Source: a virus
Direction: 5' to 3' (one strand)
DNA: 64,000 nt
Virus record (IMG/VR): IMGVR_UViG_3300036861_000610
Span: 62,001-126,000 of that record
In this document: positions 1 through 64,000 of the stretch, piece after piece
Layout of the letters: each line of letters opens with the position of its first letter
How positions within the stretch are numbered: the stretch's first letter is position 1
Made by a program: the position numbers and the translations under genes
The notes under the pieces: generated by a model
Told to the model about the DNA's origin: nothing
The model's input: only the letters and a program-made list of their open reading frames with translations
The model's database searches: none

Positions 1-120
1 GGGGCCATATTTTGGGTGGCTCTGACCCTTCCTCTGCACCTATGGTGGCTGGTTGCCCCTGGTGCCTTCGCGCTGTCGTATATTGCCATCCTCCTTGGAC
101 GTCTTGAGGAGGATTCATGA
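1..120 (+). CDS. C-terminal end of a hydrophobic (membrane-like) protein, truncated by window edge
   Basis: An open frame runs in from the left edge and stops at TGA 118-120. The 39 visible residues are strongly hydrophobic (rich in Trp, Leu, Ala and Ile) and end in a short charged tail (GRLEEDS), like the last transmembrane segment of a small membrane protein. The stop overlaps an ATG at 117 preceded by a strong GAGGAGGA ribosome binding site, which is the usual coupling pattern here. The N-terminus is outside the window, so identity and even reality are uncertain. Confidence 0.35.
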   Translation, partial: GAIFWVALTLPLHLWWLVAPGAFALSYIAILLGRLEEDS

Positions 121-145
121 CACGCAACGCGACTATGATCCAGTT

Positions 146-685
146 ATGGTCTGTCGATCCTGTGAATCACCGACGGTTTATGCAACCAGCCTCTGCAAGT
201 CTTGCTATCTCCGAAAGCTTGTTTACGGACGCCTTGAGCGCGAAACTGGAGGATCCCTCTGGGAGCGACTTTGGCGGCATGTGGAAGTTGAGCCATCTAC
301 CGAGTGCTGGGTCTGGTATGGCTCTCGGACCGGCAGCGGTTATGCATCCACATATTTTGAGGGTAAGAATCAAAAAATTCATCGGCTCACCTTTGAACGC
401 ATTGGTCAAAGGTTCCTGGCAGCTGATGACATCGTTGATCACCTGTGCAGAAACCGTGCATGCGTTAATCCACAACACCTTGAAGCCGTCACTGCTCTGG
501 AAAATTTTCGCCGAGGAGTCGGTGCCGGCCTCAAGTGCGCCCACGACTCGGTCAATTTTTTCCAGCAGTCCATTAAGGGGACGTCGTACAAGCGCTGGGT
601 TTGCCGGACGTGCTCTCGTGAGCGTTGCGCAAAGTCGAGAGCTAAGCGAAAGGCGCAATTAAGTGGCATTTCTGGGTCGCAGTAA
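146..685 (+). CDS. HNH homing-type endonuclease with N-terminal zinc ribbon
   Basis: Predicted free-standing HNH endonuclease. From ATG 146 it opens with a zinc-ribbon-like CRSC...CKSC segment, then CWVWYG, an HRLTFE block, DHLCRNRACVNPQHLE (the HNH core with its zinc cysteines) and a C-terminal CRTC ribbon. Such genes are common intruders between phage structural genes. The start is unclear. The frame is open from TTG 53, ATG 146 fits the zinc-ribbon N-terminus best, but the only strong ribosome binding site (GAGGAGGA, 106-113) serves ATG 117 in a different frame. A one-base deletion upstream of 146 would explain this. The 3' end overlaps the portal start by 23 bases. Confidence 0.8.
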   Translation: MVCRSCESPTVYATSLCKSCYLRKLVYGRLERETGGSLWERLWRHVEVEPSTECWVWYGSRTGSGYASTYFEGKNQKIHRLTFERIGQRFLAADDIVDHLCRNRACVNPQHLEAVTALENFRRGVGAGLKCAHDSVNFFQQSIKGTSYKRWVCRTCSRERCAKSRAKRKAQLSGISGSQ

Positions 686-2633
686 AAGTAGCGACGTAGC
701 GGTTCCGGAACCGGAACCGCCACGCAAGACACTGCTTGCCTCCGCCCTGCGCTTCCGGTTCGACGACGCTAGTTACAACAGCTGGAGATTCCGCGACGAG
801 GCATGGCAGCGTGAACTTTGGCGACTTTATCGAATCACTCCGGAGCTACGTGCCGCTGCCAGCTGGGTTGGACAATGCTGTTCGCGGGTGCGGATCTATG
901 TAGCCAACGTCGATGAACTTGGCCGCGTGCAAGGCGAAACGAAAAACAAAAAGGTACAGGCGCTGTCCGACACGCTCCTTGGCGGCCCCACCCAAAAAGC
1001 CGAACACCTGCGGATGATCGGCATTGACCTCACCGTCTCCGGTGAGTGCTACATCATTGGCCGACCAGACGACATCAGCGGCCGGGACAAGTGGTACGTC
1101 GTCACGCCAACTGAGTTCAGGCGCGTCCGCGGGTCCAACGGTGAATGGGACTGGGCCTGGGGTATCAAAGGCGCCCCGATGAAACTTGACCTCGCGAACA
1201 ACGTCATCACCCGGGTCTGGACACCTGACCCGGAACGTGTCTGGTGTGCCGACTCACCAGCCAGGTCCTGTTCGCTGATCCTGCGAGAACTGGAACAACT
1301 CACCAAGCTCGTCGCCGCCGAAATCGACTCTCGTCTTGTCGGCAACGGTCTGCTCATCATCCCCAACGACCTCGACCTGCCGCAAGAAGAAGGCACCACC
1401 AACAACGCCGACTCCCTGATGATCCGTATGGCCACGGCCGGCGCCCAAGGACTCAAGGGCGAAGGGTCTGCCCTCGGCGTACTGCCACAGATCATTGAGG
1501 CACCCGACCCCGACCGGTTCCGGCACCTGACTCTGTCAACGGAGCTGTCGAAAAACGCTCACGAACTACGCGCCGAATGCATCGAGCGTCTTGGTGTTGG
1601 CATGGACATGCCGCCCGAGGTGCTGAGCGGAATGGGCGACACAAACCACTGGTCAGGGTTCCTCATCGACGGCTATGGCATCAAGGTTCACATCGAACCA
1701 CTGATGAACCGGATCTGTGCCGCCCTCACCGAGGCCTATCTTGACCCGGCTCTGCGGTTCATGGGCCTGGACCCACTGAGGTACACCTACGCCTTTGACG
1801 TGTCGCCGCTGGCGCTGCGGCCGCAGCGGCTGCAGGACGCGCTGAACTTGTACGAGAAGGGCATCATCAGCGCCCAGGCCGTGCGTGAGGCTGGGTTCTT
1901 CAAGGACTCTGATCGACCCGAAACCGAAGAGTCGGCGGCCCGGCTCGTCACCGAAGTGTTGTTGCGCGACCCGCAACTGTTCCAAAACCAGGCCGTGCGT
2001 GAAGCGGTTGGCGTTCCCGAATCTGTCATCCCGCAGTTGTCCATGGTTGCCCCGACGGCGCAGAGCATCGGCCTTGGCGCCAACGGAGGCAGCAGCAGTG
2101 GAGGTAGCGGGCCGCCGCCGCCGATGCCGCCGCCCACGGGCATTCAGTCCGAGCTGCCCAACCCGATCCCGGACACCATGGGTAACGTCGGTGCTCCACC
2201 GACCCAGCCCGGAGGCCCGACTGGCCGACCGCCGGACAATAGCCCGCCGCCCACCGGTCTTACCGCTTCAGCGATGACAACCCAGCAGATGGGCGTCGTC
2301 GTCCTGGCCGAAGCCACCGTGCGGCGCGCCCTGGAACTGGCTGGCAAGCAGCTGCTCGACAACAAGAACCGCAACCGCTGGCCCGACGTCCCGGCGCACG
2401 AGCTGCACACCCGGATCACGGTCGAAGACCAGGCCCGAGCCAACCGGCTACTGCTGCGGGCTTGGGGTCAGTTGGCCAGCCTGGTTGCCGTGGTTGATGA
2501 CCAGTTTGACGTCGATCCGCTGGAGAAGAGCCTCCATAAGTACTGCAGCAATTTGCTGGTGCGAGGCGTCGCGCATCAGCCGCCGATGTTGCTCAATGCA
2601 CTGCTCGCTGACGGGGTGATCCATGCCAGCTAG
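663..2633 (+). CDS. Portal protein
   Basis: Forms the dodecameric ring at the capsid vertex through which DNA is packaged and ejected. The GTG start at 663 gives 656 aa, somewhat long for actinophage portals. The first 420 residues show the SPP1/HK97-type portal pattern: an early YNSWRFRDEAWQRELWRLY block, then a segment on a pre-terminal Asn/Trp-rich stretch (DTNHWSGFLIDGYGIKVHIEPL) typical of this family. Residues 470-540 form a Pro/Gly-rich linker, followed by a helical C-terminus. It overlaps the MuF-like gene by 11 bases, the standard portal-MuF pairing. Assignment rests on sequence pattern and position. Confidence 0.85.
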   Translation: MAFLGRSKSSDVAVPEPEPPRKTLLASALRFRFDDASYNSWRFRDEAWQRELWRLYRITPELRAAASWVGQCCSRVRIYVANVDELGRVQGETKNKKVQALSDTLLGGPTQKAEHLRMIGIDLTVSGECYIIGRPDDISGRDKWYVVTPTEFRRVRGSNGEWDWAWGIKGAPMKLDLANNVITRVWTPDPERVWCADSPARSCSLILRELEQLTKLVAAEIDSRLVGNGLLIIPNDLDLPQEEGTTNNADSLMIRMATAGAQGLKGEGSALGVLPQIIEAPDPDRFRHLTLSTELSKNAHELRAECIERLGVGMDMPPEVLSGMGDTNHWSGFLIDGYGIKVHIEPLMNRICAALTEAYLDPALRFMGLDPLRYTYAFDVSPLALRPQRLQDALNLYEKGIISAQAVREAGFFKDSDRPETEESAARLVTEVLLRDPQLFQNQAVREAVGVPESVIPQLSMVAPTAQSIGLGANGGSSSGGSGPPPPMPPPTGIQSELPNPIPDTMGNVGAPPTQPGGPTGRPPDNSPPPTGLTASAMTTQQMGVVVLAEATVRRALELAGKQLLDNKNRNRWPDVPAHELHTRITVEDQARANRLLLRAWGQLASLVAVVDDQFDVDPLEKSLHKYCSNLLVRGVAHQPPMLLNALLADGVIHAS

Positions 2634-3351
2634 TCGCGGCGCGGAGGACGGGGTCTTCCGGGCTGCCCGGGAAGGCTTGGTCAAGTGGCTCGGCCGGACC
2701 CGTGAGGCGGTCATGGCGCCGTGGCGCCAGTTCAAGGCGACACCGAACCCGGCGGCTATTGCCTCGACTGTTCCTTTGTGGAGGGAGCAGGTCGACCGGA
2801 TTCTTCCGGCGCTGACTCCGGCGCAGCGGGAAGGGTGGGCGGCAGCGCATCTGGTTGGTGACTTTGAGCCGAATGATCCGTTCATTCAGGCAAATCTTGC
2901 TCTTACTCGTAATCTTCTTGTTCGTATTCCAGACGAGGTCCATGCGTTGGTGGTGGGCGCAATCCTCGAAGGGTCTAAGCGAGCTGAGTCAACGGAGCAG
3001 ATTGCTCAGCGCGTGGAGGACATCCTCACGTTCACTGGTTCGGAGAACTGGGAGAACCGTGCAAAGGTCATCGCGCAGACAGAAACGAACCGGCACTTCA
3101 ACGGCTCCGCGCTCGCCCACGGGCTCTTGCGCGAGCAGATGGGGGATGCCTCGTTGACAAAGAAGTGGGACACGATGATGGACGGCAAGGAGCGACTCGC
3201 GCATCATGAAGCGAACGACAACGTCCAACCACTGAAGCAACCATTTATAGTCGGCGGTGAAGAGTTGCTGTTTCCAGGTGACCCCGCCGGACGGCCATCG
3301 AACATCATAAATTGCCGGTGCGGTATCCAGATCTTGAAGAGCGGTAGGTAG
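2623..3351 (+). CDS. MuF-like minor head protein
   Basis: Head morphogenesis protein of the phage Mu gpF / SPP1 gp7 superfamily, a minor capsid component near the portal. The C-terminal third (residues ~165-240) carries the family signature: a KKWDTMMDGKERLAHHEAN block, a PGDP motif and the closing INCRCGI. At 242 aa it is a plain MuF protein with no fused toxin domain. Instead the ADP-ribosyltransferase-like fold often attached to MuF proteins sits at the start of the giant gene three genes downstream. Codons around 2870-2960 look more AT-rich than the flanks. Confidence 0.88.
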   Translation: MPASRGAEDGVFRAAREGLVKWLGRTREAVMAPWRQFKATPNPAAIASTVPLWREQVDRILPALTPAQREGWAAAHLVGDFEPNDPFIQANLALTRNLLVRIPDEVHALVVGAILEGSKRAESTEQIAQRVEDILTFTGSENWENRAKVIAQTETNRHFNGSALAHGLLREQMGDASLTKKWDTMMDGKERLAHHEANDNVQPLKQPFIVGGEELLFPGDPAGRPSNIINCRCGIQILKSGR

Positions 3352-3359
3352 GTGGCCTT

Positions 3360-4553
3360 ATGGTTGTTCGGTTCAAGGGACTCATCGCCCCAACCGAAGT
3401 ACCCACGGGCGATGGCCGGATGTTTGCCCCTGGAAAACTAACTAGTCGTCCCATGCCTATCCCCTTGATGGTCCGCTTCGGTTCTGGTGGTCATGACAAC
3501 GCCACTGTGTGTGGGAAGATCACCCGGATCTTCGACGGCCCCGGCGGCTACTGGGCACAGGGTGAATTTCTCGACCCAGCAATGGTTCCCGAGGTTCCTA
3601 AGGCCATCTACATGCTCAACGAAAAGGTAATGGGCCCTTCCGTTGACCTGGACCGCGACTTCACGGTGAAGGCCATCAAGCACCCCACGCGGCCCGACAA
3701 GAAGGCTGGCCTCTTCGAGGAGTACAACGTTATTGGCGCCACCCTCGTGCCGATGCCGGCCTTCTACCAGGTGCATATGTCGGTCGATACTGACGAGGAC
3801 CGGGCGCTGGTCGCCTCAGTTATGCCCAATTTGGACATGTCCGATTGGCACCCTTTCGCAGTGAACGGCGACAGCTGGAAGCAGTGGCCACTGGCTCCGC
3901 GCGACTACAAGTTCGACGCTGACGATGCAGTGAAGCGCATCGCTTTCTGGTCCGGGATCGGTTCGAAGGAACCCAGCCTCGACCGCTACGCCTCGGCGTT
4001 CCTGTGGCGCAACGGCGACCAGGTCGGGGACTCTTTGGCGCAGGACTCCTTCCGGCTGCCGCTGTGCGACATCATCAACGGCCAGCCGCACCTGATCTAC
4101 CACGCGGCGTACGCCGCTGCAGCCCTGCTGTCCGGAGCCCACGGCGGCCTGCCGAACATTCCCGAAGATGACAAGAAGGCCATGGTGCCGGTCATCAACG
4201 AAATCTACGCGGCGTGCGCCGAAGCCTACGGCGACCCGAACCTGACCTCTCCGTTCATGGAAGGTCAGAACAGCCCCCAGTACTCGGTCACTGTTGTCGA
4301 TGGTGACGATTGTGGTTGTGACCTGCAGTCCCATGTCGAATCCAGTAAGACGTACAACCCGGCCACTGGACTGCTGACGATTATCGACCACACTGGCGCC
4401 GAGACGGTGGTACCGATCAGCAACTTCACCACCATCACCTTTGCGCCCGTCCCCCCAGACGTAGTGAAAAGCATCGCAGAAGAAAAAGAATCCTATGGGC
4501 CTGACGGGTGCCACTTCGACGAAAACGGCATGTGTGCCGTGTGCGGTTACTAG
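3360..4553 (+). CDS. Capsid maturation (prohead) protease, S78-like
   Basis: Predicted serine protease that processes head proteins during capsid maturation. Residues 1-150 match the actinophage S78-like pattern: FKGLIAP start, His45 in SGGHDNA, Ser94 in VMGPSVDLD as the likely catalytic pair, then NVIGATLVPMPAF (the family's end-of-domain 'PAF' motif). Residues 165-300 form a second domain seen in actinophage maturation proteases, with PLAPRDYKFD and a helical AAYAAAALLSGAHGG segment. The C-terminus ends in a short Cys/His tail (CHFDENGMCAVCGY) that could bind zinc. It lies directly upstream of the DUF6582-type gene. Confidence 0.8.
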   Translation: MVVRFKGLIAPTEVPTGDGRMFAPGKLTSRPMPIPLMVRFGSGGHDNATVCGKITRIFDGPGGYWAQGEFLDPAMVPEVPKAIYMLNEKVMGPSVDLDRDFTVKAIKHPTRPDKKAGLFEEYNVIGATLVPMPAFYQVHMSVDTDEDRALVASVMPNLDMSDWHPFAVNGDSWKQWPLAPRDYKFDADDAVKRIAFWSGIGSKEPSLDRYASAFLWRNGDQVGDSLAQDSFRLPLCDIINGQPHLIYHAAYAAAALLSGAHGGLPNIPEDDKKAMVPVINEIYAACAEAYGDPNLTSPFMEGQNSPQYSVTVVDGDDCGCDLQSHVESSKTYNPATGLLTIIDHTGAETVVPISNFTTITFAPVPPDVVKSIAEEKESYGPDGCHFDENGMCAVCGY

Positions 4554-4555
4554 TC

Positions 4556-5821
4556 ATGAAGAAGGTGGCCGAGATGGCTAACAAGAAGGAACCCTACGGC
4601 GACGTGACCTATGGCGACCCCGGCTACAGGGACGGCGTCAAGAGGTATCCCCTGGACTCGGAGGCTCATTGCCGAGCTGCTTGGGCGTATATAAACATGC
4701 CCAAGAACGCTGCCAAGTATGACGCCAAGCAGCTTAAGATGATCAAGGATAGGATCCAAAAGGCTGCCGAAAAGTACGGAATCAACATTGCGGATGCGCA
4801 CACGGGCGATATGGCAGTGGAGGCATCTGACGCAGGGGCCTTGCTGGCGAGTGTCGCGCCCCTGGCGCCCCCGGCAGCCTGGTTCGCGGACCCAGGACTC
4901 AAGGGACCGACGCCCCTAACCATCGACGACGACGGCCACGTCTTTGGGCATCTTGCCCAGTGGAAGGTGTGCCACGTCGGCATCGGCAACAAGTGCGTGA
5001 TGGCGCCCCGCACGCGCACCAACTACAACCTGTTCCGCGTGGGTTCCGTCCGGACCAGCGACGGTAAGGCGGTACCCATCGGCAAGATCACGCTCGGCAC
5101 GGGGCACGCCAGTGATCGGTGGGGCATCATGCCCAGCCGTGAGCACTACGACAACACCGGCTGGGCCGCGGCGGTTGTCAACGTTGGCGAAGATCGCCAC
5201 GGAATCTGGGTCAGCGGATCACTCACCACCACCATGACCCCAGAACGCATCGCTGAACTTCGTGCCGCGTCGCTGTCCGGCGACTGGCGCGAGGTCAACG
5301 GCAACCTGGAGCTGATTGCGGCTTTGGCCGTCAACAGCCCCGGCTTCCCTATCTACCGGGAGCAAGGTGGCCGGTCATTCAGCCTGATGGCGGTTGGCGT
5401 CATCGGCCAGGAGGAGGAGTACATGGGCGAGGAAGAGGCGGAGTTCTCCGTCGAAGAGATGGAAGACGCCACCGGGTTCGCTGCCAAAGACGCCGACGTC
5501 GAGGACGAAGAGGTTGACGACGAGGACGGCGAATACGGCGATGACGAGGACGACGAGGAAGACGACGACGAGGACAACGACGAGGACGGCGAACTGTCCG
5601 CTCGAATCGAACGCTGGAATCAGATCGAAGAGGAGCTGGAAGAGCACCAGTATGAGCGGCGAGCTGCCCAGCTAGCCCAGATTGATGACGAGCGCATGGC
5701 ATTGGCTGAGAAGTCGGAGCGGCTTGCTGAGCCGGCCGGCGCCCTCTCGCCAACTGCTGAAGACGACGCCGTCTTCATCCAGTACAACGCTCGTTTCCAG
5801 GCCCTAGCTCAGGAAGAGTAA
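4556..5821 (+). CDS. Head protein with DUF6582-like N-terminus and acidic scaffold-like tail
   Basis: Two recognisable parts. Residues 1-65 match the DUF6582 pattern (GDPGYRDGVKRYPLDSEAH, then AYINMPKNAAKY). Residues ~115-270 match an actinophage head-maturation-associated domain (FGHLAQWKVCHVG, GTGHASDRWG, HYDNTGWAAAVVN, LSGDWREVNG, VNSPGFPIYR). An extremely acidic stretch of Asp and Glu follows at ~300-350, then a coiled-coil-like end, as in scaffolding proteins. ATG 4556 directly follows the previous stop; ATG 4574, preceded by GAAGGTGG, is an equally good start. Likely role, inferred from position: capsid assembly or scaffolding alongside the protease. Confidence 0.72.
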   Translation: MKKVAEMANKKEPYGDVTYGDPGYRDGVKRYPLDSEAHCRAAWAYINMPKNAAKYDAKQLKMIKDRIQKAAEKYGINIADAHTGDMAVEASDAGALLASVAPLAPPAAWFADPGLKGPTPLTIDDDGHVFGHLAQWKVCHVGIGNKCVMAPRTRTNYNLFRVGSVRTSDGKAVPIGKITLGTGHASDRWGIMPSREHYDNTGWAAAVVNVGEDRHGIWVSGSLTTTMTPERIAELRAASLSGDWREVNGNLELIAALAVNSPGFPIYREQGGRSFSLMAVGVIGQEEEYMGEEEAEFSVEEMEDATGFAAKDADVEDEEVDDEDGEYGDDEDDEEDDDEDNDEDGELSARIERWNQIEEELEEHQYERRAAQLAQIDDERMALAEKSERLAEPAGALSPTAEDDAVFIQYNARFQALAQEE

Positions 5822-5830
5822 GGACGATCG

Positions 5831-8800
5831 GTGGCCATTGATCTCGGCCGGTGGAAGCCGGAACTGCACCCTCGTGACTCGAAGGGTCGGTTCCGTGACA
5901 AGTGGGGACTGTCGCCTAAGGCGATGGCTGACGTGGACAGGCTGCTTGCTGCCTTCACTCACACCCCTCCCCTTCGCAGCAATGCTCATGCTGCGAGCTT
6001 CCTGCGTCAGCAGGCACCTAAGAGATCAGAGCGCCAGAAGGCTGTCCTCAAGAAGTTCCTGACCCGCGAGGGCAACGAAAACATCCAGTCGACGTTGCGG
6101 GCGGGCGACAAGGACACGCCCGACATCAAGGACCTCCGCGGCATGATGGTGCCACTGGAGCACGACTTGATCCTGAGTCGGGTAGTTGGTCCGGACGCGT
6201 TCGGTCTTCGTGCTGAAGACATGGATGGCGTGGAAGAGTGGTCCGGCCAGCGGATGATGGACCCGGGCTTCTCGCCAATGAACATTGGTGACGCCTACCA
6301 AATCGCTGGCCCCCACATTGAAATGCGGGTTCTGGTGCCTCGCGGTACCCCCGCCATCATTGTTGGTGCTGACGGCAACAGCGATGCTGACTCCCGGACC
6401 GTCATCTTGCCTGACGGCCTTGCTGTCCAAAACATCAAGATCCAAAGCGATGGCCGTGGCGGCTGGTACGCCATGTCGGTCGTTGGGTCACAGCAAGGCG
6501 TTGGCAAGTCGCCCCAGGCCCTCGCTGGCCGACCGCTGAAGGCCACCGAAAAGGCCCCAGCAATCGATGCAACACCCGACGAACTGGAACGTCGCGGCAT
6601 CTCCCCAGAGGAAGCCGGGATTCCAGCCCCCCAGGAGCAGCCGGGACGGTTTGGTCCAACAACCCCGTCGCCGGGAGCAGGACAGCGGGTCCTACCTCAA
6701 GCTGCACCAGGGCCAGAGCCGGCAGGGCCGAGCATTCCGAACCCGGCGGCCGGCGGTGTCCGCAAGGCCACCCCCATCCCGGCCGACGAAGTGCCTCTCG
6801 GTGCCGGCAAGGTCGTTGGTCCCGACACTGAAATCACGCCGCGGAAGAAGATCACGCCGCGACCCTCCAACCAGGTTGTCGATGAGGATGTCGCCCAGGC
6901 TGCTGACGCCAAGAAGGTAGCGGCGGCGGCCGACAGGGAGGCCAAGGCTCGGGAGGCTCGGCGCGTTGCCGCCGAGAAGGTGGTTGCCGACCGCGAAGCG
7001 CGGATGGAGCGGGAGCGGGCGGAGATCGCAGCCGAACGCGCCCAGGTTTCCGAGCAGAAGACGCAGATTATCGACCAGCAGCAGAAGCTGCTGGAGACCC
7101 TGATTGCCCAGCAGGGCGGCGGCGAAGGCGGCGGTACTCGGGCGGCAGACCTCACTCCGGCCCAAAAGAAGGCCGTCAAAGGTCGGGTGCGCCCAGAAGG
7201 CACCACTGACGAGGACCGTCGGCAGCAGGAGCTGGTCCGCCAGATCGATGCTGAGGAGGCAGCTGCAGCGGCACAGCCGGCGAAGAAGGGCATCAAGAAG
7301 GCTGCCAAAGCAGCGCCGGAGGCGGCCTCTGAGGCAGCGCCTGAGCCAGCTAAGACCGCCAAGAAGGTCGCCAAGAAGGCTGCGCCGCGAGTCAACCACG
7401 TCGGTACCCAGATCCGTAAAGATAAGTTCAAGAACCTGCAGGCCGGCGACGTGGTCGAAGTGCCGCCGCGCAACGGCCGGCCGGCCCGGCAGGCCACCGT
7501 CGACTTCGTTGACCGCGACGGCAACATTCACTTCACCGACAACTCCACAATCACTGGCGACGTCGGCACCATCCGGGTCGTGTCGCAAGGCACGTTGAAG
7601 CCGACGCCCGCAGTCCGGGCCAGGATGCAGCGTGCCTCCGACCGGGCCGCCGCCGGCCTCACCCCCAACGAGACTCTCCTGGCCGTCGCCGCCGGCAAGA
7701 TCACGCCCGAGCAGGCCGCTAAGAACCTCGAAAACAAGCTCATGGACGCGCGCAAGCTGCAGCTGCAGTTGGGCGACTTCGCGCCACCAGAGCTGGCCAA
7801 GGCCATCGAGGGCATCGAAAAGGTCGTCCGGGAGCTGCGTGCCCAGGAGGCTCCGTCGCCTGAGGCCGCCAAGAAGACGACCGCAGCGATGAAGCGTGCC
7901 GCCAAGAAGATCGCCGCGGACCGCGAGGCTGGCGGCGAAGAGGTGCCGCTGGAGGCTGTCCGCGAGACTCCGGCGACGAAGAGGGCTGCCGCGAAGGCTG
8001 CCCGGTCCATCAAGAAGGCCGCATCAACACCTGGTCCTGAGCTGTTGGACGAGACTCGGCCCGACGCCGAAAACATCAACGAGGTTCGTCAGGCGAAGAG
8101 CCTGGCCGACATCAACGCCATCGCGGCCACGCACAAGATCCAGATTCCGAAGAGTGTCGGCCGCCGTGAGGACCGCCGCGCCTTCCTGGAGAAGGCCCTG
8201 GCGATGCGGGACGGGGAGTCGAAGGCCGACTACGACGCCCGGATCGAGGGGCTTGGAGCCCCGGCCAAGAAGGCCGTCAACCCCTTGGTCAATGCCAGGC
8301 AGCGGCTGAAGGCTGGCGAAGATCCTGCGGCTGTTGCTCGCAGTCTGCGTAGTCGCGCCAATGCTCTGGACCGGTCTCTGCGCGTCGAGGGTGCACCAGG
8401 CGCTGACTCGGATTGGCGTAAGCGGACCGAGCAGCGTGTCACTGCGATGCGCAAGATGATCGCCGAACTGGAAGGTACGCCTGAGGCCCCGGCGGCGAAG
8501 AAGGCCGCCACGAAGGTTGCGAAGGCTGCACCGGCCAAGAAGGTTGCCGCTAAAGTCGCGAAGGCCGCACCGGAGAAGAAGGCAGTCCCGGCTAAGAGGG
8601 CGCTGCCCGACCGCGAAGCGCAGGATGCGGATGCGAAGCTTCAGGATTACGCGGAGGAGCTGAACAAGACTCTTACCCCCGCACAGAAGAGCCAGTTGGA
8701 CAAGGCCAATCTGAGCAACACGACCACACGGCAGTACTACGAAAGCCGCCGTTCTGGCGACTCTCACGCCAAGGCGCTGCGTGGGGCCAAGGCGGAGCAG

Positions 8801-11800
8801 GCGCGTCTGCGCGAGCAGTTCGAGAAGGAAAACGCACCGATTGTTCCTGGCTCGGCAAAGAAGGCGGCCAAGAAGGTTGCACCCGAGAAGGCAGCTCCGG
8901 CCAAGGTGGCCGCCAAAGCCATCAAGAAGGCCACTCCGGCCAGAGTCGCCGAGAAGCCGGTTATTACCCGGGCCACTCCGGTGTCCAAGATGGACGACGA
9001 TGCTGTCGTGGCTGAGGCTGCGAAGATCGAGGGTGCGCCCGAGACTCCGCGGCAGCGCGCTATCGCCCGTCGCGCCGCTCTGATCAACACTCGCCGCGAA
9101 CGGGTGCAGGCGCGCGAACAGGTCCAGGCCGCTCGGACGGCTGAGGCTGAGGCGCGTAAGGCAACGGCGGCGGCGAAGAAAGAAGCTGCTGCCGCGAGGC
9201 TGGATGCCGCCAACGCCCGAAAGGAAGCTGCTGCCGCGAAGAAGGCAGCAGCTGCGGCCAAGAAGGCCGCGCCGGAGAAGAAGGTCGCGAAGGCCCCAGC
9301 TAAGAAGGTCGTGAAGGCGGCACCGGAGAAGAAGGCCGTTCCGGCCAAGGCTCCGGCGAAGAAGGTGGCAGCGAAAGCTGCACCCGAAAAGGCTGCACCG
9401 GCCAAGAAGGTGGCCAAGGCCGCTCCGGCCAAGGCTGCTAAGGCGGCAACCGAGAAGCCAGTCATCACCCGCAAGGCCACCACCAAGGCGGCTGCCCCCG
9501 AGGCGCCCCCGGCCAAGGCGGCACCCACCGCCGCCCCCGGCACCGCGGCCAGACGTATCACGGCACTGCGTGCAGTGCCCGGCACCCGCGTCATGGTGGC
9601 AAAGCGCTCAGATGGCAGCTACGGATCGGCACCGCGTAAGACTGGCGCCATCCCCATCGAGGTCACAGCTCTGGATCGGGTCGGCGGCGGCCGGGGTGGT
9701 CGGTCTCGTCTCCGGATTACGGGCACCGACCCGGACGGGAACCAGGTTCAGCTCGACGTTTCGCCGTCGCAGACTTTCCCGCTGGAGGCGGCGCCCGCGA
9801 AGAAGGCCGCCAAGGCCATCAAGAAGGCTGTGCCGGCGAAGGCTGCACCTGAGCGGCCAGTCAAGGTTCTTCGCAAAAGTGCGGCCAAGAAAGCGCCAGC
9901 ATCGGCCTTTGACCGGGCTGACGTTATGTCGCGGTTGCAGAATTTTGAAAACCCGCCCAGCCGCAAAGACGCCACATCTTTACTGGAGCCCGCCTCCCGC
10001 GCAGACCTCCTTGCTATGGCGAAGGAAATAAGCATTCCGGGTGCCTCCCGGAAGACATCACCGGAGCTGCGTCGGGAGGTTGTCGAGGCCACAGCTGGTC
10101 GGCGCCTTGATTCTATTGCCATCCGCGGGTTCCGCGGCGAACGTCCGGGCGAGGCTGGAGTTCCGGAGGAACGTGCTGTTCGCCGGGCCAAGCCAGAAGC
10201 CCCGGTGGCCAAGAAGGTTACCCCGGCTGCCAAGAAGGTGGCCAAGGCTGCGCCGGTCAAGAAGGTGGCCGCTAAGGCCACACCGGAGAAGACCGCCCCC
10301 GCCAAGAAGGTGACGAAGGCTGCGCCGGAGAAGCCAGTCATCACCCGCAAGGCGACGACCAAGGCTGCACCGACCAAGGCTGCTACGCCAGCCAAGAAGG
10401 TGGCGGCGAAGAAGGTCGCCCCGGCCCCGAAGCAGAGTCTTGCCGAGTACACGGAGCAGACCCGCGCCGGCATGGGCCCGCTGCACGAGAAGCAGGTTCA
10501 TGGGCTGCGGTCCGGGCTCAGCGAAAGCTCGGTGGAGGAGTACTACAAGCGTCGGCAGGCTGGGGAAACCCACACTGCCGCCCTGCGCCACGCCCATGTT
10601 GCCCAGGGCAAGGTCAACGCCGAACGCGCCAAAGAACGTGCAAAGATCAACAAGGAGTCGGTGGCTAAGCTCACCGGCGAGCAGCGCGCGGCCCTGGTCG
10701 AATTTCGTGACAGCCATGTCGACGGGCTGAACAGCCGTCAGGCCAGCCAGGTCCGCAAGCTGGCCACCGGAAACGACGAGGTTTACTGGGCCCGTCGTCG
10801 GGCTGGAGCCGAACACCTTGAGGCCATGAAGGGTCTGGGGGAGGCGCCGGCCGCCAAGAAGGTCGCCAAGGCTGCGAAGAAGGCTATACCTGAGGTGCCG
10901 GCTGCGGCGAAGAAGGCCCCGGCGAAGGCCATCAAGAAGGCAGCCCCAGAAAAGCCATTTGACTTTACTCGTGCAACAACCGACGAAATCGAAGCAGCTG
11001 TAGAGGACGGCCGCCTTAAGACAATAGGTGATTCCAACCGGATTAACTTCAAGGCATCTGCAATCGATCGAGCAAGCAGGGACCTTGGTCGCGATGATGC
11101 CGCAGAAGTAAAGCGACTGCGGGATCTCGCGCGCCGTGTTAGCGAAGTTGCCCAGCCCAGTACCGAAGAACAGGAAGAAAACGCCCGACGCTTCAAGAAG
11201 AGCCAGCAGCGAAACGCCCTCATTGCCAAACGTCTAAGCGACCGCGGCATCACAAGTCCATCTTTGGACGAGATGCGGGCCGAGGCTCTGCTTATAGACG
11301 CGGAGGAGAAGGCCGCCTCAGCCAAGGCCGTCAGGGCCCCGGCGAAGGCCATCAAGAAGGCTGCCCCCGAGAGGCCGGTCATCACTCGGGCTGCGGCCAA
11401 AAAGGCCGCCGCAACTGAAGCACCGACCAAGGTTGCACTGAAGCGTAAGGGCCCCGGTACCAGGCCGGCTCCGACCGATGAGCAGATCCGCGAAGCGATG
11501 ACGCCGCGGATGAAGCAGCAGTTCGAGGGCCTGGACGACGCTGGCACAGCCAAGTACCTGGAGTCTCGCCGGAGCGGCGAGAACCACACCGCCTCCCTGC
11601 GGGAAGCCAAGAAGGTCGCTGCACCTGCCGCAAAGAAGGTGCCCGCTAAGGCCATCAAGAAGGCAGCTCCGGAGAAGCCAGTCATCACTCGGGCTACTCC
11701 AGTGTCCAAGATGGACGATGACGCAGTTATAGCCGAGGCTGCGAAGATCGAAGGCGCTCCTGCGACGCCTCGCGAACGGGCGATTTCCCGCAAGGCTGGG

Positions 11801-14800
11801 CTTATCAATGCCCGCCGGGAGCGGGCGGCGGCCAAGGCCGCCAAGGCAGCCGCTCCAGCTAAGGCCGCAAAGGCTCCGGCGAAGAAGGCCGTCACGGCGC
11901 TCGCCGAGCCCAAGAAGCCAATGGCTGGCTACCGCGACACCGGTGAAATTGTTCCGGAGGCAAACCGCGAAGGGCTGCACGTTTCGCCGCAGAAGTGGGG
12001 CGGCTACGGCGTCTACGACGGCAAGCAAAGTCGCGTCGAGGCCGACTACAAGACCGAGGCCACGGCACGGCGCCGAGTTCGGGAGCTGCAGGCTGGCGAC
12101 ACCGTCAAGGCCATCATCCCCAAGGAGCGCACCGCCCGACAGAAGGCCGCAGACAAGAAGGAAGCCGACCGCCAAAACGCTTTGGCACGGGCGGCTGGGC
12201 GCGGACCTGAGGTTGAGGCTCCCGCTGCGAAGAAGGCTCCAGCCAAGGCCATCAAGAAGTCCGCGCCAGAAAAGGTGACGCCGGCCAAGGCGACCAAAGT
12301 CGCCAAGGCCGCACCAGCCAAGGAGGCTGTCGCCAAAACTGTTCCCGAAAAGGCGACAGTTGCCAAGGCAGCGCCAGGGAAGCCGGTCATTAAGCGGGCC
12401 AGCAAGAAGGCCACGGCCACCCGCGGAATCACCGAGGCGGAGAAGAAGGCCCCGCCGGCAAAGGTTGGCGCCGCACGCCCCGAAGCGGCTGCCGCCACCG
12501 TCCGGCCCGTGGACTCGTGGAGCCCCGGCGACGGCATGGACACGTCGTTGTACCTGTCGCTGCAGCAATCGCTCGGTAAGGCGAAGCTGGGGAACCTCAA
12601 CACCCTGGATCGGGAGACTCGCGTCTCTGCTCGACACCAGAACGTTCCGGCTGCCTACCAGGCCCTGCGGGCAGACCTGGCCGGCAGCCCCGACCTGCAG
12701 AGCCGCCTGGACCGTTGGTACCGCGGCACATTCAAGCCGGCAGGCAAGGGTGACGATCTCACCAGGCCCCGGATGCGGCCTGCCGTCAAGGCGGCAGAAG
12801 CAACCAAGGCGACCCGGACGCCGCGCAAGGTGGTGCCGTCGACCCCGGCTGCCGACGCGAAGATCCGTGCCACGCTTGCCAAGCTGAAGCCGCAGGGCAA
12901 GGAAGACGTCCTGGCCAGCATGACTCCCGAGCAGCGTAAGGCTGTGGAGGAAGCAGTTGATCGCGCTGATGCTCGGCTGGCCGCCCGTAAGGCGACCAAG
13001 GCCGCCAAGGCTGTAGCGCCGGAGGTTTCGACACCGACCGCGGCGAAGAAAACCGCTACGGCCAAGAAGGTTGCCAAGGCCGCGCCGGAGAAGCCGACCG
13101 TTAAGAGGGCGGCCAAGAAGGTCGCGGCGCAGGCCGAAGCCCCTGCCGCCGCGCCTGCCAAGAAGGCCGCGCGCCCGCTCATCAAGCGGCAGGGCAAGGC
13201 TGTCACCGCGGCGGAGGCTCGCAAGGAGTCGGCGCTGGAAGCGGTGCGCGGCCACGACATGGGCCGGCGCACCGACAATGAGACCCTCGGCCAGTACCGC
13301 GTCATCGAGCGGAACCTGCAGAGCGGTGACTACACCCCAGTCCAGGCGAAGGGTGCCGCTCGGCGTGAGGCGCAATTGTGGCGCCGGCAGGCGCGCGCCA
13401 TTGAGGCTGATAAGGGTCTCAGTGCAGATGAGAAGCTGACAGGCCGTTCCCGGGCATTGTCGGCTGGCGAAAACTACGACAAGCTGGCTGATGCCATCGC
13501 CGAGTCGCAGACCCGGGATCGGATTGAGGCTAAGCGGTTTGGTGAGGCGCCGGCTGCTGCACCCAGCAAGCGGGTCGCGAAGGCCGCGCCAACGAAGGCA
13601 GCTGCTAAGGCCGCGCCGGAGAAGCCGGTCATCAAGCGGGCCGCCAAGAAGACTGCACCGGAAGCCCCGCTCACTGACCGGGAGGCCAGGGCAGCACAGC
13701 GGGCCGGAAGAACACCTGCGCCAGAGACCGCGAAGCAGAAGGCCGCAAAGGCTGAGATTGCCCGTAAGGCCAAGGCCACCCAGGCCCGTATCGAAGCTGA
13801 ACGTAAGGCTGACGACAAGGCCCACGCCGCGTTCTTCCGGCCGATCCTCAAGGATGCTGGGGTCAAGGATTCGGAGCTGTCTGACCTGGACCGCACTGGC
13901 CTGCGGGTGGTTGGCGACAAGCTGCGCGACGGGAAGATCAGCAAGGCCACTGCAGCGCGACGGCTGCGGACTGACCGTGAGGATTCGCCGCTTAACAAGA
14001 TTGCTGACGCGATCGAGGCCAAGCCGCGTAAGGCTGCGGTCAAGAAGGCTGCACCCGAAGCCCCGACCAAGGCAGCGAAGGCCCCCGCTAAGGCGGTCAA
14101 GAAAACCGTTCCGGCCACGGCAACAGCCGAGAAGAAGCCGACCATTACTCGACGAGTGAAGAAGGTCGCACCCGCCGAAGCCCCGGCCGCCAAGAAGGCT
14201 GAGACACCAGCCAAGAAGGTGGCCGCTCCGACTAAGGCAGCGACTAAGACCGTTCCCGCCAAGAAGGCCGCACCGATCAAGAAGACGGCCACCAAGGCGG
14301 CGCCGGCCAAGGCTACAGCCAAACTGACCCGTAAGCCCACGGATGTCGACCAAAAGACCATCGACTCCCTGAACAACGACCAGATCAGCCAGATTAACGA
14401 CCTGAGCCCCGACAGTCAGGACGCGTACTGGGCCCGCCGCAACCGCGGCATCGGCCACGACAGCGCTTGGCGGTCGGTGCCCAAGGGTGACATTGAGGCT
14501 CTGCGCCGACCCAGCCAGCCGGGACGAGAAGGTGAGGCACGGCCGGTCGGCAACGCCGAGTCGGTTGAGGCCCTGCGTCGACCAACCATCACCCGCAGTG
14601 GTACCGGCAGTCGCCGCCTCACCGAGGACGAGAAGGACGACGTTCTTCGGCAGGCGGCAGACGCCAAGACCGCCAACCCGAACTGGCCTGTCACTCGGGA
14701 AGATCGAGACTTGGCCCGGGAGGCCGCCGAAATCCAAGAGGCTCGTGCCTCCACCGGTCGGGCAGTAAAGGCCACCAAGAAGGTGGCCCCGAAGGAGGTT

Positions 14801-17800
14801 GTCAAGAAGGTCGCCCCGAACGTCATTAAAACGCGGGAGCGTCGGGCCAAGCAGTACGACGAGGCCGTTGGTGACGTTCCCGGCGAGAGGGGCGGCTTAC
14901 TGCGCAGCACCAAGAAGGCCCTCGCAGAAGGTGAGCCGGCCGCCACGGCTAAGGACCGACTCAGCAAGCGGGCCGAAAGCCTCCGGACTCAGGCTGAACT
15001 GCTGCGCGAAAAGGGCGACAGTGACTTCGTCGGAGACGAGATCACCAAGCTGGAGCGCGACGCTGACACCTACCAGCGGGCTGCGGATCTGGCCGGCAAG
15101 AAGGTTCCCACGATCAAGAAGGCCGTCAAGCCTGGCGAAAAGGTCGCTGTCAAGGATCTGACGGACGGCGACGTTGCCATCCTCGACGGGAAGAGGGGCA
15201 CGTTCCGGCAGCCGAGGCCGCGCACCACGTTCATTGAGTTCCCTGACGGCAGTCAGGAGAAGGTGCAGAAGTCCCGCCTCGCACAAATGGTGCGGGACAA
15301 GAAGCTGCAGCTTCTTGGCGGGGATCACCGGGCCAACGCCCCAGAAGGTGGAGCACCTGAAGCTCCAGCCGCGAAGAAGGCCCGGCCGAGCATCAAGCGG
15401 GCGCCAGCTACCGCAGCAGCAGACGCGCCCGGCAACGCCCGGGACCGTAAGCGCCTAGACGCTACTGGCAACCGCGATGCGGTGAAGGCGCGCGCCGACG
15501 AACTGGTCCAGGACGGCAAGACATCGCCGGCCGCATGGCGTCAGGCATTGGATGAGGCAGAGGCGCCGGAGGAGCGTTCTACCCGCCGTCGCCTGACTGG
15601 CCCTGTCGGCGGCGAAGGCAATGTCGACACGAGCCTGGAGTCTCGGCGTGCCCGACGGGCCGTGAGCCGTGGCGTTACTACACCTGGCGGCGAGTCGCAG
15701 GTTGTGCCGCTCAAGCGGGCAGCGAAGAAGGCTACACCTGAGGCAGCCGCACCGGAGAAGCCAGTTATCGAGCGGGCCGCCAAGAAGGTGGCGGCGCCTG
15801 AAGTTGCAGAGCTGGCGAAGGCAACGAAGGCCGCGGCGGCCAAGAAGAGCGTCAAGAAGGCGACCCCTGAGGCGCCGACCAAGGCCGTCAAGAAGGCTGT
15901 GCCGGCGAAGAAGGCGGCACCTGAAGCTCCCGCCGCAGCCAAGAAGGCGCCAGCTAAGGCCATCAAGAAGGCCGCTCCAGAGAAGCCGGTCATCAAACGG
16001 GCAGCGAAGAAGGTCGCCGCCGCTCCGGCCCCGGTCAAAGCAGTCCCGGCCAAGAGGGCACCGATCAAGAAGGCGGCACCGGAGACACCGGCCGCAGCAG
16101 CCGAACGTCGCCTCACGCCACGGCTCAGTGAACTGCAGCAGCGTCAGGTCGAGGGCATGTCCCCGGCCGGTGCCCGTAAGTATTGGGAACGTCGGGCCGA
16201 AGGCAACGACCACGCTGACGCCGTTGCTGGCATCCCGCACCGTCGCCCCATTGGCACACGTAGCGGACCGCTTGCAGGACCGGCCCGGTCCCACGACGCG
16301 CACACCCAGCGCGCTATGGAAGGCCTCGACAAGTTCCAGTCCTCCCTGTCGGAGCCGCAGGCTGCACAGCTAGACGAGACGCTGGGCCTACACAAGACCG
16401 CAGCGGCACGCCGCAAGGCGAAGTTGGACTACTGGGCCAATCGAGGAGCCGGCGATAGCCACACTGCCGCTTTGAAGAAGGTCACGCCAGAAGGGGCTGA
16501 TACACCGAAGGCCGTCCGGCCAACCATTACCCGGGCCGCCGCCAAGAAGGCAGAGGCCGGACCGCCGTCGCGTAAGGCTGTGTCCGAGCTGCGGGCCAGT
16601 GAGCGCAATGCCAAGTACGGACCCGACGGTCCGAGCCACATCGACCTCAGCCGGGTCGGCGAGGGCATCGACCTGGGCGACGACCAGTCGATTCTGGATG
16701 AGGCGCAGGCGAAGCTGAACCGCGGCGAGACTCCGCGCATGGTTGCCAAGGGTCTGGACGACCACGCCAACGGCATCCTCACCCACGGCATCTACGTGCA
16801 CGGCGCGTACCAGGCCCGCGAGAAGACAGGCATTCCCGAGATTGATGCGGGTAAGCCAGCGCGCGCAGCCGAAAACGAAGCCGAGCTGAAGAAGTACCGG
16901 GACCGCAGCGACCGGCTCAAGGAGTTGGCCGAGAAGCTGCGCGGCACCCGGCGCCCGGTCGCCCGTAAGGCAACCACGGCAGCCCCAGCCAAGGCGGCCA
17001 AGGCGGCTCCGATCAAGGCTGCACCCACGAAGAGGGTGGCAGGGCAGCGGCGCGTTTCGCCATGGGATCCGATTCCCGTCTTCCGTGACGGCGGCGAGTC
17101 GGGTCTTCGGGACCGGTTGTCCGAACTGGACACCGAACAGCTCAAGGACATGATCGCTGCCGGCGGCATGGACAGTTCTGGGCTGGCGGCTAAGTGGCGC
17201 AGCCGGGACCGGCTCACAAACTTGATCGTTGACCGGGTTCAAGGTCGGGCGACGAAGGGTCGGGCGTTCCGCCCCGAGCCGGCCACCAAGGTTGCCAAGG
17301 CCCCGGCCCGCAGTATCAAGAAGGCCACTCCTGCCGTCGCGGAAACGCCTGCAGTGAAGAAGGCCGTGAAGGCGGTCAAGAAGACGGCAGCAGAGGTCGC
17401 ACCTGAGGCGCCGGCCAAGAAGACGGCCGCCGCGAAGAAGGCCGCCAGGAAGACCATTCCCGAGAAGTTGCCTACCGGTGCAGCGGACCTGGTTCGTCTC
17501 GGCAAGGAGCACGGCATCCTTGGTGCCGACGAGCTGAGCCCCGAGGCGCTGCGCGACGCTCTGACGGCTAAGCGCAAGGACCCGAACCTGGTCCCGATCG
17601 CCTCGGAGCTGATCCCGCAGGAGATCCGTGACGCGTCGCCAGAAAAGCTCCGTGCCATCGCCAAGGTGGGCGGCTTCGAGCTGGAAGGCGACACAGCTGA
17701 CGAACTGCGCCTGGACCTGATCCGCAAGGCCATCACCAGCGCGGCGCGGGAGCGGCTGGAGGGCCGGTCTGCGAGGAAGAAGGCCGCGCCGGCCAAGGCC

Positions 17801-20800
17801 ATCAAGAAGGCCACTCCGACCAAGGCGCCAGCCAAGGCGGCCACTAAGGCAGTACCGGCGGCCAAGAAGGTGGCAGCCAAGGCTGTCGAGAAGCCGGTCA
17901 TCAAGCGGGCAGCGAAGAAGGTCACTCCACCGGAGGAGCGGTCACGGATCCGTACCGCCGCGCCGGAGACCAAGAACGCCATGGATGTCAACGTTGGTGA
18001 CGTCATCCGCCTGCCGCAAGACCAGAGGCTCCGCGAGCCAGGCGAGGTTGTCCGGGTTCAGCGCATGGGTCGCATCGTCCGGATCACCCGCGACGACGGC
18101 AAGGTTGCCCAGCTGCTGCCGCGGTCCAAGGTGGAACTGGCCGAGCTGCCCAACAACCAGGACAGGGTTGCCCGTCGCGCCGGGCTGCCAACGTCGGAGG
18201 AGCGGGCGGTCCGTCGGGCTACTCCCGAGGGACCGGCCACACCTGCGAAGAAGACGGCTACGGCTCCAGCGAAGAAGGCTGCCGCAGCACCTACAAAGAA
18301 GGCCGCGCCGGCCAAGGCCACTCCGGTGGCAGCAAAGAAGGCCACCGCCCCCGCCAAGGCTGCACCGACCAAGGCTGCACCAGCCAAGAAGGTGGCTGCC
18401 AAGAAGGCCGTTGAGCCGGCCGAGAAGTTCCTGCCGCCACTGGCCGACGGTACGCAACGCAAGAGCCTGACCAACGTCAAGGTCGGCGACACCATCCGCG
18501 TGGGCAACAACCCAGGCGACCTGGGCGTTCCGCAACGCGTGACCAAGGTCGAGCGCGACGGCAACGACGTCAAGATCACCCGGGCCGACGGCTCGGTCAT
18601 GCGGGGCAGCCCCAACACCGCCGTGTGGATGGGTGACACCCTGCGTCCAGGCGAGCGGTCGGGATCCAAGGCCACCAGGCCAACAATCACCCGGGCGGCC
18701 AAGAAAGCGGCGCCTGAGGCTGGGGCCCCTGAAGCGACACCGGCGAAGAAGGCCATCCGCAAGGCAACGCCAGCTAAGACCACGGCCGCCCGCAAGGAGT
18801 TGGACGAGAACCAGGTCGGTTCGACTCCGGCGCGGAACATGGTCAAGGACGCCAACCGAGACCTGAGTCGAGGCGACAGTCGCCAGGAGGTCGCTGACCG
18901 TCTGCGTGGCAACGCGGAAGAGCTGCGCAGCGGTGACCCGTTGACCAGTTCCGACATGCCGGACCGGATTGACCGCAGCGACGCAGACATGCGAGAAATC
19001 GCACTGATTGACGCTCGTCGCCTGGACTCCTTGGCTGATGATGTCGAGCGTGGACCTGCCGCGCCGGCCAAGAAGACAATCCGCAAGGCGCCGGCTAAGA
19101 AGGCAACCGCAACGCCCACAGGCACCAAGTCCAGTCCTGAACTGGACACCATGCAGCGCGACCGCGAGCGGCTCAACAACCGGATCCGGCGCTACGAGAA
19201 CAAGCGCAACACCGAGGGCGAGCCTGGCTCGGTGGAGAAGCGCCTGATCGGTGAGCGCGACGCCCTCGACACCAAGATCCTGGCCGAGAAGGAACGTCTC
19301 AACCCTGACGGTCTGGAGCGGGTCGAAGGGCGTGAACTGTACGACCTGGCCCGGACCAATGACGTCTCCACCTTCCTGACCCCGGACATGGTCCGGGACG
19401 AGCTGCGGAAGAAGGGCATCAAGGCTCCGGCTAAGAAGGCCGGAGTGCGGAAGGTTTCGGCCGCGAAGAAGGCCGCACCTGAGGCACCCGAGGCTCCGGC
19501 TGCGAAGAAGGCGCGGCCGACTATCACCCGGGCGGCCGACCGGAAGGCATTCCCTGAAGCGCCAGGCAACCTGAAGGACAAGCGCCGCCTCGACAACGTC
19601 AAGGACGACGACAAGGCCGCCGTCCGCACCCGGGCGACCGAGCTGCGCGACAACGACAAGAAGACGCCGGCCGCCGCCTGGAAGCAGGCCCTGGATGAGC
19701 ACGAGGCCGAGAAGGCTCGCCGTGACATGGAGGTGCTGCAGCGCGGCGGCTACCGCGACGACGGACAGGTGCCGGCGAAGAAGACAGCAGCCACGAAGAG
19801 GGCTCCGGCGAAGGTTATTCAGTTGGCCCCGAAGTCCACGCCGACTGACGAGAACGACAAAATCGGCCAGGTCATCGATGACCTCAACGCCAAGAAGATC
19901 ACCAAGAAAACGGCCGTCAAGCGTCTGCGGGACGAAGGCACCATCGAAGCCAACGACTTGGCAGATGGCCTCGAAGGTAAGGAGATCGGGGCCGGCCGGG
20001 CCGCTAAGGCGGCGGCGAAGGCTGCAAAGAAGGCAACACCGAAGGCTGCCACCGCGGTTCCCTACTCACGAGTCCAGACAGGCGACAAGGCCAGCTGGAC
20101 CGACGCTGACGGCAACAAGGTCTCCGGCACTGTGCAGCGGATGCCACGCGGCGTCTGGGTGGACTGGGAAAGCGGCCGACGGGAGCGCATCAGCTCCCGG
20201 CCGGGCCACAACGGGGTCACTTTTGAGCGCGGCAATGCGCCAGAGAAGCCGGTCATTAAGCGGGCCACCAAGGCAGCAGCCCCGACCAAGGCCGCACCAG
20301 AGAGGCCGGTCATCAAGCGTGCGACCAAGAAAGCGGCACCTGAGGCACCGACGCCGGCAGCCGAGGCTGAGCGCAAACTCAGCCCTCGTCTACTTCCAGG
20401 GCAGCGCCGTCAACTGGAGGCCATGACCCCGGCCGACCGGGAGAAGTACTGGGCACGTCGCGCCGACGGTGCGAACCACGCGGACGCGATTGGCGGCGAC
20501 GCCAGGGCGCAGCGGGCCCTTGACGGCAAAGAGCGTTTCGAGGCTCGCCTTAACGACCGGCAAAAGGGCCAGGTAAACGACTTGCCCTCGGAGGAGCAGA
20601 CCGACTACTGGAACCACCGCGAGTCTGGCGACAGTCACACCGCGGCCTTCCGTAAGGTGTCGATGGCCAGGCGGGCCGGCGCGGCCGAGAAGTCCACGCC
20701 GGCTGCCGCCAAGAAAGCTGAGCCGGCGGCCGTCGCCAAGAAGACCCCTGCGAAGCCGACCATCACCCGGGCAGCGAAGAAAACGGCCGCCCCCGAAGCC

Positions 20801-23800
20801 CCGGTCAAGGCGACGAAGGCAGCCGAGGCGCCAGCGGCACCGGCACGGAGCCGGACCAAGTTCACCCCGTCGCAGGTGGAGCTGCTGCGTCGAATCGAAA
20901 AAGGCCACATCGACGCGGATGCTGACCTGAGTACTCAGGAGAAGCGTGACCTGAACCGGCTGAGCCGTCACGGCCTGGTCCGTACCGACATGGTCCAAAA
21001 GGGCCAGAAGAAGGTGGCCCGCAACACCATCAGTGCCGACGGCCGCGACGAGTTGAAGAAGATCGACGCCCCTGCCCCGGCGAAGAAAACAGCCGCCAAG
21101 ACGGCAGCTAAGGCGACTCCCGAGGCTCCCGCCAAGAAGGCTGCCGCTCCGGCCAAGAAGGCTGCGACCCCGGCGAAGAAGGCCACCACTCCAACCACGC
21201 CAGTCAAGACGGCAACTAGCAAGGTCACTGAACCTACAGACGCCGCCACCACGGCCCGGGACCGGCTGGCCGGCCGCCAGAAGGAAGCCCGCATCCGTAA
21301 GGCGACCGGCGCTGTGGACCTGGCGGCCAACATGCTCAACGCCGCGGAGGCATTCCGCAACGGCGACAACCCGGACGGCTTCAAGCGCACTGTTCGCCAG
21401 GATCTTCAGGGCAAGACTCCTGGTGACTTGAAGAATCCGCGCGACACCCACGCAGCTGGCTGGGAAGCCTTGAAGAAGGCAATGGGTCCAGAAAGCGAGT
21501 GGGACACCCCCGAGAAGCTCGACGTACGCCTCCGTTCTGCGCTTCAGGACATGGGCATTCGAGTCGACAACAACTACGGTGACCGGCTGACCTTTGACCC
21601 GGACACAATGAACGCGTTCGACGGGGCCAACATCGGCCCAGGGGACGAAGTCACCGTCGTCAGACCTGGCCTGTCCTACCGGGACAAGGACGGAACGCTG
21701 CACGTCCTGCGTCCGCCGACGGTCACTCGGCGGAGGGGGGGAGATACAGACACCGGCCCTTTAGCTCCTGACGGCGGGCCGCCGCCCCGCAAGGCCGTTC
21801 CGGCTACGTCGCGCCCAAGGATTCACAACGGATCCGCGAGGTATGACCAGGATGGGAACCTCGTCGGGAGCACATCCAAAGGGGCCCAGTTCCGTCTCGA
21901 CCAGATCATTGACGTCAATGACCCAGATTTCCCTGACGACGGGATCCCTGTCCGGGGTTTCAGGGCACATGGGTATGACGTCAAAGAGGGGCGCCTGACT
22001 CGGCACGACGGCGTCCTCTACCTCACCGAGGAAGGGGACGGGCCGAAAGACAAGGAGCACCGCGAGCGCACCTTGAAGCAGGTTCAGGAGTGGCAGGACA
22101 GTCTGCCAGAGAACGAGAAAAAGTACGTCAAGTCCATCTCCTCCTTCAGCGGCAATAGCCCGGGGGACAGTTACTGGCAGCAGCGCCGTGGGCTACAGGA
22201 CATGGTGGCTTCCGCGAGCGCCGGCAACGGTGAAATCTCCATCTGGAGACACGGTGGGGACTACGGGCACGGCTCCAACCCGGCGACCCTCGACCATGAA
22301 CTTGGCCACCTGATTGACGACAGGTACCAGTACTCCGGCGATGGACGATGGGAACATGCGGGGCAGTCCGACAACATCGGACTCAAGGGTCGCGCCCCCG
22401 GCTTCAGCGGATTCAATCGCCTCAGCGATGAGGAAGCGGACACCGGCGGGAGGGACACCTACCGGTACGGCATCAGCAGGTATGGCACCAGTGACACCGG
22501 CGAGGACTTTGCGGAGGCGTATTCCGCCTACAAGCGTGGCTGGGTTGGCACCATCGACGACCCTGACAACCCGGGCCGTCGGCGGAAGGTCCACTTCCGC
22601 GAGCTGTACCCAGCTCGTGCCGCGATTTTCGATGGACTTTTCCCCGAGAGGGGAGTGGCGCAGCGGCGTGAGATCGCTGAATACATGGCCAGAGACCCGG
22701 ACCTTCGGGAGCTGACCGACTTCCACGAAGACTTCCTGGCTCAGGGCCTGTTGCACAAGAAGACCCTTCCTGAGCTGCGTGCCATCGCGAAGAAGGTCGG
22801 AAGGTCGAAGTACGGCGCCACTCGTGAAGGCTTGATGCGCCACATCCTGGAGGGCACGAGAGGCCCGCAGTACCGGCCGCGGTCAGGTATGTACGACACC
22901 TTGAAGCGGCTTGGCACCCGTGACGCGGCCCAGGAGCGGATGAAGGCCTACTCCCCGAGCCTGCTCCGGGAGCTGCTGCACGAGCTGGACGTGGAGAGCC
23001 CCGGCCGGCGCCGCAGCCGCGAAGAGAAGACCACCGCCATCCTGGACAAGCTGTACCCACAGGCTCCAGCCCCAGCGAAGAAGGCCGTCGCCAAGGAGGC
23101 GGCAGCCCCGGCGGCTAAGGCCGTGAAGAAGGCTGCCCCTGCAAAGCTGACGCCGGCTCGCCTGCGTCGCGCACAGCATGCCGCAGCAGAGGAGCTTGCC
23201 AAAACTGCAGCCGACCTTGAAGAGAACATCGACAAGGGCGCGTCGGACCGGGCGCTTCTGCAGTTGGTGCGGACGCGACTTGCCCGACTGAAGATCAAGG
23301 ATGTTGGCGACGAGTACGTCTGGCAGCGCCCAGGCGGCGACGTTCGCCTGGAGTCAGACCTAACCCCCACCGAGGATGCCGACATCCTCTCGGCCCGACG
23401 TCTTGCGGGATTGGGCCGTGCGGTGCAGCAGAACATCAACGACCGGTCGGCCATGCGGACAGCCATCCGGAAGAACCTGGCCGAACACGAGCTGACACCC
23501 ATTGGCGCGGCCGGCGACAAGGTTAAGTACGACCCAGCCATCCATCAGCCGATGCGATCACTGCCCAAGGGAACTGCGGTTCAGGTTGTGCACCCGGGAT
23601 ACCAGTGGCGCACACCTGAAGGTACGTCCGAAACTATCCTGCGACCACTGGTGATGGAGGCCCCGTCGCCACGGAAGGTCACGGGTGCCGCGAAGCCAAC
23701 GATCAAACGGGCCGCCAAGAAAGCTGCACCGTCGGCAAAGGCCGCCCCCGAGAAGCCAACGATCAAGCGGGCGGCCAAGAAAGCGGCTCCAACTGAAAGG

Positions 23801-25882
23801 CCACGGCTGCGCCAGGCTGAAACGGAACCCACTGTCCTCACCGGCCAGCAGGGTCGGATCACCAGCGACATGGGTCCACGCATCAACACCGGCCCCGAAG
23901 GCATCCCCGCGAGGGACTACACCCTGCGATCCGGGTACCACGTCGACAACGGCACGTTCTACCGCATCGACAAAATCCCGTACCTTATCGAGCACGACGA
24001 CACTCCCGAAGGAAAGGCCTACGCTGACGGAGTCCAGAAAGCCCTGCAAGCTCACCGCGTATCCCTGCCGCTGGAACGACGTCGACTGCAACGCTCCTAC
24101 GCCTGGGTCCGCGGCCGGAACCCAAAGGACGTGGAGGCAGCTCACCGCCGTGGCCTCAATCCGGACAAATGGTTGAGTGACGCAACCTCCGACAGTATGG
24201 GCGGGATCACGGTCTACAACCGAGACGAGTTCGGCTTCGAAGGCGTCGACCAGACCTTGGACCATGAGTTCGCGCACAGCTTCGATCACGCCGACACCCA
24301 GGCTGGCCTCGTGGGGGCAAGTTCGCCGGAGTGGCTTGACGCAGCGGCCTCCGACAACGTGCACCGCGCGACCCTGTCCGATGTCACCTTCGACCAGGGG
24401 CCGGGCGCCAACAGCACCATCCGACTGGAAAAGGCCAAGCCCCACCCTGAAATCGAAGGCCACTTCCCAGACGGTGCAACCGACTACGCTCTTGTCGACT
24501 CCGCCGAAGACTTCGCCGAAGCTTTCCGCCTCTACCGCGCCGGTCCAATCGGCAAGGGGCGACGCACCAAGGGTGGACCTATTGAGCCACTGTGGTTCCG
24601 GGATGTTTTCCCGGCCCGTGCCGCCATCTTCGACGAAAAGCTTCCCGACTTTGCCGAGCGACAGTTGCGTCAGATCGAGCAGGCCCGCGGCGGGGACCTG
24701 TCGACGGCGCAACGGCGGGCACTGATCCGGAAGCTGATCAAGGAGCGTGACAACAGCGAGCGCAGCATCGCCTTCCGGGAGCTGGCCAAGAGCGCGCCAC
24801 CAGAACGGGCTCGACGCCGCCCGGCGCCCGAGCCGGCGCCAGTTCAACCCACGAGGCGTAGATCTCTTCGCTCTCCATCTTCATCTCAATCGCCATCATC
24901 GGCTCGACCGGCCGGCAGGACTGCTAGCGAGCGTCAAGAGATTGAAGACCTGATCCGTGGAGAATCCACCGATCGCGTCCCTCGTGCACGGGTCCGCGAC
25001 GGTCGACTCACTGGCCGAGTCGGAATTCTCGACCGGCTAAACGAGACTCTTCGTGCCGATACTGGGCCCGAAGGCATCCTGGTCCATGACCTGGAGCTGC
25101 AAAATATCAATGGCTATAAGGTTCGCAATGGACGTGCGTGGCGGTTCAATGGCGTTACCTATCTACTTGAGGATGGAGCCGACCCGGTAAAATCCGCGGA
25201 GCTAATGGACGCCATTTATGCCGAACACAATGCCCTGCCGGCCGAGATGCGTGGATTCCAGCGCGCCTACGCGCTGCTTCAGCACCCAGACGCGACGGAC
25301 GCATACGAGGACGCTAAGGCGCGAATGGAGGCGCGCAGACTCGGTAACCCTCGTCCTAAGCCGAGCACCTGGCAAACATTGGCAGCGGCACGTGGCGGCG
25401 ACATCTACATTTTCCGGTTGGGTGAACCGGCCACTCAACTGACACCAATTGATCGAGTTACAAAAACGGTGCGCCACGAGGGGGGTCACAACCTCGACAA
25501 TCAGGGTCACGACAGCGGGCTTGGGCCGATTTCGTCGTCTTCAAGTTGGTCGGCCGCAACTCGACCAACCGCGCAGCCAGTGTTCGACTTCGACCAAAAC
25601 GATCGAGGCTCGATTTCGCCAATAAGATTTGCGCCAAATGATGACGCGCCATTCCCGGGCGGCGTAACCAACTACGGCACTGCAAGCCCCTCAGAGGACT
25701 TCGCCGAGGCGGTCGCCCTGTATACCGCAGGCATCATCGGCCGTGGCCGACTCACCGAAAACGGTCCCATAGTGGACATCTATTTCCGAGACCTGTTCCC
25801 GGAGCGAGCCGCCGAGCTGGACCGATACATGCCGAACTTCGGCGCTGACCAGATGGCCTCCATCCGGAGACTGCGAAGCTAG
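5831..25882 (+). CDS. Giant modular protein: ART-like domain, H1-like linkers with repeated modules, three C-terminal metallopeptidase domains
   Basis: 6,683 aa in one uninterrupted frame from GTG 5831. Residues 1-225 open with HPRDSKGRFRDK and look like an ADP-ribosyltransferase fold (Arg117, Ser148), but the catalytic E-x-E position reads S188-R-T190, so it is probably inactive. From ~480 to ~5120 the chain alternates Ala/Lys/Pro linkers like those of histone H1 and mycobacterial HupB with small modules: nine copies of a YWxRRxxGxxHxxA helical unit, about six GD-x-[IV] small beta-barrels, and several SAP/Rho-N-like helical units. About 23 short [KR]P-x-[IV]-x-R motifs mark linker edges. The C-terminal ~1,300 residues hold three gluzincin-like units: H5489ELGH with E5558DFAEA, H6145EFAH with E6226DFAEA, and H6549EGGH with E6622DFAEA. 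Position suggests a packaged head protein; function is unproven. Confidence 0.93.
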   Translation: MAIDLGRWKPELHPRDSKGRFRDKWGLSPKAMADVDRLLAAFTHTPPLRSNAHAASFLRQQAPKRSERQKAVLKKFLTREGNENIQSTLRAGDKDTPDIKDLRGMMVPLEHDLILSRVVGPDAFGLRAEDMDGVEEWSGQRMMDPGFSPMNIGDAYQIAGPHIEMRVLVPRGTPAIIVGADGNSDADSRTVILPDGLAVQNIKIQSDGRGGWYAMSVVGSQQGVGKSPQALAGRPLKATEKAPAIDATPDELERRGISPEEAGIPAPQEQPGRFGPTTPSPGAGQRVLPQAAPGPEPAGPSIPNPAAGGVRKATPIPADEVPLGAGKVVGPDTEITPRKKITPRPSNQVVDEDVAQAADAKKVAAAADREAKAREARRVAAEKVVADREARMERERAEIAAERAQVSEQKTQIIDQQQKLLETLIAQQGGGEGGGTRAADLTPAQKKAVKGRVRPEGTTDEDRRQQELVRQIDAEEAAAAAQPAKKGIKKAAKAAPEAASEAAPEPAKTAKKVAKKAAPRVNHVGTQIRKDKFKNLQAGDVVEVPPRNGRPARQATVDFVDRDGNIHFTDNSTITGDVGTIRVVSQGTLKPTPAVRARMQRASDRAAAGLTPNETLLAVAAGKITPEQAAKNLENKLMDARKLQLQLGDFAPPELAKAIEGIEKVVRELRAQEAPSPEAAKKTTAAMKRAAKKIAADREAGGEEVPLEAVRETPATKRAAAKAARSIKKAASTPGPELLDETRPDAENINEVRQAKSLADINAIAATHKIQIPKSVGRREDRRAFLEKALAMRDGESKADYDARIEGLGAPAKKAVNPLVNARQRLKAGEDPAAVARSLRSRANALDRSLRVEGAPGADSDWRKRTEQRVTAMRKMIAELEGTPEAPAAKKAATKVAKAAPAKKVAAKVAKAAPEKKAVPAKRALPDREAQDADAKLQDYAEELNKTLTPAQKSQLDKANLSNTTTRQYYESRRSGDSHAKALRGAKAEQARLREQFEKENAPIVPGSAKKAAKKVAPEKAAPAKVAAKAIKKATPARVAEKPVITRATPVSKMDDDAVVAEAAKIEGAPETPRQRAIARRAALINTRRERVQAREQVQAARTAEAEARKATAAAKKEAAAARLDAANARKEAAAAKKAAAAAKKAAPEKKVAKAPAKKVVKAAPEKKAVPAKAPAKKVAAKAAPEKAAPAKKVAKAAPAKAAKAATEKPVITRKATTKAAAPEAPPAKAAPTAAPGTAARRITALRAVPGTRVMVAKRSDGSYGSAPRKTGAIPIEVTALDRVGGGRGGRSRLRITGTDPDGNQVQLDVSPSQTFPLEAAPAKKAAKAIKKAVPAKAAPERPVKVLRKSAAKKAPASAFDRADVMSRLQNFENPPSRKDATSLLEPASRADLLAMAKEISIPGASRKTSPELRREVVEATAGRRLDSIAIRGFRGERPGEAGVPEERAVRRAKPEAPVAKKVTPAAKKVAKAAPVKKVAAKATPEKTAPAKKVTKAAPEKPVITRKATTKAAPTKAATPAKKVAAKKVAPAPKQSLAEYTEQTRAGMGPLHEKQVHGLRSGLSESSVEEYYKRRQAGETHTAALRHAHVAQGKVNAERAKERAKINKESVAKLTGEQRAALVEFRDSHVDGLNSRQASQVRKLATGNDEVYWARRRAGAEHLEAMKGLGEAPAAKKVAKAAKKAIPEVPAAAKKAPAKAIKKAAPEKPFDFTRATTDEIEAAVEDGRLKTIGDSNRINFKASAIDRASRDLGRDDAAEVKRLRDLARRVSEVAQPSTEEQEENARRFKKSQQRNALIAKRLSDRGITSPSLDEMRAEALLIDAEEKAASAKAVRAPAKAIKKAAPERPVITRAAAKKAAATEAPTKVALKRKGPGTRPAPTDEQIREAMTPRMKQQFEGLDDAGTAKYLESRRSGENHTASLREAKKVAAPAAKKVPAKAIKKAAPEKPVITRATPVSKMDDDAVIAEAAKIEGAPATPRERAISRKAGLINARRERAAAKAAKAAAPAKAAKAPAKKAVTALAEPKKPMAGYRDTGEIVPEANREGLHVSPQKWGGYGVYDGKQSRVEADYKTEATARRRVRELQAGDTVKAIIPKERTARQKAADKKEADRQNALARAAGRGPEVEAPAAKKAPAKAIKKSAPEKVTPAKATKVAKAAPAKEAVAKTVPEKATVAKAAPGKPVIKRASKKATATRGITEAEKKAPPAKVGAARPEAAAATVRPVDSWSPGDGMDTSLYLSLQQSLGKAKLGNLNTLDRETRVSARHQNVPAAYQALRADLAGSPDLQSRLDRWYRGTFKPAGKGDDLTRPRMRPAVKAAEATKATRTPRKVVPSTPAADAKIRATLAKLKPQGKEDVLASMTPEQRKAVEEAVDRADARLAARKATKAAKAVAPEVSTPTAAKKTATAKKVAKAAPEKPTVKRAAKKVAAQAEAPAAAPAKKAARPLIKRQGKAVTAAEARKESALEAVRGHDMGRRTDNETLGQYRVIERNLQSGDYTPVQAKGAARREAQLWRRQARAIEADKGLSADEKLTGRSRALSAGENYDKLADAIAESQTRDRIEAKRFGEAPAAAPSKRVAKAAPTKAAAKAAPEKPVIKRAAKKTAPEAPLTDREARAAQRAGRTPAPETAKQKAAKAEIARKAKATQARIEAERKADDKAHAAFFRPILKDAGVKDSELSDLDRTGLRVVGDKLRDGKISKATAARRLRTDREDSPLNKIADAIEAKPRKAAVKKAAPEAPTKAAKAPAKAVKKTVPATATAEKKPTITRRVKKVAPAEAPAAKKAETPAKKVAAPTKAATKTVPAKKAAPIKKTATKAAPAKATAKLTRKPTDVDQKTIDSLNNDQISQINDLSPDSQDAYWARRNRGIGHDSAWRSVPKGDIEALRRPSQPGREGEARPVGNAESVEALRRPTITRSGTGSRRLTEDEKDDVLRQAADAKTANPNWPVTREDRDLAREAAEIQEARASTGRAVKATKKVAPKEVVKKVAPNVIKTRERRAKQYDEAVGDVPGERGGLLRSTKKALAEGEPAATAKDRLSKRAESLRTQAELLREKGDSDFVGDEITKLERDADTYQRAADLAGKKVPTIKKAVKPGEKVAVKDLTDGDVAILDGKRGTFRQPRPRTTFIEFPDGSQEKVQKSRLAQMVRDKKLQLLGGDHRANAPEGGAPEAPAAKKARPSIKRAPATAAADAPGNARDRKRLDATGNRDAVKARADELVQDGKTSPAAWRQALDEAEAPEERSTRRRLTGPVGGEGNVDTSLESRRARRAVSRGVTTPGGESQVVPLKRAAKKATPEAAAPEKPVIERAAKKVAAPEVAELAKATKAAAAKKSVKKATPEAPTKAVKKAVPAKKAAPEAPAAAKKAPAKAIKKAAPEKPVIKRAAKKVAAAPAPVKAVPAKRAPIKKAAPETPAAAAERRLTPRLSELQQRQVEGMSPAGARKYWERRAEGNDHADAVAGIPHRRPIGTRSGPLAGPARSHDAHTQRAMEGLDKFQSSLSEPQAAQLDETLGLHKTAAARRKAKLDYWANRGAGDSHTAALKKVTPEGADTPKAVRPTITRAAAKKAEAGPPSRKAVSELRASERNAKYGPDGPSHIDLSRVGEGIDLGDDQSILDEAQAKLNRGETPRMVAKGLDDHANGILTHGIYVHGAYQAREKTGIPEIDAGKPARAAENEAELKKYRDRSDRLKELAEKLRGTRRPVARKATTAAPAKAAKAAPIKAAPTKRVAGQRRVSPWDPIPVFRDGGESGLRDRLSELDTEQLKDMIAAGGMDSSGLAAKWRSRDRLTNLIVDRVQGRATKGRAFRPEPATKVAKAPARSIKKATPAVAETPAVKKAVKAVKKTAAEVAPEAPAKKTAAAKKAARKTIPEKLPTGAADLVRLGKEHGILGADELSPEALRDALTAKRKDPNLVPIASELIPQEIRDASPEKLRAIAKVGGFELEGDTADELRLDLIRKAITSAARERLEGRSARKKAAPAKAIKKATPTKAPAKAATKAVPAAKKVAAKAVEKPVIKRAAKKVTPPEERSRIRTAAPETKNAMDVNVGDVIRLPQDQRLREPGEVVRVQRMGRIVRITRDDGKVAQLLPRSKVELAELPNNQDRVARRAGLPTSEERAVRRATPEGPATPAKKTATAPAKKAAAAPTKKAAPAKATPVAAKKATAPAKAAPTKAAPAKKVAAKKAVEPAEKFLPPLADGTQRKSLTNVKVGDTIRVGNNPGDLGVPQRVTKVERDGNDVKITRADGSVMRGSPNTAVWMGDTLRPGERSGSKATRPTITRAAKKAAPEAGAPEATPAKKAIRKATPAKTTAARKELDENQVGSTPARNMVKDANRDLSRGDSRQEVADRLRGNAEELRSGDPLTSSDMPDRIDRSDADMREIALIDARRLDSLADDVERGPAAPAKKTIRKAPAKKATATPTGTKSSPELDTMQRDRERLNNRIRRYENKRNTEGEPGSVEKRLIGERDALDTKILAEKERLNPDGLERVEGRELYDLARTNDVSTFLTPDMVRDELRKKGIKAPAKKAGVRKVSAAKKAAPEAPEAPAAKKARPTITRAADRKAFPEAPGNLKDKRRLDNVKDDDKAAVRTRATELRDNDKKTPAAAWKQALDEHEAEKARRDMEVLQRGGYRDDGQVPAKKTAATKRAPAKVIQLAPKSTPTDENDKIGQVIDDLNAKKITKKTAVKRLRDEGTIEANDLADGLEGKEIGAGRAAKAAAKAAKKATPKAATAVPYSRVQTGDKASWTDADGNKVSGTVQRMPRGVWVDWESGRRERISSRPGHNGVTFERGNAPEKPVIKRATKAAAPTKAAPERPVIKRATKKAAPEAPTPAAEAERKLSPRLLPGQRRQLEAMTPADREKYWARRADGANHADAIGGDARAQRALDGKERFEARLNDRQKGQVNDLPSEEQTDYWNHRESGDSHTAAFRKVSMARRAGAAEKSTPAAAKKAEPAAVAKKTPAKPTITRAAKKTAAPEAPVKATKAAEAPAAPARSRTKFTPSQVELLRRIEKGHIDADADLSTQEKRDLNRLSRHGLVRTDMVQKGQKKVARNTISADGRDELKKIDAPAPAKKTAAKTAAKATPEAPAKKAAAPAKKAATPAKKATTPTTPVKTATSKVTEPTDAATTARDRLAGRQKEARIRKATGAVDLAANMLNAAEAFRNGDNPDGFKRTVRQDLQGKTPGDLKNPRDTHAAGWEALKKAMGPESEWDTPEKLDVRLRSALQDMGIRVDNNYGDRLTFDPDTMNAFDGANIGPGDEVTVVRPGLSYRDKDGTLHVLRPPTVTRRRGGDTDTGPLAPDGGPPPRKAVPATSRPRIHNGSARYDQDGNLVGSTSKGAQFRLDQIIDVNDPDFPDDGIPVRGFRAHGYDVKEGRLTRHDGVLYLTEEGDGPKDKEHRERTLKQVQEWQDSLPENEKKYVKSISSFSGNSPGDSYWQQRRGLQDMVASASAGNGEISIWRHGGDYGHGSNPATLDHELGHLIDDRYQYSGDGRWEHAGQSDNIGLKGRAPGFSGFNRLSDEEADTGGRDTYRYGISRYGTSDTGEDFAEAYSAYKRGWVGTIDDPDNPGRRRKVHFRELYPARAAIFDGLFPERGVAQRREIAEYMARDPDLRELTDFHEDFLAQGLLHKKTLPELRAIAKKVGRSKYGATREGLMRHILEGTRGPQYRPRSGMYDTLKRLGTRDAAQERMKAYSPSLLRELLHELDVESPGRRRSREEKTTAILDKLYPQAPAPAKKAVAKEAAAPAAKAVKKAAPAKLTPARLRRAQHAAAEELAKTAADLEENIDKGASDRALLQLVRTRLARLKIKDVGDEYVWQRPGGDVRLESDLTPTEDADILSARRLAGLGRAVQQNINDRSAMRTAIRKNLAEHELTPIGAAGDKVKYDPAIHQPMRSLPKGTAVQVVHPGYQWRTPEGTSETILRPLVMEAPSPRKVTGAAKPTIKRAAKKAAPSAKAAPEKPTIKRAAKKAAPTERPRLRQAETEPTVLTGQQGRITSDMGPRINTGPEGIPARDYTLRSGYHVDNGTFYRIDKIPYLIEHDDTPEGKAYADGVQKALQAHRVSLPLERRRLQRSYAWVRGRNPKDVEAAHRRGLNPDKWLSDATSDSMGGITVYNRDEFGFEGVDQTLDHEFAHSFDHADTQAGLVGASSPEWLDAAASDNVHRATLSDVTFDQGPGANSTIRLEKAKPHPEIEGHFPDGATDYALVDSAEDFAEAFRLYRAGPIGKGRRTKGGPIEPLWFRDVFPARAAIFDEKLPDFAERQLRQIEQARGGDLSTAQRRALIRKLIKERDNSERSIAFRELAKSAPPERARRRPAPEPAPVQPTRRRSLRSPSSSQSPSSARPAGRTASERQEIEDLIRGESTDRVPRARVRDGRLTGRVGILDRLNETLRADTGPEGILVHDLELQNINGYKVRNGRAWRFNGVTYLLEDGADPVKSAELMDAIYAEHNALPAEMRGFQRAYALLQHPDATDAYEDAKARMEARRLGNPRPKPSTWQTLAAARGGDIYIFRLGEPATQLTPIDRVTKTVRHEGGHNLDNQGHDSGLGPISSSSSWSAATRPTAQPVFDFDQNDRGSISPIRFAPNDDAPFPGGVTNYGTASPSEDFAEAVALYTAGIIGRGRLTENGPIVDIYFRDLFPERAAELDRYMPNFGADQMASIRRLRS
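7270..23165 (+). repeat. Imperfect Ala/Lys/Pro-coding linker repeats inside the giant gene
   Basis: Scattered short repeats built from GCC/GCG, AAG and CCG codons encode linkers such as KKAAPEKPVIKRA and KKAPAKAIKKA. They are interspersed with folded modules, densest to about 21,200 and again near 23,060-23,150 and 23,690-23,800. The units are related but not identical and not evenly spaced, so they are protein-level linker repeats rather than a tandem array. The antisense strand across them gives long false open frames rich in Leu and Gly. Confidence 0.85.
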
Positions 25883-26046
25883 GCAGCGTCCTTGCGCCGC
25901 ATAATGGTGCGTTCGACGCCGCCCCCTTTGAGGACAGTCACGACCTCGGCGGTGACAGCTTCGTCCTTGTTGGTGGTGGGGGTGCCATCAGCCTTATGCC
26001 AGGTGATGGTCTCGCTCTCAACGCCCTCGGGCAGTTCGTCGGCCAT
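25879..26046 (-). CDS. Small acidic protein of unknown function, convergent with the giant gene
   Basis: A 55-codon minus-strand frame starting ATG at 26046 and ending TAG over the giant gene's own stop. The product is about 55 aa, begins MADELPEGVESETITWHK and ends RRKDAA, with a plausible globular mix of acidic and beta-prone residues (AEVVTVLKGGGVERTIM). It fills most of the otherwise empty interval between the giant gene and the next plus-strand gene. No strong ribosome binding site is visible. It would be the only minus-strand gene in the structural block, so it may be a standalone insert or a chance frame. Confidence 0.4.
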   Translation of the reverse strand: MADELPEGVESETITWHKADGTPTTNKDEAVTAEVVTVLKGGGVERTIMRRKDAA

Positions 26047-26072
26047 GCGGCAAGTATCGCACTACGCCACGC

Positions 26073-26101
26073 TTGCCCTCTACGTCAAGGTGATCTACAA
26101 A
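26073..26101 (+). promoter_or_regulatory. Possible sigma-70-type promoter ahead of the capsid genes
   Basis: TTGCCC at 26073-26078 and TACAAA at 26096-26101 with a 17-base spacer resemble -35 and -10 boxes. The site lies in the gap after the giant gene and just before the MACGCG gene and major capsid gene, where a separate strong promoter would make sense. Both boxes deviate from consensus, so this is a weak call. Confidence 0.25.
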
Positions 26102-26133
26102 GTAACTATCAGTTCCAGGAGAGGGAGCGAAGG

Positions 26134-26289
26134 ATGGCTTGCGGATGTGGGAAAAGCAGCGGAGAGCCCGCTGAGACCTATGTGGTTCGTAAGGCTAACG
26201 GCCAGACCGAGGAGGTCACCTCGAAGGTCGCGGCCGATATTTTGGTGACCAAGTACGGCGGCACATACAGCGTGCAGCGAAAGAAGTAA
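26134..26289 (+). CDS. Small MACGCG-type protein upstream of the capsid gene
   Basis: 51 aa, starting MACGCGKSSG and ending TYSVQRKK. The start at ATG 26134 is fixed by the purine-rich GGAGAGGGAGCGAAGG directly before it. Tiny proteins with an N-terminal CxC motif followed by a basic, beta-prone body are common next to actinophage capsid genes, and their function is unknown. The two cysteines could bind a metal. It sits 142 bases before the major capsid gene; that gap holds a small perfect hairpin (AAGGAC/GTCCTT, 26389-26405) and nothing else obvious. Confidence 0.75.
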   Translation: MACGCGKSSGEPAETYVVRKANGQTEEVTSKVAADILVTKYGGTYSVQRKK

Positions 26290-26431
26290 CACGGCAATAC
26301 TGGACAAGAAGTCAATCTCCGACTTATCATCCAGCTAGATCTACAAAATCTCATTCTTCAGGGCAGCGCTGTGAGCCTCCTGGGGACTAAGGACTGTGCG
26401 TCCTTCTTCCTTCCCAAGAGAGGTTCCAGCT

Positions 26432-28138
26432 GTGGAATTCGAGATTCCCGAGGTCAGTGACCTGCCTCGGTTCACCCTCCAGGCGCTGCGCGATCTTGGC
26501 CTTGAGGCCGCTGCCGCATATGACGCCCTCCGCGAGGTCCTGACCCCGGAGACCGCTTCCGACGAAGACCTCGACGACCTGGAAGACCTGAAGAGCTTCA
26601 TGGTCCTGGTCGACGACGAGATGACTCAGCGCCGCGAGCGCCAGTCTCGCTTCAACGCCCTCCCCACCGCCCTCAAGGCTGAGGACGACATGGAGGACGA
26701 AGAGGCTGAGGCCGAGGAAGCCGCCGCTGAGGCCGGCGCCTCTCCTGACGCCAAGGTCAAGCCGCAGTCGCGTGGAGCCAAGGGCACCGACACGACCTAT
26801 GCGGTCGACACCCGGACCCCGTCGCTGGCGGACATCGCCAACAACTCCAACAGCAACGTGATCGAAGGCATCGTGGAAAACGGCGAGGACAACAAGCCGC
26901 AGTTCAAGATCCTCGCCGCGGCCGACACCGGATTCTCCACCGGCCAGGTCCTCGACGGCTGGCTCGACGTGGCCAAGGCTTTCGTCGCCCGCAGCCGCAC
27001 TCACGGTGGCGGCACCGCCCAGCAGTCCACCGTTGCCACGATCCGGCGCGAGTTCGGCAACGACTTCGCCGTGTCTGACGGCGACGACGACGTGACCATC
27101 GCGCAGAAGATGGACTTCGTCCGCGACGAGTCCCGCCTGCCTGGTGGAAGCCTGCTGGCCGGCACCGGCTGGTGTGCTCCGTCCGAGACGATCTACACCA
27201 CCTGCAACGAGATCACCACCGACGGACTCCTGTCCGTGCCTGAGATTGGCGCCCGTCGCGGTGGCATCCGGCACAACCAGGGCATCCAGTTCGACACCAT
27301 CTTCGGCAGCGGCACGGGCTTCAACATCTTGACTGAGGCCCAGGTCATTGCAGACACAACGAAGACCTGTGTCGCAATCCCGTGCCCCAGCTTCGTGGAT
27401 GACCGGCTCAAGGTTGCGGCCCTCTGCCTCACCGGTGACATCCTGCAGAACCGGGGCTACCCCGAGTTCGTCTCGACCTTCGTGCAAGGGGCCATTGCTG
27501 CGCAAGCCCACAATGTCAACCGTCAGATCATCGCCGACATTGTCACCGACTCGACCGCGGTTGACATGACGGCCTGCCAGCCGTGGGTTTCGGACGGTTC
27601 GGTTGTCTCGCAGCTGATGAGTGCCATCGACACCGCAATTCTCGACATCCAGTACCGCCTGCGTCTGCAGCGCAACCAGACCGTCGAAATCATCCTGCCG
27701 TACTGGGTGAAGGGCCAGCTCCGCGCTGACTGGATCCGCCGCAACGGCCCGATGGACCCGGACCTGACCGACGCCATGGTCGACGGCCTGCTTCGGACCC
27801 GCAACGCGCGGGCCCAGTGGGTCTACGACTGGCAGGACTCGTTCACCTCGACTGGTGTTTCTGGTGGTCCGTTCCCCGGTTCGGACACCCCGATCTGTGC
27901 TCTGCCGACCCAGGTCCGTTTCCTGGCCTACCCTGCGGGCACGTGGGTTGTCGCTCGGCAGGACGTTATCCGCTTGGACACCATCTACGACTCAGTCAAC
28001 TTGGCCACTAACAAGGTGACTCAGTTGTTCTTGGAGGACGGTTTCCGGGCGATGCGCTTCTGCCCGATCAGCCGCGTCTACACCATCAACATCTGCTCGA
28101 ACGGCTCGACCGGCATCCAGCGCGCAGTTACCTGCTAA
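26432..28138 (+). CDS. Major capsid protein (HK97-like fold)
   Basis: 568 aa from GTG 26432 (GAGAGG upstream). Residues 1-120 are helical and strongly acidic (EDDMEDEEAEAEEAAAEAG), a candidate delta/scaffold domain that could be removed by the maturation protease. The remaining ~450 residues match the actinophage major capsid pattern: GGIRHNQGIQFDTIFG, CVAIPCPSFVDDRLKVAALCLTG, VEIILPYWVKGQLRADWIRR, and a C-terminal FLAYPAGTWVVARQDVIRLDTIYDS. It is followed at once by a strong terminator, consistent with very high expression. The fold is inferred from these patterns and from gene order. Confidence 0.9.
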   Translation: MEFEIPEVSDLPRFTLQALRDLGLEAAAAYDALREVLTPETASDEDLDDLEDLKSFMVLVDDEMTQRRERQSRFNALPTALKAEDDMEDEEAEAEEAAAEAGASPDAKVKPQSRGAKGTDTTYAVDTRTPSLADIANNSNSNVIEGIVENGEDNKPQFKILAAADTGFSTGQVLDGWLDVAKAFVARSRTHGGGTAQQSTVATIRREFGNDFAVSDGDDDVTIAQKMDFVRDESRLPGGSLLAGTGWCAPSETIYTTCNEITTDGLLSVPEIGARRGGIRHNQGIQFDTIFGSGTGFNILTEAQVIADTTKTCVAIPCPSFVDDRLKVAALCLTGDILQNRGYPEFVSTFVQGAIAAQAHNVNRQIIADIVTDSTAVDMTACQPWVSDGSVVSQLMSAIDTAILDIQYRLRLQRNQTVEIILPYWVKGQLRADWIRRNGPMDPDLTDAMVDGLLRTRNARAQWVYDWQDSFTSTGVSGGPFPGSDTPICALPTQVRFLAYPAGTWVVARQDVIRLDTIYDSVNLATNKVTQLFLEDGFRAMRFCPISRVYTINICSNGSTGIQRAVTC

Positions 28139-28148
28139 GAGGCTCAGT

Positions 28149-28178
28149 AAGGGGCTGGGTCTTTCGACCCAGCCCCTT
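28149..28178 (+). terminator. Strong stem-loop terminator after the major capsid gene
   Basis: A perfect 13-bp stem (28149-28161 with 28166-28178) with a four-base TTTC loop, starting 11 bases past the capsid stop. The stem contains GGGGCTGGGTC paired with GACCCAGCCCC. Only a short T run (TTT) ends it, as is usual in high-GC hosts. It probably trims or protects the capsid message and lowers downstream expression. Confidence 0.85.
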
Positions 28179-28201
28179 TGACCTCGAAAGGGGGTGAAGG
28201 C

Positions 28202-29041
28202 ATGGCAAGTCTGACCGGTCCGCTTTATGTCCCGCCGCCGAATCCAATCGTTCCGCGGTACGGGCTGTTCAACGTCGCCAACGGACCCGTTGACCTTCCC
28301 ATTAACGCCCGCATCGGTGGCCTGCAGTACCAGATTTCGACGTGCAACCTTCCCCTTGAATACGAGGTGGAATGCCAGGACGCGCACAACACCAAGGTCA
28401 TTACCTCTGGCGTTACGACCGTCACCGGCGCGCCGTTCATCGTCTATTCGGCCATTCAATGCGGCACCGTCGGCCTGGTCGACTTCGGCCAGGAGCAGGT
28501 TAAGCGCTACCTGTACGACCAGCTCATTGCTGGCGAGCAGGCCACTGTCGAAAGCATCTTCTCGCAGGGCCTCGTCGGCCAGTTCCCGTCGCTGCAGACC
28601 GGCGCCGTTTCCCTGGGTGCTGCCCAGGGGCCAGTGCAGGCCGTCAGCATGCTGGAGGACTGGATTTACGCCCGGTTCGGGTCCAGGGCCGTTATCCATG
28701 CCCCGATGGAGGCCGCGGCCTACTTCAAGGCCGCACACCTGATTGAGCCTGACGGCAACGTCAATGCAGGTGGCGTCTGGCGCACGGACGTCGGTACAGC
28801 AGTCAGTTTTGGCAACTACGCAGGCGTGGGGCCAACTGGACAGGCCGGTACATGGATCTATGTCACGGGACCGCTCACCATTTGGCGCACCCCAGACACT
28901 GAACTGTTTGTGCCACCCATGGGTCAGGTCATTAACCGAACCACCAACGTCTTGACCATCGTCATGGAGCGGGAGTACGTGCTCGCCTTCGACTGCTATT
29001 CGGCGGCCGTAAACGTAACCCTCAATACGGTGGACCGATAA
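28202..29041 (+). CDS. Capsid-region structural protein, possibly a minor capsid or vertex protein
   Basis: 279 aa from ATG 28202, with GAAAGGGGGTGAAGG immediately upstream. The middle has AEQATVES-type and LEDWIYARFGSRAVIHAPMEAA segments, then WRTDVGTAVSFGNYAGVGPTG, and the C-terminus has IVMEREYVLAFDCYSAAVNV. These resemble proteins found just after the capsid gene in many actinophages, without an agreed function. Its place behind the capsid terminator suggests lower expression than the capsid protein, fitting a minor head component. Role is inferred from position. Confidence 0.6.
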   Translation: MASLTGPLYVPPPNPIVPRYGLFNVANGPVDLPINARIGGLQYQISTCNLPLEYEVECQDAHNTKVITSGVTTVTGAPFIVYSAIQCGTVGLVDFGQEQVKRYLYDQLIAGEQATVESIFSQGLVGQFPSLQTGAVSLGAAQGPVQAVSMLEDWIYARFGSRAVIHAPMEAAAYFKAAHLIEPDGNVNAGGVWRTDVGTAVSFGNYAGVGPTGQAGTWIYVTGPLTIWRTPDTELFVPPMGQVINRTTNVLTIVMEREYVLAFDCYSAAVNVTLNTVDR

Positions 29042-29395
29042 ATGCCGCTGATGCGCGAGTGGGTTGAGATCCACGTGGATGAGGATTTGCTCATCCACGT
29101 GGTTCGCGAGCTGCTTTCGCTGGCAGTGAACCCGAACCAGGTTGAGGTCACGTACGGCACCGCCGGCCGCATCATCCTGGCCGAGATTCACCTTGCTGAT
29201 GCTTGGTACCAGATGCGTCTGGCCAAGGAAGAAGCCGAAGGCGATGGCACCGAAGTGCACGCCAGCGGCTTCGAAGTTGTTGATAGCGCGAAGATTGAAA
29301 ATTCAAACTCTGCTGAGTCAACAACCGTCCCAACGCCCGCCAAGCGAGCGTCTGCACCAAAACCCTCCGCTTCTCCTAACGGCGAGGATTCGTAA
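29042..29395 (+). CDS. Small head/tail-region protein of unknown function
   Basis: 117 aa, beginning directly after the previous stop (TAAATG). Residues 1-65 are compact and mixed alpha/beta (REWVEIHVDEDLLIHVVRELL, then VTYGTAGRIILAEIHLADAWYQM). The remainder is a low-complexity Ser/Pro/Ala tail. The stop overlaps the start of the major tail gene (TAATG), so the two are translationally coupled. I do not recognise a family. Confidence 0.6.
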   Translation: MPLMREWVEIHVDEDLLIHVVRELLSLAVNPNQVEVTYGTAGRIILAEIHLADAWYQMRLAKEEAEGDGTEVHASGFEVVDSAKIENSNSAESTTVPTPAKRASAPKPSASPNGEDS

Positions 29396-30090
29396 TGGCA
29401 ACAGTTTGTTTCACCCCATTCAAGATCCCGCGGATCCGGGTGACGCGGCTGAACTCGTGCGGCCAGGTCGTTACGGGTAGCTGCTCGCAGGTCGTGTCCG
29501 ACGGCATCATTTCCATCGAAATGACGAAGAACTACGAGGACCGTGAAGAGTTCTTCGTCAAGAACGGTGACGGTACGTTCTGTGTCCGTGAGACCAACCC
29601 GCCGATCCTGAAGTGGATCGACTTGGTCATCACCCTGTGCAATATTGACCCAGACATCGTCAACATCGTCGCGGCTGAACCGTTGTACACGTCTAACGAC
29701 ACTGCGGCCACAAAGATCGGTTACTCGACCGACGAGAACTCGGCCCAGAACGTGAACTTCAGCCTGGAGGGTTGGACTCGTCTGGCCAACACGGCGACGC
29801 TGTGCACGGGTGGCCAAGAGTATGGATACTTCCTCTGGCCGTGGGTCGTGGAGGGCACGATCGGCGACATGACGTTGGAGAACGGCGTCGCCAACTTCAC
29901 CATCAACGCGCGTACTCATGGCAACTCGCTGTGGGGCGTTGGTCCATACAACGTCGACTACAGCGATAACCCAATCGGGTCTACGACGCCGGTACCGATG
30001 AACACACCCATCACATCCACGCAGCACAGCCGCATGTTTATTACGCGGCTGCCACCGCCAGCGGCTAGCTGTGGCTGCGCAGCAGTGTAA
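29395..30090 (+). CDS. Major tail (tube) protein
   Basis: 231 aa. The N-terminal pattern FKIPRIRVTRLNSCGQVV, followed by SDGIISIEMTKNYEDREEF, is characteristic of actinophage major tail proteins, which polymerise into the siphovirus tail tube. The middle LEGWTRLANTATLCTGGQEYGYFLWPWV also fits. The C-terminus carries a short CGCAAV cysteine tail. Its start overlaps the previous stop; downstream lies a region of palindromes probably acting as a terminator. Confidence 0.85.
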   Translation: MATVCFTPFKIPRIRVTRLNSCGQVVTGSCSQVVSDGIISIEMTKNYEDREEFFVKNGDGTFCVRETNPPILKWIDLVITLCNIDPDIVNIVAAEPLYTSNDTAATKIGYSTDENSAQNVNFSLEGWTRLANTATLCTGGQEYGYFLWPWVVEGTIGDMTLENGVANFTINARTHGNSLWGVGPYNVDYSDNPIGSTTPVPMNTPITSTQHSRMFITRLPPPAASCGCAAV

Positions 30091-30112
30091 CGGAAACATC
30101 AATGAACTTTTA

Positions 30113-30180
30113 TTGCTTGCGCAAGCAACTTTTTGAGCAGGACAAGCTCATTTAGTTGCTTGCGCAAGCAACAAGTTTTT
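30113..30180 (+). terminator. Paired palindromes with T-runs: tandem terminators or an operator cluster
   Basis: A 16-bp perfect palindrome at 30113-30128 (TTGCTTGCGCAAGCAA) is followed by TTTTT at 30130. The same palindrome, extended to 18 bp, recurs at 30155-30172 and is followed by TTTTT at 30176. Between them is a hairpin, TGAGC/GCTCA (30134-30150). Each palindrome can fold as a stem with a GCGC loop, giving two near-identical terminators in a row behind the major tail gene. Duplicated palindromes could also be a repressor operator. Confidence 0.6.
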
Positions 30181-30203
30181 CAAGGAAGAGGGGGTGAGTC
30201 GAT

Positions 30204-31403
30204 ATGGCCAGGCTTCTCTACGCAGATCCGGGATCGCAGTTGGTCTACCGACCCATTGGCTCATCCCTAAGGTCGGCAATCGGCAGCCAGGCCATCGTGT
30301 ACGCCGACGATGCCGCCACGGTTCTGGCTGATATCGCTGAGTACGATCCACTGAACCCTTCGACGCCGGGTCCGGTCATTCTTGACTCGACGCTGACCGT
30401 GGACAGTAACTCACTGCTGCCTTGGTTTTGGGGCCCGCTTGCCGGCACGGATACGTTGTGGGTGGTAGCGGACGGGGGGCCGATCGCACAGATCAATGCC
30501 TATTACGATCCGCGCATTGATGCCGCAGCAACAAACGCCGCTTTAGCTGCTGAAACTTCAGCTCGCGTAGCCGGCGACGCAGCAAGATTGCAGATCGCCA
30601 ATAACCTCTCCGACGTTGCATCGACGTCCTCGTCGCGAACCAATCTGGGGCTTGGTGGGGCCGCGGTCCTTAATGTCGGCACTAGCGCCGGAACGGTCGC
30701 GGCCGGCGACGACTCGCGCATCACTGGCGCCATCCAGTCTTCCATCGCTGATGCAAAAGGCGACCTGATCGTCGGTACGGCCAATGACGCTGTAGCCCGA
30801 TTTGCCGTAGGGACACCGGGCTATGTTCCATGGGCTGATCCGGCCGCTACTCCAGGAATCGTGTGGTTGCCCAGCGATCCGGACGCCCTCGCGGCAGGCA
30901 CGACCACCATGGATCGGCGCTATGCCTCCGGCACTGTCAGCGTTACGAGCCAACAGATGCGGTTGTCCTTCTTCACTGCACCACGAGCCGAGACGATTTC
31001 TACTCTTGCTGTGGCTACGGGCAGCACTGCTGCTGCGGCAACACCGACGCTGTGTCGCATGGGTATCTACTCCGTTGCTGGTAACGGGGATCTAACCCTC
31101 GTCGCTAGCACAGCCAACGACACGACCTTGTTTGCGTCTGCAAGCACCCGCTATTCGAAGGCGTTGTCGGCCAGCTACAACGCGATCCTCGGCCAGCGGT
31201 ACGCCCTGGCGGTACTGGTCGTTACTGGCGTCGCCACTCCAACCCTCATTGGCTTCAGCCTGAGTTCCGCGATGAACGTCGCTTTGACAACTAGCCCACG
31301 CCTAACGGCAGTCGTGGCTGGTCAGGCCGATCTTCCGAATTCAGTCCTGTCGGCTTCTCTTGGCACCTCTAACGCTGCTCCGTTCGGGGAGGTGCTGCCG
31401 TAA
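30204..31403 (+). CDS. Tail-fibre-like structural protein
   Basis: 399 aa from ATG 30204 (GGAAGAGGGGG upstream). The N-terminal ~110 residues look globular. Residues ~115-200 carry Ala-rich trimeric fibre-like sequence, including LSDVASTSSSRTNLGLGGAAVLN and AGDDSRITGA, which are common in phage tail-fibre shafts. The C-terminus (~230-399) is a Ser/Thr/Ala-rich beta domain (TGSTAAAATPTLCRMGIYSV) resembling a receptor-binding head. Its position between the major tail gene and the connector genes is unusual for a fibre. Confidence 0.6.
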   Translation: MARLLYADPGSQLVYRPIGSSLRSAIGSQAIVYADDAATVLADIAEYDPLNPSTPGPVILDSTLTVDSNSLLPWFWGPLAGTDTLWVVADGGPIAQINAYYDPRIDAAATNAALAAETSARVAGDAARLQIANNLSDVASTSSSRTNLGLGGAAVLNVGTSAGTVAAGDDSRITGAIQSSIADAKGDLIVGTANDAVARFAVGTPGYVPWADPAATPGIVWLPSDPDALAAGTTTMDRRYASGTVSVTSQQMRLSFFTAPRAETISTLAVATGSTAAAATPTLCRMGIYSVAGNGDLTLVASTANDTTLFASASTRYSKALSASYNAILGQRYALAVLVVTGVATPTLIGFSLSSAMNVALTTSPRLTAVVAGQADLPNSVLSASLGTSNAAPFGEVLP

Positions 31404-31404
31404 A

Positions 31405-32247
31405 ATGCCTATTCCAGCTGGGAGCATTCCCGCCAATCTGCCTGGGATGACATGTACGTGGCCCGACGTCGGACTCCAGTTGTGCTGCGAGGACTGGGAC
31501 ACGTACAGCGAGTCGCTGCAGACGCAAGCCACGGATTACGCGAGGATGATTCTGTGGGCTGCCACCGGCCGCCAGTTCGGGCTATGCGAACTGACCGTCC
31601 GGCCTTGCGGCAAGTTCTGCGAGAACTGTGATGGTGGGGGCTGGTACTACGACGGCATGGGCGCCTGGATCCCATATATCAGTAACGGCCAATGGTTCAA
31701 TTGTTATTGCGGCAATAACGGACCCGGAGGCTGCTGCACCTGCTCCCCTGACTGCCAGGTATACCTCCCAGGCCCTGTGTATTCCATCACTTCTGTGCGG
31801 ATTGGTGGCGAGAGTCTGATCGTCACCGGTGGCAGCGAAATTTTCGTGCTGGATCAGCAGTGGCTGGTCCGTGTCGACACCTCAAAATGTTGGCCCCAGT
31901 GTGCCGACCAGAACAAGCCGCCGGGTGACGCCGACGCCTTCGAGGTGACCTACCTGCGCGGACTGCCAGTCCCTGACGCCCTTGCTCAGGCCTATGCATC
32001 GCTCGCCTGCGAGTACGCCAAGGCCTGCCTCGGGTTGGTGTGCCGGCTGCCGTCACGAGTCTCTTCGATCAGTCGCCAGGGCGTAACCATATCGATGGTC
32101 GATGTCGCCGAACTGCTCCGGAACGGGCTAACAGGACTCTGGGAAGTTGACCAGGTCATTTTGGCTCTCAATCCGTACGGCCTCAAAGGCCGTACGCGTT
32201 TCTACTCCCCGGAGCTAATGGAACCTCGCCAGATTACTTTCCCGTGA
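31405..32247 (+). CDS. Head-to-tail adaptor protein, cysteine-rich
   Basis: 280 aa from ATG 31405, with GGGGAGGTG upstream. Probable connector subunit: DYARMILWAATGRQFG near the N-terminus and VTYLRGLPVPDALAQAYASLACEYAKACLG with VSSISRQGVTISM toward the C-terminus match actinophage head-to-tail adaptors. A cysteine-rich insert (CGKFCENCDGGGWYYD, then CYCGNN and CCTCSPDC) at ~70-125 may bind zinc or form disulfides. The start follows the previous stop by one base. Confidence 0.75.
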   Translation: MPIPAGSIPANLPGMTCTWPDVGLQLCCEDWDTYSESLQTQATDYARMILWAATGRQFGLCELTVRPCGKFCENCDGGGWYYDGMGAWIPYISNGQWFNCYCGNNGPGGCCTCSPDCQVYLPGPVYSITSVRIGGESLIVTGGSEIFVLDQQWLVRVDTSKCWPQCADQNKPPGDADAFEVTYLRGLPVPDALAQAYASLACEYAKACLGLVCRLPSRVSSISRQGVTISMVDVAELLRNGLTGLWEVDQVILALNPYGLKGRTRFYSPELMEPRQITFP

Positions 32248-32257
32248 GGAAGCGGAC

Positions 32258-32815
32258 GTGACTGAACCCGCCCCAGATCTTGCTGAGGTTCTCATGGACA
32301 AACTCCTCGAATGTCTGTGCACCTACTCGCAGGCGGCCGAGGGGGCGCCAGCCCATTGTTGTTTCCGGGTGGGTACCGAGATTGCTCACGACGCCGGCAT
32401 CCTGGAAGATCAGTGCTGCGAAGGTATCGCCTATGTCGCCCTTGGTGACACCTACCCTTCCTCAGACTCGTTCCCGGAGCAGGATATTGTTCGGCAGGCA
32501 GCCGCCCACTGTGCGCCACCGACTTGGGCCCAGGCGTTTAAGGTGGGAATTATCCGATGTGCCCCCACCGGGAACCAGTTCCTGCCGCCCAGCTGCACTG
32601 ACTGGAATGCGGCAGCCCGACAGAACATCATCGACGCCAAGACGCTGCGCCAGGTGGCCTGCTGCATGCGCGACTTCGTGGTGAACAACGACAATCTGTT
32701 CTTCGGTATGTCGTTAGTGATCGAGCGCCAGACGCAGGGCAACCCGCAGGGCGGGTGCGTCGAGCGGTCCATGACCCTGACCGCCCAGTTCCCCAATTAC
32801 GACTGTGCCTGCTGA
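32258..32815 (+). CDS. Head-tail connector component (stopper-like), cysteine-rich
   Basis: 185 aa from GTG 32258. It has an unusually high Cys count (LLECLCTYSQAAEG, HCCFRVG, DQCCEG, QVACCMRD and a YDCAC end). Order (adaptor, this gene, gp10-like gene, chaperones) matches the slot of a second connector protein in siphoviruses. The segment VVNNDNLFFGMSLVIERQTQGNPQGGCVERSM is like actinophage proteins in this slot. The stop overlaps the next start (TGATG). Function is inferred from gene order. Confidence 0.6.
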   Translation: MTEPAPDLAEVLMDKLLECLCTYSQAAEGAPAHCCFRVGTEIAHDAGILEDQCCEGIAYVALGDTYPSSDSFPEQDIVRQAAAHCAPPTWAQAFKVGIIRCAPTGNQFLPPSCTDWNAAARQNIIDAKTLRQVACCMRDFVVNNDNLFFGMSLVIERQTQGNPQGGCVERSMTLTAQFPNYDCAC

Positions 32816-33294
32816 TGGGTGAGTACCAGGTCTACCAGGTGCGGCTGCGGGCGCAGACCATGTTCATTGCTCGTCGGCAGGCCGAAAAGGCACTGAGGGC
32901 GATGCAGGATGAGGCGAAGGCGAATGCAAGCAGGGGCCCGTACAGTAATGGGCGCCTGGCTGAAAGCATCTACCGCTCGGGGCCGCGTGTGGTGGGGTGG
33001 AGTGCCTCGGGATCAGTTGGCAGCCGACTGTCCTACGCCAAAATTGTAGAGAAGGGCGCCAAGATACACCCCATCTTCCCGAAGGGTGTCACCGTCTATC
33101 GTTTCGGGAAAGTGTCCCGGCCGGCATTGAAGTTCCAGTGGCGTGGACGGACTGCGTACTTCAACCAGATCCCTGGCGTTCCCGGGACTATTGGTCGGTC
33201 GCATCCGGGGCAGCCCGGAAAGCACTACCTTGCCAGGGCCCTTCTAAGCGTGGCGGCACGGTACAACCTGCGGGTTATCGTTCGCGACATCTAG
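32815..33294 (+). CDS. HK97 gp10-like tail completion protein
   Basis: 159 aa from ATG 32815, overlapping the preceding stop. The family pattern is visible: an N-terminal helix (RRQAEKALRAMQDEAKANASRGPYSNGRLAESI), then SRLSYAKIVEKGAKIHPIFPK, a beta pair with FQWRGRTAYF, and GQPGKHYLARALLSVA at the end. These proteins join the tail to the head connector. Its place just before the chaperone genes is canonical. Confidence 0.75.
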   Translation: MGEYQVYQVRLRAQTMFIARRQAEKALRAMQDEAKANASRGPYSNGRLAESIYRSGPRVVGWSASGSVGSRLSYAKIVEKGAKIHPIFPKGVTVYRFGKVSRPALKFQWRGRTAYFNQIPGVPGTIGRSHPGQPGKHYLARALLSVAARYNLRVIVRDI

Positions 33295-33304
33295 TATCGG
33301 GCGC

Positions 33305-33658
33305 ATGACCACTCCTGATCCTGGACGAGAGACGCAGCCCGTTAATGTGCACGGACGTACGGTCATCGTCAGAAAGCTCCTCGACACGCAGATAATGCTC
33401 CTGGCCAGAGAGGCCAAGATTCTGCAGCGCGACGACATCAGCAACACCCGCAAGCTCGATGGAATCGACCGGATGTTCTCCATTCTGGAGTCGGTCGTCA
33501 TCTCCGAGGACGACCAGATGTACATGCAGGACCTCATGGTGAAAGGCGAGCTAGATCTCCGTGAGTTGATCACCTTTGTGACTGCATTCAACACCGACGA
33601 CGACGGCGTTGAGAAGCCAGCTCGGGTGCGTCGTGGCCGGACGCCGGCCAAGCGGTAA
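33305..33658 (+). CDS. Tail assembly chaperone, first frame (gpG-like)
   Basis: 117 aa: acidic and helical (RKLLDTQIMLLAREAKILQR, DGIDRMFSILESVVISEDDQM) with a basic Arg-rich end. Position directly before the tape measure gene identifies it as the gpG-like tail assembly chaperone. The downstream frame overlaps its last 50 bases in the +1 frame. This fits the programmed frameshift that makes the gpG and gpGT products in siphophages. No classic slippery heptamer is evident near the end (GCCAAGCGGTAA). Confidence 0.8.
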   Translation: MTTPDPGRETQPVNVHGRTVIVRKLLDTQIMLLAREAKILQRDDISNTRKLDGIDRMFSILESVVISEDDQMYMQDLMVKGELDLRELITFVTAFNTDDDGVEKPARVRRGRTPAKR

Positions 33659-34250
33659 CCGTCCCAGCTCCGGCGGATTGCCCACGGAACTGTCGACGGC
33701 ACAAACGAGGCCTGCACCCACGCCCAAGCTGAATGTCGACCCAGTGTGGTCGCTGAAGCCATGGCCGGCGACGGTGCTTCTTGGGGCCGTAGAATTCACG
33801 ATCCCCGCCATGGCGGCGGCGGACTGGCTCGCGTATCTGATGCAGCCAGCTCCCGACATCGACGGCATGATCTTGGACCTTTTCGACGGTGGTGAAGAAC
33901 TTCTCTACACCGAAAAAGTGACGGTCGAAGACCTATACGAAACATGCCTTGAGCTGGTTGCCATGGTGTGTGCTCGGCCGTGGTGGGTAGCCCTTCGGCA
34001 GATCAACATTGCCCGGAGTTCGTGGCATATCTTGGGGCCCAAACTGCTGGAGCGCGTCGACCTGGAGCGCGTCTCCATCGCCGCCTTCCTGGACGTTCTT
34101 CTGGTCGTCACCCTGGAAAGCATGGAGCCGAAGGAGACGGCCATGTTCATCTTGAAGCTGGAGGCAGTCCCTGCTGAGTTGGCCACCGAACAGCCAGCTC
34201 CAATCGATTCGATGGAAATGGACCGTGGCGCCTTCCTTTCTATGCAGTGA
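33609..34250 (+). CDS. Tail assembly chaperone, second frame (T region, made by frameshift)
   Basis: An open frame of 213 codons in +1 (equivalently -2) relation to the preceding gene, overlapping its end. No convincing ribosome binding site or ATG lies at its beginning, so it is most likely expressed as a C-terminal extension of the chaperone. The helical core (VEDLYETCLELVAMVCARPWW, ILGPKLLERVDLERVSIAAFLDVLL) resembles the actinophage T segment. The fused product would recruit the tape measure during tail assembly. The true shift site is somewhere in 33609-33658. Confidence 0.75.
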   Translation: MRSQLGCVVAGRRPSGNRPSSGGLPTELSTAQTRPAPTPKLNVDPVWSLKPWPATVLLGAVEFTIPAMAAADWLAYLMQPAPDIDGMILDLFDGGEELLYTEKVTVEDLYETCLELVAMVCARPWWVALRQINIARSSWHILGPKLLERVDLERVSIAAFLDVLLVVTLESMEPKETAMFILKLEAVPAELATEQPAPIDSMEMDRGAFLSMQ

Positions 34251-34261
34251 TCGTTAAACTG

Positions 34262-34292
34262 GTGCGCAGTGCCGCTTGCCCTGCCTGCGCAC
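34262..34292 (+). promoter_or_regulatory. Hairpin between chaperone and tape measure genes
   Basis: A perfect 8-bp inverted repeat, GTGCGCAG (34262-34269) and CTGCGCAC (34285-34292), with a 15-base loop. It begins 12 bases after the chaperone stop and lies just before the tape measure ribosome binding site. There is no T run, so it may modulate translation or mRNA stability rather than terminate. Confidence 0.45.
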
Positions 34293-34322
34293 ATCACATG
34301 AGCTTTGAGGGGTGATGTTGTC

Positions 34323-36449
34323 GTGAGCGGGCCGTTGGGTGCAGCCGATGCTGTTGGCGTTGCCTGGGCCGATGTACGTTTCCGCGGCGACAAAGCTCCC
34401 AAAGACGTTGCCAACATCCTGGATGATGCCAGCGATGAGGGCGACGCCAAGATGGCGGACACGGGTGACAAGTGGGGCGAGACCCTCGACGAACACCTAA
34501 AGAAAAGTACTAAGAATACAGGCCGAGACGTTGCCCGGGGCATCTCCGCCGGCATCGAACGCGAAGGCTTCGAGATCTCCCGAGCCACATTGCGATTCGA
34601 CCGCAACGGAAACGCCACATCCACCTGGGTGTCGTACGTCGCCAAAGACCTTGAGAAGGTAATCAAGGACAGCGGCTCCTCCGGTGGCTTTAACAAGGTC
34701 GGCGAGGCCCTTGGAAGCGCCATCGGTGCCGGCTTCAACGTTTCCGGCAAGTCCCCCCTCATCGCGTTCCTGATCCCCGTAATCGGTCTCATTGTCGAAG
34801 CTGTGGGTGCGGCTATTGAGGCCGTCGCTGCGCTCACCTCCCTGCTGGTTCCGGTCCCAAATATTCTCTTCGCCCTTGGCTTGCAGGCAGGAGTTCTGCT
34901 TCTGGCTTTCCAGGGCATGGGCGACGCCATCAAGAACGCGTTTGCTGCCAAAGATGCCGAAGAGCTAGACAAGGCATTGAAGGGGCTTGCGCCTGCGGCA
35001 GCGACTTTTGTCCGAGAATTGTTGCCCCTGCGAGATGTCTTCAAAAATCTGAAGAATGAGGCACAGCAAGGATTTTTCAGCGGACTGACCGACCTGGGCG
35101 AGATCATCGGTCCTGACACTGCCTTGATCAAGACCCTTAACAGCCAAGTCGGCCCCCTGGCTGAGACATTGGGCAGTCTGGCAACGACAGTGCTGCGGTT
35201 CTTCAACGACCCAGTGTTCATCCAGTTCCTGAATACGGTTGTTCCCTCCACCATCGACTGGTTGAGGCAGCTCGGGCCAGCGATTGTCCAACTGCTGACC
35301 GGACTCTCTGAATTTGGTACGGCAGTTACGCCTTTCGTGAACTGGTTCGGCCAGGTTTTCAATCAGGCCATTTTTGACCTAGGTGTCTGGCTAGATGACC
35401 TGGCTCACAACACGGTGTTCCTCAAGTGGCTGGATGAGGTCAAGGGAGACCTGAGCGACGTTTGGGACCTGCTGACTCAGGCCGGCGAACTCATCATGGC
35501 CTTCGTCCACTCTTTGAATGCTGCTGGCGAAGAGAATGGTGGCTTCATTGCCGCCCTTACAGAGCAGCTCAAAATGTTGACAGATTTCTTTAAATCGCCT
35601 CTAGGTGAAGGCGCCCTACGTGCTCTGATGAGCATTGCCGTTGTGTTGAGTCAGATTCTGATTGGCTCGCTTCTTACGATCAGTGTCATCCTCGTCGCCA
35701 TCGAAGGTCTTCGTATGGCGGTTGTCGACCTATTCCATGGAATCGGAGGATTCCTCTCAAGTCTCGGTGACAAATGGGACGAGTTTTGGGCCAAGGTCGA
35801 GTGGGCCTGGAATACGTTCATCGAAAACATCACCCACGGTTTTGCCTCGTTCCGGGACAGCGCGATTGCTGTCTTGACTGGATTCCGGGACGACGTGTCC
35901 AACTACTTCACCAGTATCCGGGACAACATCATCGACTCTTTCAATAACACCATCGAAAGGGTGCGTAACTTCTTCGGCGGCCTCGGCGGAAATATTGCCG
36001 ACGCTGTCGGCAACCTCGGCGGCGTGCTATGGAATGCAGGAGTTAACCTGATTCAAGGCCTGATCAACGGCGCCCTCGCCATGATCGGACCACTGAAGAG
36101 TGCCTTCTCCTGGCTCATGAACAACGGTGTCTTGAGCTTCCTGCCGCACTCTCCCGCCAAGGAGGGGCCGCTGTCCGGTGAAGGTGACCCGATGATCGCT
36201 GGTGCCACCATCGTCCAGCGCATCGCCACCGGTATGGAAATGGAAGCCCCAGCCTTGCAGAGCGCCTCGGCCGTGGCTACCTCGAATGTTCTTCTGGGGA
36301 CCGGTGCCGTACAGATGAACTTCTACGGCGCCACCCCGACCAACGCCCAAGCCGGCGGCATTGGGGCGGCTGCCGGCAACAGTCTCGCCACCACCCTTGC
36401 TCAACGCAATACACGTCTGGCTGTTCGAAGCCTCGGATCGGGGATCTGA
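34323..36449 (+). CDS. Tape measure protein
   Basis: 708 aa from GTG 34323 (GAGGGG 10 bases upstream; TTG 34305 is an alternative). It sets tail length. At the usual ~1.5 Angstrom per residue it predicts a tail near 100 nm. The N-terminus is charged and helical. Residues ~140-210 carry long hydrophobic stretches (LIAFLIPVIGLIVEAVGAAI and LFALGLQAGVLLLAFQGMG), and another lies near 430-465. The C-terminus has the typical LPHSPAKEGPLSG motif of siphophage tape measures. Its stop overlaps the next start (TGATG). Confidence 0.88.
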   Translation: MSGPLGAADAVGVAWADVRFRGDKAPKDVANILDDASDEGDAKMADTGDKWGETLDEHLKKSTKNTGRDVARGISAGIEREGFEISRATLRFDRNGNATSTWVSYVAKDLEKVIKDSGSSGGFNKVGEALGSAIGAGFNVSGKSPLIAFLIPVIGLIVEAVGAAIEAVAALTSLLVPVPNILFALGLQAGVLLLAFQGMGDAIKNAFAAKDAEELDKALKGLAPAAATFVRELLPLRDVFKNLKNEAQQGFFSGLTDLGEIIGPDTALIKTLNSQVGPLAETLGSLATTVLRFFNDPVFIQFLNTVVPSTIDWLRQLGPAIVQLLTGLSEFGTAVTPFVNWFGQVFNQAIFDLGVWLDDLAHNTVFLKWLDEVKGDLSDVWDLLTQAGELIMAFVHSLNAAGEENGGFIAALTEQLKMLTDFFKSPLGEGALRALMSIAVVLSQILIGSLLTISVILVAIEGLRMAVVDLFHGIGGFLSSLGDKWDEFWAKVEWAWNTFIENITHGFASFRDSAIAVLTGFRDDVSNYFTSIRDNIIDSFNNTIERVRNFFGGLGGNIADAVGNLGGVLWNAGVNLIQGLINGALAMIGPLKSAFSWLMNNGVLSFLPHSPAKEGPLSGEGDPMIAGATIVQRIATGMEMEAPALQSASAVATSNVLLGTGAVQMNFYGATPTNAQAGGIGAAAGNSLATTLAQRNTRLAVRSLGSGI

Positions 36450-39400
36450 TGGGAATTTACAACCCCCGCAACCCACAGAACATCGGCCAGGAATGGGTGC
36501 CGATCCGCGATGAGGACTTGGTCCTCAACCCGTTCGCGAACACAATCGAACGTGGTTACAGCTTCCGGCTACCAACCTCCACAACTGTTGACAATGTTCA
36601 CTTCTACCTGAAGCAGTGGCCGAATGAATTCGGCAGCAATATGGTCTACACGGCCAGCATTTATCCGAACGGACAGGAAGCGGCCTCAGGTCCTGTACGT
36701 TCGGTCATTATTCCATGTAACTATGCCGAGGTCACAGGGTCGGCAATCATTCAGACTTTTCCTGGTCTAACCACTGCCCAGAATTTGTTTGCCAATGGCG
36801 ACAACTACTTTTTGTTCTGGACCATGGGGCAGGCCAACCCCGAAGAATGGGGTTTGTCAACATTTTTCGCTGTCAATAGTTATGCACCGCTACTGAATGG
36901 TAAGCGTATCCTCGGCGTTGACCTACTCGCGGGTATCAATGTACTAAATCAAGGTTTCAGCATCGAGGAATCTTTCCAGAGTGTTCGCGTAGATGTGGCA
37001 ACAGACTTTGGCTACACCCCTCTCTCTTATGACACGATGCGTCTGCCGGACCTGATCACTAATCGGACCCCGGAGTCAACAAAAGAAACTGTGCGCATGC
37101 ACATGGGCGATGCTAACCGTTTCTTTGGGGTTGGAAGCGGGACAAGCGCCGGCATTAATCAAATCATGCCTTGGACCTTTTCTGAATTGGCACGATTTGA
37201 GGCCGGGGCAGTAAATAGACTTCGTGTCAGATTCGGGGAGTCTGGGGTTTCGGCTGCACTGGGACCACAGTTCCAGTTCGAATATTGTGCTCTGGAAGTG
37301 TTTTATTGCGAAGAGTCCCGGGTCGCCATGGGCTCGAAAATATTCAATGACGATATTCCTAATCGGCCCTCACGTGATCCTTTTGTACTGGGCGCCAATT
37401 CCATCACTGTTCGTAACCCATTAACTGCAGCCACTGGTCCAATTCTGCCCAATGGTGACTACACGGTCACTATCTCTGAATCGAACCTTGGCGACAACTA
37501 CTACGCCAATCTATATCGCACCGTGGCCCAATTGAACGAAGTTCGACAGCTATACGAGCTGCCCTCGCACCCGGGCGTACAAATCAACCTACCGTTCCCG
37601 CTGAACGAGAATACGATTGGCTCCGAGTTCACGAGCCAGTCGACAGACCTAATTCCTCAGCTGACGATGCACACGTCCACGGGCGCACTGATCGAATACA
37701 GCCACGTCTATGGTCAGCAGTCCGCGGCGCAGGTCTACTCCACCAACACCGCCAGCCAGGAGGTCGACGACCGCTTCGTGGGGGCGGCTCGCCAGTGGCC
37801 GTGGGTAAGGTACTACGCCCGCCGGTTCGGCAAAACAACTATTCCACTGCGCTTGGACAGTGCGAGTCCCACCGTATCCGGGTCCGCCTTCGCGGTTCAG
37901 ATCACGCCAACGGAATTTGACGCCCTCCCGGAAATCACCGATGGCTGGAAGGAGATCACGCTCCGATTCCCCACCCCTCCGACCATGGGTACCGGCTCGG
38001 TCCCCACCTGGCGCTGGTCGGCCACCAACGAAACCGCCGGCAACCGCTGGGAGGTGCTTGGTGCAACTGCCCCCGCCGTCTCAGGAATCGTGCAGGACGT
38101 CAACACCAACTTCTGGCTGCCTTTCGCCCAGGTTCCTACCCCCCAGCGGCTATACCTTGGCACTTATGGCTACCCCGTGTCCGGCGCAGCCATCAACGAG
38201 GACTGGCTTCCGCAGTGGGGGCCGTACGTCTCAGGTACAACCTTCGACAACGCTTCCGATGCAGTCATCATCTTCTCGCAGTACATTCCGCCAATCACCG
38301 GCTTCGGCGTCATCACTGCGAGCCAAGCAATTACGGGAATTGGGCAGAACTGCGGTATCGATCCCTGTGGAATACCAACAGATATTCTCTACAATCGACT
38401 GTTCTGGAGCCCTCCAGTAAACACTGGATCTGCGTGGGATGACTTCACTCGAACTGTGAGTAATAGCCTTGGGACGTCCTCGTCGGGAGGCACATACTCG
38501 ACCACAGGGGCCGCCACGCAGTATGCCGTAAACGGAACCCAAGCGGTGTTTACGCCTGACACTACTGCCGTACAGGCTATTGGCACATTGCCCATTGGCC
38601 CTAACTTCGACGTAACGGTGAAGTTCTCTCTCAATGGAATTCTGAATGCCTCTAGCTCCGCCCGGGTGGGAGTCGTTGGTCGCTTTACCGACTCCAACAA
38701 CTTCTATGACGCCACTATCACAACTATCGCCGGAAGTATTACGTCCGTATCAGTGCGAAAAGTCGTGGCTGGCGTTACTACAATCTTGGATTCATTGTCA
38801 CCGGCTGCACCGAGTTTTGACTATGGGAACATGGTCAATATTCGATTCATGGGATCGGGACCATTCCTGAAGGCGAAGGTGTGGAGTGATCACGTCGATG
38901 AACCAACAATGTGGTTGCTGGAGTTCACCGACACCTCCTTGACGACCGGGAACGGGGCCGGGATCGCAGCGTCGGTCACCACCAACAGTCTCGGCTTGTC
39001 GGTTCTGTTCGACGACCTTCGGATTACGCCGCCGCAGTTCTGGTTCGGCTCCTACGAGCTGCAGCGCTCAGACGAGATCACCGACTGGCAAACAATCATG
39101 TTGGCCACAAATCCAGCTGTCACTGGCTTCAATGACTACGAAGCCCGCACCGGCATGATCAGCAACTACCGCATCCGAACCCTGGACCACTATGACTTCC
39201 CAAGCGACTGGTCGAATACCGTCAGTATCAGTCTGGCCTCGCCAGGAGTCTCTGGCTCATGCCTGAGCCAGGCCCATGTCATGATCTTCACAACGAACGA
39301 ACATCAAAGCGGCTATTCTAACTTGGCTTACTCCAACGCATGGGAGGGCCAGGTAAACGAAGACTTCGCCTTCGCCGAGGCCGGATTCACGCAGCTGCAG

Positions 39401-39712
39401 CCGATGTATGACCGCGATTTCTTCACTGCGTTCAGGCCAAGAGAGCGTGGCGGCGACCAGTTCGGTCGAACACTCCTCGTCCAGGCCGCAGCCATCGACC
39501 CGGCCACATTGCCCGGATTCAAGGCGCTGAGCGACATGGCCTGGGCGGACGTGTCCTACATCTGCGTCCGCGACGAAGACGGCAACCGCTGGTTCGCCAG
39601 CATCAACGTTCCCTCGGGCGTGGTGCAGAATCGCCGACAGCTTTATATGGCCACTGTTCAGATCGTGGAAGTCACTGACACGCCATCACCGGTGGACCCG
39701 ACATGGCCTTAA
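36449..39712 (+). CDS. Large minor tail protein with lectin-like (jelly-roll) domain
   Basis: 1,087 aa. Its position after the tape measure indicates a tail-tip protein. Residues ~1-280 are beta-rich without an obvious family. Residues ~665-860 (FDVTVKFSLNG, ARVGVVGRFTDSNNFYDATI, LKAKVWSDHVDEPTMWLLEF, SVLFDDLRI) have the pattern of a concanavalin-A-like jelly roll, which often binds glycans. Fibronectin-III-like strands follow (YELQRSDEITDWQTI, YRIRTLDHYDFPSDWSNTVSI). It may bind cell-wall or capsule sugars. Bases 36,500-37,500 look more AT-rich than neighbours. Confidence 0.75.
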   Translation: MGIYNPRNPQNIGQEWVPIRDEDLVLNPFANTIERGYSFRLPTSTTVDNVHFYLKQWPNEFGSNMVYTASIYPNGQEAASGPVRSVIIPCNYAEVTGSAIIQTFPGLTTAQNLFANGDNYFLFWTMGQANPEEWGLSTFFAVNSYAPLLNGKRILGVDLLAGINVLNQGFSIEESFQSVRVDVATDFGYTPLSYDTMRLPDLITNRTPESTKETVRMHMGDANRFFGVGSGTSAGINQIMPWTFSELARFEAGAVNRLRVRFGESGVSAALGPQFQFEYCALEVFYCEESRVAMGSKIFNDDIPNRPSRDPFVLGANSITVRNPLTAATGPILPNGDYTVTISESNLGDNYYANLYRTVAQLNEVRQLYELPSHPGVQINLPFPLNENTIGSEFTSQSTDLIPQLTMHTSTGALIEYSHVYGQQSAAQVYSTNTASQEVDDRFVGAARQWPWVRYYARRFGKTTIPLRLDSASPTVSGSAFAVQITPTEFDALPEITDGWKEITLRFPTPPTMGTGSVPTWRWSATNETAGNRWEVLGATAPAVSGIVQDVNTNFWLPFAQVPTPQRLYLGTYGYPVSGAAINEDWLPQWGPYVSGTTFDNASDAVIIFSQYIPPITGFGVITASQAITGIGQNCGIDPCGIPTDILYNRLFWSPPVNTGSAWDDFTRTVSNSLGTSSSGGTYSTTGAATQYAVNGTQAVFTPDTTAVQAIGTLPIGPNFDVTVKFSLNGILNASSSARVGVVGRFTDSNNFYDATITTIAGSITSVSVRKVVAGVTTILDSLSPAAPSFDYGNMVNIRFMGSGPFLKAKVWSDHVDEPTMWLLEFTDTSLTTGNGAGIAASVTTNSLGLSVLFDDLRITPPQFWFGSYELQRSDEITDWQTIMLATNPAVTGFNDYEARTGMISNYRIRTLDHYDFPSDWSNTVSISLASPGVSGSCLSQAHVMIFTTNEHQSGYSNLAYSNAWEGQVNEDFAFAEAGFTQLQPMYDRDFFTAFRPRERGGDQFGRTLLVQAAAIDPATLPGFKALSDMAWADVSYICVRDEDGNRWFASINVPSGVVQNRRQLYMATVQIVEVTDTPSPVDPTWP

Positions 39713-40827
39713 CGAACTTCCCGTACGATCCGCTGCTCGACCTGGCTCCTTGGGTCGGGCAGCGGCAGTGCACCTACCGCTTCGTCCGAATGAACAGCGT
39801 CACTGGCCAATTTATGGGTGAAGTTCATCCGATCCGATCCAGTCCGACAATCTCTCACGACACTACTCGGACAATCAAGCGGCAGCTCAACTTGAGCCTA
39901 GGTGCCGAGGACACTCGCGACATCAATGTGATCCAGGATCGGATCATCCCGTACATGGTGTTCCCAAACGGCGCCGAATATCAGCTCGGGGTGTTCGTCT
40001 TCACTCAGCAGTCGAATCAGATCTTCACTAGTGGTGAATTGTCAAACGTTGTATTGAATGACGAGATGTACATAATCGACCAACAGATAACCAAAGGATT
40101 TGACGCCTCAAATCTGTCACTAACGGCCACAGCTGGTGTTCCAAATGTTGTCATTGGAACGGGCATTGCCAACCGCGGCGCTTCTCTTAGTAGGGTATTG
40201 AACATCCTCCTAGAGGATTTCAATGTCCGTGTTGAAATCGAGTCATCTGAGTTCGTAGTTAATCAGTCCTGGTCGGCCGGGACGATGCGCGGTTCCATCA
40301 TCGAGGCAGCTGCCCTAGTTACGGACTATTTCAGCCCATGGTTTGATAATCAAGGAATTTTCCAATTCATCCGGGCATTCAACCCAGCTTTGGCTATCCC
40401 TGATTTCGATTGGGACGCAGGCAACCAGGTGATGCGGTCCAGTATTCTGCAACAATCTGACGTACTTAACGCCCCAAATCGCTTCGTTGTTATCTCGAAT
40501 GCCCCTGGAGAGCCTGGCGCCGCAGTCTTCGGTATTGCGGACGTTCCCGTCAATGCACCGAACTCGTTCGAGAACCGTGGATTCTACATTCCAAGCGTTG
40601 TTGATATGCAGGTGCTGAACATCCCACAATGTCAGGCAATTGCTCGGAATTTGGCCGAACGTCAAACCATCGTAGAGACAACCACGCTAACAACAGCACC
40701 AGACCCTCGCCACGACAGCTATAACGTAATTAAGTGGCGAGGCGAACAATGGTTGGAGCTTTCCTGGCAGATGACGCTGTCCGAGGGGCAGCCCATGTCG
40801 CACACGCTAAGAAGGTCGTACCACTGA
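39703..40827 (+). CDS. Distal tail / baseplate hub-type protein (DUF5047-like)
   Basis: 374 aa. Pattern SSPTISHDTTRTIKRQLNLSL, then IPYMVFPNGAEYQLGVFVFT and a LTATAGVPNVVIGTGI/NILLEDFNVRVEI core, resembles the hub proteins of actinophage tail tips (DUF5047/gp27-like). The C-terminal YNVIKWRGEQWLELSWQMTLSEGQPMSHTLRRSYH matches the family's ending. It overlaps the preceding gene by 10 bases and the next by one (TGATG). Part of the adhesion apparatus by context. Confidence 0.72.
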   Translation: MALTNFPYDPLLDLAPWVGQRQCTYRFVRMNSVTGQFMGEVHPIRSSPTISHDTTRTIKRQLNLSLGAEDTRDINVIQDRIIPYMVFPNGAEYQLGVFVFTQQSNQIFTSGELSNVVLNDEMYIIDQQITKGFDASNLSLTATAGVPNVVIGTGIANRGASLSRVLNILLEDFNVRVEIESSEFVVNQSWSAGTMRGSIIEAAALVTDYFSPWFDNQGIFQFIRAFNPALAIPDFDWDAGNQVMRSSILQQSDVLNAPNRFVVISNAPGEPGAAVFGIADVPVNAPNSFENRGFYIPSVVDMQVLNIPQCQAIARNLAERQTIVETTTLTTAPDPRHDSYNVIKWRGEQWLELSWQMTLSEGQPMSHTLRRSYH

Positions 40828-41528
40828 TGGAGTCCATTTTCAATGATCAAACGACGATAGCAAACATTATTTCCGCCGGAGCCAAGCAGCTTATTGACAA
40901 TGCAAAAGCATTGGGGCTTACCTGGACTATTAGAATTAGCACAATAGTTAACTCGGGCCCCGACGCCATCACCGGAATTATGGACGGCGACACCGTTCCT
41001 ATTGGCCTCACCAATATGAGTGGTCTTGAAATACGATCCGGCGACCGCGTCTACGTCATCATCACTCCCCCGTCGGGAAACTTCATTTCCGGCAAGGTCG
41101 TTGTAGAAGACCTACGCCTCGGTGCCAACTGTGTCAACTTCGACAGCCTCACCGCCGGCTCCACCACTTCAGCGGTATATGTCGATCAGCCCGGATCGCC
41201 TTCGTTGGCCTTGACCAAGAAGTACGACGGCACCAGCCTAAGATTTGCCTGGGCTCAGACATACTACACGGGATCTCCGGTCAATGCCCTATTCGCCGTT
41301 ACCACAGCAGCCGGAAACCAAGTGTTCTTGGCCAAGCATTTCGGTACCAACGGCGCGACCAACTCACATACCCCTATCAGTGGAGTGGCATCGGCTGTAG
41401 GCATCCCCGCCGGAACGATGATATGGGTCGGAGCGTGGGCCACAGCCGGCGGCGGTGGCGGTGACCTCAAGGTTGATAGCGGGGATTTCTGGTCTTGCTG
41501 CATCGAAGAATTTTGGCCAACGGACTGA
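40827..41528 (+). CDS. Minor tail protein
   Basis: 233 aa from ATG 40827, coupled to the preceding gene. An N-terminal helical part (ANIISAGAKQLIDNAKALGLTW) is followed by beta-rich sequence with Ser/Thr/Gly (GDRVYVIITPPSGNFISGKVVVEDL), a Gly-rich loop and a CCIEEFWPTD end. Layout and position suit a tail-tip or receptor-binding accessory protein. No specific family recognised. Confidence 0.6.
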   Translation: MESIFNDQTTIANIISAGAKQLIDNAKALGLTWTIRISTIVNSGPDAITGIMDGDTVPIGLTNMSGLEIRSGDRVYVIITPPSGNFISGKVVVEDLRLGANCVNFDSLTAGSTTSAVYVDQPGSPSLALTKKYDGTSLRFAWAQTYYTGSPVNALFAVTTAAGNQVFLAKHFGTNGATNSHTPISGVASAVGIPAGTMIWVGAWATAGGGGGDLKVDSGDFWSCCIEEFWPTD

Positions 41529-41555
41529 CCCCTGGTCAACAAGGAGGCACGAGGC

Positions 41556-41864
41556 ATGTCATACAACTTCACAGACCCACTGGTTGCGAGGCTGATCAAC
41601 TCAACCCACACACCGACAGAAATACCCCCAGTCAGCGATGTGCTAGATCCAACTCGCCCGATCGAGCTGACTCTGATATGTGGTCGATGCCGCAATGTAT
41701 GGCCATGCCCTCCCGTACAGCAGTATCGGGACTACATCACAGCGTCCCAGGCTGTTGCCGTCGCCCAAGCTAGGGATGCAGGGTCACACATTGCTCCAGG
41801 TAATGACGCCCGCATAACGCCGTCAGGTCCTTCGAAAGTTCGAGATGCCTTCAGTCGAGGGTGA
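41556..41864 (+). CDS. Small tail-region protein with Cys motif
   Basis: 102 aa from ATG 41556, preceded by AAGGAGGCACGAGGC. It contains ELTLICGRCRNVWPCPPVQQYR, a CxxC...C arrangement that might bind zinc, and an ARDAGSHIAPGNDARI segment resembling fibre proteins. It is the last gene of the tail block; the hairpin and candidate promoter of the glycosylation cassette follow. Confidence 0.6.
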   Translation: MSYNFTDPLVARLINSTHTPTEIPPVSDVLDPTRPIELTLICGRCRNVWPCPPVQQYRDYITASQAVAVAQARDAGSHIAPGNDARITPSGPSKVRDAFSRG

Positions 41865-41883
41865 CGGAGTGTCGCGTACATCC

Positions 41884-41923
41884 TTGAAGTGTTGCGCCGG
41901 TCACCCTGTTAATGTGACCGGCG
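41884..41923 (+). promoter_or_regulatory. Candidate promoter overlapping a perfect inverted repeat, ahead of the glycosylation cassette
   Basis: A perfect 10-bp inverted repeat, CGCCGGTCAC (41895-41904) and GTGACCGGCG (41914-41923), has a 9-base spacer and no T-run. It overlaps a possible promoter: TTGAAG (41884-41889), 18 bases, GTTAAT (41908-41913). An operator over a promoter would let the cassette be switched separately from the tail genes. It could equally be a stand-alone terminator for the tail operon. Confidence 0.35.
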
Positions 41924-41974
41924 ATAGAAAGCTGGGGCAAATTTGAACGCCTGACCGAGGTAAAGGAGTCCGTG

Positions 41975-42001
41975 ATGGATGCGGGTGAAGGTCAACAGTG
42001 A
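41975..42001 (+). CDS. Possible 8-residue leader peptide
   Basis: ATG 41975 lies six bases after a strong AAAGGAG (41962-41968). It opens a frame MDAGEGQQ that stops at TGA 41999-42001, overlapping the GTG start of the glycosyltransferase (GTGA). GTG 41972 is an in-frame alternative. This is the arrangement of a leader peptide coupled to the next gene, but a chance frame is quite possible at this length. Confidence 0.22.
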   Translation: MDAGEGQQ

Positions 42002-43093
42002 AGGTGTGCGTGATGCCGGCAGACACCGCTGGCTGCGGTTTTCTATAGGCTCATCTGGTCGGCTGAGTACCTGCAGAACCTTGGGTACAACATCGAAATC
42101 CAGTACCCAAAGAACAAGGAGATGAACGACGGGAAGGACACCGGCCTAGAGGTTCACTTCCGGGGCACTGGGCTCTCTCAGGCTGACGCCGAAATTATCG
42201 ACGTCAAAATCCCCAACGACGCCGACGTCTTGGTCATGCAGCGCCTAAGCCATAACTGGCACGCCAAGGTCATTGAGATCCTCCGAGCCAAAGGCGTGGC
42301 CATGGTTATCGATATGGACGATGACCTCAGCTGCATCCACCCTGACAACAAAGCCTTCGTCAACTACCACCCCAAAAATCCGAGGACGCCTCACTCGTGG
42401 AAAAACGTCGAGCAGGCGTGCAAGGCCGCCACGATGGTAACTGTCTCCACACAGCAGCTCATGGGGGTCTACGCCCGCCACGGCCGCGGGCAGGTCATCG
42501 ACAACTACGTGCCCGAGCGTTACCTCCGGATCAAAGTCGATCAGGATAAGGTGTTCGGCTGGGCCGGGACGACGGACAGCCACCCGAACGACTTGCAGGT
42601 GACTGGCGGGGCGGTTCAGGAACTTATCAACGATGGCTACGAGTTCCGCGTCATTGGTCCAGTCACCCAGGCCAAAGGCGCCCTTCGACTGAAGGGGCAA
42701 CCCGAGCACACTGGCGTCGTGCAGCTGGTGAACTGGGCCTCGGAGATTGCCCGACTACAGGTCTCTATCGCCCCGCTGGCAGCGACCTCGTTCAACACCG
42801 GAAAGTCTCGACTCAAGCTTATTGAGGCCGCCTCTGTCGGCGTGCCGTGGGTTGGTTCCCCACGCGCCGAGTACCGTCGCTTCCACAAAGAGTCGGGTTC
42901 AGGCCTCCTCGTCGATAGCCGTAAAGATTGGTACAAGGCTGTCAAGCAGCTGATGGATGACGCCCCTCTTCGTCAAGACCTGGGTGAGAGGGGACGCGAG
43001 TATATGCGGGACCAGACGATAGAGAAGAACGCCTGGCGGCTATGGGAAGCCTGGGAGCGGGCTCTCAACATTCAGCGGCACGGTGGGAAGTGA
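41998..43093 (+). pseudogene. Glycosyltransferase, GT-B type, with a T-tract frameshift near its start
   Basis: From GTG 41998 the frame reads MKVCVMPADTAGCGF, then stops at TAG 42046. Reading three instead of four T's at 42039-42042 restores GFYRLIWSAEYLQNLGYNIEI and joins the long frame ending at 43093. The paralogue at 44985 has the matching N-terminus (ATDSAGCWWYRLRLPLMAL), so the reconstruction is sound. The downstream body shows GT4-like features: MVIDMDDDLSCI, VTVSTQQLMGVYARHG, VFGWAGTTDSHPNDL, KSRLKLIEAASVGVPWVGS. If the extra T is real, only a shortened product from ATG 42122 is possible. A homopolymer sequencing error or phase variation are alternatives. Confidence 0.7.
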
Positions 43094-43323
43094 GCAAGCT
43101 GAATCGGGAGCAGGCGCTTTCGGCCATCGAACGAGGTTTCCGCGAAGACCCAGACGACGATCCCCGCATGGGAGTCGACGGCGGCTGGTGGCATCCCGAC
43201 AACGGTGACACATTCGTCACGCTGTTCGAGCTGCTGGTCGACAAGCATGGCCTGGACCCAGACGATGCTTACGGCATTCTCGGCGGAGCGTTCGGAGCGG
43301 CAGCCGATGAATACGGAGACTGA
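43090..43323 (+). CDS. Small acidic protein in glycosylation cassette
   Basis: 77 aa from GTG 43090, overlapping the glycosyltransferase stop (GTGA). Helical and acidic: NREQALSAIERGFREDPDDDPRM, then TFVTLFELLVDKHGLDPDDAYGILGGAFGAA. No family recognised. Its tight coupling to glycosyltransferase genes suggests co-expression but not a role. Confidence 0.6.
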   Translation: MSKLNREQALSAIERGFREDPDDDPRMGVDGGWWHPDNGDTFVTLFELLVDKHGLDPDDAYGILGGAFGAAADEYGD

Positions 43324-43606
43324 TCCGGCGGTCACGTTGGAGAACCTGACCGCTGGCTACAGGGAACGGCTCCAGCGCCACACCGAAGAGCTAGAGGTGA
43401 TTGTCCCTCTGTGGTGGGTGGGGAAATGGGGGCATGAGGCTGTGGCTGCTGCAGCCGCCCGTCTCCACGTCAAGGTAACAGCGGTCGACGCCTGGCAGGA
43501 CGACAACGAAAGCCGCCTCACTGCACTCGTATTTGAAGCCGGCACCTGGCACGTCGAGCGCGGCCCGGCCATCGACCTATCTGGAGTACAGCAGCATGGA
43601 ATCTGA
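43307..43606 (+). CDS. Small protein of unknown function in glycosylation cassette
   Basis: 99 aa from ATG 43307, overlapping the previous gene by 17 bases and the next by 11. Sequence features: VTLENLTAGYRERLQRHTEELEVI, a WWVGKWGHEAVAAAAARLHVKV helix, and a beta end (RLTALVFEAGTWHVERG). I do not recognise it. The double overlap makes it part of the same transcription unit. Confidence 0.55.
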   Translation: MNTETDPAVTLENLTAGYRERLQRHTEELEVIVPLWWVGKWGHEAVAAAAARLHVKVTAVDAWQDDNESRLTALVFEAGTWHVERGPAIDLSGVQQHGI

Positions 43607-44261
43607 GCCACGTGGGCGCGCAGCCTTCATCATGGCCCACAATCGCCAGGAGCTTCTCGACCAGACCGTTGCAGCAATCAGGCCACAGGTCGACACGCTC
43701 ATGGTGATGGACAACGCCTCCAACCCTAAGCTCACGGTGCCAGAAGACGTGGGTCTCATGTACGTGCCAGACCAGCCGCCGAACCTGGCGCAGTTCTGGA
43801 ACATGGGGCTGGACTTCTACAACTACTGGTACAAGGACCGCCCCTACGACGTGGCCCTGCTCTGCGACGATGCGATCGTTCCGGAGGGCTGGTTCACCGC
43901 AGTAACGCAAGCCATGCGGGAACACGACGTCACCGCCGGATCAACCAACCCATGGGGTCGACCGCACGCCCCCATCGTCAAACGGGACATGGACAGCGAC
44001 ATCATGAACCGGATGTGCAGCTGGGCGTTCATCATCGACGGCAGCAGCCCCGTCCGGGCCGATGAATCGATGCACTGGTGGTGGGCGGACTCCGACTTTG
44101 ACATTCAATGTCGCCGCGAGCGTGGAACTGTCCTGATCAGTGGCCCTCCAGTTCCCAACGTTCAACCAAATCATTACACGAACATCAGGCCAGATCTTGC
44201 TGAACAGGCTGGTCGAGATCGGGAAACATTTGCCGCTAAATACGGTCGCCTCCCTTGGTAG
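43596..44261 (+). CDS. Glycosyltransferase, GT-A (family 2-like)
   Basis: 221 aa from ATG 43596. N-terminal RAAFIMAHNRQELLDQTVAAIRPQ is the typical GT2 start. MVMDNASNP matches the nucleotide-binding VDNxS motif, and VALLCDDAIVPEGWF supplies the acidic metal-binding residues in the place of DxD. WWWADSDFDIQCRRERG resembles the acceptor-side ED motif region. Predicted to move a sugar from a nucleotide donor to an unknown acceptor in the cytoplasm. Short but complete. Confidence 0.75.
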   Translation: MESEPRGRAAFIMAHNRQELLDQTVAAIRPQVDTLMVMDNASNPKLTVPEDVGLMYVPDQPPNLAQFWNMGLDFYNYWYKDRPYDVALLCDDAIVPEGWFTAVTQAMREHDVTAGSTNPWGRPHAPIVKRDMDSDIMNRMCSWAFIIDGSSPVRADESMHWWWADSDFDIQCRRERGTVLISGPPVPNVQPNHYTNIRPDLAEQAGRDRETFAAKYGRLPW

Positions 44262-44791
44262 TCAAAGAAGAGCGTTGGCTGCCAGTACCCGGCCGCACCG
44301 GATATGAGGTTTCCGACCATGGACGCATTAGAAGTTATCGAAACCGTCAGGGTCACCCAATCCCGGAACCTCGCTTCATGACCCCAACGATCGTAAATGA
44401 CTACCTGTGGATAAAGCTAGGGCGCAATTTTCAGTGCGGGCTTCATCGACTGGTCGCACTAGCCTTCCTTGGGCCGGCCCCTGAAGGGATGGAGGTTCGA
44501 CATCTTGACGGTAATAAGCGCAACGCTCGGCTGGAGAATCTGACTTACGGCACGCAAGCCGAAAATTATGCCGACCGGCGAATCCACGGTACGGACAGCA
44601 GTGGTGATCGGCATGGCAACCGAAAGCTTGCCCAGCGAGGTGAGCCCGTGTCCTACAGACTAACCGCAGCCGACGTGGCGCGTATTAGAACCACCTCAAT
44701 CTCCGGACCAATCCTTGCGAAGGAGATGGGGGTATCGGCACACACAATTTACGCGGCACGACACAGAAGAACCTGGAAGCACCTGCCATGA
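44255..44791 (+). CDS. HNH endonuclease with NUMOD4 and helix-turn-helix
   Basis: 178 aa from TTG 44255, overlapping the preceding gene by 7 bases. Domain order: NUMOD4 (WLPVPGRTGYEVSDHGRIRSY), HNH core (HRLVALAFLGPAPEGMEVRHLDGNKRNARLENLTYGT), then a C-terminal helix-turn-helix (LTAADVARIRTTSISGPILAKEMGVSAHTIYAARHRRTW) for DNA recognition. A homing-type mobile endonuclease inserted in the glycosylation cassette; the next gene overlaps its stop. It may have carried or promoted exchange of neighbouring genes. Confidence 0.85.
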   Translation: MVVKEERWLPVPGRTGYEVSDHGRIRSYRNRQGHPIPEPRFMTPTIVNDYLWIKLGRNFQCGLHRLVALAFLGPAPEGMEVRHLDGNKRNARLENLTYGTQAENYADRRIHGTDSSGDRHGNRKLAQRGEPVSYRLTAADVARIRTTSISGPILAKEMGVSAHTIYAARHRRTWKHLP

Positions 44792-44988
44792 TTTCGACCA
44801 TGGACCACCTGCCATTCCCGGGCATGACGGCCGACCAGAGGAGGGTCCTAATTCGGTGGCTGTACTCCGCGGCCGACCGGGAGACCCATCGGCAGCGTCG
44901 AGCAACCCGGACACAGGACAGACTACGGCACTCTATCCGAGCCAGCGCCTTCCAGGACGCCATTGCCGAGCTGGAGCAGGAGTCGTGA
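44788..44988 (+). CDS. Small basic helical protein
   Basis: 66 aa from ATG 44788 (ATGA overlap with the HNH stop). Predicted all-helical and Arg-rich: MTADQRRVLIRWLYSAADRETHRQRRATR, ending AFQDAIAELEQES. Its stop overlaps the next glycosyltransferase start (GTGA). Unknown function. Confidence 0.55.
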   Translation: MISTMDHLPFPGMTADQRRVLIRWLYSAADRETHRQRRATRTQDRLRHSIRASAFQDAIAELEQES

Positions 44989-45944
44989 TCAAGAAGAAGC
45001 GGCGGATCTTCGTCATCGCCACCGATAGCGCTGGATGTTGGTGGTACCGGCTTCGGCTGCCGTTGATGGCACTGCATCCGGACGAGTTTGAGGTTGTCTG
45101 GGAGCCTCCGTTCAACAACTGGCTCCCAGGGGACATCGTCGTTGGCCAGCGGATCGCCGGCCGCAATACAGCATGGCTGGAGATGTGCGACGCTCCTGGC
45201 CTGACTGCGGTCTACGACATCGACGACAATCTGCTGGAGATCGACCCCGGCAACACGGTGCCGTACCAGATCTTCTCTCCGATTGTGGATGACACTGCGG
45301 CCAATATCTCGGCCGCACAGGTCGTGACGGTGTCGACTCCGAAGCTGGCGGAGCGCCTTGCACACCTGAACAAGAACATCGTGGTGCTGCCGAACTGTCT
45401 GCACGAGTCCTGGATCGCCCGCATCGAGTTCCCATCGCCGTACATCACGGTCGGTTGGGCTGGCAGCCCGTTCCACAGCCAGGACTTCGGGGGTGCGGCT
45501 GGCCAGTTCCGCATCTACGCGGAAGCTGAGCCTCGGGCTCGGTTCCACATGATTGGCGGAGATCCGACCTTTGGCATGGTGAATCGGACAGTCTCTGGGT
45601 TCACGGACATGCATACCTACTGGAACAACCTTGACTTCGACATTGGGGTGGCGTTGTTGGAGGACAACGTCCAGAACCAATGCAAGTCATGGATCAAGGT
45701 GTTGGAGTATGCCGGCAAAGGCGTCCCGGCCGTGGCTCCTCGGATCGGACAGTATCCCGAGTTCATCGAGGATGGGGTCAACGGATTCCTGTACGACCAC
45801 GTCTCAGAATTGTCGACACACCTGTTGACCTTGTCCAAGGACGATCTTCGTTCGAGAATGAGCGAAGCAGCCATGTCCAAGGCGTCTGAGTACACCATCA
45901 GTCGCCAGATTCATCGCTGGGAAACCGTCTACCGAGAGGCGTGA
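44985..45944 (+). CDS. Glycosyltransferase, GT-B (GT4-like)
   Basis: 319 aa from GTG 44985. N-terminal IFVIATDSAGCWWYRLRLP, then YDIDDNLLEI, VVTVSTPKLAERLAHLNKNIVVLPN (donor-domain linker), VGWAGSPFHSQDF, and a C-terminal CKSWIKVLEYAGKGVPAVAPRIGQYPEFIEDGVNGFLY, which is the classical GT4 nucleotide-sugar binding region with its E...G..P signature. Paralogue of the frameshifted gene at 41998 with the same GC-[WF]-YR N-terminal motif. Predicted retaining transferase. Intact, so it may still provide the first transferase's activity. Confidence 0.8.
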   Translation: MIKKKRRIFVIATDSAGCWWYRLRLPLMALHPDEFEVVWEPPFNNWLPGDIVVGQRIAGRNTAWLEMCDAPGLTAVYDIDDNLLEIDPGNTVPYQIFSPIVDDTAANISAAQVVTVSTPKLAERLAHLNKNIVVLPNCLHESWIARIEFPSPYITVGWAGSPFHSQDFGGAAGQFRIYAEAEPRARFHMIGGDPTFGMVNRTVSGFTDMHTYWNNLDFDIGVALLEDNVQNQCKSWIKVLEYAGKGVPAVAPRIGQYPEFIEDGVNGFLYDHVSELSTHLLTLSKDDLRSRMSEAAMSKASEYTISRQIHRWETVYREA

Positions 45945-45945
45945 C

Positions 45946-46173
45946 ATGGCCGGCGATTCACAGCCACCACCCATCGCGACCCAGGGTCCCTTAGTGAAGG
46001 ACCTACTTATCGCCGACATTGAAGAGCTGTGCGCCCGCCGACAGACGAAGTACGGCACCCACCTTCAGGCCGGCAACGGCCGCGACGCTCTTCGGGATCT
46101 GTACGAAGAACTGGTCGATGCCGCCCTCTACATCAAGCAGGCGATCATGGAAAGGGATGGTCATGCAGCGTGA
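45946..46173 (+). CDS. Small MazG-like helical protein
   Basis: 75 aa. The core DLLIADIEELCARRQTKYGTHLQAGNGRDALRDLYEELVDAALYIKQAI resembles the short all-alpha NTP-pyrophosphatase (MazG-like) pattern, with E-E-L-x-D in the middle. It is much shorter than a full MazG domain, so activity is doubtful. It overlaps the methyltransferase start by 11 bases. Confidence 0.5.
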   Translation: MAGDSQPPPIATQGPLVKDLLIADIEELCARRQTKYGTHLQAGNGRDALRDLYEELVDAALYIKQAIMERDGHAA

Positions 46174-47371
46174 AACATGCGGCAGCTGCCACTCTGCAGA
46201 CCTGATCCAGGTCCTGGACCTGGGCACCTCGCCGCTGGCTGACGACTTCCCCCACTCTGCGTCCGAGGCCATGGAACAGACTCGGTATCCACTGGGACTG
46301 GTGACCTGTGCGCAGTGCTCGCTGCTCCAGCTCACCGAGATCGTGGACGACCAAGAGCTGTGGGGCGGTGACTACGGCTTCTACACCGGATCGTCCTGGG
46401 TGGCCGTCCAGCAGCAGCAGCAGTATGCCGATGACCTTCTGTGGCGCTATCGAGACCTGACCAAGGGCCTCGTCCTGGAGATCGCCTGCAACGACGGGTC
46501 CATGCTGTCCCGCTTCGCTGAGGCTGGTTGCCGGACTTTGTGCGTGGATCCGGCTGTTGGGCCGACCACAAAGGCTCGACAGTCAGGCCTCGACGTCATC
46601 GTGAAGGGCTTTGGACGGGAGGCGGCCCAGCAGGTGCTCAACGAGTACGGCTGGGCGGATCTTGTGGTGGCCAACAATGTCATCGCCCATGTAGCCGACC
46701 TGGACGATTTCGTCACGGGCCTGGCCATGGTGATGAGCCCCCAGGGCCGGCTCATAGTCGAGTTCCAGTACGCGGCCGACCTGATTACCGGCAACATGAT
46801 CGACCACGTCTACCACGAGCACCGATCTTTCTTCTCTCTTTCTTCTCTCAGCTGCGCACTTGAGCGGCATGGACTCAAGGCTGTGGACGTCCAGCAGACA
46901 ACTCCTCAAGGCGGCTCCCTGCGAGTGCACGTTGGCCGCATGGGCGATGAACTCGTCAACAGCAGCGTGACCACACTGTTGTTGGAGGAGAAATGGATGC
47001 TTGATCCCGGCAGTCTGGCCGGGATGCAGGGGCGCGCCAATCGGATCCGGCAGCGTTTGCGGGATCTGCTGTGGGAGCAGAGCCGTGCTGGGCGTCGAGT
47101 GGCCGGCTACGGCGCCTCAGCCAAGTCCACCACGCTGCTGAACTTCTGCGAGATCGAGTCGGGGCTGGTGCAGTACTTCATCGACTCCACGCCGATGAAG
47201 CACGGACGGTTCACCCCCGGTACCGGTATCCCGATCATTGACCCACGGTCGGACTCGCGGGCGCCCGACACAATGCTCCTTTGTGTTTGGAATTACGCAG
47301 GGGCAATAATGCGACGTGAGCGATTTGATGGTCAGTGGATTGTCCCCATCCCGATTCCGGTAATGATGTAG
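46163..47371 (+). CDS. Sugar-nucleotide C-methyltransferase (NovU/TylC3-type)
   Basis: 402 aa from ATG 46163 (AAAGGG upstream). Domain order fits the NDP-hexose C-methyltransferase family. First is an N-terminal zinc site (CGSCHSADL and CAQCSLLQL). Next comes a SAM-binding domain (EIACNDGS, VANNVIAHVADLDDFVTG) and the catalytic YHEHRSFFS motif. A GGSLRVHVG segment follows, in which the usual preceding His is Gln. The C-terminal domain has VAGYGASAKSTTLLNF, HGRFTPGTGIPI and VWNYA. Family members methylate C3 of 4-keto-6-deoxysugar nucleotides, exactly what the dehydratase at 48239 should produce. Confidence 0.85.
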   Translation: MQRETCGSCHSADLIQVLDLGTSPLADDFPHSASEAMEQTRYPLGLVTCAQCSLLQLTEIVDDQELWGGDYGFYTGSSWVAVQQQQQYADDLLWRYRDLTKGLVLEIACNDGSMLSRFAEAGCRTLCVDPAVGPTTKARQSGLDVIVKGFGREAAQQVLNEYGWADLVVANNVIAHVADLDDFVTGLAMVMSPQGRLIVEFQYAADLITGNMIDHVYHEHRSFFSLSSLSCALERHGLKAVDVQQTTPQGGSLRVHVGRMGDELVNSSVTTLLLEEKWMLDPGSLAGMQGRANRIRQRLRDLLWEQSRAGRRVAGYGASAKSTTLLNFCEIESGLVQYFIDSTPMKHGRFTPGTGIPIIDPRSDSRAPDTMLLCVWNYAGAIMRRERFDGQWIVPIPIPVMM

Positions 47372-47373
47372 CA

Positions 47374-47604
47374 ATGGCCTTTGATGACAGCGAGGACTGG
47401 GCTCGCGCGAGCAAAGATTTCTGGTTCCGGACCTACAGCGAGGACGCGCCGTCACCGCGCCGTGCGACCATCGTGGCCCGCGGTGACCAGTACCTGCACG
47501 CGGCGGAGGAGCGGGCCGAGAGGGGCCTGGCCGCCATGGCCACCGCCTATGCCGCTATTGCACAGGCGCACTACTACAAGGCGACAAAGCTGGTGAGCCA
47601 GTGA
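47374..47604 (+). CDS. Small helical protein in glycosylation cassette
   Basis: 76 aa from ATG 47374. It has DSEDWARASKDFWFRTYSED, then a long Ala-rich helix (YLHAAEERAERGLAAMATAYAAIAQAHYYKATK). Its stop overlaps the next start (GTGA). Family unknown; the pattern resembles small helical proteins scattered through actinophage genomes. Confidence 0.55.
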   Translation: MAFDDSEDWARASKDFWFRTYSEDAPSPRRATIVARGDQYLHAAEERAERGLAAMATAYAAIAQAHYYKATKLVSQ

Positions 47605-48242
47605 TCCTGCTGACCGGAGGTTCGGGGCAGCTCGGCAAGGAGCTGTGCAAGCTCAACGATTTCTATGCCCCGTCGCGGGCGGAACTGGACATCACGAACC
47701 AGAAACAGGTCTACCGGACCCTGCAGGAACACGAGCCGGACCTGATTGTCCACGCTGCGGCCTACACCAACACCCTGGGTGCCGACCAGGATGTCGACCA
47801 GATGGTCACCTGCTGGCAGACAAACGTCCTGGGCACCCGGAACCTAGTCGATTATGCCCAGTGCCCCATCATCTACATCTCCACCGAGGCGGCGATCCAT
47901 CCGTACTCGTTCTACATCCTTTCCAAGTTGCAGGCAGAGATGGAGGTTTCGCGGCACAAGTACGGCTACACCAACATCCGTACCTCGTTCCGCGAAGACC
48001 CATTCGAATACCCCCGTGCCTTCACTGATATGTGGACGATCGGGGACTACACCACAGTCATCGCCTGGATGATCAATGACCTGATCAATGGGCGCCCCGT
48101 GCAGAACAAGACGATCTGGCTCGGCACCGGGGCAAAAACCGTGTTTCAGCTGGCTACCCGCACTCGGCCAGACGTGAAGCCTTGTCTGCGCAGCGACCAC
48201 AGCCCATACCTGCCCTCACTGGAAGAACTGGTGGACCTATGA
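47601..48242 (+). CDS. NAD(P)-dependent sugar reductase, RmlD-like SDR
   Basis: 213 aa from GTG 47601. Short-chain dehydrogenase pattern: ILLTGGSGQLGKEL (GxxGxxG nucleotide binding), AELDITNQKQVYRTLQEHEPDLIVHAAAYTNT (as in dTDP-4-dehydrorhamnose reductase), ISTEAAIHPYSFYILSKLQAE (Y-x-x-x-K catalytic pair). It is shorter than RmlD (~290 aa), lacking part of the substrate domain. Proposed role, by inference: reduce the 4-keto group of the methylated deoxysugar. It overlaps the next gene by four bases. Confidence 0.75.
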   Translation: MILLTGGSGQLGKELCKLNDFYAPSRAELDITNQKQVYRTLQEHEPDLIVHAAAYTNTLGADQDVDQMVTCWQTNVLGTRNLVDYAQCPIIYISTEAAIHPYSFYILSKLQAEMEVSRHKYGYTNIRTSFREDPFEYPRAFTDMWTIGDYTTVIAWMINDLINGRPVQNKTIWLGTGAKTVFQLATRTRPDVKPCLRSDHSPYLPSLEELVDL

Positions 48243-49207
48243 CCCGCGTGCTAATCACTGGAATTTCGGGACAGGCCGGCGGCATCTTGGCCAAACAGTG
48301 TCTGGCCAAAGGGGACACCGTTTTTGGTCTGCTTCGGTGGGTGTCGACCAACAAGCGGCACCAGCTGCAGCTGCAGCTGCCTGGTATCGAGCTGCTCGAC
48401 GGCGACCTCCAGGACCAGGCGTCACTGGAGCGGGCGCTGGCCATCGCCCAGCCCGATATCGTCTACAACCTCGGCGCTCTGGCCTCCTCTGGTCAGAGCT
48501 GGAACCAGCCAATGGCCATGGCCGAGATCAATGCGGTCGGACCGCTGAAGATGCTCGAAGCCATCAAGGTGCACAACAAGAACATCCGCTTCGTGCAGGC
48601 CTCGACGTCAGAGCAGTACGGCCGGGTCAATGAGCAGCCGCAGTCGGAGAAGACTCCGTTCGGCAGTCTCAACATTTACGGCGTTGCCAAGACGTTTGCC
48701 CACCAGGCCACCATCAACTACCGCGATAGTTACGGCATTCACGCATCTACATGTCTTATGCATAATTACGTTTCCTTGGACCGTAATCCATATTTTGTGG
48801 ACCGGAAAATCACACGCGCCGCGGCCCGCATCAAGGCGGGCCTCGATCACGAGTTGCGACTGGGCAACACCGACGCCTCCCGTGACTGGGGTTGGTGCGA
48901 GGAGTACATGCAGGCATGGCAGCTCGTTGCCGCGCATCACGAGCCCGGTGACTACGTCATCGCCACCGGCGAAACCCACACTGTGCAGGAGTTTGTCGAC
49001 AGGGCCTTCGCCTACGTCGGCCTCAACCCGGCCGAGTATGTGGTGCACGATCCGGCCTTCATGCGACCAACCGACATCCTGGAGCTGCGCGGTGACCCTA
49101 GCTACATCAAGAAGACCCTTGGCTGGGAGGCCACCGTCAAGTTCGACCAAATCGTCGAGAAGCTGGTTCAGCATGACCTTGATCAAATCGGCGGCACTCG
49201 TGGCTGA
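48239..49207 (+). CDS. GDP-mannose 4,6-dehydratase-like protein
   Basis: 322 aa from ATG 48239. Extended SDR with ITGISGQAGG (cofactor loop), ASTSEQYG (catalytic Thr/Ser-Glu region), NIYGVAKTFAHQ (Y-x-x-x-K), NYVSLDRNPYFVDRKITRAAARI and LGNTDASRDWGWCEEYMQA, which are hallmark GMD segments. GMD converts GDP-mannose to GDP-4-keto-6-deoxymannose using bound NADP+. Length is near the family norm. With the methyltransferase and reductase it forms a plausible pathway to a modified deoxysugar. Confidence 0.85.
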   Translation: MTRVLITGISGQAGGILAKQCLAKGDTVFGLLRWVSTNKRHQLQLQLPGIELLDGDLQDQASLERALAIAQPDIVYNLGALASSGQSWNQPMAMAEINAVGPLKMLEAIKVHNKNIRFVQASTSEQYGRVNEQPQSEKTPFGSLNIYGVAKTFAHQATINYRDSYGIHASTCLMHNYVSLDRNPYFVDRKITRAAARIKAGLDHELRLGNTDASRDWGWCEEYMQAWQLVAAHHEPGDYVIATGETHTVQEFVDRAFAYVGLNPAEYVVHDPAFMRPTDILELRGDPSYIKKTLGWEATVKFDQIVEKLVQHDLDQIGGTRG

Positions 49208-49979
49208 ACCTGAGCCCGAGTCGCCATTGGTCTCAGTGATCACGCCCACCTTCCCGGGTCGGGAGAAGGTGCTGCTGGAGCGGTGCATTCCGTCGGTGTG
49301 GGGTCAGAACTACCCAGGCCCCATCGAGCATGTCATCGTCACAGACGAGAACCCGAAGCTGGAGCTTCTTCTCGATGAGATCAAGTACCAGCGGTGGTGG
49401 CAGCTCGAAGAAGACCAAGTGGACCAGACCACAGGAGCGCGTCGTACGTCCCGGGTTGTTCAGATCAACGACATCTGGAAAAACCCGGCCGCACGGGCCG
49501 GCGAACGAGGTCTCCACGTCACCCAGAACAATGGGGCGTGGCCGTGGTTTCTTGGTAGCTTCCTGGGCCTCGGCCAATTCATGTCGTTTCTCGGCGACGA
49601 TGACGAGCTGCTATCGCATCACGTGTCCGCCCACGTGCGGGCCATGCAAACAGCCAGTGCGATGTGGTCGTTGTCGAGAATCGAGTTCCGGGCTCACGGC
49701 GCGTTTTGGAACGTCATCGGTGACGAGTCCTACGCTGAAGGGCACCTTGATGCAACCGGCATCATGTGTTGGAAGGATGCGTTGACCATAGCCAACTGGG
49801 ACCCGTGGGCAGGTATTGCCGCCGTGGACTGGAAGCTTGTCAATGACTGGCGTCAGCATTCGCTGCCAGGGATATTCATCCCCGATATTACTGGCGTCCA
49901 TCACGACGGGTGGCTCACGGGCTCAACAGGAAAGCCCTATCATGATCCGCCACCACCGCTGGCGATCCCCTCCCCGTAG
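49200..49979 (+). CDS. Glycosyltransferase, GT-A (family 2-like)
   Basis: 259 aa from GTG 49200 (ATG 49173 is an in-frame alternative). LVSVITPTFPGREKVLLERCIPSVWGQ is the GT2 opening, HVIVTDENP the nucleotide-binding strand, FMSFLGDDDELL the metal-binding DxD region, and WAGIAAVDWKLVNDW the likely catalytic-base area. Followed by a Pro-rich end. Third of the GT-A/GT-B enzymes in the cassette. Confidence 0.75.
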   Translation: MAEPEPESPLVSVITPTFPGREKVLLERCIPSVWGQNYPGPIEHVIVTDENPKLELLLDEIKYQRWWQLEEDQVDQTTGARRTSRVVQINDIWKNPAARAGERGLHVTQNNGAWPWFLGSFLGLGQFMSFLGDDDELLSHHVSAHVRAMQTASAMWSLSRIEFRAHGAFWNVIGDESYAEGHLDATGIMCWKDALTIANWDPWAGIAAVDWKLVNDWRQHSLPGIFIPDITGVHHDGWLTGSTGKPYHDPPPPLAIPSP

Positions 49980-49996
49980 GAGAGAGAGAAGGAACC

Positions 49997-50608
49997 GTGT
50001 CTAACCTTCGACCCGGTATCACGTGTCTTGTGGCCTGCCACCCGGAGCGTCTCTCCAACGGCCTAGCCGTGGAGTCGCTGGCTTCCATTGCCCGACAGAC
50101 CATGCAGCCAGACACCATCATTCTGGTAAACGACATGGAACGGGCTGGAGCCGGCCGCACTCGCCAGAAGCTTCTGCGCATGGTAGAAACCGAGTGGCTG
50201 GCCTGGTGCGACTCAGACGACCTTCTGCTACCTAAGCACCTGGAGACACTCTATAACCGGGCCCAGGAGACTGGCGCGGTGTTCGTCAACGCCTGGTTCA
50301 ATGCCCCTCACGACCCGCTCGGACACTTTGGCAAGCTTTTAGACCCTTGCAACCCACATCACACCACCATTACCTTCATGGTGAAAACCGAGCTGGCTCA
50401 GGAAGTTGGCTTCGAAGAATCCCTGGAAGACAGCCCATTTTCCGAAGAGGACTGGCGCCATATCGCCGGCATTGCAGCTCTGTGCTGTGAGCGCGGACTG
50501 AAAATGGAGCATGTCCCCGAGAAGACGTGGTGGTGGCGTCAGCAAGGACAGAACACGTCTGGCCTTCCACGGGGTGGCGACATAGTACAAAAGATTCTGC
50601 ACCGATAG
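49997..50608 (+). CDS. Glycosyltransferase, GT-A (family 2-like), short
   Basis: 203 aa from GTG 49997 with AGAGAGAAGG upstream. GITCLVACHPERLSNGLAVESLASIARQT, TIILVNDMERAGAGRTRQKLL, and LAWCDSDDLLLPKHLETL (DSDD metal site) define a minimal GT2 fold. EESLEDSPFSEEDWRHIAGIAALC gives the later acidic residues. Last enzyme of the cassette; the lysis genes follow after nine bases. Confidence 0.75.
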   Translation: MSNLRPGITCLVACHPERLSNGLAVESLASIARQTMQPDTIILVNDMERAGAGRTRQKLLRMVETEWLAWCDSDDLLLPKHLETLYNRAQETGAVFVNAWFNAPHDPLGHFGKLLDPCNPHHTTITFMVKTELAQEVGFEESLEDSPFSEEDWRHIAGIAALCCERGLKMEHVPEKTWWWRQQGQNTSGLPRGGDIVQKILHR

Positions 50609-50617
50609 TCTGCCCTT

Positions 50618-51451
50618 ATGCCTACGTATGTGCAGCTGGGTTCCGAGGCTGTGTGGGGTGCTCAGTTCATCCCGCCGGTAATGAACGCTGGGCTGATCGG
50701 TCCGCTTCGAGTGTTCTATGGGCTGAGTTTCAATGCAGTGGGCTCCGCAGGAGACAACAACCACCTGTACGGCCGGCATCGCAGCTACAACTGGGACGTG
50801 TTGTCCAGGTTCTGCACGGACCGCGCATACGGCACCACGGATTCACGAGACCAGGGCGGCGACCGTAACTGGTATCGCGCAGTAGACGTCGGAATCACGG
50901 GCCAGCAGCTTTTCGACGCCAGTCACCGCATGGACGCGCTAGCACGTTCTGGAGAATGTCCAGGCCTCGCGGAATGGTTCGGCACCTTCGACGGAGTAAA
51001 CGTTGTTGGCTGGTTCCAGGGACAACCGGCCAGCTCCGACAGTTCGCACCTACTCCACCTTCATGCCGGAGTGTGGAACCAATACGCCAATGACGCTGCC
51101 ACCATGCAGCAGATTTATGGGGCCATCACTGGCACCGGAGGATCGCCACAGAAAGGCAAGGACATGTACGTCATTAGGGCGTGGCAAACCGGCGGCACCT
51201 ACAGCACCAATGGCACCACCTACTATCACCTCAGCAGTGGAGACCTAGTCGCCGCGGCCCTACGGATCGCCGGCCAGACCGAGCCAATCCCCATCGATGC
51301 GGGCGAGCTGCCCGCGTTTGGGGTAGACATTGAGTCGCTGCCGGTCACCTGCAACTGCGACTGCGGTGGAAGCGGCGGCGACGCAGGGCCCAGCGTGGCT
51401 CAGATCGCCGATGGGGTCGCAGACGAGCTGCGCCAGCGACTGGAGAGTTAA
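50618..51451 (+). CDS. Endolysin-like M15-type peptidase
   Basis: 277 aa. Residues ~1-165 resemble LAS/M15 peptidases that cut peptidoglycan cross-links. HRSYNWDV, WYRAVDVGI (metal-binding Asp) and SHLLHLHAGVWN (H-x-H metal site) stand in the family's H...D...HxH order. The C-terminal 100 residues (MYVIRAWQTGGTYSTNGTTYYHLSSGDL) may be a wall-binding part, ending in a CNCDCGG stretch and a coiled helix. Position next to a holin-like gene supports a lysis role. Family call is moderate. Confidence 0.6.
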   Translation: MPTYVQLGSEAVWGAQFIPPVMNAGLIGPLRVFYGLSFNAVGSAGDNNHLYGRHRSYNWDVLSRFCTDRAYGTTDSRDQGGDRNWYRAVDVGITGQQLFDASHRMDALARSGECPGLAEWFGTFDGVNVVGWFQGQPASSDSSHLLHLHAGVWNQYANDAATMQQIYGAITGTGGSPQKGKDMYVIRAWQTGGTYSTNGTTYYHLSSGDLVAAALRIAGQTEPIPIDAGELPAFGVDIESLPVTCNCDCGGSGGDAGPSVAQIADGVADELRQRLES

Positions 51452-51452
51452 G

Positions 51453-51908
51453 TTGCCTATCACACGTTCCAGGGTCCTCGTCCGCGCTCGCTACGGCTGG
51501 CCGCAGAAGACGGTCCCCTTTCATAAGACTGCGTTCCATCAGCCCGACGGTTACCGGACGGATGCCGCGGGGTATGTCAGCATGTGCTGGGACATCCCGC
51601 TGGGTGCGAAAAATTCGTGGGGTGGCCTGTCGACGGTTTCCATGGATACCGACGGCTGGTGTCAGGAGATTGACCCGATGGACTTGAAGCCCGGCGATGC
51701 ACTCGGGCTACTCGGACACGGGTCTGTTGGTCCCGACGGCGGAACGATCGTTCTGTTTGAATCGTGGCTGAATGGGGATTACACGACAAACTACGCAATC
51801 ACCTGGGAAATGCTCCCGGATGCATCTCCCGGGCCAGTCCGACGGCAACGTCCGTACGAGGGACACCGGTGGCACAGCTACAGGTATCGCGACATCATCG
51901 ACGACTGA
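51453..51908 (+). CDS. NlpC/P60-like lysis-region protein lacking catalytic residues
   Basis: 151 aa from TTG 51453, with GGAGAG just upstream inside the previous gene. It keeps the actinobacterial NlpC/P60 frame, but the usual TDCSGYVSMAW motif reads TDAAGYVSMCW, so the catalytic Cys is Ala. The later AGH-[IV]-x-LF motif reads DGGTIVLFESW, so the catalytic His is also lost. RVLVRARYGW at the start and RYRDIIDD at the end fit the family. Probably a non-enzymatic wall-binding protein, or a decayed lysin. A Cys five residues on (SMCW) is unlikely to substitute. Confidence 0.65.
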   Translation: MPITRSRVLVRARYGWPQKTVPFHKTAFHQPDGYRTDAAGYVSMCWDIPLGAKNSWGGLSTVSMDTDGWCQEIDPMDLKPGDALGLLGHGSVGPDGGTIVLFESWLNGDYTTNYAITWEMLPDASPGPVRRQRPYEGHRWHSYRYRDIIDD

Positions 51909-51956
51909 AATAGAGGAGACCGGAGCTTTTTGCGTCACCCTGGAACTTGAAAAGGA

Positions 51957-51970
51957 TCTCAGATCTGAGA
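51957..51970 (+). repeat. 14-bp perfect palindrome before the holin-like gene
   Basis: TCTCAGATCTGAGA is fully palindromic and ends ten bases before the holin-like start. It could be a protein-binding site or help sequester the weak AGGA ribosome binding site. No T-run, so it is not a terminator. Confidence 0.35.
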
Positions 51971-51980
51971 CGATCTAGGA

Positions 51981-52331
51981 ATGCGGAACGTGTCCTGGCC
52001 CTTGGCGGTGATGGTCTCCGTCGCAATGTTGGTCATTGGGGCTACGGCTCTACTTGATCGGGACATTGCGGGGGTGAGTGCGGCCATCACCACGATCTTG
52101 ATTGCACTGGGCCTGGCCGAACTTCGTGAGATCAAGACAAACACGAATGGAAACAACACTAGCCTGCTGGAACAGAACAAGGCGCTGATGGCAGAGATTG
52201 CCCAGTACCGACGGGATGCCCTCGACATCACCAACCGGGCTCTGGACTCCCAGCCGCTGCCCCAGCCGCCGAACTCAACCACCACAACTACGTCGCACTC
52301 CTCCAACGTTCCCAACCCGCCAGGCGCCTGA
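51981..52331 (+). CDS. Holin-like membrane protein
   Basis: 116 aa from ATG 51981. Two hydrophobic segments (WPLAVMVSVAMLVIGATALL and VSAAITTILIALGLAEL) are followed by a charged helical and then Ser/Thr/Pro-rich cytoplasmic tail. The layout (two membrane spans, hydrophilic C-terminus) and the spot after the lysis enzymes fit a holin that permeabilises the membrane. Stop and next start overlap (ATGA/TGATG). Could alternatively be another small membrane protein. Confidence 0.65.
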   Translation: MRNVSWPLAVMVSVAMLVIGATALLDRDIAGVSAAITTILIALGLAELREIKTNTNGNNTSLLEQNKALMAEIAQYRRDALDITNRALDSQPLPQPPNSTTTTTSHSSNVPNPPGA

Positions 52332-52696
52332 TGGGCGGCTCGACGCGCACCTTTGAGTACGTGCTGCGACCCGGGGATACAGAGGGCGCTGAGAAGCTCC
52401 TGGGACGCGCCAAGAAGATCCTGGGCTGGGCCTGCGACGGCGACACCCGCATCGAATGCCATGGGATCACAGGTGAAGGGCTCGGCGTCATCACCTTGAA
52501 TCTGACAATCCGTCACCGTGATCAGTGGGCGTGCCGGCAGCTGGCCCAGGACATCTTGAGTCAGGTGATGTGGGGGCTAGAGAAGGGCGACGCTACTCAG
52601 CTGGATCTGCAGAGTCGTCGACAAGAGCCGCACACAAGAAGAGGATATGCGGGTGGGCGCACCAAAACCTGGAGGGAGACCCGCAACAACCCCTGA
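52331..52696 (+). CDS. Unknown protein, last gene of the rightward operon
   Basis: 121 aa. Mixed alpha/beta N-terminus (RTFEYVLRPGDTEGAEKLLGRAKKILGWACDGDTRIECHG, ITLNLTIRHRDQWACRQLAQDIL), then a basic tail (RRQEPHTRRGYAGGRTKTWRET). It ends six bases from the stop of the convergent minus-strand gene with no terminator visible between. Family not recognised. Confidence 0.6.
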   Translation: MGGSTRTFEYVLRPGDTEGAEKLLGRAKKILGWACDGDTRIECHGITGEGLGVITLNLTIRHRDQWACRQLAQDILSQVMWGLEKGDATQLDLQSRRQEPHTRRGYAGGRTKTWRETRNNP

Positions 52697-52702
52697 CCGA
52701 TT

Positions 52703-53044
52703 CTACGACTCAGGACTCAGGTCATCGAGGCCGAACGTTGATCCGTGGTTCGCATGGACGAACGAAGACGTTTCGGGGACCTCGAACTCTACGGTCTCCA
52801 CCGCCTCGTCCTCGTACTCCTCCTCGTCATCCTCCAGAAGCTCCTCCGCCTGACCCGTCTCCGTGAGGTAGTCCTCGTCGGTGATGGGCAGCGCGTAGAC
52901 CCAGCCTCGGAACATGGCGATGACGGCGTCCTCTTCGTCCAAGACCTCAAGGATGCTGTCGTTCTCCCCTGAGGTGGAGACAGTGACGCCGTCCTCGACG
53001 TAGAAGACGTTGTCTGCGGGTCGATCGATCTTGACTTTAATCAT
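52703..53044 (-). CDS. Acidic small protein, unknown
   Basis: 113 aa from ATG 53044. The N-terminal ~60 residues form beta-strands (IKVKIDRPADNVFYVEDGVTV, VIAMFRGWVYALPI), the C-terminus a very acidic stretch (AEELLEDDEEEYEDEAVETVEFEV). Last gene of the leftward operon. The acid tail could mimic DNA, as in some anti-host phage proteins, but that is only a guess. Confidence 0.6.
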   Translation of the reverse strand: MIKVKIDRPADNVFYVEDGVTVSTSGENDSILEVLDEEDAVIAMFRGWVYALPITDEDYLTETGQAEELLEDDEEEYEDEAVETVEFEVPETSSFVHANHGSTFGLDDLSPES

Positions 53045-53056
53045 CGACCTATCATG

Positions 53057-53569
53057 TCATGACTGGTCGTACTTGAGCCGGTCCTCCTCGATGGATCGCG
53101 GAACCCACGTCCAATCTTCGTACTTCCTGGTCACGACATCCTCAAGGCCCCACCAGCACTCAAAGCCCCAGATGCTGCCACCCTCGTCAAGGTCGATCCT
53201 CGGGTTCTGGCCGATAGCTCTAAAAACCTGGGCAACTCGCTCAGACATAGGCACCGCACGCTGCAGCTCGTCCAGGTCCCGAGCTTCAGCACACCGCAGC
53301 TCATACTCGGCCTCGTCAAACTCCCCCTGCTCGAACTTCTGCTTGTGCATATCCAAGGACCACTGCAGCGACGAATTGGCGTCGTCGCTGCGCTGGATGA
53401 TGGCAGCCCAGTACAGATAGCCGTCAGAGCCTTCGACGGGAACGTCTTCATGGCCAGGCCGCGGATGCTCTCCGGCATAGATGCCGGCACCGTAGATGTC
53501 AACAGTCTTGGTTTCCGGTTCCGCGCAGGCCAGAGCAATGACCCGGGAGCCGATCTGGATAACGTTCAT
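53057..53569 (-). CDS. Unknown protein
   Basis: 170 aa from ATG 53569. Beta-rich start (NVIQIGSRVIALACAEPETKTVDIYGAGIYAGEHPRPG) reminiscent of a small DNA- or RNA-binding barrel, with an helical middle (HKQKFEQGEFDEAEYELRCAEARDLDELQRA) and an acidic Trp-rich end (GGSIWGFECWWGLEDVV). It overlaps the exonuclease stop by four bases, so they are co-translated. No family recognised. Confidence 0.6.
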   Translation of the reverse strand: MNVIQIGSRVIALACAEPETKTVDIYGAGIYAGEHPRPGHEDVPVEGSDGYLYWAAIIQRSDDANSSLQWSLDMHKQKFEQGEFDEAEYELRCAEARDLDELQRAVPMSERVAQVFRAIGQNPRIDLDEGGSIWGFECWWGLEDVVTRKYEDWTWVPRSIEEDRLKYDQS

Positions 53570-54156
53570 GCGGTGACTTCCGCATCAATGATGTCGAGGC
53601 GCTCGAAGGTGGCAGTGATGGCCAAGGAGCCGTCCTCGCCGGTGACTGCATTGAATGCATCACGAGCCCAGCGAGCATCGTCTAAAGCGTGGTGGATTTT
53701 CCACGGTTCCGCCGGCAGCTTGACCTGCGGGCGCACCTCGATGAGCTGCTGTACATCGTGGGTAAACATTGGCACGCCGGCCGGCAGCTCGGCCATGGAG
53801 CCAAACAGTTGACACAAGACGACGTGATCGTAGGCGCCGTAGTAAGCCCACAGCTCGACGTTGGGGGTGCCCTGGATGAAGGCCAGGACGTCGGTGATGA
53901 GGTTGTCCAGGCTCATGGACACGTACTGGTATTCAGGGTGCTGCTCGTCCCATTCAAGGATTCCGGGACTTGCCTTGATGGGCAAATAGGGTCCGACGTT
54001 GACGGACAGCCAGGGGTGCTTGGACACGTTGGACAGGGACTCGGGGTTGATGCGATACAGCTCGGTCCCGTCTTCCCGGATCATGCCGATGGAGACGAGC
54101 TGGATGGGTAGATCACGGCCGCGTTCAACAAATTCACAGTCATAGAATAGTCTCAA
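53566..54156 (-). CDS. DEDDh-type 3'-5' exonuclease
   Basis: 196 aa from TTG 54156, with GGGAG six bases upstream. Exonuclease motif I is YDCEFVERG (Asp and Glu), motif II lies around WAYYGAYDHVVLC (Asp), motif III is KIHHALDDARWARDAF (His and Asp). This is the DEDDh order of the DnaQ-like/RNase-T-like fold, closest in look to the short actinobacterial 3'-exoribonucleases (Rv2179c-type). Probable role: degrade or repair nucleic acid during infection. Confidence 0.8.
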   Translation of the reverse strand: MRLFYDCEFVERGRDLPIQLVSIGMIREDGTELYRINPESLSNVSKHPWLSVNVGPYLPIKASPGILEWDEQHPEYQYVSMSLDNLITDVLAFIQGTPNVELWAYYGAYDHVVLCQLFGSMAELPAGVPMFTHDVQQLIEVRPQVKLPAEPWKIHHALDDARWARDAFNAVTGEDGSLAITATFERLDIIDAEVTA

Positions 54157-54167
54157 TGTCTACTCCC

Positions 54168-54212
54168 AAAAAAGGGACTGGTCCCCGCCAGCCGTAGCTG
54201 ACAGGGACCAGT
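54168..54212 (-). terminator. Intrinsic terminator of the beta-helix gene
   Basis: On the minus strand ACTGGTCCC (54212-54204) pairs perfectly with GGGACCAGT (54185-54177). It is followed by CCC and TTTTTT (54173-54168). It lies eight bases past the stop of the beta-helix gene and just before the exonuclease ribosome binding site. It is the most classical intrinsic terminator in the window. Confidence 0.85.
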
Positions 54213-54219
54213 GCTTTGG

Positions 54220-55485
54220 TCAAACCGTGGCGCCGCTGGCGTTCACAGTACGGCCATTTGCGTCGTTGATGTTTCCGGACCAGGCGATGTTGGGGTCGAC
54301 GCACTCGTCCGTCAAGCCGTAGGTGGCCGAGTGCTCGTTGCCTGTCTTGGCTGGATAGAAACGGTTGTTCCGTACGATCCAGTTTTTGCCGTTTTCGCTG
54401 CAGTACAGCGTGTAGGCGCCCGCGGACAAGAAGTTGTTCTCGATCGTCCACCCGCTGTTCTTGTCCGGGTTAGTGATGATCGAGGAGGTGATTGGGTTGA
54501 CTCCGGCGAATGTGTTGTGCCGGATGAGCACCCCATTGCCGCCTTGCGACTGGATGTCGTCGCCGTGCCCCTCAGAGGTTGCCTCGCGGGCCGACAGGTA
54601 CGAGTCGATGACGGAGGAGCCTTCGCCCATCTCCAGTGCGTTCTCGCAGTCGTGGATGTACACCCGCGAGGCCGCGAAGCGCGCCCAGGCGATGCCGGTT
54701 CCACGACCGTCCTTGCAGTTGACCTCGGAGTCACTGATGGTCAAGCTGCCGTTGCCAGTCATCTCCACGCCGTAGAAGCATGGCCCAATGATTCGGCTGT
54801 TGCGGATGATGACGTTGGGCGCCGCGACAGTGATGCAACCCATCGCCTTGCCGTCGATCACCGTGTTGGCGGTGGTGATTCGCTGCGGCCCCGTGTATGG
54901 GGTCAGCGTCAGCACCTTCACGCCAGTTGAGCCGCCGGGTCCGGCTGTGGGGTAACCACAGGCCGCGAGCCGGTCGAAGCAGCCGGTCAGCACCGTTCCT
55001 GGCGGCGTGGTGGCTGGGGGTGTAGTCGCCGGGGGTGTGGTGACCGGTGGTGTTGTTGCCGGCGGGGTGGTGACCGGTGGTGTTGTTGCCGGCGGGGTGG
55101 TGACCGGTGGTGTGGTCGTGGGTGGTGCTGTAGTTGTGGGTGGCGGCGTGGTTGCCGGCGGCGTAGTGGGCGTTGCCGTGGGGCTGGTGGATGGAGTCGG
55201 CGAAGCCGTGGGGCTTGCCGACGGGCTGACCGTCGGGCTGGTGGACGGTGCGGCAGGCGGTGGACCGATGCAGGTCAGCGTCACCGTGAATGTGCCATCG
55301 GGCGCCACGGGGGCACTGACGGGCTTGTCGCATTCGACGGTGGGCTGTGCGCTGAACGTCCGGGCCGCGTACCCAGCGGTGGCTGGACCGGCAATGAACC
55401 ATGCGACCGCGAGGGCTGGGATGAGCCAGCGCGGTGTAGTAATTCGCCGATACCAGGGCTCTGGTGCTGCGTGTCTTGGTGCCAT
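54220..55485 (-). CDS. Secreted/anchored right-handed beta-helix protein with Thr/Pro linker
   Basis: 421 aa from ATG 55485 (GGAAAAG upstream; TTG 55506 is possible). Residues ~20-45 are a signal anchor (WLIPALAVAWFIAGPATAGYAA). Next come ~70 residues of Ser/Thr/Pro linker with tandem TTPPVTTPPA repeats. The remaining ~240 residues have pectate-lyase-like beta-helix sequence (NVIIRNSRIIGPCFYGVEMTGNGSL, GHGDDIQSQGGNGVLIRHNTF, GWTIENNFLSAGAYTLYC). Such proteins in actinobacteria act on or bind polysaccharides. It has its own terminator, typical of a cargo (moron) gene. Catalytic residues cannot be fixed by eye. Confidence 0.75.
   Translation of the reverse strand: MAPRHAAPEPWYRRITTPRWLIPALAVAWFIAGPATAGYAARTFSAQPTVECDKPVSAPVAPDGTFTVTLTCIGPPPAAPSTSPTVSPSASPTASPTPSTSPTATPTTPPATTPPPTTTAPPTTTPPVTTPPATTPPVTTPPATTPPVTTPPATTPPATTPPGTVLTGCFDRLAACGYPTAGPGGSTGVKVLTLTPYTGPQRITTANTVIDGKAMGCITVAAPNVIIRNSRIIGPCFYGVEMTGNGSLTISDSEVNCKDGRGTGIAWARFAASRVYIHDCENALEMGEGSSVIDSYLSAREATSEGHGDDIQSQGGNGVLIRHNTFAGVNPITSSIITNPDKNSGWTIENNFLSAGAYTLYCSENGKNWIVRNNRFYPAKTGNEHSATYGLTDECVDPNIAWSGNINDANGRTVNASGATV
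55041..55115 (-). repeat. 30-bp tandem repeat encoding TTPPVTTPPA
   Basis: Two identical 30-base units (55041-55070, 55071-55100) and a partial third to 55115 lie in the linker of the beta-helix gene. Each adds ten residues. Degenerate copies extend on both sides. Slippage here could vary linker length. Confidence 0.8.
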
Positions 55486-55532
55486 TGTCGGTACTTTTCC
55501 TTCCAATTCTTACTTCACGGCATGTGCTCCGT

Positions 55533-56198
55533 TTAGGCCGTGGCATCACCCGCTTCTGCCTGATCAATAGTTCCCTGGACAATGCCAGAAACGGCGACGC
55601 TCGTAAACGTTGAGCGCTCCGCTTCTTCGGCCTCCAGGTAGTCAATGGTTGACCGGGTGCGGCCGTCGTAGGCGGCCCGGGTGCCGCCACTGCTGCGGGA
55701 ATTGCTGGTGGAAGTCGACAGGCCCATGCTGCGGCTCTGCTCGTTCCAGTCGCCGGGGCCGGTGCCGGAGAAGACGAACGCCCACTCTTTGGCTTCCAGC
55801 TCCTTGATGACGGCGGCGACGGAGGCGTTGTTGTATTCCGTCGACGAGTTCTCCAGACCGTCGGTCTGGATGTAGACGAACACCTTGTCGCCGGGCTCCA
55901 GTTTGGTCTTGGCCAGGAACTGCCGCAGGGTCTGGCCGACGGCGTCGAGCAGAGCGGTCATCCCGTCGGGCACGTAGTTGTGCTCATCGAAGCGCGTGGC
56001 CTGAGCCACGGGAACTGCGTTGTCGATGATGGTGACGGTGGTGTTGAAGACGGTCGAAGTGATCAGCACGTCTTCGCCGGCTGAGCCCACCTTGGCCGTC
56101 ACCTGGTCGAGGTAGGCGTTGTGGCCGCCGCGGACGTCGCTGGCGAGGAAGTTCATCGAGCCCGACGCATCGGTGATGAACAGGGCATGAACTGTCAT
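55533..56198 (-). CDS. von Willebrand factor A (vWA) domain protein
   Basis: 221 aa from ATG 56198 (GGGAG seven bases upstream). MIDAS motif complete: DASGS near the N-terminus, the Thr in DGMTALLDAV, and the Asp in YIQTDGLENSS. It resembles TerY/phage vWA proteins in AAA- or stress-associated systems, which use the metal site for protein binding. The C-terminal ~70 residues are Ser/Thr-rich and variable. No partner ATPase is visible nearby. Confidence 0.8.
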   Translation of the reverse strand: MTVHALFITDASGSMNFLASDVRGGHNAYLDQVTAKVGSAGEDVLITSTVFNTTVTIIDNAVPVAQATRFDEHNYVPDGMTALLDAVGQTLRQFLAKTKLEPGDKVFVYIQTDGLENSSTEYNNASVAAVIKELEAKEWAFVFSGTGPGDWNEQSRSMGLSTSTSNSRSSGGTRAAYDGRTRSTIDYLEAEEAERSTFTSVAVSGIVQGTIDQAEAGDATA

Positions 56199-56202
56199 TT
56201 TG

Positions 56203-56622
56203 TTACTCCCATTCGGTGTCGCAGATGCATTGGACTTTTCCAGGACGTACCAGTTCCAGCTGGCAGTCCTGGTGGCAGCGCAGCCAGCCGCCGCTGGGGT
56301 TGTCGTAGTCCTCAACGTGGCCGAAGTCTGGCGGCGGCGGCTGAGGTCCCTGACCCCAACTGCGACGGACTCGGCGCTCGTTGAGCTTCTGGTTGTGCAA
56401 CTTGGTCGCATGGCAGGCGGTGGCCAGGTCAATGAAGTTGGCGACGACGGGGACGCCTGAGCTGGCCGACAAGGGCAGCAGGGTAATGCACCAGCCACCG
56501 ATGGTGTCGTCTTCTGACACATACCAGGGGTTGTTCATCACGTACCTGATCAGCTCGGGACCCTGGAGCTTGCGCAGCTCGTCAAGCTGCTGGACCAGCT
56601 CCTCGTTCATTCCGGCAGTCAT
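56203..56622 (-). CDS. Unknown Trp/Cys-containing protein
   Basis: 139 aa from ATG 56622, with a strong AGGAGGGGG ribosome binding site. Features: NEELVQQLDELRKLQGPELIRYVMNNPWYVSEDD, a hydrophobic GGWCITLLPLSASSGVPVVANFI stretch, basic NQKLNERRVRRSW, and a C-terminal Cys/His group (LRCHQDCQLEL, CICDTEWE) that could bind zinc. It ends four bases from the vWA start. I do not recognise a family. Confidence 0.6.
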   Translation of the reverse strand: MTAGMNEELVQQLDELRKLQGPELIRYVMNNPWYVSEDDTIGGWCITLLPLSASSGVPVVANFIDLATACHATKLHNQKLNERRVRRSWGQGPQPPPPDFGHVEDYDNPSGGWLRCHQDCQLELVRPGKVQCICDTEWE

Positions 56623-56657
56623 TGTGACCCCCTCCTAGGGGTGAGCCTAGACAGATG

Positions 56658-56700
56658 AAGGGCGCTTGTCACCCCCCGTTGTGGGTAACAAGCGCCCCTT
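56658..56700 (-). terminator. Stem-loop after the 56707 gene
   Basis: AAGGGCGCTTGT (56658-56669) pairs with ACAAGCGCCCCTT (56688-56700) with one bulged base and an 18-base loop. It lies just past the stop of the minus-strand gene ending at 56707 and upstream of the 56622 start. No real T-run follows, so it may be a weak terminator or a message-stabilising hairpin. Confidence 0.55.
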
Positions 56701-56706
56701 CATGCG

Positions 56707-57183
56707 TCAGCTGTTGACGCGCGCCGCCGCGATGGCGCTGACGATGACCCGCTGAACAGACTCCAGCGCCAGGTACTCGGGCATCAGCTGCCCCGGCATG
56801 GGCGCGGGCGGCTGGTGGCCCATGATGAGGCCCCGCAGGCCACGTACCGGCTCCAGCGGCATTGTGTACCGCCCCAGAGCGTTGATCGCGGCGGCCACCT
56901 CGTTGAGCCTGGCCTGGACGATCTGGTCGACCAGTTCCATCAGTTCCTTCGACGCGGTGAGCGTGACGCCGACGGCGATGTCCTGCACCCGGCCGTGGAA
57001 CTTCGAAACGGCCGCCTCGGTCATACCGCGGGCGCCGGCCGCCGCGCCCAGCTGCAGCAGCTGGACGGCCTGGTGCTGACTGCCGGGCCCCATGGCGTCG
57101 GGGGGCATGTACCGCACCGGCTGCTCCGGGAACATCGGCGCCGGCTGCTCTGGCCGCGTGGGCTGAACCATGTCGCCGCTCAT
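56707..57183 (-). CDS. Pro-rich / helical protein of unknown function
   Basis: 158 aa from ATG 57183. Residues 1-35 are Pro- and Met-rich (QPTRPEQPAPMFPEQPVRYMPP). The body is helical (QLLQLGAAAGARGMTEAAVSKFHGRVQDIAVGVTLTASKELMELVDQI, EVAAAINALG). It overlaps the next upstream gene (ATGA). Family unknown. Confidence 0.6.
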   Translation of the reverse strand: MSGDMVQPTRPEQPAPMFPEQPVRYMPPDAMGPGSQHQAVQLLQLGAAAGARGMTEAAVSKFHGRVQDIAVGVTLTASKELMELVDQIVQARLNEVAAAINALGRYTMPLEPVRGLRGLIMGHQPPAPMPGQLMPEYLALESVQRVIVSAIAAARVNS

Positions 57184-57479
57184 CGGTCGGTCCCCAGCGT
57201 CTCGTCGTTGCCGTAGCCGCCGAACTGGACACCTGAGGGGCGGCCGGTGGCTCGGGGCTTGTCTTCGGTCTGGTCCTCGGCGCCCTCGGCGAACTCGGCC
57301 ACGATGCGCTCGGTCACTTCGGTCGCCTTGGCGGTCAGCCACTCGGCACCCTTGGCGGCCTCCTCCACGCCCTGCTCGAACAGGGCCGCACCCTTGTTCA
57401 ACAGGTCGTAGCGGCGGACCGCGGCAACAGCGACGGCAGTGCCGGCCGTGGCGACCAAGACCTTAGTCAGAAACTTCAT
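57180..57479 (-). CDS. Small membrane-associated protein
   Basis: 99 aa from ATG 57479 (GAAAGAGAG upstream). An N-terminal hydrophobic segment (FLTKVLVATAGTAVAVAAV) may anchor it. Then comes a helical region (GAALFEQGVEEAAKGAEWLTAKATEVTERIVAEFAEGAED) and a polar Gly-rich end. Its stop overlaps the downstream gene's start. Function unknown. Confidence 0.6.
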   Translation of the reverse strand: MKFLTKVLVATAGTAVAVAAVRRYDLLNKGAALFEQGVEEAAKGAEWLTAKATEVTERIVAEFAEGAEDQTEDKPRATGRPSGVQFGGYGNDETLGTDR

Positions 57480-57533
57480 GGTGGTTGCTCTCTTTCCAGG
57501 TTGGGGTTGATTTTTGGAACTTCTGGGAGGGAA

Positions 57534-57686
57534 CTATCTACAGCTCTGGCATCTCTCCCAACGAACGCCCGAGCCGTTGCAGACCGGACAAGTACTTCTC
57601 CGGTCAGGGCCTTTGCCGCTGCCGCCGCAAATACATCTCACGGCTTTCTGGCCAGAACCGCTGCAGTTGCTGCAGGTGCCAGCCAT
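57534..57686 (-). CDS. 50-residue DnaJ-type zinc-finger protein
   Basis: Starts ATG 57686 behind an excellent AAGGAG (seven bases away) and stops TAG at 57534. The whole peptide is four CxxC-type units in order: CSNCSGSG, CICGGSG, CPVCNGSG and CQSC. These match the CxxCxGxG repeats of the DnaJ central zinc-binding domain, so it should bind two zincs. There is no J domain. Likely a free-standing chaperone-like or nucleic-acid-binding zinc peptide. Confidence 0.75.
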   Translation of the reverse strand: MAGTCSNCSGSGQKAVRCICGGSGKGPDRRSTCPVCNGSGVRWERCQSCR

Positions 57687-57722
57687 CGTCGTTCTCCTTG
57701 CGATGTGAAGCTTTAGGAACCT

Positions 57723-57803
57723 TTAATCCTTGGAGTTTGGCCAGCAGGCCATTACCAGGACAATGATGCCGACAACGACGAGGGCTATGTACGCGAATCC
57801 CAT
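57723..57803 (-). CDS. 26-residue single-span membrane peptide
   Basis: From ATG 57803 to TAA at 57723. Nearly all of it is one hydrophobic helix (FAYIALVVVGIIVLVMACW) followed by a short polar end (PNSKD). It starts one base after the upstream gene's stop. Tiny membrane peptides in such runs are common in actinophage early regions. Confidence 0.5.
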   Translation of the reverse strand: MGFAYIALVVVGIIVLVMACWPNSKD

Positions 57804-57804
57804 C

Positions 57805-57978
57805 TCAGCCTGCCCCGAATCGTCCACCGGAACTGCAGCAGACCCAGACGATGAACCCAATCAGGCCGAAGAAACCGAGCATGGTCAATGCCCCGGGCCA
57901 GCTGCTTTGAGTCGGAGTGGGCGCATTAACCTGCAGGTCGACCTGCAGGTCGTCATCATCATCGTCCCTGCTGTTCAC
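57805..57978 (-). CDS. Small membrane protein with Asp-rich N-terminus
   Basis: 57 aa from GTG 57978, chosen because GAAGGAG lies five bases upstream (TTG 58011 is the longer option). It has a run of six Asp near the start, a polar Pro/Thr stretch, one membrane span (LTMLGFFGLIGFIVWVCC) and a Gly-rich end. Unknown function. Confidence 0.55.
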   Translation of the reverse strand: MNSRDDDDDDLQVDLQVNAPTPTQSSWPGALTMLGFFGLIGFIVWVCCSSGGRFGAG

Positions 57979-58087
57979 GTCTGCTCCTTCGTTCGCTGAG
58001 ACGGAGTTCAAGGCGGTGGCGGCCCCACTCCAGGAGACCCATCAGGGTCACCACCACCAGGTCGAACAGTGCGTTCTGCCAGGTCAT
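57959..58087 (-). CDS. Possible small membrane protein with basic tail
   Basis: 42 aa from ATG 58087 to TGA at 57959, overlapping the next gene by 20 bases in another frame. A hydrophobic span (ALFDLVVVTLMGLLEW) precedes a strongly basic, Arg-rich tail (HRLELRLSERRSRREQQGR). No good ribosome binding site is visible, so it is less certain than its neighbours. It fills the gap between the lipoprotein gene and the Asp-rich protein. Confidence 0.4.
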   Translation of the reverse strand: MTWQNALFDLVVVTLMGLLEWGRHRLELRLSERRSRREQQGR

Positions 58088-58114
58088 GTGCTGAGACTAC
58101 GGACAATCGCTCGG

Positions 58115-58759
58115 TCAGGAGTCGAGCAGCTTGTTGTCGTAGAGCGTGTAGTCGCTGCGGTAGATAAGCAGATACTTGCCATCGATGCGCAGCAGGGTGC
58201 TCTTCGGGATGTTGGTCGCGAAGTACTCAACCTGGTTGCCGCCGAAGATGGCGATGGGGGAGCCGTTCTGCGACCGAACCATGATTGTGCGGCTGGTACC
58301 GGCCCAGAAGTTGCGGAAGTTCTGCCGCAAATAGTTCAAGAACGGCACACCACGTTCAGTGTTCTCGATGTCGACGGTTGGCGGCAGCTGGGCGGTGATG
58401 TCGCTGAGGCCGTCTTCGACCATGAGCAGCGTCGAGCCAACGTGGTTGATAACACCGCCGCCGACGCTGACTTTGACCACCGATGAGTCCGCGTTGCTGG
58501 TGCCGTCGGGGTTGACCGAGTCGAACGTCCCATCGCGCTGGATGTCGATGGCCGCACCATGGACCCGGTCGAGTGGCTGGCCGAACACGTTGTAAGTGAG
58601 AATGGTGGCCTGACGACCCTTCATCAGCGAGACGAAGTTGCTGACGCTCTTGTCGAAGAGGGCGCAGCCGCCGAGGGTCAGCAGCATGGCCATAATCGTC
58701 AGGCCGGCGACAAACAGGAGGGTCTTGCGCTGTCGCGCCTTACGGAGCAGATCATTCAT
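58115..58759 (-). CDS. Predicted lipoprotein (DUF5052-like)
   Basis: 214 aa from ATG 58759 (AAGGAG eight bases upstream). Basic N-terminus, hydrophobic span (LLFVAGLTIMAMLLTLGGC) and lipobox with Cys32, so it should be exported and lipid-anchored. The exported part (ATILTYNVFGQPLDRVHGAAIDIQRDGTFDSV, SSVVKVSVGGGVINHVGSTLLMVEDGL) resembles the DUF5052 family. Phage-encoded lipoproteins often block superinfection at the membrane; here that is an inference only. Confidence 0.7.
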   Translation of the reverse strand: MNDLLRKARQRKTLLFVAGLTIMAMLLTLGGCALFDKSVSNFVSLMKGRQATILTYNVFGQPLDRVHGAAIDIQRDGTFDSVNPDGTSNADSSVVKVSVGGGVINHVGSTLLMVEDGLSDITAQLPPTVDIENTERGVPFLNYLRQNFRNFWAGTSRTIMVRSQNGSPIAIFGGNQVEYFATNIPKSTLLRIDGKYLLIYRSDYTLYDNKLLDS

Positions 58760-58988
58760 GGGGAAACTCCTTCTCTAGTTCTGAGAGCCTGTCCTGCAGG
58801 TTCTCGACGACGCCAGCCAGGTAGCTGACGGCTTCTTTCAGGTCGCCCAGTTCCATTTCCTGGGCGTGGATCTTTTTGTGTGCTTCGTTGAGGTCGACCC
58901 ACAGGTTGGTCACTGGGGATGGCGACGGGGGCCGGCGCTTAGCTGCAGTGGCCCTGACGTAGGCCCACATCAGCTCAACGAGAGTCAC
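58752..58988 (-). CDS. Coiled-coil small protein
   Basis: 78 aa from GTG 58988, overlapping both neighbours (GTGA upstream, 8 bases downstream). The second half is a clear heptad coiled coil (NEAHKKIHAQEMELGDLKEAVSYLAGVVENLQDRLSELEKEF). Probably oligomerises or pairs with a product of the same operon. Unknown role. Confidence 0.6.
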   Translation of the reverse strand: MTLVELMWAYVRATAAKRRPPSPSPVTNLWVDLNEAHKKIHAQEMELGDLKEAVSYLAGVVENLQDRLSELEKEFPHE

Positions 58989-59578
58989 GCCGCGTCCTCG
59001 TCGTCGTAGTTGTTCCAGCGCCCTTCCAGGTGGTCAGCTACGGCGCTGACCTTGGCTCTGATGCGACGCTGTTGAGGCGGCTTGGGGTGGACCCAGGGCT
59101 GGCCGGCGGTGCGCTTGATGAGGTCGGCTGCAGAGTCAAAGGCATCGGCCGCGGAGGTCCACCCGAGAGCGAGCTGTGCTGGCTGGGTTTCAGCCAGCAG
59201 CACCTCACCCGGAGCCCAAGAACTGATGAGTTCCTCAGCCTCCCGTACGCGGACGAGGAGGGTTTCCTCGTCCTCCTTACGCTGCCTGGCGGCGGCCTCG
59301 GCAGCCGCCTTGGCCTCCTGCTCCTTGGCGAACTTGGATTTGATGCCGCGCGGGAAGAGCAGGAACTTGGTAACGGCGAAGGTGGTGATGAAAGGTGCCA
59401 GTATCGTCCACATGATGACGGTGGGGACGCCTTGACCACCTGGCCCCCAGTGGACGGTGTCTTCGGTTTTGTCGACGCCGGCTGCTACCCGATCCGTGCC
59501 TTCCTGAACGTGAAGGACCGCGATGCGGAGGTTGATGAGGGCGTTGGCGGCGAGGCCGGCCCACAGAAGCGTGTTCAT
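58985..59578 (-). CDS. Membrane protein with coiled-coil domain
   Basis: 197 aa from ATG 59578 (GGAGGGGG upstream). A hydrophobic N-terminus (LLWAGLAANALINLRIAVL), a second span (VPTVIMWTILAPFITTFAVTKFLLF), then an Ala/Glu/Lys/Arg coiled coil (EQEAKAAAEAAARQRKEDEETLLVRVREAEELI) and a cytoplasmic C-terminus. Co-expressed with the coiled-coil gene downstream. Family unknown. Confidence 0.6.
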   Translation of the reverse strand: MNTLLWAGLAANALINLRIAVLHVQEGTDRVAAGVDKTEDTVHWGPGGQGVPTVIMWTILAPFITTFAVTKFLLFPRGIKSKFAKEQEAKAAAEAAARQRKEDEETLLVRVREAEELISSWAPGEVLLAETQPAQLALGWTSAADAFDSAADLIKRTAGQPWVHPKPPQQRRIRAKVSAVADHLEGRWNNYDDEDAA

Positions 59579-59624
59579 GTGCGTGTCCCCCTCCAGGGCG
59601 ACAAGGATCGGGTAGCGAAGACGG

Positions 59625-60218
59625 TCAGGCGGCGGCCGGAGCCGGTTCCTCGATGGTGGTGTCGGCGGTGGTGGGGGTCTCCGCCGTCTCGGCGGCCTTG
59701 GCGGCGGCGGCTTCCTGGCGGGCGGCGAGCTTGACCATAACGAGCTTCAGGTGCTCCTCGGTCCAGCCTTCGACCGTTGCGGCGGCGGCCTCGGCGCGGG
59801 TCTGGCCGGCGCGGTTGAGGCCGTCCTTGTTGAACCCGTCCTTGTTGAAGCCGCGGTAGTTGTAGCCCTCCGCGTTGTACCCCTCGCGGTTGTACCCGCT
59901 GCGGTCGTACCCGTCCTTGTTGTAGCCGTGGCGGTTGAAGCCCTGCGTGTTGTAGCCCTCGACGTTGCGGCCGTTGATGTCGAAGCCGGCGGCATTGTAG
60001 TACTTCTCGTAGCCGGTGGGCCGCGTGCCGGTGATGATCTGGGTGAGGGCGTAGTTGACGGTGTCGCAGTGCTGGTTGCTGTGGGCCCAGCTGATGGTCC
60101 GGTCGAACAGCCAGGGCAGCACGGCGGCGAGCTGCTCGTCGGTGGGCTTGGGGGCGTCGTAGGTGTGCTCCGGGTTCGCGTTCATGAATGCGAGCAGCGG
60201 GTTGGTTTCGGTGGTCAT
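59625..60218 (-). CDS. Pentad-repeat (G-[YF]-[ND]-x-x) protein, paralogue 1
   Basis: 197 aa from ATG 60218. Three-part layout shared with the next two genes. First is a helical N-terminal domain (QLAAVLPWLFDRTISWAHSN). Next comes an array of about twelve 5-residue units starting GFDIN and GRNVE and running through GYNTQ, GFNRH, GYNKD to GLNRA. Last is a helical C-terminal domain starting at the TRAEAAAATVEGWTEE helix. The unit differs from the classical pentapeptide repeat (A-[ND]-L-x-x) by having the aromatic residue before Asn/Asp. Function unknown. Confidence 0.75.
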   Translation of the reverse strand: MTTETNPLLAFMNANPEHTYDAPKPTDEQLAAVLPWLFDRTISWAHSNQHCDTVNYALTQIITGTRPTGYEKYYNAAGFDINGRNVEGYNTQGFNRHGYNKDGYDRSGYNREGYNAEGYNYRGFNKDGFNKDGLNRAGQTRAEAAAATVEGWTEEHLKLVMVKLAARQEAAAAKAAETAETPTTADTTIEEPAPAAA

Positions 60219-60288
60219 GCGCGTGGTCCTTCTCCTGGGGTTGTGGGTTGTTGGGTCGTGGCGCTGCGTGCCGAACCAACGGTCCGAG

Positions 60289-60993
60289 CTACGCAGCAGC
60301 AGCGGCCGTGCCACCGGCCTTGGCCGGCACCGCCTTCTTGACGGTGCCCTTCTTGGCTCCGGCCGCCGTCTTCTTGGGTGGTGTCTGTCGGGCGGTCTTC
60401 TTGGTCGGCGCCTCAGCGACAGCTTCCATGACCTCCGCGGGCGGCTCCTTGGCCGCTTCGAGCTGCGCGAGGTGGGCGGCGATGGCGGCGGCGAACTCGT
60501 CGGACCAGCCGGTCACTTCCTTGGTGACGAGCTGCTCCCGGGTGTTGCCGTAGTAGTCGCGGCCGGCGGCGTTGAAGCCGTACTTGTCGAAACCGTCGCG
60601 GTTGTAGCCGTTCTTGTCGTAGCCGTCACGGTTGAAGCCGTAACGGTCGAGGCCGTCCTTGTTGAAGCCGTTGGGGTCGTAGCCGTCCCGGTTGAAGCCC
60701 TCGATGTTGCGGCCACTCTTGGCGTTGTAGCCGGACGAGTCGGGGAAGCCGTACCGGGGCGCGTTGATGCCGAGGATGTGAGCGAAGGTGATTTCGGCGT
60801 TCTCGCAGAAGTACTTCTCCCTAGCGAATCGCGCCATGCGGTCCATGATGTAGGGCAGTACCGCATTCATCTCGTCGGCGGTGGGGACCCGCGCCTCGTA
60901 GGGTCCGGTGGGGAGTGCGAGTTGCTTCCCCAGCTCCCGGGCCTTTTCCCAGGAGCGCGGGTCCCCGTTTGTGACGTCTGCCAAGCCTGCCAT
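60289..60993 (-). CDS. Pentad-repeat protein, paralogue 2, with H1-like tail
   Basis: 234 aa from ATG 60993. The same N-terminal helix (NAVLPYIMDRMARFAREK), a pentad array (GFNRD GYDPN GFNKD GLDRY GFNRD GYDKN GYNRD and more, ~14 units including degenerate ones), and the C-terminal NTREQLVTKEVTGWSDE helix. In addition it ends in an Ala/Lys/Pro tail (KKTARQTPPKKTAAGAKKG, KKAVPAK) that looks like the linkers of the giant head protein. That tail may bind DNA. Function unknown. Confidence 0.75.
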   Translation of the reverse strand: MAGLADVTNGDPRSWEKARELGKQLALPTGPYEARVPTADEMNAVLPYIMDRMARFAREKYFCENAEITFAHILGINAPRYGFPDSSGYNAKSGRNIEGFNRDGYDPNGFNKDGLDRYGFNRDGYDKNGYNRDGFDKYGFNAAGRDYYGNTREQLVTKEVTGWSDEFAAAIAAHLAQLEAAKEPPAEVMEAVAEAPTKKTARQTPPKKTAAGAKKGTVKKAVPAKAGGTAAAAA

Positions 60994-61031
60994 GCCGTGC
61001 CTCCCTGGGTGTCAGGTCGCTTGCGCGACGG

Positions 61032-61472
61032 TCAGGCCGCGTCCGCCAGGGCCGCCAGGCGGTCGGCGAGCAGGTTCAGGACGACGGCGGCGGTCTCCCC
61101 GTCCCAGCCCTCAACCATGGTCTCGATGACCTCCTCGCGGGTCTGGCCGGCGGCGTTGACGCCGTCCTTGTTGAAGCCGTCCTTGTCGAAGCCCTGGCGG
61201 TTGTAGCCGTCGGCGTCGAGGCCGGTCGCCGGGTCGTAGCCGCCGCGCACGCCCTTGGCGTTGCGGCCGTCGGAGTCGACGAAGCCGCCGACCGGCGTCC
61301 GGACGCCGAGGTCGCGCAGCAGCATCTCCAGGCCGACGTCGACGAGGTTGGCGTAGCCGTTGTCGCGACCGAGCCGCACGGCCCGGTCGATGAGCCACGG
61401 GATGTACGGGGCGGCGTCGCGGGCATTGGGGGCGACGGGACGGTACGGGGCGGTGGGGGCGGTGATGGTCAT
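61032..61472 (-). CDS. Pentad-repeat protein, paralogue 3 (shortest)
   Basis: 146 aa from ATG 61472. Helical N-terminus (AAPYIPWLIDRAVRLGRDN), a shorter and more degenerate pentad array (GRNAK, GYDPA, GLDAD GYNRQ GFDKD GFNKD GVNAA), and the QTREEVIETMVEGWDGE C-terminal helix. First gene of the three in transcription order; it follows a candidate promoter and inverted repeats. The most diverged member. Confidence 0.75.
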   Translation of the reverse strand: MTITAPTAPYRPVAPNARDAAPYIPWLIDRAVRLGRDNGYANLVDVGLEMLLRDLGVRTPVGGFVDSDGRNAKGVRGGYDPATGLDADGYNRQGFDKDGFNKDGVNAAGQTREEVIETMVEGWDGETAAVVLNLLADRLAALADAA

Positions 61473-61484
61473 GTTGGGTTCTCT

Positions 61485-61552
61485 CCCTCTTGGTTTTACC
61501 CCTACGTAGGGGTGCGATGACTAGTCTGCGCAACCAAGAGGGTGAGTGTCAA
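61485..61552 (-). promoter_or_regulatory. Candidate promoter with nested inverted repeats ahead of the pentad-repeat genes
   Basis: On the minus strand a perfect TTGACA (-35, 61552-61547) is followed 18 bases later by CAGACT (61528-61523) as a weak -10. An 11-bp perfect inverted repeat (CCCTCTTGGTT, 61485-61495, with AACCAAGAGGG, 61532-61542) spans the spacer and leader. Inside it is a 16-bp palindrome (61498-61513, core CCCCTACGTAGGGG). Together this looks like a regulated promoter or a leader hairpin controlling the pentad-repeat genes. Confidence 0.5.
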
Positions 61553-61555
61553 GCG

Positions 61556-61741
61556 TCAGGGGAGAGGGATTTCCCCTGTTGCGGCCCAGTGCCGGTACTG
61601 CTCCCAGGTCATCTCCAAGTATTCGGGCAAATCCACCTGAGCGGCCAAGGATCCTATGGGCGCCTCATGCCACCGGGCAACATGGCTGTCGATCTCTTCC
61701 GCCGTAACGACGCCTCGGCGAAGGTCTTCTAGGAAGGTCAT
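61556..61741 (-). CDS. Small conserved-type actinophage protein
   Basis: 61 aa from ATG 61741 (ATGA overlap with the upstream gene). FLEDLRRGVVTAEEIDSHVARWHE, then LPEYLEMTWEQYRHWAATGE: a helical pattern with a WHE and an EYLEMTWEQY motif often seen in small actinophage proteins. Function unknown. Confidence 0.65.
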   Translation of the reverse strand: MTFLEDLRRGVVTAEEIDSHVARWHEAPIGSLAAQVDLPEYLEMTWEQYRHWAATGEIPLP

Positions 61742-62094
61742 CTGTTCCCCCACAGACCTGTGGCCTCGTCCCAAATCCAGCCGTCCGGCGTGGTGGTCTC
61801 CAGGGGGGCGAGCACCACCTGGGCATCAAGACGCCACCTGCGGCCCACGTCCTGCTGTTCGGCCAGCTCAACAAAACAGATCGGGCAGATGATTTCCTGC
61901 CAGCTCCAGGGACCTCCGATGGAGCCCCCACGCATCACGGCATTCCACAATGGGCTGGGGGCAGACCAGGAAACGTTGCGCCCTCCGCAGCGATGGCAGA
62001 AACGTTCTGGATGAACGCGGCGGACCCGCCACAGCGCGATGCGGACAGCCGCCAGGACACGGGAGAATCGGGAACGGTGCTCGGGAATGCTCAC
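61738..62094 (-). CDS. Zinc-ribbon protein of unknown function
   Basis: 118 aa from GTG 62094 (GTGA overlap with the DUF4262 gene). A basic helical start (RFSRVLAAVRIALWRVRRV), then CHRCGGRN and CPICF as two CxxC halves of a zinc ribbon separated by ~33 residues. Beta-rich end with DGWIWDEATGLW. Resembles small actinophage zinc-ribbon proteins. No enzymatic role evident. Confidence 0.65.
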   Translation of the reverse strand: MSIPEHRSRFSRVLAAVRIALWRVRRVHPERFCHRCGGRNVSWSAPSPLWNAVMRGGSIGGPWSWQEIICPICFVELAEQQDVGRRWRLDAQVVLAPLETTTPDGWIWDEATGLWGNR

Positions 62095-62603
62095 TGGTTG
62101 CCCACTGGCTGCACCATGGTCTCGTCCCAGCCTTCATCCCAGGGATAGCGATGCTCAGCGTCGGGCCACACGTACTGTGCCATCGGAACGTCTCGGCCGT
62201 AGTAGGCGCGAGCGACGCCGACATGCAGTTCACCAGCCACGCGGGGCACGAAAATCTTGGACTTGAGAATGAACCCGTTGGCCATCGGCCATTCGGCTGG
62301 TGGGATGAGCTGCAGGTGGTTGAGCATGTGGCCGGCGATCTGGTTGATGATCTCGGCGCCTTGCCGGTAGGGCAGGCCGGCAATCATCAGCTCCGCGGTG
62401 CAGTTCCGTTCCATCAACCCAATGGTGTAGACGTAGTCGAACTTCTGCCAGCTGGTGAGGGTAGAGAAGACGGCCTGCATGGCCCAGCCGCTGTCTCGGA
62501 TGGTGGCCTTTACCTGGTCCAGCCAGGCTTGAGTCTGTAGCTCTCCACCGCTGGGGGAGCCAATGTCGTCATGAAACGGCTTCGACACTTTCCGGATCTC
62601 CAT
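62091..62603 (-). CDS. DUF4262-like protein
   Basis: 170 aa from ATG 62603. Matches the DUF4262 pattern: GWAMQAVFSTLTSWQKFDYVYTIGLMERNCTAELMIAGLPYRQGAEIINQIAGHML, then a beta-rich half with VPRVAGELHVGVARAYYG. The YTIGL motif and following hydrophobic helix are the family's core. DUF4262 proteins are frequent in actinobacteria and their phages without known function. It overlaps the nuclease gene by 35 bases. Confidence 0.75.
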   Translation of the reverse strand: MEIRKVSKPFHDDIGSPSGGELQTQAWLDQVKATIRDSGWAMQAVFSTLTSWQKFDYVYTIGLMERNCTAELMIAGLPYRQGAEIINQIAGHMLNHLQLIPPAEWPMANGFILKSKIFVPRVAGELHVGVARAYYGRDVPMAQYVWPDAEHRYPWDEGWDETMVQPVGNQ

Positions 62604-63165
62604 ATCCAGCGGCTCGCAGGAGCCGCGTCATGTGGTGCAGGGTCATTACTCGATACCAGCGCTCGGGGGCATCCTTCGTGCCGGGCGGCTTTAAGGCCAG
62701 GGCGAAGACTTCTCTTGGGGCCAGGTTCAAGGTACGGATCGAGCCCGAAAACTCCAGGGCCAATGTCCGAGCGCCATAGGGTCCAGGTTGTCCATTGACG
62801 ACGAACATGGGCGTTACGGCTGCGGCGGCCTTGGCCACCAAGGCATCGAAGTCGTGGGCCACCATCACCGCATAGAAGGAGCCGACGCTCTTCTCGCCCA
62901 TGCCGAACGGCTTCACGACCAAGACGCCATGGTCGGCTCCTGCGTTCAGTCGTTCAATGCCTGTCTCCGTGAGCCACGGGCCGATCTTCAGGGTGCCGTT
63001 GCCGTACTTCACCTCAACCGCTATCCCTGGCATCCCAGCAATGTCACCCTTGTCGAGATTCCCAGACAGGGCCCGGCGCTCACAGTGCGGCCATCCGTTT
63101 TCGCGGAGGTAGTTAACAACCAGCGTTTCGGTGCTGGTGCCCTTCTGCTTCGACCTGTTGACCAT
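62569..63165 (-). CDS. PD-(D/E)xK nuclease, Holliday-junction-resolvase-like
   Basis: 198 aa from ATG 63165. The N-terminal ~70 residues give the resolvase/restriction-like core: KGTSTETLVVNYLRENGWPHCERRALSGNLDKGDIAGMPGIAVEVKYG, with Glu, Asp (GDI) and E-V-K in the PD-(D/E)xK order. The remainder is less conserved. Likely a DNA junction or branch nuclease used in phage replication or recombination. Confidence 0.78.
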   Translation of the reverse strand: MVNRSKQKGTSTETLVVNYLRENGWPHCERRALSGNLDKGDIAGMPGIAVEVKYGNGTLKIGPWLTETGIERLNAGADHGVLVVKPFGMGEKSVGSFYAVMVAHDFDALVAKAAAAVTPMFVVNGQPGPYGARTLALEFSGSIRTLNLAPREVFALALKPPGTKDAPERWYRVMTLHHMTRLLRAAGYGDPESVEAVS

Positions 63166-63174
63166 GTCGGGACC

Positions 63175-63750
63175 TTAGCTGCCCTTGACTCTGTTTTTGC
63201 GATACCACTCCCTCTGATAGGTCCGCCATTTCTCAGGATCGGCGGCAATGGACCTACGGCGGGATTCGCGGGAACATGTCTTGCAAGCTCGTCTATTCCC
63301 TCCGCCAGGACGGTAGGTGTTCGTCTTGCTGTACGGATGACCCTGGGGGCAATGCGTAACCTTTTCGACCCAGTTGCAATAAGCGTGAGGGTAGGCACGT
63401 CTAAGATTCTCCCCCTGCGACACTGGATCCAGGTGGTCCGGGTTAACACACGGCGGGTTCCGGCACAAATGATCAAGTACTAGCCCCTCTTCGATTGGCC
63501 CGATCAAATGCTCTTAGGCCCATCGATGGGCCGCCCAGTCCTTTTTCGATCCCCTTGGGCCAACGGAAAATCTGCCATGCCCATGAGGCCCACGGGCCCC
63601 ATTCCAGATCCAACAATCCCCAGTCGCATCAACCTTCTCCCAGAACCGGACCTCCTTGGTTCGATGGAAAGGAAGGTATCTAACGCTGACGGTTCGCACT
63701 CTTCCTTCGCACCCGCAAAAACAAATTCGGTCTGGGTTTATCGGGGCCAT
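63175..63750 (-). pseudogene. HNH endonuclease gene interrupted by one ochre stop
   Basis: One continuous frame on the minus strand apart from a single TAA at 63516-63514. Upstream of the stop: CFCGCEGRV, VRFWEKVDATGDCWIWNGARG, AAHRWA. Downstream: [40 protein letters not shown] and a C-terminal zinc ribbon ([20 protein letters not shown]). In intact HNH proteins the stop position holds Tyr (HRWAYE), and TAC or TAT to TAA is a single change. It is therefore a recently inactivated homing-type endonuclease, unless the stop is read through. Confidence 0.8.
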
Positions 63751-63752
63751 CT

Positions 63753-63980
63753 CTAAACTGTGTACTCATTCCGCATCGTCCGGACACGAAATTCTTCGTA
63801 CTGTTCAGGTCGCGATGCCCTGAACAGGGCCAGATCGAACTTCTCCTCGGTTACTGGACGCACGAAGGTCCGCCATGTGTCAGGGAACTTCTTCTTGAAG
63901 TCTGAACCGCGGAACCGGTCCTCGTACCGGTAGGTAAGAACCTTCACCCCATCGACGGTGCCTATGGTCGCGTCGCCCAT
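63753..63980 (-). CDS. Small protein of unknown function
   Basis: 75 aa from ATG 63980, immediately upstream of the broken HNH gene. It reads DATIGTVDGVKVLTYRYEDRFRGSDFKKKFPDTWRTFVRPVTEEKFDLALFRASRPEQYEEFRVR. The pattern is charged and mixed alpha/beta, similar to host- or phage-type substrate-binding fragments, but no family is recognised. Complete at both ends. Confidence 0.55.
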   Translation of the reverse strand: MGDATIGTVDGVKVLTYRYEDRFRGSDFKKKFPDTWRTFVRPVTEEKFDLALFRASRPEQYEEFRVRTMRNEYTV

Positions 63981-64000
63981 AACCTCACTGAGTGCGTCCT

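What the first reader, a model, noticed from the sequence alone, without database searches (positions are those of the whole stretch)
5831..25882. A 6,683-residue modular head-region protein with histone-H1-like linkers
One uninterrupted frame of 20 kb fills 31% of the window, between the maturation protease genes and the major capsid gene. Its Ala/Lys/Pro linkers resemble the DNA-binding tails of histone H1 and mycobacterial HupB. It begins with an ART-like fold and ends with three metallopeptidase domains. A plausible reading is a capsid-internal protein that binds packaged DNA and is ejected as a multi-domain effector. I know of no described phage protein with this layout.
Basis: partly seen in the sequence, partly recalled or inferred. 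Interest (0 to 1): 0.92.

Follow-up and report, generated by a model that had tools for sequence, protein, structure and literature searches.

The report
Giant cysteine-free phage head-cargo protein
A virus of actinobacteria carries one 6,683-residue gene in its head-building cluster that looks like cargo packed in the capsid and threaded into the host with the DNA; it belongs to a domain-shuffling gene family that lacks cysteine almost completely, as several proven injected phage proteins do.

Summary
[quoted passage not shown] It is no assembly artefact: six other viral records carry homologous 4,350-6,640-aa frames at the same place, and modules aligned with the closest show dN/dS 0.09-0.39. 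It is the extreme member of a new family seen in about 60 contigs, almost always directly after the protease, of about 500-6,683 aa; the 4-7 kaa forms make one clade.

Ends: an N-terminal ADP-ribosyltransferase fold with a degenerate active site and an HPRDxxGRF motif; three C-terminal lethal-factor-like zincin domains with intact HExxH...E. Between them, small modules shuffled between phages, on positively charged Ala/Lys/Pro linkers.

New evidence for ejection: no cysteine (family 0.012%; neighbouring genes 0.9-3%), like N4 vRNAP, T7 gp15/16 and P22 gp7/16/20. In relatives the zincin is fused to portal and the ART-like domain to MuF. The motif also opens cysteine-free DarB-like polyvalent proteins of Streptomyces prophages.

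Verdict: a new variant of capsid-packaged 'polyvalent' ejection proteins; packaging and ejection are inferred, not shown. The histone comparison holds only for linker composition and charge.

The parts
5831..25882 (+). giant head-cargo gene, 6,683 aa, zero cysteines
5831..6517 (+). conserved N-terminal core (aa 1-229): tag plus ART-like fold
   Evidence: 10/10 family members compared; profile vs VIP2/CdtA/Ia E 5e-8; AF2 pLDDT 79; Foldseek ART E 3e-10
5867..5893 (+). HPRDSKGRF motif (aa 13-21)
   Evidence: kept in all 9 members found through the capsid gene, i.e. independently of the motif
6518..21226 (+). central string of small modules on A/K/P linkers, order shuffled between phages
7403..7603 (+). 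small beta-type module (aa 525-591), family A3
8243..8461 (+). module A6, copy 1
8645..8794 (+). module A4 (about 40 aa, invariant Y and H), copy 1 of 9
9560..9763 (+). module A9, in 7/7 giants
9926..10171 (+). module A8 (GRRLDSIAIRGFRG)
10451..10600 (+). module A4, copy 2
10700..10822 (+). module A4, copy 3
11471..11587 (+). module A4, copy 4
14345..14485 (+). module A4, copy 5
16115..16240 (+). module A4, copy 6
16319..16489 (+). module A4, copy 7
16655..16942 (+). module A6, copy 2
17573..17755 (+). module A7, Rho_N/SAP-like by a weak match only (E 0.029 in one member)
17957..18145 (+). module A3
18446..18637 (+). module A3, best-conserved copy, in all seven giants at different positions
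18800..19045 (+). module A6, copy 3
20381..20506 (+). module A4, copy 8
20522..20665 (+). module A4, copy 9
21227..21748 (+). pre-zincin module A5, copy 1 (weak GrpE-like hint)
21863..22717 (+). zincin 1 (HELGH...EDFAE)
23174..23668 (+). pre-zincin module A5, copy 2
23816..24724 (+). zincin 2 (HEFAH...EDFAE), structure modelled
24986..25879 (+). zincin 3 (HEGGH...EDFAE), C-terminus
663..2633 (+). portal
   Evidence: phrog_776 E 7e-136
2623..3351 (+). MuF-like head protein
   Evidence: PF04233
4508..5821 (+). capsid maturation protease
   Evidence: phrog_859 and phrog_18402; tblastn to annotated proteases
26396..28138 (+). major capsid protein
   Evidence: phrog_777 E 3e-120
34305..36449 (+). 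tape measure protein, also cysteine-free

Best explanation
It is a capsid-packaged, ejected 'beads-on-a-string' protein: a new variant of the polyvalent proteins, in phages of actinobacteria. Inferred working order: (1) it is made with the head proteins and docks on the inner head or portal through its conserved N-terminus (HPRDxxGRF motif plus a catalytically degenerate ART-fold domain); (2) its positively charged A/K/P linkers let it lie among the packaged DNA, its small modules staying narrow enough to pass portal and tail; (3) having no cysteine it cannot be locked by disulfides, so it threads through the tail with the DNA; (4) its C-terminal zincins cut, most likely the protein itself (in the head or after entry), perhaps also host proteins, freeing modules that act in early infection. 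Shown here: gene reality, synteny, fusions, domain identities, cysteine absence, module shuffling. Inferred: packaging, ejection, cleavage and the modules' targets.
For: Order portal-MuF-protease-[this gene]-capsid in about 60 contigs. Fusions in relatives: zincin on the portal C-terminus (L134, L139, L141, L142, L146), ART-like domain in one frame with MuF (L114). Zero cysteine in 6,683 aa; family 10 Cys in 82,297 residues against portal 0.86%, protease 0.91%, capsid 1.5%, MuF 1.4%, major tail protein 3.0%; outside linkers 2 Cys in 30,304. Proven ejected proteins N4 gp50/51/52, T7 gp15/16 and P22 gp7/16/20 have none (gp50 read for 3,342 residues); published rationale for N4-like vRNAP (PMC3915230). 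The tape measure, which also passes the tail, is equally depleted (0.078%). The tag opens >3,390-aa cysteine-free proteins in Streptomyces genomes, with methylase and helicase matches and a portal-MuF gene upstream. All 29 zincins keep HExxH and the downstream Glu. Beads-on-a-string ejection is the published model for N4 vRNAP (PMC12633501).
Against: No proteomics: presence in virions is not shown. Scaffold proteins (T7 gp9, P22 gp8) are also cysteine-free, and P1 DarB, thought to be injected, has 9 Cys, so the signature is neither unique nor universal. No function could be assigned to the central modules. The ART catalytic residues are lost in the giant forms. Self-cleavage by the zincins is argued from published precedent only.
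Confidence: 0.68

Rival explanations
1. An assembly-only internal or scaffold protein: it organises the prohead (perhaps setting its size, being longest in the largest-genome clade) and is removed by the neighbouring maturation protease.
For: Position between protease and capsid gene is the usual scaffold slot; T7 and P22 scaffolds are cysteine-free; 4-7 kaa forms occur in the clade whose records reach 87-158 kb, 0.5-2.1 kaa forms in records of mostly 54-64 kb.
Against: Related head modules lack it (L013/L014); length varies more than ten-fold; it carries ART-fold and zincin domains and shuffled modules; scaffolds known to me are short and helical.
Confidence: 0.14
2. Packaged only as processed pieces: the maturation protease or the zincins cut it in the prohead, and only some fragments (for example the N-terminal half, as proposed for P1 DdrB) are ejected.
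For: P1 DdrB is processed to about 700 aa before packaging (PMC5512222); Burro virions show a ~250 kDa protein against a >4,400-aa gene product (PMC7302621).
Against: N4 vRNAP, also zincin-bearing, is packaged unprocessed; no cleavage site was identified here.
Confidence: 0.12
3. A late cytoplasmic protein that is not in the virion, for example a nucleoid-coating or host-takeover protein that happens to lie in the head operon.
For: Basic A/K/P linkers resemble those of cellular DNA-associated proteins (resemblance from own knowledge).
Against: Near-strict synteny, portal and MuF fusions, tag shared with DarB-like proteins and cysteine absence all point to the virion.
Confidence: 0.05
4. Sequencing or assembly artefact joining unrelated genes.
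For: None found.
Against: Independent records with the same layout; purifying selection in all aligned modules.
Confidence: 0.01

Closest known systems
Polyvalent proteins (Iyer et al. 2017, PMC5512222), e.g. P1 DarB/DdrB, N4-type vRNAP fusions, Streptomyces OJH72069 (12,242 aa)
   Same: Very large, multi-domain, encoded with portal/MuF genes; zincin MPTase of the lethal-factor-like kind; ART domain; HPRD tag shared with DarB-like proteins of Streptomyces prophages
   Different: No methylase, SNF2, polymerase, ArdC or MuF domain found in it; ART is of the VIP2-like R-S-E type and degenerate; most of the length is small uncharacterised modules on A/K/P linkers
N4 virion RNA polymerase (gp50, about 3,500 aa)
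   Same: Giant, cysteine-free, beads-on-a-string, with a zincin domain
   Different: No polymerase domain found by Pfam; other phage type; twice as long
Microbacterium phage Burro gp27 and cluster EK proteins (>4,400 aa, virion-associated; PMC7302621)
   Same: Giant actinophage gene beside head genes, few known domains, possibly processed
   Different: Podoviruses; our tiles match none of 50,697 phage records
T4 Alt / VIP2-type ARTs
   Same: Fold; head-packaged precedent
   Different: STS and catalytic Glu missing in the giants; the Glu position is kept in about half of the family
Histone H1 / HupB tails
   Same: Ala/Lys/Pro-rich basic low-complexity sequence
   Different: Less Lys, no H1 or HU domain, linkers separate many folded modules

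Membership tests
Polyvalent proteins | 2 or more distinct domains in one long polypeptide | tested here: met
   ART fold, three zincins, several recurrent module families
Polyvalent proteins | Contains domains of the published network (MPTase, ART, SNF2, methylase, ParB...) | tested here: met
   Lethal-factor-like zincin fold and HExxH...E; ART fold; the others not found
Polyvalent proteins | Encoded with phage head/packaging genes | tested here: met
   Synteny in about 60 contigs
Polyvalent proteins | Packaged and delivered into the host | not testable with these tools
   Only indirect: cysteine absence, tag, fusions
Active R-S-E ADP-ribosyltransferase (Alt/VIP2) | ART fold | tested here: met
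Active R-S-E ADP-ribosyltransferase (Alt/VIP2) | Arg of strand 1 | tested here: met
   R117 in this protein; R in 49 of 62 aligned
Active R-S-E ADP-ribosyltransferase (Alt/VIP2) | STS motif and catalytic Glu | tested here: not met
   SPMN and RTV in this protein
Lethal-factor-like zincin peptidases | Fold, HExxH and downstream Glu | tested here: met
   29/29 by motif; Foldseek E 4e-4 to lethal factor, 2e-7 to phage minor capsid proteins, though TM-scores are modest at 0.25-0.47
Lethal-factor-like zincin peptidases | Proteolytic activity | not testable with these tools
   needs an assay
Histone H1 / HupB | H1 winged helix or HU fold | tested here: not met
   No such Pfam match in any tile at E 0.1
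Histone H1 / HupB | Basic A/K/P tail that binds DNA | tested here: inconclusive
   Composition and charge fit; binding not tested
N4-type ejection proteins | Cysteine-free large ejected polypeptide | tested here: inconclusive
   Cysteine-free met; ejection untested

The most novel reading that the evidence does not exclude
HPRDxxGRF together with cysteine absence marks a general class of head-delivered cargo in actinobacterial phages, and this family is its most extreme case: a modular string that grew to 4-7 kaa by gaining and shuffling modules in the lineage with the largest genomes, possibly lying along the packaged DNA.
Probability: 0.35. Interest if true: 0.8.

Novelty: new variant of a known kind. 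Interest (0 to 1): 0.64.

Why it matters
Giant head-region genes of phages are mostly unannotated. If right, this one gives a family, an expansion placed in one clade, and two cheap sequence tests (the HPRDxxGRF motif and cysteine absence against neighbouring genes) for picking out proteins that phages thread into cells. That would make 'which phage proteins are injected?' partly testable from sequence, and a beads-on-a-string carrier evolved to pass a phage tail is of interest for protein translocation.

Tried and rejected
Assembly artefact: rejected. Size alone as novelty: rejected (a 12,242-aa polyvalent protein is already reported). Active ART: rejected for the giants. H1/HU homology: no domain found. 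The DSL-LC01 3,290-aa head gene as a homologue: no BLAST match. Pfam and PDB profile searches for central modules (A3, A5, A6, A7, A9): nothing significant; Rho_N (0.029, one member) and GrpE (0.064, two members) kept only as leads. Close relatives among 50,697 isolated phage records: none. Host prophages carrying the gene: only the N-terminal tag region in three Streptomyces genomes. The motif-based scans are biased by construction, so conservation of the motif is claimed only for the nine members found through the capsid gene; in the motif scan several large tagged ORFs of other kinds are cysteine-free, but some tagged ORFs have many cysteines and may be chance matches.

Full report
OBSERVATION. 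The frame 5831-25882 is open over 6,683 codons. Codon-position GC is constant along it and like that of the portal gene; dN/dS in ten modules aligned with the closest relative (G004, 158-kb record) is 0.09-0.39, next to 0.08-0.14 for portal, MuF, protease and capsid. The window is bases 62001-126000 of a 147,889-base virus record. Head genes are of the phiAsp2/Rosebush/Wizardvirus type, so the host is probably an actinobacterium; the host itself is not identified.

FAMILY. A capsid-gene search gave 19 loci. Six records have a giant frame directly before the capsid gene: about 6,640, 6,200, 5,890, 4,800, 4,450 and 4,350 aa, stop to stop; others have about 1.2-1.4 kaa, and L013/L014 have none. 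A search with the N-terminal domain gave 80 loci (same-record duplicates included), with frames from about 300-500 aa upward, some cut by contig ends. The order is portal-MuF-(hypothetical)-protease-[this gene]-capsid wherever the contig reaches far enough, with few exceptions. On a portal tree the complete 4-7 kaa forms fall in one clade inside the family. Records of that clade reach 87-158 kb, while complete shorter forms lie in records of mostly 54-64 kb; record completeness is not known, and the giants are one clade, so this is one association, not a statistical trend.

ANATOMY. N-terminus: HPRDxxGRF plus a domain matched by profile to VIP2, CdtA and Ia (E 5e-8), modelled at pLDDT 79, Foldseek to ARTs E 3e-10. 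The Arg is kept; STS and the catalytic Glu are not in the giants, while about half of the family keeps the Glu. C-terminus: three zincins with HExxH and a downstream Glu; model pLDDT 84; Foldseek to lethal-factor-type zincins E 4e-4 with low TM-scores, and to phage 'minor capsid' proteins E 2e-7. Middle: segments of median 88 aa between linkers; iterative profiles show module families shared between phages in different order and number, e.g. A4 nine times here, A3 in all seven giants, A6 three times. Their functions are unknown.

LINKERS. They make up 32% of residues and carry +388 of the +429 net charge; linkers are positive (+0.11 to +0.20 per residue) in all seven giants while the modules are near neutral. 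This fits non-specific contact with DNA but equally plain flexible linkers in a high-GC genome.

CYSTEINE. The protein has none; at the rate of the other structural genes of the window about 89 would be expected. Across 62 family sequences (deduplicated by their first 200 residues, some truncated) there are 10 in 82,297 residues, against 0.86-3.0% in the genes beside them; only the tape measure is similarly poor (0.078%). Outside linkers the seven giants have 2 in 30,304, so disorder alone does not explain it. N4 gp50 (3,342 residues read), gp51 and gp52, T7 gp15 and gp16, P22 gp7, gp16 and gp20 have none; T7 gp14 has 1, P1 DarB 9, DarA 1, DdrB 2; the scaffolds T7 gp9 and P22 gp8 have none. 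Absence of cysteine in N4-like vRNAP has been noted and linked to threading through the tail (PMC3915230).

LINKS TO HEAD CARGO. In relatives the zincin is the C-terminus of the portal protein (L134, L139, L141, L142, L146) and the ART-like domain shares a frame with MuF (L114); in L013 the zincin is joined to the gene before the protease. In three Streptomyces genomes the motif with its flanks opens a >3,390-aa frame with no cysteine; in L154, where it was scanned, the frame has N6-methylase and SNF2/helicase matches, and in L154 and L155 a gene with portal and (weak) MuF matches lies directly upstream. These are polyvalent proteins in the sense of PMC5512222.

MECHANISM. See best explanation. 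Shown: gene, family, domains, order, fusions, cysteine absence. Inferred: packaging, ejection, zincin action. Polyvalent zincins were proposed to process their own proteins (PMC5512222), and N4 vRNAP is modelled as beads on a string passing a ~35 A channel (PMC12633501).

NOVELTY. The kind is known; the architecture, the family, its single-clade expansion, the motif-plus-cysteine signature and the portal-zincin fusions were not found in the papers read here. A full literature search was not possible.

Noticed in passing
G010 portal (L032/L033), L042, L064: Portal frames of 977-993 aa; in G010 a roughly 1 kb in-frame insertion splits the match at portal residue 331. The Pfam intein model PF14890 finds nothing in G010.
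   Followed up: partly
window 60289-60993 (-), with similar 15-nt repeats at 59814-59961 and 61155-61193: Protein with GFNRDGYDxxG repeats and a Lys/Ala-rich tail.
   Followed up: no
window 54220-55506 (-): Protein with an N-terminal hydrophobic stretch, a long TTPPATTPPV linker and a further C-terminal domain; may be secreted or surface-exposed.
   Followed up: no
L207 and L215 (contig IMGVR_UViG_3300035693_000027, 25.6 kb): Several HPRDxxGRF-bearing ORFs in one contig (six pattern matches in two stretches that may overlap).
   Followed up: no
L221, L205, L219, L189: Tagged frames of 1.8-2.8 kaa without cysteine that do not match the ART-like profile: possible further head cargo.
   Followed up: no
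L023 6026-15895 (phage DSL-LC01): 3,289-aa head-region protein with 2 cysteines, no BLAST match to this family.
   Followed up: partly
window 42122-43093 and 44715-45944: Two glycosyltransferases of one PHROG downstream of the tail genes.
   Followed up: no
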